A stretch of DNA of 64,000 bases from Pseudovirgaria hyperparasitica (lineage: Eukaryota; Ascomycota; Dothideomycetes; Acrospermales; Acrospermaceae). The stretch lies in NCBI RefSeq assembly GCF_010093815.1, contig NW_022985571.1:317164-381163 (forward strand). The letters are read 5' to 3'. Every line of letters starts with the position of its first letter. Positions within the stretch are counted from its first letter, which is position 1. Made by a program: the position numbers and the translations under genes. The notes beneath the pieces are model-generated. The model did not search any database, was not told where the DNA came from, and saw nothing but the letters and a program-made list of their open reading frames with translations. Shown here one piece after another: positions 1-64,000 of this stretch.

Positions 1-272
1 TATAAGAACTTAATATTAATATCTAAGCTCTAATAGATACTATATTCTATAGTATTAATAGTTCTATTAAGTTATATAGTATCTATACTATTAAATATAG
101 TATCTAGAATAGTAGAGGGAAATAGAAACTCTACTACTCTATCTTTATTATAGTAGATAGTTTCTTTAATATAATTCTAGATATACTATAGCTTAAAAAA
201 TATAATCTAAAACTAGATTTTATTAAGAAGATAGCTAGCTAGCGTATAAACCTACCTTAATAGAAACTAGTA
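1..272. other. RIP-degraded AT-rich sequence, no recognisable feature
   Basis: This stretch is made almost wholly of A, T and short CTA/TAG words, with CA and TG nearly absent. I found no readable protein frame, terminal repeat or tail. It is the flank into which the Gypsy-B-type LTR at 273 inserted, or part of an older repeat. Confidence 0.5.
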
Positions 273-650
273 TAGTAAGCTATTCTTAGGCGTGTTTCTT
301 TTAAGGGAAGAGGTTTACTCTTTAATAAAATAGATGTAACTTTGTTATGTCTATCTCTTCTATATACTAAAAGTACTCTTTAATCTTATAACTACTTATT
401 AGGTCTCTTATATAATAGAATAGGTCTATATAATACTTATAATCGATTCTTTAATAACTATATCTATTAATTAATATCTATAGAAGTCTATAAATATAAA
501 GAAAAGCTAAATACTTAAATATTAGTAATAGAGAGTATATATATATCTTAAAATTAGTAGAGAAATATTCTCCTTAAGTATATAAATATACTATATAATT
601 AAGCTAGGGATATATATATATATATATAGGGCTATAGATACGGCCTTCTA
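273..650 (-). repeat. Gypsy-B-type LTR, 378 bp, strongly RIP-mutated
   Basis: The sequence aligns end to end with the 369-bp LTR at 6676-7044. It starts TAGTAAGCTAT (intact copy TGGTAAGCTAT) and ends GGCCTTCTA (intact copy GGCCTTCCA). The differences are mainly C-to-T and G-to-A at CA/TG, plus a few indels. Its right edge is followed by the same cytosine-rich stretch (complement of a polypurine tract) that follows the 6676 LTR. This makes it the 3' LTR of a minus-strand element. Confidence 0.8.
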
Positions 651-797
651 TATATACCTCCCCGGCCTATAGAACTACTACCCTTAGTAGTATAATAGCT
701 ACTATAGAAACTATATAGAAAATACCTAAAGAAACTATCTAGAAAATAAAGAAAAAGACTAATAATAAGTAGTTATTATAGATAAATATTAGTCTAG

Positions 798-830
798 ATT
801 ATTAGTTAAGGGTAGCCCTTAACTAATAAT
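798..830. repeat. Six-frame-stop palindrome, copy 1
   Basis: Perfect palindrome: 15-bp arms (ATTATTAGTTAAGGG and its complement) around a 3-nt centre TAG. It lies about 150 bp inside the LTR of the Gypsy-B-type fragment, the same place as in the two other Gypsy-B 3' ends. Confidence 0.95.
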
Positions 831-852
831 TAGATAGATTTAGATATCTATT

Positions 853-857
853 CTTAT
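853..857. repeat. Target-site duplication of Gypsy-A, left copy (CTTAT)
   Basis: CTTAT directly abuts the first base of the left Gypsy-A LTR and recurs directly after the right LTR at 45662-45666. A 5-bp duplication is normal for Ty3/Gypsy integrases. Confidence 0.88.
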
Positions 858-1386
858 TATAATAAAGCTTCTCTAGTAAGGATATGGCTTATCCCTAAAG
901 TAGCCTATTATATAGAGTATTCTAGCTTTTCTAAAGGTAAAGGTACTTAGAAGGCTCGGAAGAGTATAAGTAGATTTATAGTAAGTATTAATAGAGTATA
1001 AATAGTAACTAGCTAGTAGGCGAGTAAAGTAGTAATTATATTAGTATAAGTTTAAATTAATTACTATAGAACTATCTCTAGAGGTTAGATTTAAAGGGTC
1101 TATATAGTTCTACTAAGGTTCTTTAATTAGAATACTTATTCTAAGCGTCTAGTATATTACTTAGAATATTAGTATTCTATTTCTAATTACTTAGTAGACT
1201 ACTTAGAATATCTATTCTAAGTATCTATAATTAGCTCTCTCTATAGATATCTATCTTAGCCTTAGATTATTATCTAAGGCTATCTATAGTATTATAAGTA
1301 CCCCTTCTATATATTATACTATCTCTTATACTACTTATACTAGAGTCTATATATTCTTCTATAGTTATAGCTAGTAATTTATTATA
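858..1386 (-). repeat. Gypsy-A 3' LTR
   Basis: Nearly identical to 45133-45661 over 529 bp. The ends TATAATAAA and TTTATTATA form a 9-bp inverted repeat, the RIP-converted form of the usual TG...CA LTR ends. It is the 3' LTR because a purine-rich tract on the minus strand abuts its inner edge. Confidence 0.93.
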
Positions 1387-1402
1387 TAATACCCCTTCTA
1401 AG
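1387..1402 (-). other. Gypsy-A polypurine tract
   Basis: On the minus strand this reads AGAAGGGGTATTA directly before the 3' LTR, the position expected for the plus-strand DNA primer. It fixes the element orientation as minus. Confidence 0.65.
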
Positions 1403-4400
1403 ATAATTTATCCTAAAGTACTTCTATTACTACTTATAAGTAGATAGTTATTCTAACTTCCTCTAGTAAGGAGCTCCTTTCTCTTTACTTTTATTATATC
1501 TAGAGTTATAAAATTAGTTAAGTCTTCTAAGTCTAATCCGGTAAAATAGAGAGTTACTTTATCTATCTTAATTAATTATAAGAGTAATAAAATACCTTTC
1601 CCTTACTTATTTTATAAGAAATATAGTTTAACTTATAGAGTAATATTTATAAAGTCCGATAAGTATTTAGAGTATATTTATTAGAGTTATTTAGTAAGTA
1701 AATATAGAATTAAAGCTTTAAGTAAGTTATCTTATAAGTCTTCTTTCTTTTTATTAGGGTAGATTAGTAATATTTCTAGATAAGAAGGTCTATTCTAAGA
1801 AGGCTTGCCTTAAGCTAGAGAAAGAATATACGGCCGTTATCTAGCGAAAAGCTTAGTAGAATACTTAGACTACCTTTATATATCTAGAGCGTTTAGAGAA
1901 ATAGTAGAAGTTATTAGAGTATTATTAAAATAATATACTTTATTAGAATCTATTAGTAATAGATCTTAAGAAGAAGAAAGAGTAACTTAAATAATAATAG
2001 AGAGTTATTACTAAGAAGGTTCCGAATCCTCCCTTAGATTTAAATAATTCTTAGCTTAGTATAGAGAACTAGGCGAATCTAGACTTGATTAATAGACCTT
2101 CTATAATAGTTACTAGTAGTTTATTAAATATTCTCTAGGTTTCTAAGTATTTAATTTATATCTATAGCTCTTCTACTTAATTAGGTACTCTAATATTCTA
2201 TTACTAATTCTAGATTCTAGAATCTTTTTAACTTTAAATTCTTTATTTATAACTTTAATATTAGTTTTAACTTTTATATTACGTAGTACTAGTTCTAGTA
2301 ATAAGATATAAAATACTAGGTATATTCTTATATTCTAAGGTAAAGATAGTTTATAATTAACTTCTAAAATTTTTTATTTTATTCTAAAAGGTCTAATCTT
2401 CTTAAAGTCTAGTTTACTATTTAGTTATTATATCTTAACGTTTTTTTATATAAGGAATACTAGGTCTTCCCCCTTTAGAGATAGTCTCTTTATTCTTTTC
2501 TAATTTATATATTTTACTATTCTTTTATTTATAAAGGAAAGTTTAGTTTATAGTTCTAAGTATAGCTTATATAGTTATTCTACCTTAATCTTTACTTTTA
2601 GTATAGATTATTCTAGTTTATAATTATAGCTAGCTATAGAGTTAAATCTATAGTTTATATAGAATAGTAAAGTTTTAGTTATTAAGGTTATCGCACTATT
2701 ATAGACGAATTAAGCTAGTAGTAGTAGTTCTATCTAATTATTTTATTATTTATTAATATAGTATTATAAGTATTATTCTAGTATTCTATTTAGAATCTCT
2801 ATTTATCTATCTATCTATAGATAATAGACTATTAATAGTTAGTAACTTATTCTAAGCTATTATACTAGGCTTTTCTAAAAGTTTAATATAAAGAGCTTAT
2901 CTCTATTAGATATAATACTATTAGATAATCTATAGTTTACTATAACTACTTATAGAAATATATAGACTATTTCTTCTATATCTATATTCTTTTAATATAA
3001 TATAAAGTAGATATACTTTATAAGTTTATTAACTACTACTAGTATAATATTATACTATACTTATAAAACTAGTTCTCTTAAGAGTAGTAGATCTATTATA
3101 AAATCTATAGAGATTATTTTCTAAGTATATAATAGTAGGGGAATTAGTTAGAATTCTCTATATAGTTTATATCTATTAGATTAGCTTTTACTATATAGAA
3201 TATAGTTCTATATAACTTCTTTAATAACTTATCTTTTCTTATAGATTATATAGTATCTCTTAAATTATTTATAAGTTTTTATTTCTTCTTAGTATCTATA
3301 TATTAGACCTTTATAGAATTCTTTAATAAAGTAATAGATCTTATCTCTAGGAATTATACTTCTTCCCTTAGAGTCTTTAAGTATAAATTCTTTTTATATT
3401 ACTATAATATATTATATTAGTCTAAGGTTTCTATCTTTAGTAACTTCTAATATAGTCTATTCTATAGTAGGTTCTTTTTACTTATATTCCGCTTATTAGC
3501 TAAGGGCGTTAGCTCTTCTACTTTTAGATTTCTTATAGTATATAATCTAAATATTAAATTCTATAAGAAGCTTATATTAACTAATTTACTTCTTTTATAG
3601 TTCCTTTATTATAGTAAAGGTTATAAGATTCTTATAGTTAGTATATATTTTTATTATATAGTCTAATCTATAAAGATAGCTTCTCTATTCCTTAAGGTAT
3701 TTAATAATAGTATAGAGTTCTTTTTTATAGATTAGCTAGTTTATTTCTAATCCTTAGAATTTTTAGAAGTAAAATACTATAGAAGATCTTTTCTCTTATT
3801 TATCTATCTAGGTTAACTACCCTTTAATAGTAAATTCTAATATATCTATCTCTAAGTTTCTCTATTTAATATATCTTTAATACTAGTTTAGTTATAATAG
3901 ATTCTTTTAACTACTAAAATACTTATTTCTATCTTAGTTTCTATTTAAATATTATATTCTTCTTTATAAGCTTATATAGTAGGGCTATTTTTATAGAATA
4001 GTTATATATAAATTTCCTATAAAAGTTCATAAATCTAGTAAATCCTTAGATTTCCTTAACTATCTTAGATTACTTCTAATTTTTAATAACCTTAATTTTC
4101 TTTAGATCTATTTATATTTCTCTAGATATAATCTTAAATTCTAGAAATATAACTTTCTATATATAGAAGATACTCTTCTTTAATTCTACTAGTAGATTTA
4201 CTATTTATAGTTTCTAAAGTATCTTATATATATATTCTCTATACTCTAATAGATTCTTTAAATAAATTAATATATTATCTAGGTAGACTATTATAAAGTA
4301 GTTAAGGTATTTTCTTAATATATTATTAATTAGTATCTAAAATATAGCTAGTATATTAGTTAGTCTAAATAGTATTACTAGATATTTATAGTAGCTATAA

Positions 4401-5016
4401 TAAGTCTAAAAGGCTATTTTCTATTTATCTTCTTCTACTATATATATAAGATTATAGACTTCTTATAAATCTATTATAGTAAAGTACTAAGCTTCTATAA
4501 GTTAGTTCTATAACTTATTAATTTAGGGTAAAGAATATTAGTTTTTAATAGTAATATTATTTAGATATTAATAGTCTATATAGAGTTATTTACTTCTATC
4601 TTTCTTTAGTATAAAGAGTATTAGATATTCTATAGGTAATTTAGATAGTTAGATATATCCTTTTACTTCTATTTTCTTAATATATTATCGCGTTATTTCT
4701 AGTTATTTTTTAGTAAGTTAAGATATACTTTTAAATATAGGCGATATTCCTAGTTAGAGTATTATTATATAATTATATAGACTATACTTTAGTAGTTCTA
4801 TCTTAAGTTCTTCTTTAAAGATAATATAATATTAGTAATATTTCTTTAGTATAAGTATATTATTTATCTTTCAAATCTATTTATCTATAGATATACTTTA
4901 TTATACTATATATTTCTTATATAAGAGTCCGCTCTCTATATTATCTTACTTATTATTAAGCTTCTAAATATAGTAGATAGACTTTCTAGTTATTAGCGCC
5001 TTTATAGATTTATTAA
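1403..5016 (-). pseudogene. Gypsy-A pol 3' half: reverse transcriptase, RNase H, integrase (RIP-degraded)
   Basis: Minus-strand translation shows Ty3/Gypsy pol in order. The RT fingers/palm lie to the right. A VYLDN-ILIY block at 4268-4288 is the catalytic YLDD box, second Asp changed to Asn by a G-to-A transition. A FRLTN-type block at about 4335-4380 corresponds to FGL-NAP. RNase H is recognisable at about 3650-3850 (E-T-D start, then F-KFQGLEIN and KELYTI). Integrase core starts near 3100 with an I-S-I-D-F-I block carrying the first catalytic Asp. Stops are TAG/TAA where Gln or Trp is expected. The 5' continuation lies beyond LINE A at 34275. Certainly non-functional. Confidence 0.88.
5003..5016. 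repeat. Target-site duplication of LINE A, left copy
   Basis: TATAGATTTATTAA here is repeated exactly at 34261-34274, directly after the ATT-repeat tail of LINE A. A 14-bp duplication fits target-primed insertion of a LINE. Confidence 0.88.
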
Positions 5017-5354
5017 TAACTATACCTTATAGACTATTATACTAATAACTCGTATAATATTCTATATAACTATAGAAGATATTAAAAAAAACTTCTCACA
5101 CCCTAACGGACTAAACTAGTTAATTCGGGGCAAAACAGCGATTTACATACATTAAACGATAGAGTATACTAAGTATAATAACCTCCGACACACGTGTGTA
5201 CGTATAGTATATAATACGCGACGATACCGACGTATAGAGACACTATATATAGTTACTTAAAGACTCTTTAATAACACGAGTATAGACTATATCTAATAAA
5301 CGCCGATATGCTAACCCCCTTTTATTAGTTAAGGGCTACCCGTAACTAATAACC
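5017..5354 (+). other. LINE A 5' untranslated region
   Basis: From about 5087 this aligns with LINE B (35050-35301) and, in reverse, with LINE D (58415-58690). Shared blocks include the TTCGGGG word and the palindrome that closes the region. No ORF is visible. Tad/Jockey-type LINEs usually carry an internal promoter here; none can be delimited from sequence alone. Confidence 0.6.
5322..5352. repeat. Six-frame-stop palindrome, copy 2, 2 bp before LINE A ORF1
   Basis: 31-bp palindrome with one mismatched arm base (CCGTAAC for CCTTAAC). It ends two bases before the ATG of ORF1, so a stable hairpin would sit at the start codon of the mRNA. Confidence 0.93.
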
Positions 5355-6670
5355 ATGGCGGCCTTAGGCATTATAATACCCTAGTATACGCCGGATATAC
5401 CCCTACTAGTATAGTAGAAACGGCTATATAGCGATATTAATATAGATAGCTAGATACCTATCTAAAATATAGAAACTAACTAAGGGTATAAAGTACTATA
5501 GATAACCTAGACCGAGGGGACCCTGAGAGGGGAGACTCTCCTAGATAAAATTAAATACTAGGTAATACGTATAGAGAGGGACGCCGAGAAGGGAAAGAAG
5601 ACCCTTCTTTATATATTCCGGGACCTTATCCGGAACCTAAGAGGAATTATAGAGGAAGAAAGGAAGTCGCTATAAGAGGAACCTAGTAGTAGACTTAACC
5701 GAATAGAAGCTAGTCTACGGAGAATCTAGGAAGAGCTATTCTAAGGTAAGCGCCCTAATACGTGGGCTTAGATTATAGTAATACCCGGAGCCACCGCACT
5801 AAGGACTACTAGGACCATAGATAGAGCATATAGTATATATATTATAATCTAGGATAAGGACACGCTAGCGTAGGTCTAATAGATATCCCTAAAGGAAATT
5901 ATAAATAAGATTAATAAATAGAAAGGAATATAGTTAAGCGTCGTGGCTACTAAAGTTACACTAGATAGAGTAGTACTTACTACTATAATAAATACTACGT
6001 AGTAAAACATCTCGCGAGATCCGAATATAATAGGTAGTATCTTCCCTAGCGCGTCTATTAGGGTAGCTATATACCCGATTATAGTATACGTAGTACCCGT
6101 GTAGGGATAGACTATCGGAGCGGAGGATATTACGCGTATAGAATAATCTAACACGCGAAAATACCTAGGGATTAAGATTGTAAAAGCGTAGTAGAAGAAC
6201 CTATAGGCGATTAAGACGACGGCGAAAAAACACTCTACTATAATTATAGAGCTCCGAGACCCCGCCCTTATATAATATATTATATAGGAGGGATTCCTAA
6301 TAGAAGAAGAGCTCCTTATAGCCGAGCCATAGAATAGAGTATAGATAATAATATAGTACTTTAACTATTAAGGGTATAGATATACTATATAAAGGTACTT
6401 ATAGAAGACTAAGTACGGATAGTACTATAGAGACTACGCTATATAGAAGTACCCTTATAAACCACGAGGAGACGGACTAAGAAATAGGGACATAGTATAG
6501 TATTTAAACTACGACGAGAAACACCCGTTATGGTCGTTAACGTATATAAAACGTAAATAGATTATAGAATACATTCATATAATAAAAGCGAGAGGCGCGA
6601 GATAGTTATAGAATATAATACCTACTATAAGCCCTTCCTTTATAATACCCCTAACCTCCCCTCCGGAAGG
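5355..6670 (+). pseudogene. LINE A ORF1 (gag-like, zinc knuckles), RIP-degraded and cut by Gypsy-B
   Basis: The frame starts at an ATG followed by GCG GCC (Met-Ala-Ala), conserved in LINE B at 35302. It runs in one frame to the Gypsy-B insertion with only TAG/TAA breaks. The N-terminal half is charged and helical. The C-terminal part has the zinc-knuckle cluster starting at 6357, pattern YFNYxGYxYTI where the Tyr residues stand for original Cys or His, matching LINE B ORF1. The role by family is an RNA-binding nucleocapsid-like protein packaging LINE RNA. The last codons and the start of ORF2 continue at 30569. Confidence 0.82.
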
Positions 6671-6675
6671 TAGTA
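6671..6675. repeat. Target-site duplication of outer Gypsy-B, left copy (TAGTA)
   Basis: TAGTA precedes the LTR at 6676 and follows the LTR ending at 30563 (30564-30568). LINE A homology resumes exactly there when compared with LINE B. Confidence 0.88.
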
Positions 6676-7044
6676 TGGTAAGCTATCGCCACGTATATCC
6701 CTTTTTATAAATGGCTATGTTCTTAGTATAGTAGTCGCGACGAACTCACAAGTATCTCTTCTAGGTATTATAAGTTCTCTTTGAACGCACGACTTCTTAT
6801 TAGTTCTCTTTTATAATAGGACGGGTCTATATAATACTCTTAATTAATTCTTTAATAGCTAAGCCTAATAATCAATACCTATAGAGGCCTATGAACGTAA
6901 GAAAAGGTCGAATTATCGAATATTAGTGATGGGGGAAGCATGCCGAGTAGAATGACCGAGGAAAATGCCCTCCTTAAATATATAATAAAGCCATGTAATC
7001 GAGCTAGGGACACATACATATAGGGCTATAGGAGCGGCCTTCCA
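6676..7044 (-). repeat. Outer Gypsy-B 3' LTR, 369 bp
   Basis: Starts TGGTAAGCTATCG and ends GCGGCCTTCCA; TGG...CCA are the terminal inverted bases. The reverse complement is found at 9945-10313 and 20987-21355, and a direct copy at 30195-30563. Differences between copies are mainly RIP-type transitions. Confidence 0.95.
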
Positions 7045-7192
7045 TATATACCTCCCCGGCCTATAGAACTACTACCCTTAGTAGTATAGTAACCGTGTAA
7101 GAAACCGTGTAAAGAACGCCTAAAAGAAAGACCTTAATATGAATAAAATGCGCCCCTAGTAAACCTCTCGGCGCGGGTAAACCTTAGCCCGG

Positions 7193-7225
7193 ATTATTAG
7201 TTAAGGGCAGCCCTTAACTAATAAT
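7193..7225. repeat. Six-frame-stop palindrome, copy 3, after the Gypsy-B extra ORF
   Basis: Perfect 33-bp palindrome with centre CAG. On the minus strand it lies just downstream of the end of the extra ORF, about 150 bp before the 3' LTR. Confidence 0.95.
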
Positions 7226-7250
7226 TAGGTAGGCTTTCAGGCGCCTAATC

Positions 7251-9944
7251 TTAGTACTCGAGGTCGCGAGCCAGCTTCTAAAGAATTATATCACTTATCT
7301 TAGAGAGGTTAGATTCCTCCTCGTCGGATAGTTTATTAGACCTCTCCTATCCGTAGAAGTTCTCTTTAATATTATCTAGGCCCGCGTCGGGCTCGAATTT
7401 CTTAAAATTAATTAGCCGCTTAGCGGCGCGCGCCTCGTTAAATTCCTTCTAGAATAACCTATCCCCATAGACTAGCTTTTCCTACCTTACTATTTTCTTA
7501 AAGGTCTCCACGAATACCCTCGAGCCCTCCTTAAACTAGGCGTCTACCTTAGCTTTAAGTTATTAAGGACTTACGTTAAGCCACGTAGCTACCTCTTCTT
7601 TTACCTTCTAGCTATTCTATCTTTTACGGCCGACTAATACGTTACTAACGGCGTTAAAACTCGGGAGTTAAACTACGGCTAGGAAGGTAAAAGGAATCGC
7701 GCTATATTTATTAGAAAATCCTAACGGAGACGTAGGTCCCGGAGTTAAATTCCTATAAGCTACTACGAGTTATTCCTATGTACCTATTTTAGGTACTTCT
7801 ATTATTATATAATTAGGGCTAATCGTAATATACCATGGAAGCATCGTACGTCTTCCACCCTTTACGGGACCCTAGGCGCCGTATATTATTAGTAGGCTAG
7901 AGATGCGTACTTTAAGGGACTAGTAGGGGACCGGAACGAAGGGACTAAATCGTTTCCTATTATCTATATTATAGATCTTATCGTTAATAGCCGTAATTAT
8001 ACTGTTTCGATTGACCCCCTCGCGGAGCTTAGCCTTCGACTACTATTTATTTAAGAACTTATAGAAGCGGGGAACGATTATAGTATAGTCGTCACTTCGT
8101 TCATCGTCGAGACTAATACTCCCCTAGATTATATTAAACCCGTGTCTATCGCTAGGATCGAGGATTCGATTGATAGCGTTATTAAGATACTTAAAACCCG
8201 TCTTATTGCCCCTATCCTAGGACTTCGCATAGTACGGGTATAAGATTAGATAGTAGTTAAGATCGGGCCGAAGAGCGATATAGGTAAGCTAGTAAAGTAG
8301 GTATTACCTAATAAACTATTAGATATAGGAGTGGTATATAGTTCGTAGCTAGCCGTAGTTCGATTTCTTATTAAATATACGCTAGTAGTACTTATATATA
8401 TTAAATTCATCCCTCGCGAGTTCTAGGATACTCTTATTAAGTATAGAGGTCGTCTTTTTAAGTGGCTCGAAGAGCCCTTTAATATTAATACTTCTAGTAC
8501 GTTCCCACTTATCGAAGAGTTACCTACCTATTCTACCGTCCTCCTTCTAAATTATAAATATAATACTAGTAAGAATGGTTTTAATATTAATAACTTACTT
8601 CGGGGTCTCTAGGGCCTAGTAACGATAGACATCTAATGCCTCTATCGGATAAGGTAGCCGCGCGTACTTCGCGAACTAGGTATAGCGGTCCTTATAAACT
8701 TTAAGGGCCCCCACGTTATCTCTAAACTCATATACTATTTTAAGTCTCGCTACTAGGTTCAAGTAGGACACGCTAACGAGTATATTATTCTTTCTAGCCA
8801 CGTCTTAGTAATGCTTATAGTAGACTTTATACGGAATAGCCATATTACCTATCTACGCTTTCTAGCGCACTAGTAGGGCCATTCCCTTAATGCTCGTAAA
8901 ATTCTTCTTTAATAATATAGCTACCTTAAAAGTCTTCGTTACTAAAGGCGCGTATTAATACTTCTTAGGCTCGTCCTCTTCCTCGACCGATACTATTATC
9001 TTAGGGTATGAACTAAGAATAACCGGGGATTATTATATAGGCGCCCCTAGTAATTACTAAGGGCTGGTAGATAAGGCACGTCCGCGAGTAGGTTTTATCG
9101 GCGTGGCCGTAATAGGTACTAAAGAGGTTCTTACATAGCCCGGTAAGGGACGTTTACTAGTAGTAGTAGGAGGAATACTTACTTTAAACGGACGACTAGC
9201 TTCGAAGAGACGATATACTACTAAACTAGAAGGCGTGCTTCGTGGAGGGGACTTCACCGTAGGCGTTACCTATACTAGTTTTAGCGATGGTAAGGTCTAA
9301 GGCGGAGGCGATGTACTTATCTCTTTAATTTATAGATAGTATTTAACGGGCCTATAAACCATTCTACTTATCCGTGACTATTAACTAGCGGGGATAATAA
9401 GTCCCGTCTTATTATAGAACGTTAGTTTATTTTATCGGCTAGGGTAGTTCGAGAGTTACTAGAGAGATAGACCGTCCTCGTTACTATCGCTAGCTAGGGT
9501 AGTATTGATATTAGAGCTCTAAAGATATACCTTGATTCCCCTTCCCTTCTATCCCTAGCCGATTCGGGACTATAGGGATGCATTTAACTAGTTCCTCGCT
9601 CTCGCCTATGTCCGCACTCGTAAGAGCGCTACTAGCTTTTCTATAAAGTTCTATATTTACTAGAGCTGTCCGAGGGCGGATTAGAGTAACTAGCCGTTAT
9701 TATTAGGGAGGTCTTTTCGCTAGTTTTATAGGATTGTATTTTTAGCTTTTAGGATGCGGGAGTTAGTGTCTCTTCCACGACGAATTATCTTATAGACTTC
9801 TTTCGGAATAGAGGAGTTAATCTTTGCCTTACTATACTCTATTACGGCTCCTACTTCCTAGAAGAGGTTAACTATACTACTGAAGAGCTATTCTATAAGG
9901 CTGGTGATGTAAAGGAGATTATTAAACGTGTCTAGAATATAGTA
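7251..9944 (-). pseudogene. Outer Gypsy-B extra ORF, C-terminal part (unrecognised protein)
   Basis: Reverse-complement counterpart of 18093-20780 with no net length change over 7193-9257. Minus-strand translation follows one frame of about 890 codons interrupted by RIP-type stops. A locally clean piece is 9057-9257 (Ser/Thr/Pro/Arg-rich, containing PPRSTPSS). It is separated from its N-terminal part (21356-21687) by the inner Gypsy-B insertion. I do not recognise the family; see the inner copy for detail. Confidence 0.75.
9940..9944. repeat. Target-site duplication of inner Gypsy-B, left copy (TAGTA)
   Basis: Abuts the inner 5' LTR. The right copy at 21356-21360 reads TAATA, one G-to-A (RIP-type) change. 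Joined across the inner element, the extra ORF resumes in frame with one additional codon relative to the inner copy. Confidence 0.75.
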
Positions 9945-10313
9945 TAGAAGGCCGCTCCTACAGCCCTACATGTATGTGTCCCTAGCTCGATTACATGGCT
10001 TCATTGTATATTTAAGGAGGGCGTTTTCCTCGGTCATTCTGCTCGGCACGCTTCCCCCATCACTAATATTCGACGATTCGACCTTTCCTTATGTTTATAG
10101 GCCTCTATAGGTATTGATTATTAGGCTTAGCTATTGAAGAATTGATTAAGAGTATTATATAGACCCGTCCTATCGTAAAAGAGAACTAATAAGAAGTTAT
10201 ACGTTCAAAGAGAACTTATAATACCTAGGAGAGATACTTATAAGTTCGTCGCGACTACTATACTAAGAATATAGCTATTTATAAAAAGGGACACACGTAG
10301 CGATAGCTTACTA
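9945..10313 (+). repeat. Inner Gypsy-B 5' LTR, 369 bp
   Basis: Begins TAGAAGGCCGCTCC (TGG converted to TAG) and ends AGCTTACTA (CCA converted to CTA). Same length as the three other Gypsy-B LTRs inside LINE A. Confidence 0.95.
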
Positions 10314-10848
10314 TAATTTTAGAGGTCGTACCTAGACTACGAACTTATAGGGGGAGATTAGAACTCCGAAACTAGCTTAGGGGAAGTATATAGCGTGTCT
10401 AATAAGGTAGTCTAGACTTACTAGATTAAAGCCACGAGTCCGGAAAACAGGGAGTCTAGAGTCGCTAGGGGCTAGCCTCTTAAAAGTAGCCGTAAAAAGC
10501 ATGCGTATACTAATATAGGTGATAGCGCGACTCGAAAATGTCTTAGGGGAATAGAATATAAAATAGGGCTAGATGAAGTAGCAAAGAAGAGTTCAAAAAC
10601 GATAAATATAACCTGTTTAGTACTACTATAGCTATTATTTATAAACACGGCTACACGAGTATACTACTTTAGGAACGCCTTACACGAAGATAATAATATA
10701 AGTAGGATACCGTAAACCTTATATCGATAAAGACGATAGTAATAGTTTACCTTATAAAGGGATTAATTAATATAGAGAAGGGATAATAGGTGTTATAGGT
10801 AGACGTATTGGGCCAACCTTTAGTTAAGGTAATCCCTTAACTAATAAC
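10314..10848 (+). other. Gypsy-B leader between 5' LTR and gag
   Basis: No recognised gene. The primer-binding site should lie in its first 20 bases, but I could not match it to a particular tRNA. The region ends in a palindrome copy (10819-10847), after which the gag frame is open. The counterpart in the outer copy is 29660-30194. Confidence 0.55.
10819..10847. repeat. Six-frame-stop palindrome, copy 4, ahead of gag
   Basis: Imperfect form with arms TTTAGTTAAGG and CCTTAACTAATAA and an altered centre (TAATC). The gag frame (codon phase of the ATG at 10975) can be read back to this palindrome with only TAA breaks. Confidence 0.88.
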
Positions 10849-10974
10849 CTTACCCCTAGCGTCTCCACTAGTACACCTACTACTAGTAATAGTGCGATAG
10901 GAGCTTAAAATAACGACCTAGTAACTCGTAGAGAGATACTTAACTTCTTCGTAGTATTTGCGCGATAAGGAAGG

Positions 10975-13900
10975 ATGGTACCTCTATCTACCCTAGCCCC
11001 CGAGCGCTTTAAAGGAATAAATATTCTAGCCTTCCTTCGGAAGTACGAGGACATATATATAAACTATAAAGTTCCGCCTAATAAGAAGATAACCTCCCTA
11101 CCGTTATACTACGAGGACCATCTCTATCCTACTATTAAAGGAATAAGTGGGTTTTAGAAATAGTAGTGGGCCACGCTACGTAAAGAATTATTAAAGGAAT
11201 TCTCTCTATTTAACTCCGCCCTCAAGGAAGGCACTATCTACTTTGTCCGAAAATACGTGGAAATGGTTAAAGTAGACCCATTCTACTCTCTCTCTATATA
11301 CTACTCCCGGTATCGTGTTATTACGGAGAAACTTACGGCTAAAGGAAGCCTAAGCTCGTATTCGCGAATAGAGCTCTTCCTAGAAGGGCTGCCTAATAGT
11401 CTTAAGGCTCGGGCTATAGAGAAATATTAACTTACGATGGAAGCATATAGTTATAACTAGGTAATTATCTATGGCTTCGTATTATAAAAGGCTAGAGCAC
11501 TTAAGGAACTAGCTCGTATTAATAAGTACTTAGCCGCATAAGAGCTGGCCATAGCCATATACTATAAATTAAAGATAGGGAGTAAGAAGACTAGCTTAGA
11601 AGAGTAGTCATATAAAGAAAGAAGAACTAATGAATTTAGCCACCCCTCTCTAGTCGAAGTACACGTTACGCTAGAATCGGATAAGTTTAACGAGATGGTA
11701 GAGAGATTTAGTAAACTAGACCTCACGTTAATTAAGATAAAGTCCTACTTTACCTCTAATCCCTTATTTCTATCCCTTAAGAAGTACGAACCTAAGCTAC
11801 TTTTGGCTATTATTAACTAGTAGACGCGAAGGCTAAATCTTTTAACACACCCCTAAGTACGAGGCATACCTATAGAACTAACGTAAGTTTATCCATAGAA
11901 TTATATATAGAATAGAGAATACGTCTCTACCCGAGACTTCTAAGGAGGCGTTATAGCCTAGGATAGGCCTTAAAGACCGATCGTGTATATTACGTACGGA
12001 GGAGATTACCTAATATATAGATACCCGGAGATAGTAGAATATATTAGAGACGAATTACTAAATATTAACGGGGTATAAGTATTCTAAGGGCGTTTCGGGG
12101 CGAACGGAGAAGAAATCCCATTACTACCCTCCTTAGTAGGGCTATAAGCTACTCTATAAGCTATCCGGAACTACGTAGTAACGGTTTAAAACGGCCTAAG
12201 CTAGTACGGAAGGGGAGTAAAGGTTTCCACGTCTATAGTAAATATTAACGCTTTATAGGGAGTACTAGTATATAGTATTAGTATAAAACCTACGAAGGGT
12301 CCCTACTAGGCCTCGGCGGATAGCAATTCGGAAGAAGAAGTTACGTCGCCCGAGAGTAAGAAAGATAGATATATAGAATTCTACGAACGCTTCGACGTAG
12401 CTAGTAATAGATATATCCGCGAGGAGATAGCCCTAGAAGAGCCCGCTATACTCGTAATATCTAGAAGGGGGATCACGAAGAGTACACCTAATTATACTAA
12501 GGAAAGAAAGATTACCTATCTCCGCGGAATGCGTAAAGGGTAGTATATAAGGATTATCGAGGAATAGGAGGACGGTAAAAAGAGTAGTAACTAGGGAACG
12601 TCTAAATAAGAGCTAACGGCGCCTAAGAATAAGATAGATAAAGGGGATAGCCTAAATCCTAGTTAAAAGGCACGTATCCGAGACGTTAAGCTTAATAACT
12701 ATCTACGCGAGGGATAGTGGCTAAGTATAGAAGCTAGCGAAGCATAGCTAGTGCGCGTTCTAGGGATAACTATAAATATTACCATTAGTAAACTATTAAG
12801 CCTTAATAGCGACTTACGTCGTGCGGTATTCGAGAAGGGCGCCCCCGACTTTATAGCTAGAGAGGTCCATAAGACTTAAGAGGAGAAAGCCGAGAAGAAA
12901 GGAAGAAACGACTATACTATAGCTCCCGAGATAAATAAACTTAATATATTAGTACCCCTCTATACTATAGGGACGGCCATCACGTAACGAGATATTAATT
13001 AGCTTAAGGAAGGGATAGTAAGGCTAGTGGCCGAGTGTCTAAGGTACCCCGTAGAAGTTAGTCCTAAAAGAGTAACTAGTATAGTACTATTCGATAGTAG
13101 CGCGTAGATAAATAGTATTCGACTAGATGCTACGAGGCGTCTCGGGCTAGTAATATCTTCGCTTCTACTATATATAAAGAACTCGAGTTTAGTTAGCGCT
13201 ACTTAGTATAGTACTCTATTCGTGGGAATAGTATAGTAATACCCTATCCGTATAGATCGGATTATTACGGCTACTTCGATATTTATATATAGCGAACTTA
13301 ATTATAACCTTATTCTAGGGGAGCTATATACTAGGTAGGCCTTACTTACGGTATAGAGGTTAGCCTCTAGATAAGTACTCTTAATAGTCTACTCCGTATA
13401 TAGATAAGAACGTATAACCTTTAAAACTAGTCCGGATAAGTATATTCTAGTCTTAGAGAAGGAGGGTAACTCCGTGGCTAGAGACTAACTATATAGTAGA
13501 GTATATCGCTAGAAGCCGGAGTTAAGCCGGATTATTAGTTAAGGGCTACCCTTAACTAATAATCCGCACTAAATAGGGTCTAGTAAACCCACTAACGAAG
13601 GGGATAGGATATATTTTTATATAGATATAGAAATAAGTTATATAGAGTTGCTTTCCGAGAAAATCCGGCCTAAAAATATTACTCGGTTATTAAGAAAAGA
13701 TAACTTAGCCGCCCTAGTTACGGCGGCGAGGTACGCTACCTTCGTATATAAATAAGGCACGATAATAGAACGGCTTATAGTAGGCTCCACCGGCCTCTAA
13801 AGACGGTATTCTTCCGGGGTATTAAAGGGATTTAGTATAGCTACCATATATAAAAGAAAGGGAGTTAAAGTATACCCCGTGGATGACTCCGAAGCCTACC

Positions 13901-16900
13901 GAAAGGTCTCTAGGAATCTATTAGGGTATCTAGACTAGCGTGAACGAGTAATCGCACGGTAGGTACTTCTTCCGGCCGTCCACCTAGGCCTTAACGCGCT
14001 TAGTAGACTAATAGAGCCTTAAAGGGTAACTATCCCGCTAGGAACACGTCTAACGCCTCTACGTATAAGTTAGCTAAAGATTAGAATAGAGCTACGTCCC
14101 GCGGAACTTAAGTTACTATATATAATCTTATTATATCGCGAGGAAGCACTAGCATAGGAATTCTTATACCTTAGTAAATTTCATAAAGAGGTGGCACCTC
14201 CGTAGGAGATCCGAACGGTAGAATATAAGGTATAGTAGGCCAAGAACTTTAATATTCCTAGAGCCCTTTATAGGAAGGTACTCATAATCCTAAAAGAGCG
14301 TCTTAATAGCGGAAGGCTCGAGCCCTATAGTAGTCCTTATTAAAATGCCTATTTTCTCGTAGAAAAGAAGAAGGAAGCTAATAAGGAACAAGATTATAGG
14401 TTAATTAATTCGGCGATAGAAATCAACCGAGTCACCATTCGTAATGCGGCCACGCCGCCCTTATATAAAGAATTCTCGGAGTACTTCACGGGGATAGCCG
14501 TCTTAACGTTTACCGACTTCTTCTTAGAATATAATTAGATTCTATTAGTAGAGTATTACCGAGACTTAACGGGGTTTATAACGCCTCTAGGGTTACTACA
14601 CGGAATAATATTACCTTAAGGGGCCACTAATTTAGTAGCTTAGTTCGTTAGAATTATATTAACTATTATATAAGAATACATCCCGGAGAGGGCTCTGCCA
14701 TTCCTAGATAACTTAGGTATTAAAGAACCTACGACGAAATATAACTCTAAGGAAGCCCTACCTAGAATTTATAGGTATATCCTAGAACATTTAATTAACG
14801 TAGATAAGGTTCTCGCGGATATAGAGCGCGCTAGATACGCCCTAAGTAGTAAGAAGACTTAGTAGTATATTAAAGCCGCTAACGTTATAGGATACGTCTA
14901 CGGCATTAAAGGGAGGCGACCGAGTAATAAAAAGGTTACTACTATTAGGGACTGGAAACCCTGCAAAAACACGATAAATATGCGAGCCTTCCTTAGCGTT
15001 TATATATATTTCCAGATATAGATCCCCGGGTACACTATTATCACATCACCACTATTTATACTATTAAAGAATAAATCGGCCTAGTAGTAGATAGCTAAGG
15101 AGTAGACCTCGATAGACGCGCTAAAGATAGCTCTAACTACTACTCCCGTACTAATAACATTATAGTACGGGATAGGTACGGGAGATATAATTCTAGTAGT
15201 AGACTCTAGTAACGTTAGGTAGGGGGCTACGTTAATATAGGAGAACGAGAATTATAAACGTTAGCTATCGCGGTATAATAGAGGAATGTAGTTAAAAGCT
15301 AAGAGAAACTACGATACCGTGAAACTAGAGTACCGAGCCCTCCTCTACGCGTTATAGAAGTTCCGGTAATACCTCTATAGCACGTACTTTATTATAGAAA
15401 TAGACGCGAATACTCTAGTCGCTTAAATTAACTATACCGTAACTAACTTACTAGGGGCGCTTATTACTAGGTGGCTCGCGTGGATTTAGCTATAGAACTT
15501 TATAGTTAGATATATACCTAGGAAGCGTAACGTAGTCGCCGACGGTATCTTACGGATATATAAAGGAGAAGAACTACTAGACGTCCCTACCTTTAACCTA
15601 GACGAGTTCGTGGACATGGCTCTATATATAGATATACTAGAGACGTCGTTAATTAAGCCTATTAGCGGGAGAGATTACACGATAGGGATACTCGACTATA
15701 CTACCATTAAGTCTCCCTCAATAGATAAATATAGCGATAAATAGTAGAGGATTATAAAGTACCTTACTATACTTAAGAGGCTAACCGACCTAACCGACCG
15801 AGCGTATAAGGCCTTTATAACCGACTACCTAAAGTTCCTTATACGTGACTAAATACTCTAGTAGAGAGGAGATAGGCATCGCTAATACACACAAGTAATT
15901 AAGGATCCGAATACTAGGGCGTGTATAATTACTACCACTCACGACGAGATAGATTATAGAGGTAGTAAAGGGACCCTTAGAAGAATTAAGGATAAGTATT
16001 AGTAGATAGGTATATATAGAGACGTGCGATAGCACGTGAAAACCTATAATAAATATTAACGACGAAGTAAGCTCCTCGGAGGTCTTAATAAAGGGCTCTA
16101 CCATATTATAACGCCTGTTCTTTAGTAAAGAATGCACTTAGACGTAACGATACTACTACCTTCTATAGGGTATAGTAAAGTGGTATCTATATAAGAATAG
16201 CTAAGCGGATAGACTAAGGCGGAGGTATATACGGTAGCTACGTCTATAGTCGTCGTAAAGTTTCTCTTTAAGAACGTGATCTATAGATACGGAATTATTC
16301 CTAAAATTACCTATAACGGTGGTAGAGAAAATATAGGTGCTATAGAGGAGCTCCTCCGACTCTATAGAATTTATTAGAAGGTTACGTCTACGTATAATCC
16401 CTAAGTAAATAGAATTATTAAGAGAAGTTTTATACTACTCGCTAATGCTCTCGCGAAGATAACTAATAGCGGATTTAAGAACTGGCCCGACCACCTCTAT
16501 ACGGTCGTCTAGGTAGATAGAATAATAATACGTACTAGTATAGGGTATAGTACCGTATACCTCGTGCTCGGCTATAAACTAATCATGCCTATCGAAGTCG
16601 AATTCGAGTCGCTCCGAATACTCCCTTAGGATAAGGTGCGATCGACGTCCGACTTACTTACTCTTTAAGCTAGATAACTTAAGAGAAGATCCGAGGATCT
16701 TAAGGAGACCTATATCTACGCGATACGAACGCGTGAGGAATCGAGAGAGGCATAGAATAACGACTATTACCTTCGTTAAGAGTCGTTACTAGTTAATATA
16801 ATTATCCTCCTATACGACTTATAGTAATAGAAGGATATAGGGCGGAAGCTAAGGTAGTATTAGAGGGGACCATATAGAATCTAGTCCGTGTTTAATTATA

Positions 16901-17535
16901 CTTATAAGCTCGCGGAGCTTAATAGAGCTATACTTAGAGGGACGTTTCCTAGCCATAGGTTAAAGAAATATTTCATAAGAAATGCGAGTAATGAGAGTTA
17001 TAATAAGCCCTCGCGACTACTAATTAGAAGAATTACCGAGGAAAATAAGGAGAGTAGCGATAAGGAAAACTATTATAAATAACTTACGGAATACCTTAAC
17101 GACGCTACATGAACCCGGGTAGAAGTGGTAATTTCTACTCCGTAAGACTTTAATAGAGAGGAATATTTACGTTTCCCTAGAATTAATATCTCCTTCTAGG
17201 GGATAGAAGTTTTTTTAAGGAGAGAAGGGATACTTATAAAAGTAGTCTTATAACGATAAACTCTATTATCGAAAGAGAATAATAAACCCTATTATTACTA
17301 TAAAATAATAAAACTTATTATTAAAGTAAGTAATACTTAAAAGAAGACATAATGGCGTTTACGCGAATTCTACCTACTATATATTAAAGCCGGTCGTGTA
17401 ATCGAAGCCTACCTATCGAAGGCCTATTTCGTTACTATAGAACGGGCCCTATTAGAAACTAATAAGGAAGAAAAGAAGAAGGAGGTATAGGAGAAAAAGA
17501 TACTTATAGGAAGTCTTATAAGGATAAGAATATAC
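10975..17535 (+). pseudogene. Inner Gypsy-B gag-pol (gag, protease, RT, RNase H, integrase), RIP-degraded
   Basis: A single codon phase is kept from the ATG at 10975 to beyond integrase. The gag starts MVPLSTLAPERFKG and has capsid-like helices to about 11800. The protease carries LFDSSAQINSI near 13090, an aspartic-protease D-S/T-G site with the Gly altered. A 33-bp palindrome at 13531 (11 codons, exactly in phase) lies between protease and RT. RT spans about 14340-14860 (AYFLVEKKKEA, ITPLGLL, FLDNLG, the last being the YxDD-like box). RNase H is at about 15300-15540 (YRALLYAL, EIDANTLVA, RKRNVVADGI). Integrase is at about 15760-16700, followed by a basic C-terminal tail to 17082 or later. 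The frame may start upstream of 10975. Breaks are TAG/TAA, as expected from RIP. Confidence 0.87.
13531..13563. repeat. Six-frame-stop palindrome, copy 5, in phase between protease and RT
   Basis: Perfect 33-bp palindrome, centre CTA, starting exactly on a codon boundary of the gag-pol frame (ATT ATT AGT TAA). Either the TAA is a RIP-converted CAA and 11 extra residues are translated, or it is a native stop inside a hairpin that separates gag-protease from RT. Confidence 0.95.
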
Positions 17536-17762
17536 CTAGTATCTATTTATTTATAGATTCCGCTATATACCTAGTAGATATATTTATTTATAGATTTCCT
17601 ATATACCTAGTATATATTTATTTATAGATTTAACACGTATACGGGCCTACGGCCGTTAGTAAGGATTATTTATAAAAATTACTATATACCCGGCATTCGA
17701 GGAGACATAAAAAGAGAACTTAAGATAGTATATAACTCTTCCCTCTTATACCTCTCTATACC
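17083..17762 (+). other. Gypsy-B pol C-terminal extension or linker to the extra ORF
   Basis: The pol phase continues past 17082 with fairly few stops to about 17535, including a basic Glu/Lys-rich stretch near 17460-17500. Both Gypsy-B copies have a TAA after the codons for NYYK and a TGA near 17112, so pol may end at about 17082 and the rest be a spacer. A short AT-rich tandem repeat follows at 17531-17631. Nothing else is recognised. Confidence 0.45.
17531..17631 (+). repeat. AT-rich minisatellite, about 2.9 copies of a 35-36 bp unit
   Basis: Units begin TATACCTAGTA at 17531, 17566 and 17602 and share TATTTATTTATAGATT. The outer copy has the same array inverted at about 21815-21920, just beside the assembly gap. 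Confidence 0.85.
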
Positions 17763-20700
17763 TCCTTAATTAATAAAACCTCCTCCTCTACTTCCGCCTC
17801 GCTTAACTATCTCTTCTTAGAACGTAACTTGCTAATAGAACCGATAATAATAATAGCCCCGCCGAAAAAGAAAACGCCTACCTATAAAGAGTTATAAGAT
17901 CGTTAAGTACTAATAAGATAGATACGGTTCTAGTTAAGAGTCATGAGTACTAAAGTAGGGCTATTAACGGCTATCGTGGTATTAAGGCCATCTACTACTC
18001 TATACGGATAGGCTATAGAAGCTACGGAAGTAAATAAGTCTACTATTAACCGAATTATCGCTATCTAGGACCCGTAAGAGCGATAGGACTACATTCTAGA
18101 CACGTTTAATAATCTCCTTTATATTACTAGCCTCGTAGAATAGCTCTTAAGTAGTATAGTTAACCTCTTCTAGGAAGTAGGAGCCGTAATAGGGTATAGT
18201 AAGGCAAAGATTAACTCCTCTATTCCGAAAGAAGTCCATGAGATAATTTATCGTGGAAGAGATACTAACTCCCGCATCCTAAAAGCTAAAAATATAATTC
18301 TATAAAACTAGCGAAAAGACCTCCCTAATAATAACGGCTAGTTACTCTAATCCGCCCTCGGATAGCTCTAGTAAATATAGAACTTTATAGAAAAGCTAGT
18401 AGCGCTCTTATGAGTGCGGACATGGGCGAGAGCGAGGAACTAGTTAAACGTATCCCTATAGTTCTAAATCGGCTAGGGATAGAAGAGAAGAGGAATTAAG
18501 GTATATCTTTAGAGCTCTAATATCGATACCGCCCTAGCTAGTAATAGTAATAAGGACGGTCTATCTCTCTAGTAACTCTCGAACTACCCTAGCCGATAAA
18601 ATAAACTAACGTTCTATAATAAGACGGGACTTATTATCCCCGCTAGTTAATAGTTACGGATAAGTAGAATAGTTTATAGGCCCGTCGAATACTACCTATA
18701 AATCAAAGAGATAAGTATATCGCCTCCGCCTTAGACCTTACCGTCGCTAAAACTAGCGTAGATAATATCTATGGTAAAGTCCCCTCCACGAAGTACACCT
18801 TCTAGTTTAGTAGTACGTCGTCTCTTTAAAGCTAGTCGTCCGTTTAAAGTAAGTATTCCTCCTACTACTACTAGTAAACGTCCCTTACCGGGCTATACGA
18901 GAACCTCTTTAGTGCCCGTTACGGCCACGCCGACAAAACCTACTCGCGGACGTGCCTTATCTACTAGCCCTTAGTAATTACTAGGGGCGCCTACACGATA
19001 ATCCCTAGTTATTCTTAGTTCGCACCCTAAGACGATAGTATTAGTCGAGGAAGAGGACGAGCCTAAGAAGTATTAATACGCGCCTTTAGTAACGAAGACT
19101 TTTAAGGTAGCTATATTATTAAAGAAGAATTTCACGAGTATTAAGGGAATGGCCCTACTAGTGCGCTAGAAAGCATAGATAGGTAACATAGCTATTCCGT
19201 ATAAAGTCTACTATAAGTATTACTAAGACGTGGCTAGAAAGAATAATATACTCGTTAGCGTGTTCTACTTAAACCTAGTAGCGAGACTTAAAATAGTATA
19301 TAAGTTTAGAGATAACGTAGGGGCCCTTAAAGTTTATAAGGACCGCTATACCTAGTTCGCGAAGTACGCGTGGCCACCTTATCCGATAGAGGCATTAGAT
19401 ATCTATCGTTACTAGGCCCTAGAGACCCCGAAGCAAGTTATTAATATTAAAACTATCCTTACTAGTATTATATTTATAATTTAGAAGGAGGATAGTAGGA
19501 TAGGTAGATAACTCTTCGACGAGTAGGAACGTACCGGAAGTATTAATATTAAAGGGCTCTTCGAGCTACTTAAAAAGACGACCTCTATACTTAATAAGAG
19601 TATTCTAGAACTCGCGAGGGATGAATTTAATATATATAAGTACCACCAGCGCATGTTTAATAAGAAATCGAACTACGGCTAGCTACGAACTATATACCAC
19701 TCCTATATCTAATAGTTTATTAGGCAATGCCTACTTTACTAGCTCACCTATATCGCTCTTCGGCCCAATCTTAACCACTATCTAATCTCATACCCGTACT
19801 ATACGAAGTCCTAGGATAGGGGCGATAAGACGGGTTTTAAGTATCTCGATAACGCTATTAATCGAATCCTCGATCCTAGCGATAGATATAGGTTTAATAT
19901 AATCTAGGGGAGTATTAGTCTCGATGACGAACGAAGTAACGACTATACTATAATCGTTCTCTACTTCTATAAGTTCTTAAATAAATAGTAGTCGAAGGCT
20001 AAGCTCCGTGAGGGGGTCAATCGAAATAGTATAATTACGGCTATTAACGATAAGATCTATAATACGGACGATAGGAAACGATTTAGTCCCTTCGTTCCGG
20101 TCCCCTACTAGTCCCTTAAAATGCGCATCTCTAGCCTACTAATAATACACGGCGCCTAGGGTCCCGTAAAGGGTGGAAGACATATAATACTTCCATAGTA
20201 TATCGCGATTAGCCCTAATCATATAATAATAGAAGTATCTAAAATAGGCACATGGGAATAACTCGCAGTAGCTTATAGGAATTTAACTCCGGGACCCACG
20301 TCTCCATCGGGATTTTCTAATAAATATAGCGCGATTCCTTTTACCTTCCTAGCCGTAGTTTAACTCCCGAGTTTTAACGCCGTTAGTAACGCATTAGTCG
20401 GCCGTAAAAGATAGGATAGCTAGAAGGTAAAAGAAGAGATAGCTACGTAGCTTAACGTAAGTCCTTAATAACTTAAAGCTAAGGTAGACGCCTGGTTTAA
20501 GGAGGGCTCAAGGGTATTCATAGAGACCTTTAAGAAAATAGTAAGGTAGGAAAAGCTAGTCTATAGAGATAGGTCGTTCTAGAAGGAATTTAATAAGGCG
20601 CGCGCCGCCAAGCGGCTAATTAATTTTAAGAAATTTAAGCCCGACGCGGGCCTAGATAACGTTAAAGAGAACTTCTACGGATAGAAGAGGCCTAACGAAC

Positions 20701-20780
20701 TATCTAATAAGGAGGAATCTAACCTCTCTAAGATAAGCGACACGATTCTTTAGGAGCTAGCTCGCGACCTTAAGTACTAA
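17763..20780 (+). pseudogene. Inner Gypsy-B extra ORF, about 1,000 codons, unrecognised, with an HTH-like N-terminus
   Basis: One phase can be followed for about 1,006 codons with only TAA/TAG/TGA breaks. In order: a basic stretch near 17860 (APPKKKTPTYKEL); an HTH-like recognition-helix pattern at 18030-18059 (V-N-K-S-T-I-N-R-I-I); a Gln-rich helical region; a Ser/Thr/Pro/Arg-rich segment (18771-18971); a long globular part (19000-20400) with ISSLLIIHGA and NLTPGPTSPSG; and a basic, charged C-terminus (KARAAKRLINFKKFKP). It is not gag, pol or env of any type I recognise. The outer copy (21687-21356 plus 9944-7251) preserves the same phase, with one single-codon difference. The start is uncertain because the native ATG may be mutated. 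The last codon may be the TAA at 20778 or the TAG inside the palindrome at 20809. Confidence 0.72.
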
Positions 20781-20805
20781 GATTAGGCGCCTAAAAGCCT
20801 ACCTA

Positions 20806-20838
20806 ATTATTAGTTAAGGGCTACCCTTCACTAATAAT
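20806..20838. repeat. Six-frame-stop palindrome, copy 6, after the extra ORF
   Basis: 33 bp with one arm mismatch (CCTTCAC for CCTTAAC). In the phase of the extra ORF it reads AAT TAT TAG, so it would supply a stop codon if the TAA at 20778 is a RIP product. Confidence 0.93.
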
Positions 20839-20967
20839 CTAGGCTAAGGTTTACCCGCGCCGAGAGGTTTACTAGGAGCGCATTTTATTCGTATTAAGGT
20901 CTTTCTTTTAGGCGTTCTTTACACGGTTTCTTATATAGTTACTATACTACTAAGGGTAGTAGTTCTA

Positions 20968-20986
20968 TAGGCCGGGGAGGTATATA
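20968..20986 (+). other. Inner Gypsy-B polypurine tract
   Basis: AGGCCGGGGAGGTATATA precedes the 3' LTR, with the purine core GGGGAGG a few bases upstream. The same block is found beside the other Gypsy-B 3' LTRs (complement at 651 and 7045). Confidence 0.6.
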
Positions 20987-21355
20987 TGGAAGGCCGCTCC
21001 TATAGCCCTATATATATATGTCCCTAGCTCGATTACATGGCTTTGTTATATATTTAAGGAGGGCGTTTTCCTCGGTCATTCTGCTCGGCACGCTTCCCCC
21101 ATTACTAATATTCGACGATTCGACCTTTCCTTACGTTCATGGGCCTCTATAGGTATTGATTATTAGACTTAGCTATTAAAGAATTAATTAAGAGTATTAT
21201 ATAGACCCGTCCTATTATAAAAGAGAACTAATAAGAAGTCGTCCGTTTAAAGAGAACTTATAATACCTAGAAGAGATACTTATGAGTTCGTCGCGACTAC
21301 TATACTAAGAATATAGCCATTTATAAAAAGGGACACACGTGGCGATAGCTTACTA
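20987..21355 (+). repeat. Inner Gypsy-B 3' LTR, 369 bp
   Basis: Starts TGGAAGGCCGCTCC (native TGG kept) and ends AGCTTACTA. Followed by TAATA, the mutated second copy of the TSD. Confidence 0.95.
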
Positions 21356-21687
21356 TAATAGTCCCATCGCTCTTACGGGTCCTAGATGGCGATAATTCGG
21401 TTAATAGTAGACTTATTTACTTCTATAGCTTCTATAGCCTATCCGTACGGAGTAGTAGATAGCCTTAATACTATAATAGCCGTCGATAGCCCTACTTTAG
21501 TACTCACGACTCTTAACTAGAACCGTGTCTATCTTATTAGTACTTAACGATCTTATAACTCTTTACGGGTAGGCGTTTTCTTTTTTGGCGGGGCTATTAT
21601 TATTATCGGTTCTATCGGCGAGTTACGTTCTAAGGAGAGATAGTTAAGCAAGGCGGAAGTAGAGGAGGAGGTTTTATTAATTAAGGA
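21356..21687 (-). pseudogene. Outer Gypsy-B extra ORF, N-terminal part with HTH-like motif
   Basis: Minus-strand counterpart of inner 17763-18094, same phase. It contains APPKKKTPTRKEL and the VNKSTINRII motif and is slightly less mutated than the inner copy (for example CGA TGG GAC kept where the inner copy has CGA TAG GAC). It is interrupted at the codons after this motif by the inner Gypsy-B insertion and continues at 9944-7251. Confidence 0.75.
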
Positions 21688-21814
21688 GGTATAGAGAGGT
21701 ATAAGAGGGAAGAGTTATATACTATCTTAAGTTCTCTTTTTATGCCTCCTCGAATGCCGGGTATATAGTAATTTTTATAAATGATCCTTACTAATGGCTA
21801 TAGGCCCGTATACG

Positions 21815-21920
21815 TGTCGAATCTATGAATAAATATATACTAGGTATATAGAAAATCTATGAATAAATATGTCTACCGGGTATATGGCGGAATCTATAAA
21901 TGAATAGATACTAGGTATAT
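21815..21920 (-). repeat. Minisatellite of 35-36 bp units, outer copy
   Basis: Inverted counterpart of 17531-17631, about three units with the shared core AATCTATGAATAAATA. Its repetitiveness, next to the 95-bp duplication and the gap, may explain why assembly broke here. Confidence 0.75.
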
Positions 21921-22102
21921 TCTTATCCTTATAAGACTTCCTATAAGTATCTTTTTCTCCTATACCTCCTTCTTCTTTTCTTCCTTATTAGTTTCTANNN
22001 NNNNNNNAATAGATACTAGGTATATTCTTATCCTTATAAGACTTCCTATAAGTATCTTTTTCTCCTATACCTCCTTCTTCTTTTCTTCCTTATTAGTTTC
22101 TA
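21903..22102. other. Scaffold gap (10 N at 21998-22007) flanked by an exact 95-bp duplication
   Basis: The 95 bases 21903-21997 are repeated exactly at 22008-22102, on either side of ten N. In the inner Gypsy-B copy the corresponding sequence occurs once. Aligning inner and outer copies, the coordinate offset changes by about 105-106 bases across this point, which equals 95 plus 10. Two overlapping contig ends were apparently joined with a spacer instead of being merged. Confidence 0.93.
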
Positions 22103-25100
22103 ACAGGGCCCGTTCTATAGTAACGAAATAGGCCTTCAATAGGTAGGCTTCGATTACACGACCGGCTTTAATATATAGTAGATGGAATTCGCGTAAACGC
22201 CATTATGTCTTCTTTCGAGCATTACTTACTTTAATAATAAGTTTTATTATTTTATAGTAATAATAGGGTTTATCATCCTCTTTCGATAATAGAGTTTATC
22301 ATTATAAGACTACTTTTATAAGTATCCCTTCCCTCCTTAAAAAAACTTCTATCCCCTAGAAGAAGATATCAATTCTAGGGAAACGTAAATATTCCTCTCT
22401 ATTAAAGTCTTACAGAGTAGAAATTACCACTTCTACCCGGGTTCATGTAGCGTCGTCAAGGTATTCCGTAAGTTATTTATAATAGTTTTCCTTATCACTA
22501 CTCTCCTTATTTTCCTTAGTAATTCTTCTAATTAGTAGTCGCGAGGGCTCATCATAACTCTCATTACTCACATTTCTTATAAAATATTTCTTTAACCTAT
22601 GGCTAGGAAACGTCCCTCTAAGTATAGCTCTATTAAGCTCCGCGAGCTTATAAGTATAATTAAACACGGACTAGATTCTATATAGCCCCCTCTAATGCTA
22701 CCTTAGCTTCCGCTCTATATTCTTCTATTACTACGAGTCGTATAGGAGGATAATTATATTAACTAGTAACGACTCTTAACGAAGGTAATGGTCGTTATTC
22801 TATGCCTCTCTCGATTCCTTATGCGTTCGTATCGCGTGGGTATAGGCCTCCTTAAGATCCTCGGATCTTCTCTTAAGTTATCTAGCTTAAAGAGCAAGTA
22901 AGTCAGACGTCGATCGCACCTCATCCTAAGGGAGTATTCAGAGCGACTCAAATTCGACTTCAATAGGCATGATTAGTTTATAGCCGAGCACGAGATATAC
23001 AGTACTATACCCTATACTAGCACGTATCATTATTCTATCTACCTAGACGACCGTATAGAGGTAGTCAGGCCAGTTCTTAAATCCGCCATTAGTTATCTTC
23101 GCGAGAGCATTAGCGAGTAGTATAAAACTTCTCTCAATAATTCTATTTACTCAGGGATTATACATAGACATAACCTTCTAATAAATTCTATAGAGTCGGA
23201 GGAGCTCCTCTATGGCACCCATATTTTCTCTACTACTATTATAGGTGATTTTAGGAATAATTCCGTATCTATAGATCACGTTCTTAAAGAGAAACTTTAC
23301 GACAACTATAGACGTAGCCACCATATATACCTCCGCCTTAGTCTATCCACTTAGCTATTCTTATATAGATACTACTTTACTATACCCTATAGAAGGTAGT
23401 AGTATCATTACATCTAAGTACATTCTTTACTAAAGAACAGGCGTTATAACATGGTAGAGCCCTTTATTAAGACCTCCGAGGAGCTTACTTCGTCGTTAAT
23501 ATTTATTATAGGTTTTTACGTGCTATCGCACGTCTCTACATATACCTATCTACTAATACTTATCCTTAATCCTTCCAAGGGTCCCTTCACTACCTCTATA
23601 ATCTATCTCGTCGTAAGTAGTAGTAATTATACACGCCCTAGTATTCGGATCCTTAATTACTCGTGTATATTAGCGATACCTATCTCCTCTCCACTAGAGT
23701 ATTCAGTCACACACAAGGAACTTTAGGTAGTCGGTTATAAAGGCCTTATACACTCGGTCGGTTAGGTCGGTTAGTCTCTTAAGTATAGTAAGGTACTTTA
23801 TAATCCTCTACCATTTATCACTATATTCATCTATTAAGGGAGACTTAATAGCAGTATAGTCGAGTATCCCTATCGTGTAATCTCTCCCGCTAATAGGCTT
23901 GATTAATAACGTCTCTAGTACGTCTATATATAGAGCCATATCCACGAACTCGTCTAGGTTAAAGGTAGGGACGTCTAGTGGTTCTTCTCCTTTATATATC
24001 CGTAAGATACCATCGGCGACTACGTTACGCTTCCTAGGTATATACCTAACTATAAAGTTCTATAGCTAAATCCACGCGAGCCACCTAGTAACAAGCGCCC
24101 CTAGTAAGTTAGTTACAGTACAGTTAATTTAAGCGACTAGAGTATTCACATCTATTTCTATAATAAAGTACATACTATAGAGGTATTACCGGAACTTCTA
24201 TAACGCGTAGAGGAGGGCTCGGTACTCTAGTTTCACGGTATCGTAGTTTCTCTTAGCTTTTAACTACATTCCTCTATTATACCGCGATAGCTAACGTTTA
24301 TAATTCTCGTTCTCCTATATTAACGTAGCCCCCTACCTAACGTTACTAGAGTCTACTACTAGAATTATATCTCCCGTACCTATCCCGTACTATAATGTTA
24401 TTAGTACGGGAGTAGTAGTTAGAGCTATCTTTAGCGCGTCTATCGAGGTCTACTCCTTAGCTATCTACTACTAGGCCGATTTATTCTTTAATAGTATAAA
24501 TAGTAGTGATGCGATAATAGCGTACCTAGGGATCCATATCCGGAAATATATATAAACGCCAAGGAAGGCTCGCACATTCGTCGTGTTTTTATAGGGTTTC
24601 TAGTCCCTAATAGTAGTAACCTTTTTATTACTCGGTCGTCTCCCTTTAATACCGTAGACGTATTCTATAACGTTAGCGGCTTTAATATACCACTAAGTCT
24701 TCTTACTACTTAGGGCGTATCCAGCGCGCTCTATATCCGTGAGAACCTTATCCACGTTAATTAAATATTCTAGAATATACCTACGAATTCTAGACAGGGC
24801 CTCCTTAGAGTTATATTTCGTCGTGGGTCCTTTAATGCCTAAGTCATCTAGGAATGGTAGAGCCCTCTCCGGGATATATTCTTATATAATAGTTAATATA
24901 ATCCTAACGAACTAAGCTACTAAATTAGTAGCCCCTTAAGGTAATATTATCCCATATAGTAACTCTAGGGGCGTTATAAACCCCGTTAAGTCTCGGTAAT
25001 ACTCTACTAATAGAATCTAATTATATCCTAAGAAGAAGTCGGTAAACGTTAAGACGGCTATCCCCGTAAAGTGCTCCGAGAATTCTTTATATAAGGGCGG

Positions 25101-25991
25101 CGTGGCCGTATTACGAATAGTAACTCGGTTGATTTCTATCGCCGAATTAATTAACCTATAATCTTATTCCTTATTAGCTTCCTTCTTCTTTTCTATAAGA
25201 AAATAGACGTTTTAATAAGGACTACTATAGGGCTCGAGTCTTCCGCTATTAAGACGCTCTTTTAGGATTATGAGTACCTTCCTATAAAGGGCTCTAGGAA
25301 TATTAAAGTTCTTAGTCTACTATATCTTATATTCTACTATTCGGATCTCCTACGGAGGTGCCACCTCTTTATTAAATTTACTAAGGTATAAGAATTCCTA
25401 TGCTAGTGCTTCCTCGCGATATAATAAGATTATATATAGTAACTTAAGTTCCGCGAGACGTAGCTCTATTCTAATCTTTAGCTAACTTATACGTAGAGAC
25501 GTTAGACGTGTTCCTAGCGGGATAGTTACCCTTTAAGACTCTATTAGCCTATTAAACGCGTTAAGGCCTAGGTGGACGGCCGGAAGAAGTGCCTACCGTG
25601 TAATTACTCATTTATACTAGTCTAGATACCCTAATAGATTCCTAGAGACCTTTCGGTGGGCTTCGGAGTCATCTATAGGGTGTACTTTAACTCCCTTTCT
25701 TTTATATATAGTAGCTATACTAAATCCCTTTAATACCCCGGAAGAATACTATCTTTAGAGGCCGGTAGAGCCTACTATAAGCCGTTCTATTATTATGCCT
25801 TATTTATATATGAAGGTAGCGTACCTCGCCGCCGTAACTAGAGCGGCTAAGTTATCTTTTCTTAATAACCGAGTAATATTTTTAGGCCGGATTTTCTCGG
25901 AAAGCAACTCTATATAACTTATTTCTATATCCGTATAAAAATATATCCTATCCCCTTCGTTAGTAGGTTTACTAGACCCTATTTAGTGTAG

Positions 25992-26024
25992 ATTATTAGT
26001 TAAGGGTAGCCCTTAACTAATAAT
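25992..26024. repeat. Six-frame-stop palindrome, copy 7, between protease and RT (outer copy)
   Basis: Perfect 33-bp palindrome with centre TAG, at the exact counterpart of 13531-13563. The position was therefore fixed before these copies diverged. Confidence 0.95.
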
Positions 26025-27540
26025 CCGGCTTAACTCCGGCTTCTAGCGATATACTCCGCTATATAGTTAGTCTCTAGCCACGGAGTTACCCTCCTTCTCT
26101 AAGACTAGAATATACTTATCTAGACTAGTTTCGAAGGTTATACGTTCTTATCTATATACGGAGTAGACTATTAAGAGTACTTACCTAGAGGCTAACCTCT
26201 ACACCGTAAGTAAGGCCTACCTAGTATATGGCTCCCCTAGGATAAGATTATAATTAAGTTCGCTATATACGAATATCGAAATAGCCGTAACGATCCGACC
26301 TATATAGATAGGGTATTACTATACTATTCCTACGAATAGAGTACTATACTAAGTAGTGCTAACTAAACTCGAGTTCTTTATATATAGTAGAAGCGAAGAT
26401 ATCGCTAGCCTAAGACGCCTCGTAGTATCTAGTTAAATACTATTTACCTGCGCGCCACTATTGAATAGTACTATACTAGTCGCCCTTTTAGGACTAACTT
26501 CTACGGGATACCTTAGACACTCGGCTACTAGCCTTACTATCCCTTTCTTAAGCTAATTAATATCTTATTACGTGATGGCCGTCCCTATAGTATAGAGGGG
26601 TGCTAATATATTAAGTTTATTTATCTCGGGAGCTATAGTATAGTTATTTCTTCCTTTCTTCTCGGCTCTCTTCTCTTAAGTCTTATAGACCTCTCTAGCT
26701 ATAAAGTCGGGGGCGCCCTTCTTAAATACCGTACGATATAAGTTACTATTAAGGCTTAATAATTCGCTAATAGTAATATTTATAGTTATCCCTAGAACGC
26801 GCACTAGCTATGCTTCGCTAGCTTCTATACTTAGCCACTATCCCTCGCGTAGATAGTTATTAAGCTTAACGTCTCGGATACGTGCCTTTTAACTAGGATT
26901 TAGGCTATCCCCTTTATCTATCTTATTCTTAGGCGCCGTTAGCTCTTATTTAGACGTTCCCTAGTTACTACTCTTTTTACCGTCCTCCTATTCCTCGATA
27001 ATCCTTATATACTACCCTTTACGCATTCCGCGGAGATAGGTAATCTTTCTTTCCTTAGTATAATTAGGTGTACTCTTCGTGATCCCCCTTCTAGATATTA
27101 CGAGTATAGCGGGCTCTTCTAGGGCTATCTCCTCGCGGATATATCTATTACTAGCTATATCAAAGCGTTCATGGAATTCTATATATCTATCTTTCTTACT
27201 CTCGGGCGATATAACTTCTTCTTCCGAATTACTATCCGCCGAGGCCTAGTAGAGACCCTTTATAGGTTTTATACTAATACTATATACTAGTACTCTCTAT
27301 AAAGCATTAATATTTACTATAGACGTAGAAACCTTTACTCCCCCTCCGTACTAGCTTAGGCCGTTTTAAACTATTACTACGTAGTTCCGGATAGCTTATA
27401 GAGTAGCTTATGGCTCTACTAAGGAGGGTAGTAATAGGATTTCTTCTCTATTCGCCCCGAAACGCCCTTAGAACACTCGCACCCCGTTAATATTCAGTAA
27501 TCTATCTCTAATATATCCTACTATCTCCGGACATCTATAT

Positions 27541-27550
27541 ATTAGGTGAT
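27541..27550. repeat. Target-site duplication of the SINE-like element, left copy
   Basis: ATTAGGTGAT is repeated at 28490-28499 (11 bp if one preceding T is counted). The uninterrupted target is present once in the inner Gypsy-B gag region near 12010-12020. Confidence 0.85.
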
Positions 27551-28489
27551 GGCTAGGTAGCGTAGTGGTAGTATACTACGTTACTAGAAGCGTTTATTAT
27601 CTAACGTCATGGGTTCAAATCCTATAACGGCCATCTTTTCACATACTAGTTTTCGTACGCTCTATTAAAAGTATATAGGGCTAAGCGAGCACGTAACGTA
27701 AAGGTTACCGTTATATAACTACTTAGTCCTAAGCGACCATTAGGTAATATGAAAATAACTATACCGTTATTATATGATAAGAATTACCTAATATAGCCAC
27801 CTACTAAGCCACCTTAAGTGGTAAGAGCGACGCCTAGAGCGGCTAGACCCATAACTAGCTTAGCTCGAATCATAGAATTTTCACTATATACTAGGGCCTT
27901 ATCTACCCTAATCCGGCTTAGCTCGCGCTTACTCCGGCTTGGTAACCACGAAACAGACGGTAATACCTAATTAAGTATCCCGCCTACCTATAGACGATTA
28001 TATAGCCCCGAAGAATAATTTCCGAATTCGGCCTAGCTGGGGTTAGTACTAAGGCATTGACCTATTAGATATACACCCCCTCCGGCATTAGTTATCTTAA
28101 TTAATAACTACTACCCGGCGTAAAGCTATATTCCCATGGATAGGAAAACACGGTAACATAGGAATAAAAGACTAGGCCTAGCCTAGCGACCTACCCAATT
28201 ACAAGAAAGATAATACCTACTATAGTTGGTTAGGGCGTTATTAAGAGCCGGTACCAATATAGTAATAAAAAGCCTAATATAAGGATAAGAAGTAAGTTTG
28301 TCACCTAATGGGATTCAAGGACTTAGACTAGGCTAGGTTAGGTTAGTAATAGGGTCTAGTTAGGGAGCTAATCACAGGAGGTTTTCTTATATACATAGCA
28401 GCCAATACTAGAGGAGGCCTGAGCCTATGGAGCATATATATGGCTATATATATAGTTCTTCCTAGTTAAACACTAATATTATTATTATT
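27551..28489 (+). mobile_element. tRNA-headed SINE-like element with a LINE-like 3' end, about 0.94 kb
   Basis: Inserted in outer Gypsy-B gag and absent from the inner copy. The head (27551-27633) is a degenerate tRNA with A and B boxes ending CGGCCA. The body (27634-28380) has no ORF or known domain. The 3' part (about 28378-28489) contains TTTTCTTATATA, ACTAGAGGAGGC, GCCTATGGAG and CCTAGTT, followed by ATT repeats. These are the same landmarks in the same order as the LINE A, B and C 3' ends. It still has many CA/TG dinucleotides, so it is the least RIP-hit part of the window and probably the youngest insertion. By analogy with tRNA-SINEs it would be transcribed by Pol III and retrotransposed by the LINE RT. 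It is longer than most SINEs. Confidence 0.8.
27558..27622 (+). promoter_or_regulatory. Pol III internal promoter, A box (27558-27568) and B box (27612-27622)
   Basis: The A box reads TAGCGTAGTGG (consensus TRGCNNAGYNGG) and the B box GGTTCAAATCC (consensus GGTTCRANYCC), about 43 bp apart. The acceptor stem is poorly paired and the anticodon arm unclear, so this is a SINE head and not a working tRNA gene. Confidence 0.75.
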
Positions 28490-28499
28490 ATTAGGTGAT
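28490..28499. repeat. Target-site duplication of the SINE-like element, right copy
   Basis: ATTAGGTGAT directly after the ATT-repeat tail; Gypsy-B gag resumes here. Confidence 0.85.
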
Positions 28500-29660
28500 C
28501 TCCTCCGTACGTGATACACACGATCGGTCTTCGAGGCCTATCCTAGGCCATGATACCTCCTTAGGAGTCTCGGGTAGAGACGTATTCTCTATTCTATATA
28601 TAATTCTATAGATAAACTTGCGTTAGTTCTATAGGCATGCCTCGTACTTAGTTAGGGGTGTGTTAAAAGATTTAGCCTTCGCGCCTACTAGTTAATAATA
28701 GCCGAAAGTAGCTTAGGTTTATACTTCTTAAGGGATAGGAATAAGGGATTAGAGGTAAAGTAGGACTTCATCTTAATTAACGTGAGGTCTAGTTTACTAA
28801 ATCTCTCTACCATCTCGTTAAACTTATCCGATTCTAGCGCGACGTGTACTTCGACTAGAGAGGGGTGGCTAAATTTATTAGTTCTTCTTTCTTCATGTAA
28901 CTACTCTTCTAAGCTAGTCTTCTTACTCCCTATCTTTAATTTATAGTATATAGCTATAGCTAGCTCTTATGCGGCTAAGTACTTATTAATATAAGCTAGT
29001 TCCTTAAGTACTCTAGCCTTTCGTGATACGAAGCCATAGATAATTACCTAGTCGTAACTATATGCTTCTATCATGAGTTAACATTTCTCTATAGCCCGAG
29101 CCTTAAGACTATTAGGTAGCCCTTCTAGGAAGAGCTCTATTCGCGAATATAAGCTTAGGCTTCCTTTAGCCGTAAGTTTCTCTATAATCATACGATACCG
29201 GGAGTAGTATATAGGGAGAGAGTAGGATGGGTCTACTTTAACCATTTCCACGTATTTTCGGATAAAGTAGATGGTGCCTTCCTCGAGGGCGGAGTTAAAT
29301 AGAGAGAATTCCTTTAATAATTCTTCACGTAGCGTGGCCCACTACTATTTCTAAAACCTACTTATTCCTTTAATAGTAGGACGGAGATAGTCCTCGTAGT
29401 ATAACGGTAGGGAGGTTATCTTCTTATTAGGCGGAACTTTATAGTTTATATATATATCCTCGTACTTCCGAAGGAAGGCCGTGATATTTATTCCTTTAAA
29501 GCGCTTAGGGGCTAGGGTAGATAGAGATACCATCCTTTCTTATCGCGCAAATGCTACGAAGAAGTTAAGCATCTCTCTACGAGTTACTAGATCGTTATTT
29601 TAAGCTCCTATCGTACTATTACTAGTAGTAGGTGTACTAGTAGAGACGCTGGGGGTAAGG

Positions 29661-29689
29661 TTATTAGTTAAGGGATTACCTTAACTAAA
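29661..29689. repeat. Six-frame-stop palindrome, copy 8, ahead of outer gag
   Basis: Imperfect form, the inverted counterpart of 10819-10847 with the same altered centre (GATTA). Confidence 0.88.
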
Positions 29690-30194
29690 GGTTGGCCTAA
29701 TGCGTCTACCTATAATACCTATCATCCCTTCTCTATATTAATTAATCCCTTTATAAGGTAAACTATTACTATCGTCTTCATCGATATAAAGTTCACGGTA
29801 TCCTACTTATGTTATTATCTTCGTGTAAGGCGTTCCTAAAGTAGTTAACTCGTGTAGCCGTGTTTATGAATAACAGCTATAGTAGTACTAAATAGGTTAT
29901 ATTTATCGTTTTTGAACTCTTCTTTACTACTTTATCTAGCCCTGTTTTATATCCTATTCCCCTAAGACATTTTCGAGTCGCGCTATTACCTATGTTAGTA
30001 TACGCATGCTTTTTACGGCTACTTTTAAGAGGCTAGCCCCTAGCGACTCCGGACTCCCTATTTTCCGGACTCGTGGCTTCGATCTAGTAAGTCTAGACTA
30101 CCTTATTAGACACGCCATATACTTCCCCTAAGCTAGTTTCGGAGTCCTAATCTCCCCCTATAAGTTCGTAGTCCGGGTACGATCTCTAAAATTA

Positions 30195-30563
30195 TAGTAA
30201 GCTATCGCTACGTGTGTCCCTTTTTATAAATGGCTGTGTTCTTAGTATAGTAGTCGCGACGAACTCATAAGTATCTCTCCTAGGTATTATAAGTTCTCTT
30301 TAAACGCACGACTTCTTATTAGTTCTCTTTTACGATAGGGCGGGTCTATATAATACTCTTAATTAATTCTTTAATAGCTAAGCCTAATAATTAATACCCA
30401 TAGAGGCCCATGAACGTAAGGAAAGATCGAATTATCGAATATTAGTGATAGGGGAAGCGTGCCGAGTAGAATGACCGAGGAAAACGCCCTCCTTAAATAT
30501 ACAATGAAGCCATGTGATCGAGCTAGGGATACATATATATAGGGCTGTAGGAGCGGCCTTCCA
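30195..30563 (-). repeat. Outer Gypsy-B 5' LTR, 369 bp
   Basis: Direct copy of 6676-7044; starts TAGTAAGCTATCG and ends GCGGCCTTCCA. Followed by TAGTA (30564-30568), then by LINE A sequence. Confidence 0.95.
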
Positions 30564-30568
30564 TAGTA

Positions 30569-33500
30569 GTTAGGCGGGATAGTAGACTATTCTAAAGATA
30601 ATAGGACGACTAAAAGGCATAGTTAAAGCCGCTACCGCGCGAGGATAGTCGCGCCTCCAAGGAATAAGTATATAAGTATATATACTCCCTAGTACCTAAT
30701 AAGGGACTAGAATATACTCCGAATTATATAGGTAAACATATAATATAAAAGAGAGAACTAGGCGACGCTCCTTAAAGAGACCGGGGCTATAATACTCGCT
30801 ATCTAGGAACCCTATAAATACTACTAGATAAGTAAACCAACTACATACCCCGGATACCATACTATACACCCTCTAGGCCTAGAAAGACGAGTCCTCTTCC
30901 ATATTTATAGGTTAATACTACTCTTATTATAGTCGTACACCGAGCGCGATAACCTTAGGATAATACTACACCTATAAATAGATATAGGCCCCCTATATAT
31001 ATATAATATATATAACTAATAACATATACTTATACTAGACGAGATACTCGAGGGTACTACGGAACTAGGGTAACATATCCTCCTAGGAGACTTTAACCTC
31101 TACTACTAATAGTAGGGAGGCCTAGCCATAGTTAGGGAAGAACTTAGAGTAAGGGAACTACGTACCCGCTACCACGACTTCCTATATCTACTTATACCTA
31201 TAGAATAAGTTATATAAAAAAAATATAAATAGGATAAAGACAGGTCCACGCTTAACCTTACCTTCGCCACGGAGTATATTAGTTACTAGATCTAATACTA
31301 CCGCCTAGGCTAGGTATAGACGGATTCCGACTATAAATATATAGAAACCGTAATAAATGTATATACCCCGAATAAATAACGGGGATAATAGATATAGAAG
31401 GACACCGACTAGGAAAAGTACCTAAAGGACCTAGAATTAGCGATCCTAGATCCCTCTATAGTCGATATATCCAACGACCTAGCTATAGACTAGGCCGTAT
31501 AGACACTCCTATAAATATACTAGAATACGAGAAATAAACACATACTATACTAAATATACCGGCCCCCGGAAGTAAAGGGGATTCCTTAAGTACGGGAAAG
31601 TAGATAAGACGCTCTAAGGCTATATAGATACGTATACTATATAAGAATACCCGAGTCATAGGAAGAATAGAAGGAAGCGATATAATAATATAATAAAGTT
31701 CTCTATAACGAAAGGCGTGAATAGTAGCGTATAATTACTAGTTAATAGATACGACATATAATAGAGCTATAGTATATAGTAAAATAGGCCAAGGGCGTAG
31801 ACACTCCGACACCCCCGCTACTTATGCCTCCTCTAATATATTAGGGGAGAATATACTCTACGAGCCTTAAGAAAACTAAGGCCCTACGGGAGGCTATATT
31901 CCCTCTCCCGGAACTAGTAGACCTATTAGATATTCACGGCGCCGAATATCTATATATAGTAGATATCCCTAAAGAAGTTACGGAGGAGGATATACTTAAT
32001 ATTATTAAGACACTCCTAAATAATAAAGCACCCGGACTAGATAGAATTCTAAATCGATACCTAAAAAGTACTATAAAAGCGACCCTACCGCTTATTACTC
32101 GTATATTCTAAGCATGCGTTACGTAGGGGTACCACCCCTAGAGCTTCCGAGTCGTCTATACTATTATACTTCTAAAACTAGGAAAGAGCCCTAACTCCCT
32201 AAAGGGATAGAGACTAATCGCCCTTCTCTTCTACCTAGGTAAGATACTAGAGGCTATGATAGCGAAGAAGATAAGTACCGCGGTATAGAAATATAATCTC
32301 CTCTCTCTAAACTAGAAGGTAAAGGTAGATAGCTCCCTAATAATAGCTATCTAATATATTATCGAAGTCGTCTAGGCCGTATAGAAATAGGGACGGGTAG
32401 TATCGCTCCTCTCCCTTAATATAGCCGGAGCGTTTAATAAGGTAAACTATATAAGACTTATTTATAACCTCCGGATAAGACGAATACTAGAATGGATTAT
32501 ACGCTTTATATAGTTATTCCTTATAGGAAGAATAACTTAGATATATATCCCTAGGTACTAGAGCGAATATAAAGAGACGGTATACGGCATCCTATAAGGG
32601 AGCACCATCTCTCTAATCCTATTCCTCTTCTTTACGGTAGACCTTCTTTAAGGAATAAAGTATATAGAAATAGTCGGATACGCCGATAATATATACCTCC
32701 TAGCTATTAATAATAATACTAACCAAACGTATAGACGACTAGAATAGAACTATAAGAGGTACCTCTAGTAGGTAAAACGCTATAGAGTAAAGTTCGTCCT
32801 AGAGAAATACTAGCTTATATACTTTATTAATCGTTAAGGGAAATAGGTAACTAGGGAAGGCGAATAACGCCCCCGAATTAACGTATTTAACGAACTACTA
32901 GTATAAAGTATACGCGCGCTCGGAGTTATACTAGATAGTAAGCTTAAATAGGGACCATAAGTAGTATACGCCGTCTCTAGGGCCCTCTAGATAGAAGCCG
33001 CTATATAACGGATTATAGTCTCTATGTAGGGAACCGCCCGGGATAAGGCACGCTAGCTATATATATCTATAGTACGACCCGCCTTCACGTACGGATATAA
33101 GTGCTAGTATACGGCCCTTATATAGACTAGGCGAATAAAGCTTAAATCCATATAGAACCGTATACTCCGTCTTATATTAGGCGTATATAAAGCTACTAAC
33201 ACGGTGCTACTACGACGCGAGATAGACGTTATAAGTATATATAACTTCTACTAGATATAGAGGGTAGTATACTTTACTAAATAATAAGTATAGAAACGTA
33301 TAGAAAACGTAGAATATACTTTTACCGCGCTACGTGTACGAATTAGTATATATTACCGCGTACTCCTATATATAGGCCGGAATCAAATACGGTATAGGTA
33401 CTTAATAGAAACCGACTCTAGCTAAGTAGTATAAGAAGTCTAAGATAACCTAGACGCTCTCCTAGACCGGTAGAGCCTTTAAGAACTTATAAAAAATATA

Positions 33501-33992
33501 CGGTCGTAGACTTAAGATAAGTAGAAAGAGGCACTCCGTGCCTACTAGACCTCCTAGTAGAATAGATATCTAGAGTAGATTCGAGGGCCATAGAAGGAAC
33601 TAAGTAAATAGATATATAAAGGGCTAACGAAAGCCTAAGTATCTATACTTATCTAAGCCCGAATAGGCGCTATAGAACTCCTATACTATATCTATAAGAG
33701 AGGCGTTTCTAATACCTCCCTATAGTATAAGGCGTGCGGCCGGAGAGGTATAATACGCTACTATCTAGCTATATACTTTAACCTCTATATATAACGGTAA
33801 TAGCTTATCTACGTTATAAAGACTTTAGATATTATATAATAGCTTAATAAGTACCCTAAGGATATCTCCCGATAGATACTTATATATCTACTACTTCTCT
33901 AGTACTAGTAGACCCGGAAATATATACCGGAAGAGACCCGGTATACGCCGGTAGTAACCTAATATATACTAGAAGAACCCTAGGAGAACCCC
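30569..33992 (+). pseudogene. LINE A ORF2 (endonuclease, reverse transcriptase, C-terminal Cys/His region), RIP-degraded
   Basis: Continuation of LINE A after Gypsy-B. The AP-type endonuclease motif GDFNL is at 31086-31100, preceded by HILL. The RT catalytic box is at 32679-32690 and reads YADN (YADD with a G-to-A change). The distance of 1,593 bp between the two motifs is identical in LINE B, C and D. The C-terminal part near 33660-33760 has CKACGRRG-like Cys spacing (one Cys altered) typical of the Tad/Jockey ORF2 end. The frame ends at the palindrome, which reads GAT TAT TAG in this phase. By family, ORF2 nicks target DNA and primes reverse transcription there. Confidence 0.85.
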
Positions 33993-33993
33993 G

Positions 33994-34025
33994 ATTATTA
34001 GTTAAGGGTAGCCCTTAACTAATAA
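33994..34025. repeat. Six-frame-stop palindrome, copy 9, end of LINE A ORF2
   Basis: 32 bp, centre TAG, with perfect arms. It provides an in-phase TAG for ORF2. Confidence 0.95.
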
Positions 34026-34262
34026 CCTCCGCACCTACACGTGCTACCTAAGGGTAAAATAATAGTAATATAGGCTATAGGCTAATAGGCGTACCCTATA
34101 GCTATATACTTAAGATAAAACAGAGGTTTAACGAGATATAGTTATAGACATAAGGAAGTTTTTCCCTATAGGGTTTCTTCTTATATAGTAGCTTAGACTA
34201 GAGGAGGCATAGGCCTATAGAGTACTACTCTACCTAGTTATATAATATTATTATTATTATTA
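34026..34262 (+). other. LINE A 3' UTR and ATT-repeat tail
   Basis: No ORF. It contains conserved 3' landmarks (TTTCTTCTTATATAGTAG, ACTAGAGGAGGCATAGGCC) shared with LINE B and C and, in part, with the SINE-like element. It ends in about six ATT repeats. Confidence 0.8.
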
Positions 34263-34274
34263 TAGATTTATTAA
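34261..34274. repeat. Target-site duplication of LINE A, right copy
   Basis: TATAGATTTATTAA, identical to 5003-5016; Gypsy-A sequence resumes. Confidence 0.88.
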
Positions 34275-35023
34275 TCTCTAATTCTTCTTTAATAGTTTCT
34301 AAGGGTCTTAATATTCCCTAGGGTATAATTTTCTTAGTTTTCTAGTTAATTATAGGGTTAACTTCTTCGAGCTATAGTATTCCTAGAATTAAGTTATATT
34401 ATTCTAGCTCTACTATATCTAATTATAGTTATTAGTATTCTACTATTAAGACTAAATCTAAAGGTTCTATTTCTAAGTATACTATTCTATTAGTATATTC
34501 TATATTAAGTCCTTTAAATATAGATAGCTTATATAGTTCTTCTTTACTATTATAGGGTATTTTTAGTTTATCTACTATAGTTAGAGAGATAAAGTTAGAC
34601 TATACTCTACTATTAATTAGTACTTTAATAGAGTATTTTTAATAGAGCTAAATTTTAAGAGATATCTATATTTTATTATCTAAGCTACTAATAGATATAA
34701 GAGATTTTCTTTTTAGCTTAGCCGTTTCTCTTAGTATATCTAGCCTTCCTAGTTTTTTTATAGCTTACTAAGTTTCTATTCTATTTTCTATATAAGTTAG
34801 ATTATAGATTAAACTTATTTCTTAATTTTATCTAAGTCTACTTAAAGGTTATACTATATAATAGTCTTAGATATTAGATAGGTCTAGCACGTAATATCCG
34901 GGTATTAGATATATTAGTTCTCTAGATAAATCTTATTTTCTATCTACTTTAATATAAAGTAGTTTTTATTAGTTTCCTTAGTAATTATTTTATACTATTA
35001 TATATCTTTATCTTTAAAGGCTT
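34275..35023 (-). pseudogene. Gypsy-A protease region and start of RT (RIP-degraded)
   Basis: Minus-strand reading joins the RT part at 5016 across LINE A. An ILGI-QLE block followed by N-P-I-I-N near 34340-34400 is the conserved end of Ty3/Gypsy protease (usually ILGMPWL...NP-I-W). The upstream part toward 35023 is less clear and belongs to the protease N-terminus or gag-pol linker. Bounded by LINE A and LINE B insertions. Confidence 0.72.
35009..35023. repeat. Target-site duplication of LINE B, left copy
   Basis: TATCTTTAAAGGCTT is repeated at 40325-40339 after the LINE B tail. The first bases overlap the ATT tail, so the true length is 13-15 bp. Confidence 0.88.
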
Positions 35024-35268
35024 ATAGCTAGGAAAAAACTTTTTACATCCCTAAGAGGCTAACTTGGTCCATTCGGGGTAATATAGCGAGATACACACCT
35101 CAATCGATAGAGTACACCGAGTACACCAACTACTACTACACGCATATACGTGTAGCGTCGAAACCAAGACGTTACCGCCGTATAAAGATATATATACACC
35201 CTCTTAAAATCCTTACGGAGATAGAGGTACGGACCACGCTACTAGAACGCCGATACGCCGACCCCCTT

Positions 35269-35299
35269 TTATTAGTTAAGGGCAGCCCTTAACTAATAA
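35269..35299. repeat. Six-frame-stop palindrome, copy 10, 2 bp before LINE B ORF1
   Basis: Perfect 31-bp palindrome with centre CAG; the ORF1 ATG is at 35302. Confidence 0.95.
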
Positions 35300-35301
35300 A
35301 T

Positions 35302-36640
35302 ATGGCGGCCTTAGGCACCGATATACCCCGGTATATACCGGATATACCCCTACTAGTACGATAGAAAAGGCCATATAGCGATACTACTAAGGGTAGCTAT
35401 ATACCTATCTAAAATGTAGAACACATCTAAAGGCGCACGCCGCTATAGATAGATAGAATAAAGGGGACCCTAAGAGGGGAAACCCTCCTAAATCATATTA
35501 ACTACTAGGTAGCACGTATAGAGAAGGAAGCCGGAGAGGGCTAGAAGACCCTCCTATATATATTCTAGGACCTTATCTAGAATCTAAAGGGAATTACGGA
35601 GGAGGAGAAGAAGATATAACTAGGAGGACTAGAGGGTAGGCTCGACTAAATGGAGGCTAGTCTATATAGAATCTAGGAGGAACTCACTTAAGGTAAGCGC
35701 CCTAGTATATAGGTATAAATAGTAGTAATACCGGAGGCTATACCACGGGCCCCCCGGACCGGCGACGTGGTATATAGTATACGCGTCGCAATCTAGGATA
35801 AGGACACCCTAGTATAGGTCTAGCGAGCATCCCTAAAGGATATAGTAAGTAAGATTAACGAATAAAAGGGAATATAGTTAAATATCGTCGCTGCTAAACT
35901 CACGCTAGGAGGAGTAGTACTTACTACGATAACGAATATCGCGTAGTAGACCATCTCGCGCGATCCGAACGCGATTAGTAGTATCTTCCTAGGCGCCTCT
36001 ATTAGGGCGGCCACATACCCGATATAGGTATACTCTATGCCCGTAAGCGGATAGGTTATTAGAGAAGAAGATATTACGCGGATGGAATAGTTAAACGAGC
36101 GAAAATACCTAGGGATTAAGATTATAAGAGTATGGTAGAAGAATATATAAGGGATTAAAACCAGATTAAAGTTATACTCTACTATAATAGTAGAGCTTAA
36201 GGACCCCGCCCTCGCGTATCGAATTACGTAAGAGGGATTCCTAGCGGAAGGGGAGCTTCTTATAGCGGAACCATGGGATAGAGCATAGGCGATAACATAG
36301 TACTTTAACTATTAGGGATACGGGTATATAGTATAGCGGTGCTCCTAAAAGACTAGGTATAGGTAGTATCGATAAGAATATAGTACCTAGGAGTGCCCCT
36401 ACGGGACATAAGGAGAGGGCTAGAGGGATAGGGATACGGCGAAGTACTCTAACTACGACGGTAAGTACCCGTCGTAGTCGGCTACGTGCGCGAAACGCAA
36501 ATAGGTTACTAAATATATCTACTTAATCTAGATAAAGGGAGTAAGGTAGCTATAAATAATGCGACCTACCACCGTTCCTCTCTTTACTATAATACTACTA
36601 CTATAGACTATCTCCTCACGAGGAAGCGGTTAGGAATAGT
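35302..36640 (+). pseudogene. LINE B ORF1 (nucleic-acid-binding, three zinc knuckles), RIP-degraded
   Basis: Starts with an ATG followed by GCG GCC in the same setting as LINE A. The N-terminal charged region is followed from 36301 by a cluster of three CCHC-type knuckles in degraded form: YFNYQGYGYIVQRC, then a YRQY-QEYSTQEC block, then a YSNYDGKYPSQSATC block (Tyr standing for Cys or His by C-to-T or G-to-A change). Three knuckles near the ORF1 C-terminus are usual for Tad/Jockey-like LINEs. Expected role: an RNA chaperone coating LINE RNA. The exact end is unclear because of RIP stops. Confidence 0.82.
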
Positions 36641-36659
36641 AAACCGTCCCGAGAAAGCT

Positions 36660-39600
36660 AATAATAGGATAGCCCTAAGGAATTACTAAGGCCGCCGCCG
36701 TACGAGGATAGTCGCGTCTTAGAGGAATAAATATATAGGCCTATACATTCCCTAGCACCTAATAAGAGACCAAGATATACTCCTAATTATATAGATAAAC
36801 ATATAGTATAAACGTAAGAACTAGGCGATACTCCTCGAGGAGACCGGAGCTATAATACTCGCTATATAGGAGCTATATAAACACTACCAGACGAATAAAC
36901 CAATAACACACCTAGGATATTATATAATACACCCCCTAGGACCGGAGAGGAGAGTCCTCTTCCATGTCTATAAGTCTATTCTACTCTTATTATAGTCGTA
37001 TACTAAACGGGATAACCTCCGGATAACACTACACCTCTAGATAAATATCGGACCCCTCCACATATATAATATATATAACTAGAACCGATCGCTTTAGGCG
37101 GATGATATACTTAAGGGTACTACCGAGCTAGGATAACATATCCTCCTAGGAGATTTTAACCTCTATTATAGCTAGTAGGGTAGACTAATCGTTACCCGCG
37201 AAGAGCTTCGAGCTAGAGAACTACGCACCTAATACCACGGCTTCCTATACCTTCTTATACTAATAGAATAGATTACCTAGCGAAAATATAAATAAGATAA
37301 GGGCGGATCTATACTCGACCTCACCCTAGCCACTAGACATATTTATAATAGGACTTAATACTACCGCCTAAGCCTTATATAGATAGACTCCGACCACGAA
37401 TATATGGAGACCTTAATAGACGTATCCACCCCTTAAGACTAATGAGGGCGATAGCTATAGAAGGATACTAACTAGGAAAAGTATCTAAAGGACCTGGAAT
37501 CGACGATCCTAGACCCGTCTATAGTCGACGTATCTAATGGCCCGGCCATCGACTAGGCCGTGAATATACTTCTATAGGCGTATTAGGGAGTAAGAGATAA
37601 ACACGTGCCGTACCGAATATATAGACCCCTAGACCCGAAAAGCATACCTTAAGTACAAGAGTATAGGCGAGAAGTCCGGAGATTATATAGACGCGTATAC
37701 TATAACCGTATATCTAAAGCGTAGGATAAATAGAGAGAGGTAAGAAGATAATGAGATAAAGTCCTCCGTAACGAGCGACGTAAATAGTAGTATATAGTCA
37801 CGGACAGATACACACGTAATACTACTAGACTATGGCATATAGTAAAATGGGCCAAAAGCACCGCCTCCCTAATACCTATACTACTTATACCTCCCCTTAT
37901 ATATTAAGAAAAGACGTACTCTACGAGCCTCGAGAAAATAGAGATTCTATAAGAGGTTATATTCCCTCTCCTAGAACCTATAGACCTATTAGATATTAAC
38001 GGTACGGAATACCCGGAAGCTGTAAGTATCCCTAGGGAAATCACGGACGACGATATACTCGGCACTATTAAGATACTCCCGAATAATAAAGCGCCTAGAC
38101 TAGACGGAATTCTAAATCGATGCCTTAAGAGGACCATATAGGCGACCTTACCGATTATAGGCCATATATTCCGAGCGTGCGCCCGTATAGAATACCACCT
38201 ATAGAGCTTCCGAACTGTATACACGGTTATACTTCTAAAACTAGGGAAGAGCCTAAACACGCCGAAGGGATAGAGGCCGATCGCCCTCCTCTCCTACCTT
38301 AGTAAGGTACTAGAAGCTACGATTACTAAGAAGATAAGTATAGTAGTATAGGTATACGGCCTTCTCCTAGTAAACCAGAAGGCGAAGGTAGGAAGCTCCC
38401 TAATTATAGCTATTTAATACATCCTCGAGGTTATCTAGACTATATAGAAATAAGGACGAGTCGTTATACTACTCTCCCTAGACATAGTAGGGGCGTTTAA
38501 TAAGGTAAACTATATAAGACTTATCCATAACCTCCGGATAAGGCGAATACCTAAGTAGATTATACGATTTATATAGTCCTTTCTCGCGTAAAGGACTACT
38601 TAAATATATATCCCCGGATACCGAAGCGAATATAAGGAGACGGTATACGGCATCCTATAAGGGAGCACCATCTCCCTAATCCTCTTCCTCTTCTTTATAG
38701 TAGACCTCCTTTAGAGAATAGAACACACAGAGGTAGTCGGATACACGGACAATATATACCTCCTCGCGGTCAATAGTAGTACTAGTAGAACATATATACG
38801 ACTCGAACGAGACCACGAGAAATGCGTCTAGTAGATAAAGCGCCACGGAGTAAAATTCGCACCTAAAAAATACTAGCTTATATACTTTATTAACCGCTAT
38901 AGAGGATAGGCTACTAGGGAGGGGGCACGTCGCCCCTAAATCGACGCCTTTATAGAACCACTAGTATAGAGTATACGCGCACTCGGCGTCATGATCGATA
39001 ATAAGCTAAAATAGGGACCATAGGTGGCACACGCCGTCTCTAGAGCCCTCTAGGTAGAAACCGCTATACGCCGGATTACGGTATCTACGTAGGGAATAGC
39101 CCGGGATAAGGCGAGACAGCTATATATCTCTCTAGCATGCCTAGCCTTTATATACGGACACGAGTACTAGTATACGGCCCTTATATAAGCTCGGCGGGTA
39201 AAGCTTAAGTCTATATAAAACCGTATACTCCGCCTTATCTCCGGCGTATATAAAGCTACTAATACGACGCTCCTCTAACGCGAGATAAACGTAATAAGTA
39301 TATAGAACTTCTACTAGATATAGAGACTTATATACTTTACTAAATAATAAGCATAAGAACGTGGAGGAGATAGGGTATATACCTTCGCCGTACTACGCAC
39401 ACGTATCTACGCGCATTACTAGGCCCTCCCTACTATAGAATAAACTCGAGTATAATATAAATGCTATATAGAGGCGGACTCGAGCTAGACCGTGTAGAAG
39501 GTTTAAAATAACCCGGATGCTATCCCGAGCTAATAGAACCCTAAGAAGCTTAGCCGCGTCATGCGGTTATAGATCTAGGATAAATAGAGGGAGATACTTA

Positions 39601-40055
39601 AAGCCTAGTAGGCCTCCTAATAGGATAGGTATCTAGAATGGATCTAAGGGCCTTAGAAGGAACCGAGTAAATAGATATATAAAGGGCTAACAAAGGCCTA
39701 AGTATCTATACTCCTCCAAGCCCGAATAGGCGCTATAGGTCTTCTATATTACCTCTACTAGAGAGGCGTCCTAGATATATCTCCCTAGTGTAAGGACTAC
39801 GGCCGGAGAGGTATAATACGCTACTACCTCGCGACGTGCTCTAGTCTATATACCCTAAGACAAGCCCTCGTCCGTATAACGAGGACCTCCGACATCACGC
39901 GATAGCTTAATAAATACTCTAAGGACGTCGCCCGATAGATGCTCGCATACCTTCCTCTCCCCTAGTTCTAGTAGACCCGCGTATATATACTAGAAGAAGC
40001 CCGATATATACTAGAAGAACCCCGGTATACGTCGGAAGAACCCTGGGAGAACCGC
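36660..40055 (+). pseudogene. LINE B ORF2 (endonuclease-reverse transcriptase), RIP-degraded
   Basis: N-terminal endonuclease: an IIQINIQ-type start near 36780, a LAIQEL block near 36860, and GDFNL at 37149-37163. RT follows, with the catalytic box at 38742-38753 reading YTDN (for YADD). A region near 39650-39810 resembles the C-terminal RNase H/Cys-rich end (LQARIGAIGLLYYLY, then Cys/Tyr spacing). The phase is kept throughout with only TAG/TAA breaks and the same 1,593-bp GDFN-to-YxDD spacing as the other copies. The frame runs into the palindrome at 40057, which reads GAT TAT TAG. Confidence 0.87.
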
Positions 40056-40056
40056 G

Positions 40057-40089
40057 ATTATTAGTTAAGGGCAGCCCTTAACTAATAAT
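40057..40089. repeat. Six-frame-stop palindrome, copy 11, end of LINE B ORF2
   Basis: Perfect 33-bp palindrome, centre CAG. Confidence 0.95.
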
Positions 40090-40327
40090 CTCCGCACCTA
40101 TACGTGCTACCTAAGGGCAAACCATTATAACATAGGCTATAGGCCTATAGGTAGCCCCTAGGGCTATATATATATAAAGAACGAGAGGATAGACAGAGCG
40201 TAGTCATAGATATAAGGGAGTTTTTCCTATTCGTAGGTTTCTTCTTATATAGTAGCTTAGACTAGAGGAGGCATGCGCCTATAGAGTGGTACTCTACCTA
40301 GTTTACTAATATTATTATTATTATTAT
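40090..40327 (+). other. LINE B 3' UTR and ATT-repeat tail
   Basis: Same landmarks as LINE A (TTCTTATATAGTAGCTTAG, ACTAGAGGAGGCATG); ends in about six ATT units. No ORF. Confidence 0.8.
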
Positions 40328-40339
40328 CTTTAAAGGCTT

Positions 40340-40676
40340 TTAGGATTACTTAATTCTAGTATTATTATAGAAACTATTTCTAGATTCGCTTTTTATAGAG
40401 ATATTAAAGATAATTATTATAGAGATAGATAACTTAGAAGATTCTATTATATCCCTTATAGTAGAGTAAGATAAGTTAGTTATCTTCTAGTTAAATCTCT
40501 ATACCTTTTAAAGGTATATCTCTATTATTCTTACTTATATATTTTCTATAATAATAGATAGTATAGTAAGTTCTAGAATCTTAGTCTATTATTAACTTAT
40601 TATATAGTTCTTCTATAGTAAGGGTTTCTTTCTTACTATCTTCCTCTATAGTACTTTCTTCTATAGTTACTTCTTT
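40340..40676 (-). pseudogene. Gypsy-A gag-pol linker fragment between LINE B and LINE C
   Basis: 337 bp of Gypsy-A stranded between two LINE insertions. It is strongly RIP-hit and shows no firm motif. By position it lies between the zinc knuckle of gag and the protease. Confidence 0.6.
40662..40676. repeat. Target-site duplication of LINE C, left copy
   Basis: TATAGTTACTTCTTT, repeated exactly at 43861-43875 after the LINE C tail. Confidence 0.9.
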
Positions 40677-43600
40677 TTCGAGGGTACCACGACGCCGGGA
40701 CAATACATCCTCCTAGGCGACTTTAATCTCTACCATAGGTAGTGGGGAGGCCTAGCCGTCGCGAGAGAAGAACTTAGAGTAAGGGAACTACATATATAGT
40801 ACCATGACTTCCTATACCTCCTTATACCTATGGGGTAGATCACCTAGAGGAAACATAAATAGGATAAGGACGGGTCTACGCTCGACCTTACCCTCGCCAC
40901 TAAGTACATTAGCCATAGAGTATAGTACTACCGCCCGAGCTGGATATAGACGGACTCCGACTACGAATATATAGAAACCGTAATAGACGTCTCTACTCTT
41001 AACGAATAATATAGGAAATAGCTATAGAAGGACACTAATTAGGATAAATACCTAGAGGACCTAGAATCAGCGATTCTAGACCCCTCTATAGTCGACGTAT
41101 CTAACGGCCTAGCCATAGATAAGGCCGTGCAAGTCCTCCTTTAAGTATACTAAGCCATAAGAGATAAACACGTACTATACTAAATATATAGACCTCTAGA
41201 AGCGAGGGGTATACCTTAAATACGAGAGTATAGAAGAGACACCCGTAGACTATATACACGTATATACTATATCCGGATAACTAAGGCGTGGGAAGAGTAG
41301 AAGGAAGTAGTGCGATATCGTGATAGGGCCCTCCGTAATAAATGATAAAAATAATAGTATACGATTACCGATAAACACACACGGTAAGCCGTAGGGCTAT
41401 GGCGTATAGTAAAGTAGGCTAAGGGTATAGACGCGCCGACACCGCCGCCACTAATACCTCCCCTAATATACTAAGAGAGGATATACTCTATAAGCCCGGA
41501 GAAGACGGAGATCTTACATAAAGTTATATTCCCCCTTCCGGAGCTAGTAGACCTATTAGACATTAATAATACTAAATACCTAGACGTAATTAATATTCCC
41601 TAAGAGGTTACTAAGGAGGATATACTTAACGCCGTTAAAGTACTCCCGAATAATAAGGCACCCGGACTAGATAGGATACCGAATAGGTGCCTTAAACGTA
41701 CTATACTAGCTACCCTACCGCTTATTAGTTATATATTTTAAGCATGTATTAAGAACGGATACCACCCCTAAAGCTTCCGGGCCGCCTATACTATTATACT
41801 TCTAAAACTAGGGAAGAACCCTAGCTCCCTAAAAGAATAGAGGCTAATCGCCCTTCTCTTCTATCTCGGGAAGATACTAGAGACTATAATCGCGAAGAAG
41901 ATAAGCGCCGTAGTATAGGAATATAACCTCCTCCTAGTAAACTAGAAGGCGAAGGCTAGAAGCTCCCTAATTACCGCTATCTAATATATCCTTAAAGTCG
42001 TCTAGACCGTATAGAAGTAGGGACGTATAGTAATACTACTCTCCCTTAATATAGCCGGCGCATTTAATAAAGTAAACTATATAAGACTTATCTATAACTT
42101 ACGGAAGAGGCGTATACCCGCATGGATTACGCGGTTTATATAGTCCTTCCTCGCCGAAAGAGTTACCTAGATATATATCTCTAGATATCGAAGTAAGTAC
42201 GAGAAGATGGCTTACGGCATCCTATAAGGAAGTACTATCTCCCCGATCCTCTTTCTCTTCTTTACTATAGACCTTCTCTAGGGAATATAATATATAGAGA
42301 TAGTAGGATATATAGACGATATATACCTTCTAGCTATTAATAATAATACTAGCTAAATATATAGACGACTTAAATAAGACCATAGGAGATACGTCTAATG
42401 GGTAAAGCGCTACGGAGTAAAGTTCGCCCCCGAAAAGTACTAACTCATATACTTTATTAACCGCCGTAGGAAATAGGCTACTAGAGAAGGCGAGCGACGC
42501 CCTAGAATAGACGCCTTTAACGAACCACCGATATAAAGTATACACGTACTCGGCGTCATGATTAATAATAAGCTTAAATAGGGACCATAGATAGTATACG
42601 CCGTTTCTAGGGCCCTCTAGGTAGAAGCCGCTATATACCGGATTACGGCCTCTACGTAGGGAACCGCCCGGGATAAGGCACGCCAGCTATATATATCTAT
42701 AGCACGACCCGCCTTCACGTATAGACACGAGTGCTAGTATACGGCCCTTATATAGACTAGGCGAATAAAGCTCGAATCTATATAGAACCGTATACTCCGT
42801 CTTATATTAGGTGTATATAAAGCTACTAACACGGTACTACTACGACGCGAGATAGACGTTATAAGTATATATAACTTCTACTAGATATAGAGGGTAGTAT
42901 ACTTTACTAAATAATAAGTATAGGAACGTGTAGGAAATATAGAATATACCTTCGCCGCGCTACGCGCGTAAGTTAGCGTATACTACTAAGTACTCTTATA
43001 TATAGGCCGGACTCGACTATAGTATAAGTACCCGATAGAAATAGACTTAAACTAAGTAGTATAAGAGATTAAGAATAACCTAGATACTCTTCTAGACTAA
43101 TAGAGCCTTTAAGAGCTCGGACGAAGTATACGGTCGTAGATCTAAGATAAGTAGAAAGAGATACTCCGGGCCTAGTAGGCCTCCTAGTAGGATAGGTACC
43201 TAGAGTAGATCTAAGAACTATAGAAGGAGCTAAGTAAATAGATATATAAAGGGCTTATAAAGGCCTAGGTATCTATACTCCTCTAAGCCTAAACGGGCGC
43301 TATAGAACTTCTATACTATCTCTATAAGAGAGGCGTCCCTAACGTGTCTCTATAGTATAAGGTGTACGGCCGGAGAGGTATAATACGCTACTATCTTATA
43401 ATATACCCCGATCTTCACACGTAAAGGTAGAAGCTTATCCATACGATAAGAACCTCTAATATTATATAATAGCTTAATGAGTACCCTAAGGACGTCGCCC
43501 GGTAGATAATTATATATCTACTACTCCTCTAATTCTAGTAGACCTAGAAATATATACCGGAAGAAACCCGGCATATATTAGAGGAAACCCGGTATATGCC
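40677..43600 (+). pseudogene. LINE C ORF2, N-terminally truncated, RIP-degraded
   Basis: Starts at codons for FEGTTTPGQYILLGDFNLYH; GDFNL at 40716-40730. RT catalytic box at 42309-42320 reads YIDD, so both aspartates are kept here, unlike LINE A and B. The spacing between the two is 1,593 bp. Later parts match LINE A and B to the C-terminal Cys-rich end near 43300-43380. The endonuclease N-terminus and all of ORF1 are missing, so this copy could not have moved on its own even before RIP. Confidence 0.87.
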
Positions 43601-43607
43601 GGAAGAA

Positions 43608-43622
43608 CCCCTTAACTAATAA
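43608..43622. repeat. Half palindrome, copy 12, right arm only
   Basis: CCCTTAACTAATAA follows AGAACC directly; the left arm and centre present in LINE A and B are missing. A precise loss of one arm suggests slippage or excision at the hairpin. Confidence 0.85.
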
Positions 43623-43862
43623 CCTCTATACCTACACGTGCTATCTAAGGGTAAAATAACGGTAATATAGGCTATAGGCTAATAGGTGTACCCTATGGCT
43701 ATATACTTAAGAAGAAATAAAGGTTTAATAAGATGTAATTATTAACATAAGGAAGTTTTCCCCTCTTGGGTTTCTTCTTATATAGTAGTCTAGACTAGAG
43801 GAGGCATAGGCCTATAGAGTACTACTCTACCTAGTTATACAATATTATTATTATTATTATTA
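43623..43862 (+). other. LINE C 3' UTR and ATT-repeat tail
   Basis: Conserved 3' landmarks as in LINE A and B, ending in about seven ATT units. No ORF. Confidence 0.8.
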
Positions 43863-43875
43863 TAGTTACTTCTTT
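43861..43875. repeat. Target-site duplication of LINE C, right copy
   Basis: TATAGTTACTTCTTT; Gypsy-A resumes. Confidence 0.9.
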
Positions 43876-45132
43876 AGATACTATTTCTTTAGTTAGTTTA
43901 GATCTTCTTATTATATCTAAGTATTTCTATAGTTCCGTTTTTTCGTAGAGTAATAGAGGTTATTTACTAGCTATTAAAATATTTCTTTTCTTTAGATACT
44001 AATCTATACTATTCTTTTCTAACTTATATATAAAGTAGAGGTTATTAGTATAACTAGTCTATAATATAGCTATATAAGGTACTTCTTCTTTTTCTATAAT
44101 AAAGTTTTCTTATCTTAGTACTAGGTTCTTAATCTAATTTTTCTTATTTTTATTTTTTAGATATTCGCGGATATAGTGTCTCTTTTCCTTATAGTAGAGA
44201 TACTTATCTTTCTTCTTTAGTTACTCCTTTGCCTTATTAGATAGGCGTTTTATCTATAAGATACTAAGTTCTATTAGTATAGGTCTATTATAGAATCCCT
44301 TATATAAATAATTTAGAGTCTTATTAATATAGCTCTTTCTAGTATCTTATTTAAGTATAGGTTAAAAGATCTTTTTCTCTCTTTTCTTATAGTATCTCTT
44401 ATATAGTTAGTTATTAATCTAGACTATAAGCTTAATATATTCTTAGAGGTTAGTAGAATAGTCTCTCTCTCTAGAGATTTTATCCTTAATATTATTATAG
44501 AGTTCTATATAGAACTAGAGAATTAGAGGTTTATTATTCTAGCCTAACTAACTTAAGATTTATTAGAATTTAGAGGCGTAGTTAGATATAGATTTTATCT
44601 AGACTATTTACTAGATCTATCTCTTAGCTATTCTTTATTTATCTATATCTCTAAAGGTTATCTTAATATATTTCTCAAATTCTTTAAAACGTTTAAAGAT
44701 CTTAGTAGTATTATTATATTAATTCTATAGATTATTTTCTATAAAGTCCCTTAAGTAGAGTTTAAACTAAGTAAGTATATCTCTCTTTAGTAATCTAGTA
44801 GTATATATAACTTATTCTTCTAGCTTCTAGATTTAGTAGATCTAGAGATATATTCTAATCTATATTAGAAATCCTTAGAGTTTACTTCGCTTACCTTTAA
44901 AAGATTCTAGGATTTTTCTTTTAAAGCTCTCTTTAGCTTTTCTAAGTTTAATATTTTCTCTCTAGAGCTCTATAACTTACTCCTCTAATTCTATAATAAG
45001 ATATCTAACTTATTCTATAGTTAGGGCTTATAGAGTAGTTTACGAAGATAAGGACTATCTATTATTTACTATTTTTTTATTTAAATAGATAGCGTAAATA
45101 CTTACTTTAGAGTCTAAGATAAGTAATTAAAC
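43876..45132 (-). pseudogene. Gypsy-A gag with zinc knuckle and 5' leader (RIP-degraded)
   Basis: Minus-strand reading. A CCHC knuckle at 44161-44205 appears as YLYYKEKRHYIREY, where the three Tyr at the CCHC cysteine positions stand for Cys and His is kept. Upstream (44250-44900) is a helical capsid-like part with many Gln/Trp codons turned to stops. The last bases before 45133 are the leader with the expected primer-binding site, which I could not match to a tRNA. Confidence 0.78.
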
Positions 45133-45661
45133 TATAATAAACCTTCTCTAGTAAGGATATGGCTTATCCCTAAAGTAGCCTATTATATAGAGTATTCTAG
45201 CTTTCCTAAAGATAAAGATACTTAGAAGGCTTAGAAGAGTATAAGTAGATTTATAGTAAGTATTAATAGAGTATAAATAGTAACTAGCTAGTAGGCGAGT
45301 AAAGTAGTAATTATATTAGTATAAGTTTAAATTAATTACTATAGAACTATCTCTAGAGGTTAGATTTAAAGGGTCTATATAGTTCTACTAAGGTTCTTTA
45401 ATTAGAATACTTATTCTAAGCGTCTAGTATATTACTTAGAATATTAGTATTCTATTTCTAATTACTTAGTAGACTACTTAGAATATCTATTCTAAGTATC
45501 TATAATTAGCTCTCTCTATAGATATCTATCTTAGTCTTAGATTATTATCTAAGGCTATCTATAGTATTATAAGTACCCCTTCTACGTGTTATACTATCCC
45601 TTATACTACTTATACTAGAGTCTATGTATCCTTCTATAGTCGTAGCTAGTAATTTATTATA
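45133..45661 (-). repeat. Gypsy-A 5' LTR, 529 bp
   Basis: Nearly identical to 858-1386; it keeps a few CG/TG bases lost in the other LTR (for example CTACGTGTTA). Ends TATAATAAA and TTTATTATA. Confidence 0.93.
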
Positions 45662-45666
45662 CTTAT
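45662..45666. repeat. Target-site duplication of Gypsy-A, right copy (CTTAT)
   Basis: Second copy of the 5 bp at 853-857. Confidence 0.88.
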
Positions 45667-45899
45667 ATTATAGACTTTAGCTTTATCTTATCTCTAGTAT
45701 TATATAACGAAGCCGGGATAGATAAGACTAGTATAGAGATATTACGTAACCTTACTTAAGACTATACTTAAGCTATAATCTACACGGGCTTATCTCTACT
45801 CTCTAAGTTAAATTATAATATATCTTAATTACTATTATAGTAATACTCTAGTTATATCTATTATATTAATTTAACTTTATTAATCTCTTTCTATACGTA

Positions 45900-47200
45900 G
45901 TCTTATAGTATAAGATAGTCTTAATGTATAAGACTCTAATCTAATACGGTAACTCTCTAACGCCTTTCTTAGCTTCTAGAATAAAATATAGACCGTCTAT
46001 AAGTCTATTATAGCTATCTAAGTAGTAAGCGAGTCTTATATATCTAATATTAAGTAGAGTATCTATATAGCGCTATAGTATATTAATACCCGCCTTCTTA
46101 TAGTTAAATTATATAGTCGTACTCCCGCTACGTTAATCTATAGAGACTTATCTCTACCTTAGTCTAACCCCTCCTTAGTAGTACCTTAATATCTATATAG
46201 ATCTAAGCTAGCTCTATCTATACGTACCTCTACTTTACTACTATCTACTCTATATATTATACTTAACTAGTCTATAAAGAGAAAGTACCTTCCCCTTAGT
46301 AACCTATATAATAGATCTAAGACTCTCTTCTATATATAGTCTATTATAATATAGTATAAGATTACTTAGAATACTAATTTTATTAGTATCTATAGAGACT
46401 AGATAGCTCTTATCTAGACTAATCTTACTTCTAAGATATAGAGGGGGGTTAGTATAGTATATTCTACTAGAGAGCTAAATAGCGACTAGAATCTATACAT
46501 ATTTCTAGACTACCTTAAGTTCTAGTTTAGAGATATATATACTAAAGAGCGGGCCCTTTAGTAGTTAAATATAATTATATAGAAGACGAAGGAGCCGTTT
46601 ACTAAGTACTTTATCTAGTTCTATACCGCCCTCTAGAAGGCTAGAGAGATATACTAGGCTAATAACTAGAAGCTTATATAGCTCTAGAACGGTCTAAACT
46701 AGAAGACTTAGACGGTAGCCTTAAACTAGGGCCTCCTAGACTAATATAAGACCGCTATAGACCCCCTTAGAGATATTAGTATAGATATAGAGTTATTCTA
46801 GCTCTATATAGAGTAAGGCTTAGTACTCTAAAGTAAGTCTAGTAAGAATAAGAATAGTAATATAATAATATCCGCGGTTACTATTAAGGCTATTAAGATA
46901 AAGGATAAGAAGTAAGCTACCTTACTAGTAGTAAAGCGTAAGAATAGAGTTAAGAAGAAAAGTCTTCTTTATAGATTCTAAAGGATTTATTCTAGAAGTA
47001 CTATATAATAGATGTATATATCTAGTATAGCTAGGCTAGCTATTAATAGTGGGGCTATCTAACCACTATTAATATATAAGTGCTTAAGTTTACGGCTCTA
47101 GCTCTAAATAATACTAATTCTAACTCTAAGGTAGAGAGGGCTTAGTTCTCTACTAGAGTCTAGATTAGAGAATATTATAATATTTAGTAGAGAATAAAAC
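45900..47200 (+). pseudogene. Gypsy-C gag-like region (RIP-degraded)
   Basis: Located upstream of the Gypsy-C protease/RT on the same strand. It has a helical, Gln/Leu-rich part (46540-46850) and a basic Lys-rich segment (46880-46970) ahead of a short Tyr/Cys-like cluster that may be the remnant of a zinc knuckle. No motif is clear enough to prove gag; the call rests mainly on position. Confidence 0.5.
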
Positions 47201-47229
47201 TATAGGCGACTAGAATAATAGCTCTAACC

Positions 47230-50200
47230 TAGAGAATAGTACGTCTACTCGTACTATAGATAGGCCCCTACCCGTTATATTACTATTTCTCTAGAATAGA
47301 AAGTATATAGATACCTTAGTAGATATAGAGTATAAGTATTTTATAGTAGTTAGTCTATCTCTTATAGTAGATATAGCTAAGTTATATATCTTAGTTCTAT
47401 ATTATTAAGTAGCTCTTACTACTAATAGAGTATTAGAACTAGAGATTATAGAAGTTATTACTATATAGTATAATATTATAGGGTAGAGATAATATCTCTC
47501 CGTCTATATAGTACCTAGACTAGACTAGAATCTTATCCTTAGAAGTCTATAGCTCTACTAGGCTAGTACTATTATTAATATATAGATAGATAAGATTACA
47601 CTTTACTATATCTATAGTCTTATAGTCTAGAATATAAATATCTATATATATCTAATAAGTATTTAGATACTTACTAAGAAGAACTATATTATAGAGAATC
47701 TAGAGTTAGCTTATTAACGTAGATAGATAGTTACTACTAGTATCTATAATATTACCTACCTTCTATAGCTTATACTTCTCTAGCTATCTTTAATAACTAA
47801 CTAGAATATAATTAAGCTTATAGAGGATAGACACCTACTTCTATTAAAACTATATATCTACTATAATCTCTTTAATAAGGCGAAGATATTAGTATTATCT
47901 CTCTACTAGAGAAGTACTAACTACTATATCTATCTTAAGTCTATACTAGCTAGAACCTCTATAAACCTCCCTTAGGGACCTCTCTATACTATATCTTAGA
48001 AGTAGCTTATAGAGCTACGCTACTAACTTACGGACCTTATAGATAAGGGTTAGATATATACTAGCTACTCTATAGCTAGAGCGCTAGTACTTCTTATCTC
48101 TAAGCTAGAAGAAAAGTAGTAGCTATATATTAACTATAGAGTCCTTAATAGTATTATAGAGTAGAATTAGTATCTACCCCCTCTAATATATAAAACCCTA
48201 TATACTATTAGTAATATATTATAGTTTAGTAAGATTAATATCTAGACGGCGTTCTATAAACTATAGGTAGCCGCTAGAGATAAATATAAGATAGCTTTTT
48301 ATATCTAGTTCGGCCTCTTTAAATAGACTATACTTCTATTTAGTCTCTCTAGTACCCTAGTCTCTTTCTAATACTATATTAATAGAGTACTAAGCGGGGT
48401 TCTAGAAGTTATCTATATAGTATATCTTAATAATATTCTTATCTATACCCTAGGTATACTAGAGAACTACTAGACTACTATAAAGACTATTCTATCTCTT
48501 CTTACTAAAGCGGACCTTTACTATAACCTTACTAAATATTATTTTACTACTAAGGAAGTCTAGTATCTATGGTATATTATTACTACTAGTAAATTAATCC
48601 GCTCTAACCCGGAGAAAATTACTATAATTTAAGACTAGAAGCCTCTAACTATAGTCCGGGGTATCTAGTAATTTATTAGATTTATAAACTTCTACTATAA
48701 CTTTCTCTCTAACTTCTCTATAGTAGCGGCTCTACTATATACCCTTACTAAGGCCGGAATAACCTTCTACTAGAGTCTATCTAAGGACTACGCGTTTATT
48801 AAGCTAAAGAATACTTTTATTATAGAGCTAATTCTCTAGTTCTAGAATAAGATATATAATATAATAATTAAGATAGATTACTCTAACTATATAACGGGTA
48901 GATATCTATTCTAGAGGGTTCGGGGTATTTAGTATCTAATAGTATACAACTCCGCGGCCCTTACGGCTATCTAGTAGAACTATATAATCTATAATAAGAA
49001 GCTTCTTACTATAGTTTAGTATCTTTAGATATAGAAACCTAAGCTTTAGAGTATCTACTATCTCTTTATAATCTATATAGACTATAAGAACCTTAAGTAC
49101 TTTACTAAATCTTATCTTCTTATTCTATAGTAGTAATAATAGTCTAACTAGCTTATACTCTTTAACTATAATCTAGTATACTAGCTAGGATTCTAGACGG
49201 CTCGCCTAGATGCCCTTAGCTATTATAACTAGAACTTATCTAAGAAGTCCCTTCTATAGAGGTAGCTTATAACTCTATAAGCTATTTAAATAGTACTAGC
49301 AAGTACCCGTACTAGAGAGAACTATCTTCTCTAGGGATAAAGTATCTTTACTAATCTCTATCTCTAGAAGCTCTAGAACTAGGCCGTTTAGTCTATCCTA
49401 GTATATTAGATCTACTATATAGCTATAGTAGATAGAGTCTATCTCTTTCTACTAGAGATACTTATAGCTAAGTAGATTACGGACTACGCTATATTAGTAT
49501 ATAGAATACTTATATAGTATAGAGTTATCTAGATATCTAAATAGAAAACCCTTATAATAACTCTTATCTAGAAGTTCTATACCTTCCCCCTTACGGGCTA
49601 CTCTAGTAAGAATAAGATATATATAGCTATCTAGCGGGAGTACTACTAGAAGTAGATATAGACTAATATCTAGTAATTTATATAGAACTATAACTACTAT
49701 AGAGCTTATATAAATTAGTATAAGGCCTCTAGGCTTCTCTAGCCGCTTCTAATACTAGACTAGTTCTAGTTCTAGATTTCTATAGACTTTATAACTAACC
49801 TTCTCTAATTAGATCTATTATAGCCCTAGTATCTACTTATTATTATAGATTAGCTCTCTAAATTTATTTAGCTAGAGATAATTACCTCTATAGTAGCTAA
49901 AGACTATATAACGCGATTCTATAATATATAGTAGTACTTCTAGAGATTTCTCTAGTCTATTATTACTAACTAGAGCTTAGACTAGCTAGGGTAGTTCTAG
50001 ATAACCCTTTACTCTATAATAGACGTATACTAGAATCTCTCTATAGTATATTATCTATATATAGATAGTAGTACTAAGTAAGTAAACTAGAAAGTCTAGA
50101 TAGTACTTTATATTATAGTAACCTTTAAGTAAACTAACTAGCTAGAGTATATTCTAGTATACTAGCTTACTCTAAATAACTATATCTTATTAGTAACTAG

Positions 50201-50798
50201 TATAGTACTAAATCTACTTCTAAATAGATACTATATTAAACTATTATCTTAATAGCTACTCTCTAATATCTCTATAACCTTAGTAAAAGATTAGACTATA
50301 AATTTTCTTAAATACCTCTATAATAGTACTACCCTAGTATAGATAGCTATCGCCTAGACTAAGTAACATTCTTAGAACTTAGCTAACTAGTTATACCGCC
50401 TAGCTAAACGCTTTAAGCGTAGTAATATAGTATAGTTCTTACTCTAAAACGTAAAGATAAATTATCTAAGCTAGAAACTTAACTAGCTATAGACTAAATA
50501 TAAGGTTATAGTCTAATCTACTCCTCTAATAGTAACTCTTAATCTTTCTAGAGACCTTTATAAGATAGTCTATATTAGTCTAGTTAAGTGTACTATAGAG
50601 AACCCCCTTTCTAGCTAGAAGTAGCTAGATACTTATCTAGGCCTAGTACTTAAGCTTAACAAAGCTAATAAAAATATTACTAAATATAAGGTTAAGAATA
50701 TTCTTTAAGCTAAAAATATATATAGATAAAATAAGAGATAAGTACTTATAAAATAGAAGGGCTAGCTATAGCTAATATAGATACTATAAGAATAGAGT
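47230..50798 (+). pseudogene. Gypsy-C pol (protease, RT, RNase H, integrase, chromodomain start), RIP-degraded
   Basis: RT starts near 47960. YINYRVLNSII near 48130 matches the YR-LN box, followed by QYPLPLI. The catalytic VYLNNILIY is at 48420-48446 (YLDDILIY with both Asp changed to Asn). RNase H is at about 48875-49180 (IDYSNY, NKKLLTIV, YKNLKYFTK). Integrase core has ISIDFITNL near 49780 and the S-LDQLGQF block near 49970. A chromodomain-like stretch (KYKVKNIL, then VLIK-KG) lies at about 50682-50798 and is broken off by the D' LTR. Chromodomains at this place direct chromovirus insertion to heterochromatin. Confidence 0.82.
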
Positions 50799-51012
50799 TA
50801 TTAGATAGTAGTATAGTTAGATAGAATAATAGAGTATATTCTATTATAGAATAAATTACTACTAAACCCTTTTAGTAGAAATCTAAGAGTATATATATAA
50901 AGGGATACTAATCTATCTAGTATATAACTATTTACTACCCTTTATACTACCTTCTAACTATATTAGCTAAGGTATATATAGATTAGATTATATCTAAAGC
51001 TAAGTTCTAATA
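50799..51012 (-). repeat. D' 3' LTR, 214 bp
   Basis: Reverse complement of the LTR at 60051-60264 with the same length of 214 bp. The ends are TATTAG and CTAATA (native TGTTAG and CTAACA). The 60051 copy keeps far more CA/TG than this one. Confidence 0.92.
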
Positions 51013-51029
51013 ATTATTCTCTCTCTTTA
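51013..51029 (-). other. D' polypurine tract
   Basis: On the minus strand this reads TAAAGAGAGAGAATAAT up to the LTR, identifying that LTR as the 3' one. Confidence 0.7.
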
Positions 51030-53329
51030 GAGAGCTACTCTTAGTAATCTAGATTATTATCTATCTCTATATTTCTATTCTAAGTCTTATAAGACCTTAG
51101 TTATTCTCTATACTTTATCTTAGATATATATAGATACTAGCTAATCTAAAAATTATATAAGTATTTTTTTAATAAACTAGATTTTATCTATTCTAAATTC
51201 TTATATAGATAGAATTATCTAATTAGGCCTAGCGTATTACGTAATATAATTAGATAAGTCTAGGTACTATCTATATTAAAATCTTTTCTTAGAAATATTC
51301 CTTTCCTTAAAAAACTTTATAACTTATTATAGAGTTTTTTAGATTATTAGATATATTATCTAATTCTTATAGATATAGATTTATATAGATTTACTATAAT
51401 TTACTATAATTTATATAGCTTACTAACTTTTATAGTATACTTAGCTAATAATAATAATAATCTATAAGAATCTATATCAATTAGTAGTAATTATAATATA
51501 GTTTTCTAAAATCTTAATACTTAGAAGTAATTAGTATAGAAATAGATACCTTTAAATAATTCTTATCTTATATATATTACTAATATATTAAAAGCTATTA
51601 ATCTATTCTAACCTAGGCTAGACTCTAATAATCTAGCTATATATTATTATAGTTATTACTTTCTATTATATACTACTTATAGTAGTACTAATTCTATAAC
51701 TTATAGTACTTATATAACTAAGAAGTATTATTATTTATAGATATTTAAATAAGTTTAAAAAACTTTATATAGATTTACCTATATTAGTATAGATTACTAC
51801 TAGACCTCTAGTAACCTCTACTAATAAGAAGTATAGTACTACTAATTATAATACCTTAGAGAAAGCTTTCTATAAATTATATATCTATAGTAAAAAGTAT
51901 ACCTAGAAGTATAACTCTAATATAATCTATAAAGATTTATTAGAATCTACTATAGCTATTATTACTATAATTACTAGATAATATTATTTTTCTTAAATTA
52001 TTATAGATTCTTACTAATATATATTAATCTCTATAATAGTACTAAGATCTCTACTACTTTAGACTTTTTATATATACTAGTAATATTAAGATTTCTAGAA
52101 AAGATTCTAGTAAAAAGACTAAGATTCCTTTCTTATATATATCTAAGAATTATAAATTTAAAGAAGATAGCTCTAATCTAGAAGTTTCTATACTAAAGAT
52201 ATATAGTTCTATACTAATTATTAAATCTTTTTACTAATTTATATAATTCTTAGTATATCTATACTAGTCTATCTCTCTCTATTCTAGTTTCTACTACTCT
52301 ATAGATTTCTATAGAGAAATTTATAGCTATAAAACACACTATATAGAGTTTATAGCATTAGAATAAAAGACTAGAGACCTATATTATAAAGCTCTATACT
52401 ATACTAACTAAAAATTAGTAGAAGAAATTAGATATAATTATTATATTAATTAGTTCTTCTACTTCTACTCTAACTTAATTAGTTTAGATCTATACTAATT
52501 AGTACTAATATATTTCTTTTATCTAGTATTTTTAGTTTTTAGTTTTAATTTTAAAGTAATATTATTTTTTCTAGATAGATTAGTATAAGTTTATATAGAT
52601 CTATATAGATCTCTATATTTTCTTCTAGTTTTCTTAATTTTATCTTTCTTTAATAATAACTTCTTTAATCTCTTTAGTAATCTATACTAATCTATACTAA
52701 TTAGTACTAATTTTTAATATCTCTTTCTCTTAATAAATTATTTTTCTAAGTCTCTTTTTTAGTTAAATTTTTAAAGTTCTAAGTTTAAACTTTCTAAGGG
52801 GATTCTAAGTTCGAACTTTCTAATAGAGTTCTAAGTTTAAACTTTCTAAGAGAGTTCTAAGTTTAAACTTTCTAAGAAAGTTTTATTAATTCCTTAGAAT
52901 ACTTTAAAGGTCTATATTTCTTTTACCTTCTTTCTTTTAGGCGGCTATCCTTAGTACCGAACTATACTAAAAAATATTAAATTACTATACTTTAGTATAA
53001 TTCTCTATAATTCTATAGTCTTCTTTACTAATTACTACTTATATACTAATATTACTACTTTACTAATATTTACTATAGGTTTCTAAGTATCTTTATTAGA
53101 ATTATATTCTTTCTAATAAATTTTATATAGCTATATACTATCTTTAGTATAATATTAGCTAAGTATCTACTTAACTTTATAGATATCCGTATCTTCTTAT
53201 ATAATTATTTTATATAGTATCTATTTAGAATAATCTAGTAATAATAAGATATAGAATAGCTTAAGAAGCGTAATATAGAATATATTATATATCTTTAATA
53301 TAGAAGGGAGTTTTAACTTATACATCTAG
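51030..53329. other. D' 3' region: long AT-rich stretch downstream of integrase, with a possible antisense frame
   Basis: About 2.3 kb between the LTR and the LINE D insertion. The end next to LINE D should hold the integrase C-terminus. The rest has no retroelement domain I can name. On the plus strand (antisense to D' pol), one phase at about 52100-52560 is relatively open and reads as a Tyr/Leu-rich, possibly Cys-rich protein. TA-rich RIP sequence can give such frames by chance, so I leave it uncalled. A 26-bp tandem repeat lies at 52777-52880. Confidence 0.45.
52777..52880. repeat. Tandem repeat, four units of 26 bp with a palindromic core
   Basis: Each unit contains TTCTAAG, then TTTAAAC or TTCGAAC, then TTTCTAA. 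The core AAGTTTAAACTT is a perfect 12-bp palindrome; in unit 2 it is AAGTTCGAACTT, also palindromic. Both arms having changed together suggests either symmetrical RIP (CG to TA on both strands) or conservation. Confidence 0.92.
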
Positions 53330-53337
53330 TTATTAAT

Positions 53338-53341
<4 letters not shown>
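53330..53341. repeat. Target-site duplication of LINE D, left copy
   Basis: TTATTAATTATA, repeated at 58696-58707. It overlaps the start of the TAA-repeat tail, so the boundary has a few bases of uncertainty. Confidence 0.75.

Positions 53342-53393
<52 letters not shown>
53338..53393 (-). repeat. LINE D tail: about 18 TAA/ATT repeats
   Basis: Three times longer than the tails of LINE A, B and C (about six to seven units). Confidence 0.93.
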
Positions 53394-53395
<2 letters not shown>

Positions 53396-53615
53396 TTATA
53401 TAACTAGATAGAGTAGTATTCTATAGACCTATATCTTCTCTAGTCTAAGCTACTATGTAAGAAGAAACCCCATAGGGAAAAACTTTCTTATATCTATAAC
53501 TATATCTTATTAAACCTCTATTTTATCTTAAGTATATAGCTATAGAGTACGCCTATTAGTCTATAGTCTATATTACTATTATTTTACCCTTAGATAGTAC
53601 GTATAGATATAGAGG

Positions 53616-53646
53616 TTATTAGTTAAGGGTTACTCTTAACTAATAA
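53616..53646. repeat. Six-frame-stop palindrome, copy 13, end of LINE D ORF2
   Basis: 31 bp with altered centre and one arm mismatch (GGGTTACTCTTAAC). Confidence 0.9.
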
Positions 53647-53649
53647 TTA

Positions 53650-56600
53650 GGGTTCTCCTAGGGTTCTTCCGGTATATACTAGGGTCTATCTAGTATATAT
53701 CTAGTCTCGTCTAGTATATATATCTAGATCTATTAGTATTAAGGGAGAGAGAGATATATAAGTATCTACTAGGTAATCTTCTTAGGGTACTTATTAAGCT
53801 AGCGTATAATATTAGAAGTCCTTATTATATAGATAAGTAATTATCTCTATATATAGAGGTCTAGATATATTACGAGATAGTACTATATTATATCTCTCTA
53901 GCTATATACTTTATACTATAGAGATATATCTAGGATACCCCTCTAATATAGATAGTATAGAAGTTCTATAGCTTCTATTTAGGCTTAGAGGAGGATAGAT
54001 ACTTAGGCTTTTATAAGCCCTTTATATATCTATTTACTTAGTTCCTTCTGTAGTTCTTAAATCTATTCTAGATATCTATTCTATTAGAATACCTAATAGA
54101 TCTAGAGGACTTCCTTCTATTTATTCTAGGTCTATAACTATATAGCCCGTACGAGCTTCTAAGGGTTCTACTAGTCTAGAGAGACGTCTAGATTATTCTC
54201 TATCTTCTATATAATCTAATTTAAGTCTATCTCTATTAGATATCTATATTATATCTAGATTTAGTCTATATATTATAGTACTTAATAGTAGATACTAACT
54301 TATATACGTAGTATAGTAAAAGTATATTCTATATATTCCTTCTATTTCTATACTTATTATTTAGTAAAGTATATTACCCTCTATATCTAGTAAAAGTCTT
54401 ATATACTTATTATATTTATCTCGCGTTATAGTAGTACTATATTAGTAGCTTTATATATACTAGATATAAGGCGGAGTATATAGTTCTATATAGATTTAAG
54501 TTTTATTTATCTAGTCTATATAAGGGCTATATACTAGTACTTATATCTATATATAAAGGCGGGTCGTACTATAGATATATATAGCTAGCGCGCCTTATTC
54601 TAGGTGGTTCCCTATATAGAGGCCGTAATCTAGTATATAGTAGCTTCTATCTTAAGGGCCCTAGCTATAGTATATATAATCTATAGACTCTATTTAAGTT
54701 TATTATTAATTATAATACTAAGTATATATATACTCTATATTAGTAGTTTAGTAAAAGCTTCTATTCTAGAACATCGCTCTCCTTTCTTAGTAGTCTATCT
54801 TCTATAGTAGTTAATAAAGTAAATAAGTTAGTATTTCTTAGGGGTAAACTTTACTCTATAGCGCTTTATCTACTAGATATATCTCTTATAGTCTTATTTA
54901 AGGTATTTATATATTAAACTAGTATTATTATTAATAGCTAGAAGGTATATATTATTAGCGTATTCTACTATCTCTATATATTATATTCTCTATAGAAGGT
55001 CTATAGTAAAGAAGAGGAAGAGAATTAGAGAGATAGTACTTCCTTATAGAATACTATATATTATCTTCTTATATTTACTTTAATATCTAGAGATATATAT
55101 CTAGGTAATTCTTTTAGTAAGAAAGGACTATATAAACTTTATAATCTATTCGGGTATACGTCTCTTCTATAGGTTATAGATAAGTCTTATATAGTTTATC
55201 TTATTAAATATACTAGCTATATTAAGGGAGAGTAATATTACTATACGTCTCTACTTCTATATAGTCTAAATAACTTTAAGAATATATTAGATAGTAGTAA
55301 TTAGAGAGCTTCTAGTCTTCGCCTTCTAGTTTACTAGAAGAAGATTATATTCTTATACTATAGTACTTATCTTCTTTATAATTATAGCCTTAAGTATCTT
55401 ACTAAGATAAAAGAGAAGGGTAATTAGTCTCTATCCTTTTAGAGAGTTAGAGTTCTTCTCTAGCTTTAGAAGTATAATAGTATAGATAGTCTAGAAGCTT
55501 TAGGGGTAGTATCTATTCTTAGTATATATCTAGAAGATAAGACTAATAAGTAGTAGAGTTATCTATATAGTATATTTAAGGTATCTATTTAGTATTCTAT
55601 CTAGTCTAGATACTTTATTATTTAGAAGTACTTTAATAGTATTAAGTATATTCTCTTCTATAATCTCTATAGAGATATTAACTATATCTAGATATATAGT
55701 ATCGTTAATATCTAATAGGTCTACTAGCTCTAGAGAGGGAAATATAACCTTTTAGAGGATCTCTATCTTCTTAGAACTTATAGTATATATTCTTCCCTAG
55801 TATATTAGAGAAGATATTAGGAGTAGTAGCGTTAGTATATCCACGCTCTTAGCCTACTTTACTATATACTATAGCTCTATAGCCTATTATATATACTTAT
55901 TAGTAATTATATACTAGTATTTATATTATTTATTATAGAGAGCTCTATTATAAGATTAGATTATCTCTTTCTATTTCTTCTATACCTTAGCTATCTAGAT
56001 ATAGTATACACGTATATATAGTCTCTAGGCTTTCTATCTACTTTTATATATTTAAGGTATACCTCTTATATCTAGAGACTTATATATTTAGTATAGTATA
56101 TATTTATCTCTTAAGTCTTAGAAGGCTTAAAGAAGAACTTATATAGCTCTATCTATAGCCGGGCTATTAGATATATTAACTATAGAGAGATATAGAATTA
56201 CTAATTCTAGGTCCTCCCTATACTTCTTCTAGTTAGTATCTTTCTATAGCTATCTCCCCCTTTATTTATTAGATATAGATATATCTATTATAGTCTCTAT
56301 ATACTTATGGTTAGAGTCTATCTATATCTTACTAGGGCGGTAGTATTCTACTCTATAGCTTATATATTCTATAGCGAGAGTAAGGTCGAGTATAGATCCC
56401 TTCTTATTCTATTTATACTTTCTCTATATAATCTATCTAACTAGTATAAGAAGATATAGAAGGTCTTAGTATCTTATATATAGTTCACTCGCCCTAAGCT
56501 CTTCTCTAATAACTATTAGGCCTCTCTACTATCTATAGTAGAGGTTAAAGTCGCCTAGAAGGATATATTATTCTAGTACTATAATACTCTCTAGTATAGT

Positions 56601-57040
56601 ATCTAGTATAAGTAATTCTCTCTAGTTATAGATATTATAGATATAGAGAGGCCCTATATTTATCTAGAGATATAGTATTATCTAGAGGTTATCTCGGTCT
56701 ATATAGAACTATTCTAAGAGCGGGATTAATTTACATATATAGAATAGAACTCTTCTATCTAGGTCTAGGAGGTAGATAGTATAGTATTCTAGGTGTGTCG
56801 TTAGTTTATTAGTTTAGTAGTATTTATATAGCTTCTAGATAGCTATTATCGCGGTATCTATCTCTTCTAGAAGTATAGTCTAGTTTTCTTATTTATATTA
56901 TACGTTTACCTATATAATAATAAGTATATCTTAGCTTCTTATTAGATACTAGGGAATACTTAAGTCTATATACTAGTAGTATTAAGGCGTAACTATCTCT
57001 ATATAGTAGCTACCTTAAGGATACCCTAGGGTCGCCTAAT
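53650..57040 (-). pseudogene. LINE D ORF2 (endonuclease-RT), heavily RIP-degraded
   Basis: Minus-strand GDFNL at 56555-56541 (preceded by ILL). RT box at 54962-54951 reads YANN, both catalytic Asp changed to Asn by G-to-A. The distance between them is again 1,593 bp. Many more TAG/TAA stops than in LINE A-C. The ORF2 start is estimated by alignment with LINE B. Confidence 0.8.
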
Positions 57041-57044
57041 CTTC

Positions 57045-58414
57045 CTCTATATAGTATACTATTATATATTAGTTCTACTCTCTTATAGATTAGTAGATAT
57101 AGTTATAGATAAGGTTAGAGTAGATAGTAGAGGCCTTATAGCCTAGTATATCTACCTTACTTCTCTCGCCTTTATAGCGTTAATATACTTAGTAACTTAT
57201 TTATATTTTATATATATTACTAACTAGAATAGGTATTTTCTATTATAGTTAGAGTACTTAGTAGTTTCTCTATCTTATATACTATTACTCTAGGTCCTAT
57301 AGGGGTATTTCTAGGTACTATAGCTTTAATAATACTAGCTATATATAGCCTTTTAAGAGTACCTCTACCTAGTATATCTATACCCTTAATAGTTAAAGTA
57401 TTAGATTATTATCTATACTTAGTTCTATAGTTCTACTATAAGTAGTTCCCCTTTAGCTAAGAAGCCTTTCTATATAATCTTATAGATAAGAGCGGGGTCC
57501 CTAAGCTCTACTATTATAGTAGAGTATTTTTTTAATTTTATCTTAATTCTCTATATATTTTTCTACTATATCTTTATAATCTTAATTCTAGGGTATTTTT
57601 AGTTATTAGATCTCTCTATTTACTTAATATTATTATCTCTAATAACTTAGCCCTAGATAGAGATAGTATATATCTATATTAGGTATATATTTATATAGAT
57701 AGACGCGCTAGAGAAGATATTATTTATTATGTTTAGGTTATAGAAGATAGTCTACTAGACTATATTAGTAGTAGTTATTAGTACTATACCTTCTAGAGTA
57801 AGTTCAGCTATAACTATATTTAACTATATTTCTTTCTATTTATTAATTTTATTAATAATATTCTTTAGGGACGTCTACTAGACTTATATAAGTACTTTCT
57901 TATTCTAGATAGTAACTTATATACTATACGCTCCTCCCTTAGATATCCTTAGTATCTAGACTATCTTAATTATACTATCTATTAGTATAGTAATCTGTAT
58001 CTATATACTAGAGCGTTTCTTCTAGATAAGGCCCTCCTAGATTCTTAGTAGACTAGCTTTAATTTAGTCTAGTCTAGACTCTAGACTTACTTCTAGCGTC
58101 TATTTTACTTCTATAGTAAGCTCCTTAATATTCTAGACTAGACTCTAGAAGATATTAAGAAGAGTAGTCTCTTCTTTCTTAACCTCTCTCTCTATATATA
58201 CTATCTAGTATTTAATCTTATCTATAAGGGTATCTCTAATTGGAGTCCTCTCTATCTTAGTTATCTATAGTATTTTATACTCTTAGTTATTTTCTATTTT
58301 TTAGATATTAGATTAGTTATTCTAGAATATACTACTATATAGCCGTTTCTACTATACTAATAGTAGAGGTATATCTAGTAGAAGCTAGGGTATATTAGTA
58401 CCTAAGGCCGCTAT
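57045..58414 (-). pseudogene. LINE D ORF1, heavily RIP-degraded
   Basis: Begins three bases after the palindrome at ATA GCG GCC, the RIP form of the ATG GCG GCC start seen in LINE A and B. The zinc-knuckle cluster is expected near 57400 but is too mutated to read with confidence. Extent is set by comparison with LINE B. Confidence 0.7.
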
Positions 58415-58417
58415 AGT

Positions 58418-58448
58418 TTATTAGTTAAGGGCTACCCTTAACTAATAA
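58418..58448. repeat. Six-frame-stop palindrome, copy 14, before LINE D ORF1
   Basis: Perfect 31-bp palindrome, intact although the surrounding sequence is among the most RIP-mutated in the window. Confidence 0.95.
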
Positions 58449-58695
58449 AAAGAGAGTTAGCGTGTTAGTATTTATTAGTAGTAGTCTATACTTACTACTC
58501 TAAAGAGTTTTTAAGTATATATATATAGTATCTCTATACGTTAGTACTATTATATATTATATACTATATATATATATATGTATTAAAGGTTATTATACTC
58601 GGTATACTCTATTAACTAATATATATAGATTACTATATCGCCCCGAATTAACTAGTTTTAGTCTCTTAGAGTATTAGAAGTTTAATTCTTATATA

Positions 58696-58707
58696 TTATT
58701 AATTATA
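58696..58707. repeat. Target-site duplication of LINE D, right copy
   Basis: TTATTAATTATA, followed by D' pol sequence. Confidence 0.75.
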
Positions 58708-60050
58708 TAAGTAATCTTATATAGATCTATTATTATATAGTAAAGCTTCTTCTTTAGTCTAATACTATAAATATTCTTACTATTTAGTAAAACTTAATCT
58801 CTAATATTAAAGATTATAGGTTTTCTACCCTTATTATAGTATAATTTACTATAATCTATAGTATCTTATAGTAACTTTATAATACTTCTTTATATTTAGA
58901 ATAGTTCTATAGTAATTTCTATTACTTTAATATTAGATTATTCTACTTTAAACTATATTTCTAAGAACTATATATTATAGTTCTAACTAAAGGTTACTTT
59001 AAATAAACTTACATAGATTAATATATAATAGCTATTATTATATATAAATTCTATAATATAGACTAATCTTATCTAGTTATTCTACTTATAGTTATAATAT
59101 ATATATAAATATACCTTAACTATCTAATTCTACTACTCTATCTATCTATCTATTTATAGATAGAATATAGTACTAAGTTTCTACTTAATTCCTAGTATAT
59201 AGTAGAAATCCTTCTAAAATTTAGAGATTATCTATAGACCTCTATCTAAAACTATACTATTTAGTATACTATAGAGCTAAACTATATTATAGAGTAGTAT
59301 ATCTATAAGATCTAGTACTTAGATTATCTTTCTTATAGAAATATAGTATAATATCTTTATAAATCTATCTAGAACTATAAGTAAACTATTATAAATATAT
59401 CTAAGATACTTACTTAGGGGTAGATCTATAATAAAATCTATTAATAATTTCTTCTATATCTTCTTTAGTATAGATAATAGCCTTAATTTACTATATAGTA
59501 AGTATCTATATACTTTTATATACTAGTAAACGTTATATATTTTTATATAGTCCTTTATATATCCATAAAGACCTAGCTAGTTATATATTCTTTAGATTAA
59601 AATAACTATTCTTATAATACTAAAGTATTCTACTAATATATAATTATATTATTCCCTTAAAATATTAATTTATAAGCCGCCTTCTAGTATATATAGTTAG
59701 CCTTAGAAGTAGATTATATCTAATTATTATTTCTACCTTAATAACTATAGTAGATCTATAGTACTTCCTTTTATACTTATAACTTTCTTTACTAATATAT
59801 TAGAATTCTAGGTAGATTTAATTAAGTCTTTAAGGGTTTTCTTAGTTTCTTAGATATTTATTTAGATTACTTAATACCTACTTTAATTCCTACGGAGAAT
59901 TACTAAAAGTATCCTAGCTTCTAGTATTCTATTAGATAACTAGTCTTATAGTATCTATAGTATAGTATAGTCTAGATTATACTAACTATCTATATTATTC
60001 TATAATAATTTCTTATAATCTTTATACTATAATGGAGAATTAGCTTTATT
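58708..60050 (-). pseudogene. D' pol: end of RNase H/linker and integrase (RIP-degraded)
   Basis: From 60050 leftward the minus strand aligns with Gypsy-D 63613-64000 almost base for base, apart from RIP changes. It then continues into integrase. An LDRG block followed by IISKF-KDF, GIK-KLSTIF and I-R-IER near 59100-59260 matches the usual SDRGS-F-S-FW, GIK-LSTAFHPQTDGQTER region with the second catalytic Asp and the Glu. Because Gypsy-D runs off the window, this is the only view of that family's integrase. Confidence 0.82.
60046..60050. repeat. Probable target-site duplication of Gypsy-D, left copy (TTATT)
   Basis: Five bases directly before the LTR at 60051, inside a D' stretch that matches 63605-63625 of Gypsy-D. 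The partner copy would lie outside the window. Confidence 0.5.
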
Positions 60051-60264
60051 TGTTAGGACTTAGCCTTAGATAGAACCCGACCTACACGTACCTTAGCTAA
60101 CAGGGATAGGAGGTGACGTGAAGGGCGGTAAACAGTCACGTGCTAGATAGATCGGCGTCCCTTTATGTATATACTCTCGGATTCCTACTAAAAGGGTTTG
60201 GTAGTAATTCGTTCTATAATAGAATACACCCTATTATTCCATCTAACTATACTACTATCTAATA
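60051..60264 (+). repeat. Gypsy-D 5' LTR, 214 bp
   Basis: Begins TGTTAGGACTTAG (native TG end kept) and ends ACTATCTAATA. Inverted partner of 50799-51012. Confidence 0.92.
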
Positions 60265-60471
60265 ACCCTATTCTTACATTCGAATTACTCCCTATATAGT
60301 ACTATAGTTAAGATAGTCTAACTAGAACCGAGAAGGTCGACACGATCCACTATAGGGATAAGTAATACTATATTAAATAATAGGGATCCTCTATAATCGG
60401 TATTAATCCCGGCCGTTTCTAACCGAGAAGTGGAAATATTAGACTAAATCACGGAGCTTTTAGACGAAGAA

Positions 60472-61626
60472 ATGGTAGATACGCCGAGTAACTTCTAATA
60501 ATATAAAGCCGGATAACGAGTCGTGGCGGAGCCACACGAGGTATCATAATAAACCATTACCGAACTTTAGAAATATATCGTAAATTAGGCTCGAGAGATT
60601 CAAACCCTTAAAGAATAGATAGAACGTGCGAAACTCCTCGCAAAGAGACAAGAACTTAAGGAGTCTCTTAAAGAACTACGCCGAACGATAGTAGGTGGAC
60701 GACTTCCTATACTAATTCAGGCGGAATTAGTTTACCCACCATTAGAGTTACGACAATCTACTATATACCTAGCCGCTTCGTTACCGATTTACCCTACTCC
60801 TTCCCTAGATATACTAAAACCTAAAGACCCGACTATATTTATAGGGAAGAACTAAAAGGAGTAGAAAGACTAGAAGAGAGACTACGAAAAGTACTTCCTT
60901 AATAACTCTCTACTCTTTTCTACTAAAGTATAACACATTTCGTTCGGAGAACGATACCTAGACTTATAATCCCGCGATCAATAGGATAGATAGAAGGAAG
61001 TATAGCTACTATCTACGATAACCTAGGAATATTTAGCTATATTTATACTAAACACCCTCGGAACGGATAGAGAACGTAAAAGAAAGGTACTATCTAAGTT
61101 AAGAAGCGTAGCATAACGACCGAACTAGACACCTACTTAACTACTATAATACCTCTAAAACCTATAGAATAATATCCCTATACTATAGGAAAATATTCGT
61201 ATATTCTAGTTTCGCAAAGTACTACTTCCATTAATCCGCGAAAGACTAGGAATAGTATTATTAAGTTTTAACTATCTACACGAATTAGAGGAGAAAGCTA
61301 ATAAACACTACCGTATCCTTAAGGAACGCGGCTCTCTAGGTAAAACTAACGAACCCTATACGGGTTAGAAACGAGGTCGATCGAATACGTTCGATTAAGA
61401 GTAACCTTACCGCGATTAGTACTAGAAGAGCGTAAATCGAGGTAGAAACGCGTTAAGAGGACACCGAAATAATCGAGGCGGTGCTTCTTAACGCGGAAAA
61501 GGATAAGATATAGGCTTAAATATAACGCCTATCGTAAAATAGTAGGATTATAGCGCACTTCGTTACTATAAGTATAGAGAAATAGAATATATTTCACCTA
61601 ACTATAAGAATCTAAAAAAAGAATAG
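60472..61626 (+). pseudogene. Gypsy-D gag (capsid and CCHC knuckle), lightly RIP-degraded
   Basis: Phase set by an ATG at 60472 (MVDTPSN). A coiled, Lys/Glu-rich segment lies at 60590-60690. The capsid starts near 60830 (PTIFIGKN) and continues with FGERYLDL and FRKVLLPLIRERLGI. A basic Arg/Gly-rich stretch follows at 61370-61500. The zinc knuckle at 61564-61605 reads YYKYREIEYISPNY (CCHC with Cys/His turned to Tyr). Just after it comes a run of seven A, where pol overlaps in the -1 phase. The native start could lie upstream. Confidence 0.82.
61614..61620 (+). promoter_or_regulatory. Candidate -1 frameshift site (A AAA AAA) at the gag-pol junction
   Basis: In the gag phase the bases read CTA AAA AAA GAA, giving an X-XXX-YYY type slippery heptamer nine bases after the knuckle. 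Gag is in codon phase 1 and protease/RT in phase 0, a -1 step. The -1 phase from here reaches protease with only RIP-type stops. Confidence 0.5.
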
Positions 61627-64000
61627 ACTAGTACACGAGACCTAACCACGTCCTTAGCTAAATTATATATACTTAGAAGGAGCCGTAGCGCCTTCCGGCG
61701 AGTAAAGATCTAATATTACTAAAGATATTATTATCTATAGTAAATAGTAATAAAACTATATAGGCTCTTATAGATACTAGTATAGAAGATAACTATATTT
61801 CGTTAATTCTTATAAAGACGTATAGATTATCGTACGATCTCGGTAAAGTTAGCCGAACTATCGTAGTTAATAGATATGAAGTTAGAACTTTAGGCAAAGC
61901 TATAACGAATTACGAAGTTTATAACTCGAAGATAATAAAATAGTAGATGTCTAATAAATTTATCGTGGCTAATATTAGCTAATAGAATATAATTCTAGGG
62001 ATGCCTTAGCTTAGACGCCTAAACCCTATCCTTGATTTTTAGAAGGAGATATTGACGTTCCGATAATACTATAGTAAATTATACTAGTAAGTCATAACTA
62101 TTAGTAAGGAGGCATTGAACCTCGCTGTACGGACCCGATCGTCGCTAATCTATCTTACGTCCTTATCGATCGTTAATAAAGATAAGGATAATAGTAATAA
62201 TCGGGGCGAAGACACGCTACCCAACGTATATTCGTAGTATATGGATGTGTTTTCGGTAGAAGATACGTCACTTCTCCCTAATCACGGGCCGTATAAGCTA
62301 AAGATCGAGCTCGAAGAGGGAGTAGACGTCCCTTATAGTCTACTTTACCTACTTTCAAGACTAGAACTTAAAGTTCTTTATAAATATATTAAAGAATACC
62401 TCGAAAGAGACTAGATACGTTATAGTACGTCATCGGCCGGTATACCTATTCTCTTCATAAAGAAGAAAGACGGAAGTTTATATCTATACGTCGACTATTA
62501 GGTACTAAATACGGTGACTAAGAAGAATCGTTACCTATTACCGCTAGTTAGTAAATCTTTAGACTAATTAACGAAGGTAAAGTACTTTATAAAGCTAGAT
62601 TTATAAGATATATATTACCGGCTTTAAATTCGTCGCGGAGATAAGTGGAAAACCGCATTTCGGACTAGATATAGTTATTTTAAGTATACTATTATACTAT
62701 TCGGGCTAATAAATGTGCTAGGAGCGTTTTAAGGATATATTAATACTATACTCGTAGGATTACTTAACGTGATTTACGTAGTTTATCTCAATGATATACT
62801 AATTTACTCCGATAGTATATAGGATTATAAAGGACACGTGAAATCGGTGCTAAATCGTCTAAGGTAGTATAAACTCTACGTAAAATTATCTAAATGCGAG
62901 TTTCACTAATAAGAAGTTGGGTTTCTCGGCTTTATTATAATATATGGCGGCCTAAAAATGGAGCCGGAGCGTGTAAAGACTATCATAGAATAGCTAGAAC
63001 CTACTACTATACGTTAAATTAGAATATTTATAGGTTTCGTGAACTATTATCGTAAATTTATTATAGACTTCTTACGAATTACGGCGCTACTTAATAAACT
63101 TATAGAGAATGGCGGTAAAATTCCTATAGATAGGCGAGTATAGCGTAAAGCTAAGTCGGTCGAGATATAGTTAACGCCGGAAGCGCGAGATGCGTTCCGA
63201 TCATTAAAGAATTACTTTATAACTACGCCGATTCTTAGGTATTTCGATTCTAAGAAGTATATTCGGGTCGAAACTAACGCGTTAGAATTCGTAATTACTA
63301 GAATCATTAGTTAACCGTATAAAGATGCGAAAGACAAGGTATAATAGCACCCGGTCGCTTTCTTTTCCCGTAAAATGGCGGATATAGAGACGCGTTATAA
63401 TACGCACGACTAGGAACTACTTATAATCGTCGAGAGTTTTAAGTAATAGCGATATTATTTAGAAGGCTCCGTATATTAGATCGAATTATTATTAGATTAT
63501 ATAAATCTACGTTACTTTATATCGACTAAGGTCCTTAATCACTAATAAGTACGTTAGGCTAAGTAGATATTAATATTTAACTTTAACATCTTATATAAAG
63601 CTAGAAGAGAGAATAAAGCTAATCCTCTATCGCAGCATAAAGATTATAAGAAATCGTTATAGAATAACGTAGATAGTTAGTGTAAGTTAGACTATACTAT
63701 ACTTTAGATACTATAAGACTAGTTATCTAATAGAATACTAGAAGCTAGGACACTTTCGGCGATTCTCCGCGGGAATTAGAACGGGTATTAAGTAATCTAA
63801 ATAAACGTCTAAGAAACTAAGAAAACCCTTAAAGACTTAATTAAATCTACCTAGAATTCCGATATATTAGTAAAGAAAGTCATAAGTATAAAAGGAAGCG
63901 CTATAGATCCGCCGTGGTTATTAAGGTAGAAATAATAATTAGACGCGATCTACTTCTAAGGCCGACTCTACGTGCCGGAAGGCGGCTTACGAATTAATGT
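61620..64000 (+). pseudogene. Gypsy-D pol (protease, RT, RNase H; integrase beyond the window), lightly RIP-degraded
   Basis: Protease has ALIDTS at about 61761-61778 (active-site D-T-G with the Gly changed) and IILGMPWL near 61990. RT: FIKKKDGSLYLYVDY at 62454-62500, NRYLLPLV, KLDLQDIYYRL, and the catalytic VYLNDILIYS at 62781-62810 (first Asp changed to Asn). RNase H: RVETNALEFVI near 63270, HPVAFFSRKM, THDQELLIIV. Then a linker toward the integrase zinc region, ending at the window edge (YVPEGGLRINV). Only scattered TAG/TAA stops; this is the best-preserved pol in the window. Confidence 0.9.

Follow-up and report, generated by a model that had tools for sequence, protein, structure and literature searches.

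One short palindrome is common to two unrelated retroelement families of Pseudovirgaria hyperparasitica, an APE-type LINE and a Gypsy element of about 11.4 kb (Gypsy-B), and also occurs in host DNA that is apparently single-copy, its third home. The explanation we favor, with a probability of about 0.47, is that a short hairpin patch was copied into unrelated DNA and kept where it was harmless. The palindrome itself is real. A sequence-only reading of the window, i.e. the whole 64-kb stretch of DNA analyzed here, had listed 14 copies in the two families; a search of the window recovered every one of them and detected no palindrome match elsewhere in it, in line with the stated lack of the palindrome in Gypsy-A, C and D. 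The elements and palindrome sites in the window are the following, with P1 to P3 denoting the sites within an element:

799..829, minus strand: palindrome core, Gypsy-B P3, in a heavily RIP-mutated copy (flanks match other P3 copies by eye)
5322..5352, plus strand: palindrome core, LINE P1, directly before ATGGCGG (spacer in CTA orientation, one arm change)
7194..7224, minus strand: palindrome core, Gypsy-B copy 2 P3 (repeat comparison)
9943..21359, plus strand: Gypsy-B copy 1, an element of about 11.4 kb (extent deduced from repeats I1, I2, I3, I8, I12 and I13; RT aligned)
30568-21359 and 9943-6671, minus strand: Gypsy-B copy 2, interrupted by copy 1 (inferred from the same repeats)
10817..10847, plus strand: degenerate palindrome, Gypsy-B copy 1 P1, in frame at the probable gag N-terminus
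13532..13562, plus strand: palindrome core, Gypsy-B copy 1 P2, in codon phase between protease and RT
20807..20837, plus strand: palindrome core, Gypsy-B copy 1 P3, at the end of the extra ORF
25993..26023, minus strand: palindrome core, Gypsy-B copy 2 P2 (repeat comparison)
29661..29691, minus strand: degenerate palindrome, Gypsy-B copy 2 P1 (repeat comparison)
33995..34025, plus strand: palindrome core, LINE P2, at the ORF2 end (window search)
35269..40327, plus strand: LINE copy with ORF1 (frame of 35302), ORF2 (RT domain; endonuclease below cut-off), 3' UTR and (ATT)n tail
35269..35299, plus strand: palindrome core, LINE P1 (ORF1 ATG at 35302)
40058..40088, plus strand: palindrome core, LINE P2 (the ORF2 frame stops at TAG 40062-40064)
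43609..43623, plus strand: half palindrome, right arm only, LINE P2 of a subfamily without the left arm
53616..53646, minus strand: palindrome core, LINE P2 (window search)
58418..58448, minus strand: palindrome core, LINE P1 (window search)

The core shared by the window copies is 31 bp long, TTATTAGTTAAGGG-NNN-CCCTTAACTAATAA. The sites at 10819 and 29661 carry a degenerate form with 4 changes and the one at 43608 is a half copy, whose right-arm-only P2 form recurs in three further LINE copies (L042, L049, L053). Single arms, allowing ≤3 mismatches, were matched 42 times in the window vs 13.4 (sd 3.7) in shuffles. The genome-wide search that the sequence-only reading had called for gave 516 places in the 35.03-Mb host genome matching the 33-mer at ≤3 mismatches and none for the reversed-pattern control. 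All fetched copies, which are part of the 516, sit in the APE-type LINE or the 11.4-kb Gypsy, with two exceptions: one is a rearranged piece containing LINE bases, the other a version of 47 bp near a zf-DNL gene. Distinct homes among the examined copies thus number six, five in retroelements and one in host DNA, plus the rearranged piece. As part of the favored explanation, and at its strength, the roughly 500 copies are best accounted for mainly by amplification of the retroelements carrying the palindrome. Short palindromes with other spacings (L063-L067), which have only 7-bp inner arms in common with it, were set aside.

In the LINE, for which we obtained an RVT_1 domain match and a weak endonuclease match below its cut-off, both placements agree with the earlier description: at P1 the palindrome lies 2 nt upstream of the ORF1 ATG, and at P2 the ORF2 frame enters the arm and terminates at its TAT-TAG, a stop that is native. 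These exact positions look more chosen than tolerated, which speaks against a patch. The loop orientation differs between LINE subfamilies (CAG vs CTG) while the arms are unchanged, as expected of the center of a hairpin.

Gypsy-B showed an RNase H domain match (frame 0) and a weak integrase zinc-binding match below its cut-off. Its three sites lie at the gag N-terminus (P1), between protease and RT (P2) and where the extra ORF ends (P3). A check of the reading frame bore out the codon phase claimed for P2, and P3 is located as described; P1 had been placed before gag and in fact lies some twelve codons past a candidate ATG, within the probable gag frame. P1 and P2 are read in one common open frame (I-S-Q-G-x-P-L-T-N-N), and open frames in the same phase also cross the rearranged piece (L037) and the host copy. 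LINE P2 and Gypsy P3 are read in the TAG frame.

The palindrome had been described as closing all six reading frames, with the caution that RIP might have created TAA from CAA. This caution was justified, since un-mutated copies, as sought in non-RIP sequence, were found at three places (L035, L036, L037) and carry CAA/TTG arms. From these the native arms are read as TTATTAGTCAAGGG and CCCTTGACTAATAA, which leave one frame per strand open. Closure of all six frames holds for RIP-mutated copies only and results from RIP (CAA to TAA, TTG to TTA). Because un-mutated arms carry CAA/TTG, the original function cannot have been a stop in all frames, and a six-frame stop as design was ruled out. Taking the lack of CA/TG in the arms as a sign of native TAA was likewise wrong, as CAA contexts here keep their C in 2–5% only. 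Of the two in-frame Gypsy sites, P1 lies in the natively open frame and P2 probably does, no un-mutated P2 copy having been seen. Where a genome is subject to RIP, caution is needed, as mutation can produce both apparent stop codons and their symmetry.

The host copy (C19:255587-255633) is a self-inverted match of 47 bp at 89% and apparently lies in single-copy DNA near the zf-DNL gene. A 601-bp query around it returned no other match, in a search that skips very common words and also missed other palindrome copies. When X-masked frames of L060, L037 and L062 were scanned for domains, zf-DNL was the sole match, the RVT_1 domain of L037 being seen on rescan. In L037, 21 bases of the LINE 5' UTR and the palindrome abut, at the edge of the latter, the RT frame of another Gypsy element (RVT_1, E 1.7e-22); here the palindrome is seen to belong to a small fragment that has moved.

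Flanks beyond the palindrome are mostly unlike between sites, though edge bases are shared by Gypsy P2 and P3 (6/12 and 8/12), and the genome copies compared have the same palindrome in unrelated elements without extended shared flanks. Together with the home in host DNA this upholds part of the earlier proposal of an independent module; empty sites and a consistent short target duplication, as expected alongside, were not obtained. Joined-flank searches found 0 empty sites among 40 LINE and 40 Gypsy matches, the extra 31–33 bp being present in 40/40 LINE P1 and 40/40 Gypsy P2 scored matches; these samples comprise the copies with the best scores, and the LINE copies read, 20 in all, belong to one close subfamily. 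Homologous proteins from other sources, at 24–40%, are too diverged to be aligned across the palindrome sites or to reveal an empty site. Direct repeats of at least 5 bp at the palindrome edges were absent from 7 of 8 rows, including the host site. The exception is Gypsy P1 with the 6-bp repeat AACCTT, which 13 of 500 shuffles reach and which is one of 8 rows tested. The lack of an empty site and of a consistent target duplication speaks against a patch, as do the few homes, since a freely mobile element should have more.

The main rival, which we consider possible and clearly less probable than copying of a patch, is a functional RNA (or DNA) hairpin that both retroelements need and that is kept by selection; translation stop or re-start, 3' processing, packaging or RT recognition at the starts and ends of ORFs would be conceivable roles. 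The predicted RNA hairpin is very stable (-22 kcal/mol, z -8.9), it is sited exactly by the ORF1 ATG and as the ORF2 stop, and its presence in all joined-flank matches of both families fits with selection. Lower variation of arms than flanks in LINE subfamilies also suggests function: transversions among the subfamily representatives amount to 1.0% (P1) and 0% (P2) in the arms vs 3–16% in the flanks, a figure biased by the fact that these representatives were found by near-exact palindromes. The 20 LINE P1 copies found by their flanks, together with the window copy, have zero transversions in arms or flanks and are uninformative. Two old LINE copies, L061 and L062, have TAATGA instead of TAATAA in the right arm; the left arm, seen in L061 only, carries the C that matches, along with additional bases. 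At best this amounts to a single weak paired change, and arm-to-arm correction would look alike and could equally keep the arms identical. No Rfam match was found in the window at gathering thresholds. Selection for a hairpin is further at odds with Gypsy P1 and P2, which lie inside the probable gag-pol frame and off the ORF edges, with the degenerate state of P1, and with a host site that has no retroelement to serve.

A single recombination could instead have carried the palindrome from the LINE into Gypsy-B, or in the opposite direction, followed by gene conversion that spread it within Gypsy-B, leaving no independent module. GA before and TCC after the palindrome are common to LINE P2 (L036) and Gypsy P2 and P3, and GCAC follows soon after TCC at Gypsy P2 and after two extra bases in the LINE. 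The flanks of LINE P2 and Gypsy P2 fail to align further (7/12 left, 3–5/12 right), and the loop at Gypsy P1 and the host copy is AAT/ATT, unlike the others, which makes a single transfer unlikely. Much less probable still is an origin from a DNA transposon or MITE, its two ends fused, with a parent that is or was present in the genome. Perfect inverted arms and the AACCTT repeat would agree with such an origin, whereas sites other than Gypsy P1 lack a target duplication and the exact native half-site, fetched at 23 of 24 places, was in every case part of a palindrome or a LINE half copy. No parent element with palindrome ends was seen with exact half-sites, a search that diverged ends would escape; 18 more matches, in which the second arm lacks its first base, look, by pattern only, like one-base variants, and that pattern left out half-sites whose next base is A. 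A MITE would be expected to show a target duplication at each insertion and to be accompanied by a longer or autonomous element sharing its ends; we found neither, the latter judged by exact half-sites. Least probable of all is that I-S-Q-G-x-P-L-T-N-N acts as a protein motif, for example a protease cleavage site, to which the DNA palindrome would be secondary. Such a motif would account for the single open frame through Gypsy P1 and P2, L037 and the host copy. It does not fit LINE P1, which precedes the ORF1 start, nor LINE P2 and Gypsy P3 in their TAG frame; the DNA identity is palindromic at silent positions too, and among 32 homologues the search for SQGxPLTN (≤2 mismatches) gave one poor match only (P0034).

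Under the favored explanation of a copied hairpin patch, the palindrome would be old in the APE-type LINE, where it precedes the ORF1 start and provides the ORF2 stop codon. From the LINE it may have been copied into Gypsy-B, at three sites of one 11.4-kb family, and into one host site. The native core is TTATTAGTCAAGGG-3 nt-CCCTTGACTAATAA, with a palindrome of up to 47 bp at the host site. How it moves we can only infer: template switching of the RT or use as filler at DNA breaks would be suitable routes. Copies would have survived only where no ORF was broken, i.e. in the UTR, at an ORF end or in the one open frame of gag-pol, and RIP afterwards converted CAA/TTG to TAA/TTA, giving the apparent all-frame stop.

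Short palindromes with comparable behavior have been described in other systems. Rickettsia palindromic elements (RPE) are reported as short palindromic repeats at unrelated sites, some of them in frame in protein-coding genes; they are bacterial, about 150 bp long, and the first report comprised 44 sites (PMC10969869). The present palindrome resembles them in occupying unrelated sites, some in frame within coding sequence, and the insert at its coding sites is read through in frame, at P2 probably so; it differs in its length of 31–47 bp, its nuclear location and its six homes, five within retroelements. Mitochondrial repetitive hairpin-forming elements are described as appearing to invade intergenic DNA repeatedly (PMC2800124), and palindromic microsatellites have been described in Fusarium mtDNA (PMC7218506). 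These too are short hairpin-forming repeats, whereas the present one is found in the nucleus, in retroelements and at one intergenic site. REP palindromes, given as palindromic repeats of 20–40 bp (PMC3733652), are similar in size, yet prokaryotic and extragenic, and for the present palindrome neither a transposase nor an end signature was found. The exact palindrome, in RIP or native form, had no match in viral and prokaryote contig collections, literature matches to its letters were judged by title to be chance only, and we found no fitting literature on a palindrome common to LINE and Gypsy elements. It is a tentative and rather doubtful idea that the palindromic mini-elements of bacteria and mitochondria have a counterpart here in a eukaryotic nucleus, with retroelements and host DNA as its carriers, i.e. 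a hairpin of about 31–47 bp without genes, target duplication or parent transposon that would move as a patch.

If confirmed, copying of the hairpin patch would mean that sequence modules can pass between LINEs and LTR elements, which have no recent common ancestor, and into host DNA. It would also provide a tractable case for hairpin copying by template switching or break repair, and a way to ask whether two retroelement classes depend on one factor.

All 14 positions at which the sequence-only reading had placed the palindrome in the window were confirmed. The core common to full sites is 31 bp long and consists of TTATTAGTTAAGGG, three bases and CCCTTAACTAATAA. The host is Pseudovirgaria hyperparasitica, since a protein encoded next to one fetched copy shows full-length 100% identity with a hypothetical protein from this species. 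Allowing up to 3 mismatches, the 33-mer occurs at 516 places in the 35.03-Mb host assembly (reversed control: 0), exact core matches with RIP-tolerant letters numbered 438, and the 25-bp native core, the form before RIP, was present at 570 places at up to 3 mismatches. The palindrome was detected in no viral or prokaryote contigs, and the SQGxPLTN motif was not found in 32 LINE and Gypsy homologues, barring one poor two-mismatch match.

Fifty copies from the window and 20 fetched stretches fell into five site classes, an assignment resting on the copies read, which are a minority of the 516–570 genomic places. Clustering gave four groups with LINE P2 and Gypsy P3 fused, and these two were split by their flanks. 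The classes are:

LINE P1: 2 nt upstream of ATGGCGG, before ORF1
LINE P2: where ORF2 ends
Gypsy-B P1: in gag
Gypsy-B P2: between protease and RT
Gypsy-B P3: at the end of the extra ORF

Among the pattern matches listed (100 of 130), fourteen copies whose edge bases differ likewise belong to LINE P1, LINE P2 or Gypsy P2. The exact native half-site gave 27 matches at 24 places, 23 of which were fetched and classed.

Places carrying the exact native half-site, by site (of 23)
Gypsy P1: 7
Gypsy P3: 1
LINE P1: 2
LINE P2: 8
LINE half copies: 3
Rearranged piece (stretch L037): 1
Host DNA (stretch L046): 1

By eye, two older un-mutated copies lie in LINE 3' ends (L061, L062). One LINE subfamily (window 43609–43623; L042, L049, L053) has the right arm alone, and the break at a CCC repeat suggests a deletion. 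Another (L023, L024, L026, L029) has the loop TAA in place of TAG/CAG with unchanged arms. From the repeat pattern, the Gypsy-B copy at 9943–21359 (+) splits a second, minus-strand copy by insertion (window 6671–30568).

RIP has altered the window: CA and TG occur at 0.20 and 0.14 of expectation, and C is kept in 2–5% of CAA contexts (window 5000–44000) vs 52–66% in genic DNA. In the LINE 5' UTR at 35040–35160 CA/TG are higher, at 1.05 and 0.35 (counts 10 and 2); the remainder of that copy shows 0.31 and 0.18. Copies at C7:197993, C26:232842 and C47:11013 contain CAA in one arm and TTG in the other with CAG/CTG between, and CAA is kept in one arm at eight further places among those listed. The native form is still a perfect palindrome with one open frame per strand, ATT ATT AGT CAA GGG CNG CCC TTG ACT AAT AAT. 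Closure of all six frames is therefore a product of mutation, and the earlier interpretation as an all-frames stop is wrong, since un-mutated copies at three places leave one frame per strand open.

Individual sites do supply a stop. In two un-mutated LINE 3' ends, ORF2 terminates at the arm's TAT-TAG (...PDY-stop and ...SDY-stop), so this stop is native, and TAT-TAG also closes the ORF at Gypsy P3. CCGG-rich imperfect short repeats form the ORF2 C-terminus directly before the palindrome (window 39980–40057; L035, L036), and this C-terminus reaches further than most of the homologous proteins aligned with it. Gypsy-B P1 and P2 are in frame 0, as are the RT alignment with homologues, the RNase H domain and a sub-threshold integrase zinc-binding match. 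Because stops are fewest in frame 0 over ~10750 to 16600, gag and pol probably formed a single frame that included both palindromes, judging from RIP-damaged copies; separate ORFs are possible, as several homologous ORFs start downstream of P2.

One copy lies in host DNA, at C19:255587–255633, as a 47-bp inverted repeat at 89%, ~440 bp past the end of a zf-DNL gene running on the opposite strand. Its loop, ATT, has the same letters as that of Gypsy P1. A 601-bp query around it returned no other match; as this search skips very common words and also left other palindrome copies unreported, single-copy flanks are supported rather than proven.

The palindrome could be a hairpin that the elements need, which we regard as less likely than a selfish hairpin patch. 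The predicted hairpin is strong (RNA -22, DNA -14.3 kcal/mol), and transversions, counted without transitions because of RIP, are rarer in the arms than in the adjacent 35 columns on each side: 6/588 vs 68/735 left and 48/735 right at LINE P1 (7 representatives), and 0/763 vs 24/791 and 33/973 at LINE P2 (8 representatives), a contrast biased because the representatives were found through their palindromes. Copies found by their flanks are uninformative on arm conservation, and at most one paired change, a weak one, was seen, in an old LINE subfamily.

That the palindrome is a selfish hairpin patch we put at a little under one half. Against movement, no empty site was found among 40 LINE and 40 Gypsy joined-flank matches scored (of 154 and 64 candidates); all carry an extra 31 bp, save two LINE cases with 32 and 33 bp, and for LINE the test is narrow because the 20 matches read, all with the exact core, form one close subfamily. 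Edge direct repeats of at least 5 bp are absent at all sites compared except Gypsy P1, and native half-site searches of the host assembly found no element with these ends. For movement speak two junctions. In L037 (C47:10420–11620) 21 LINE 5' UTR bases and the palindrome abut the un-mutated RT frame of another Gypsy (RVT_1, E 1.7e-22), which is interrupted exactly at the palindrome edge; beyond the 21 bases lies other DNA with an open frame. In L062 (C36:16200–17300) the LINE 3' end starts within the left arm, and the DNA across the junction holds a truncated HET-domain frame (Pfam HET, E 6.2e-11, profile 1–88 of 146), in this one case as if reverse transcription had halted in the hairpin. The palindrome is moreover present in two element classes and one host copy, with flanks mostly unlike between sites and two loop types, the loops also being flipped. 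The proposal of a module shared by unrelated retroelements is the best supported reading, and the palindrome itself is a sound observation and not an ordinary one.
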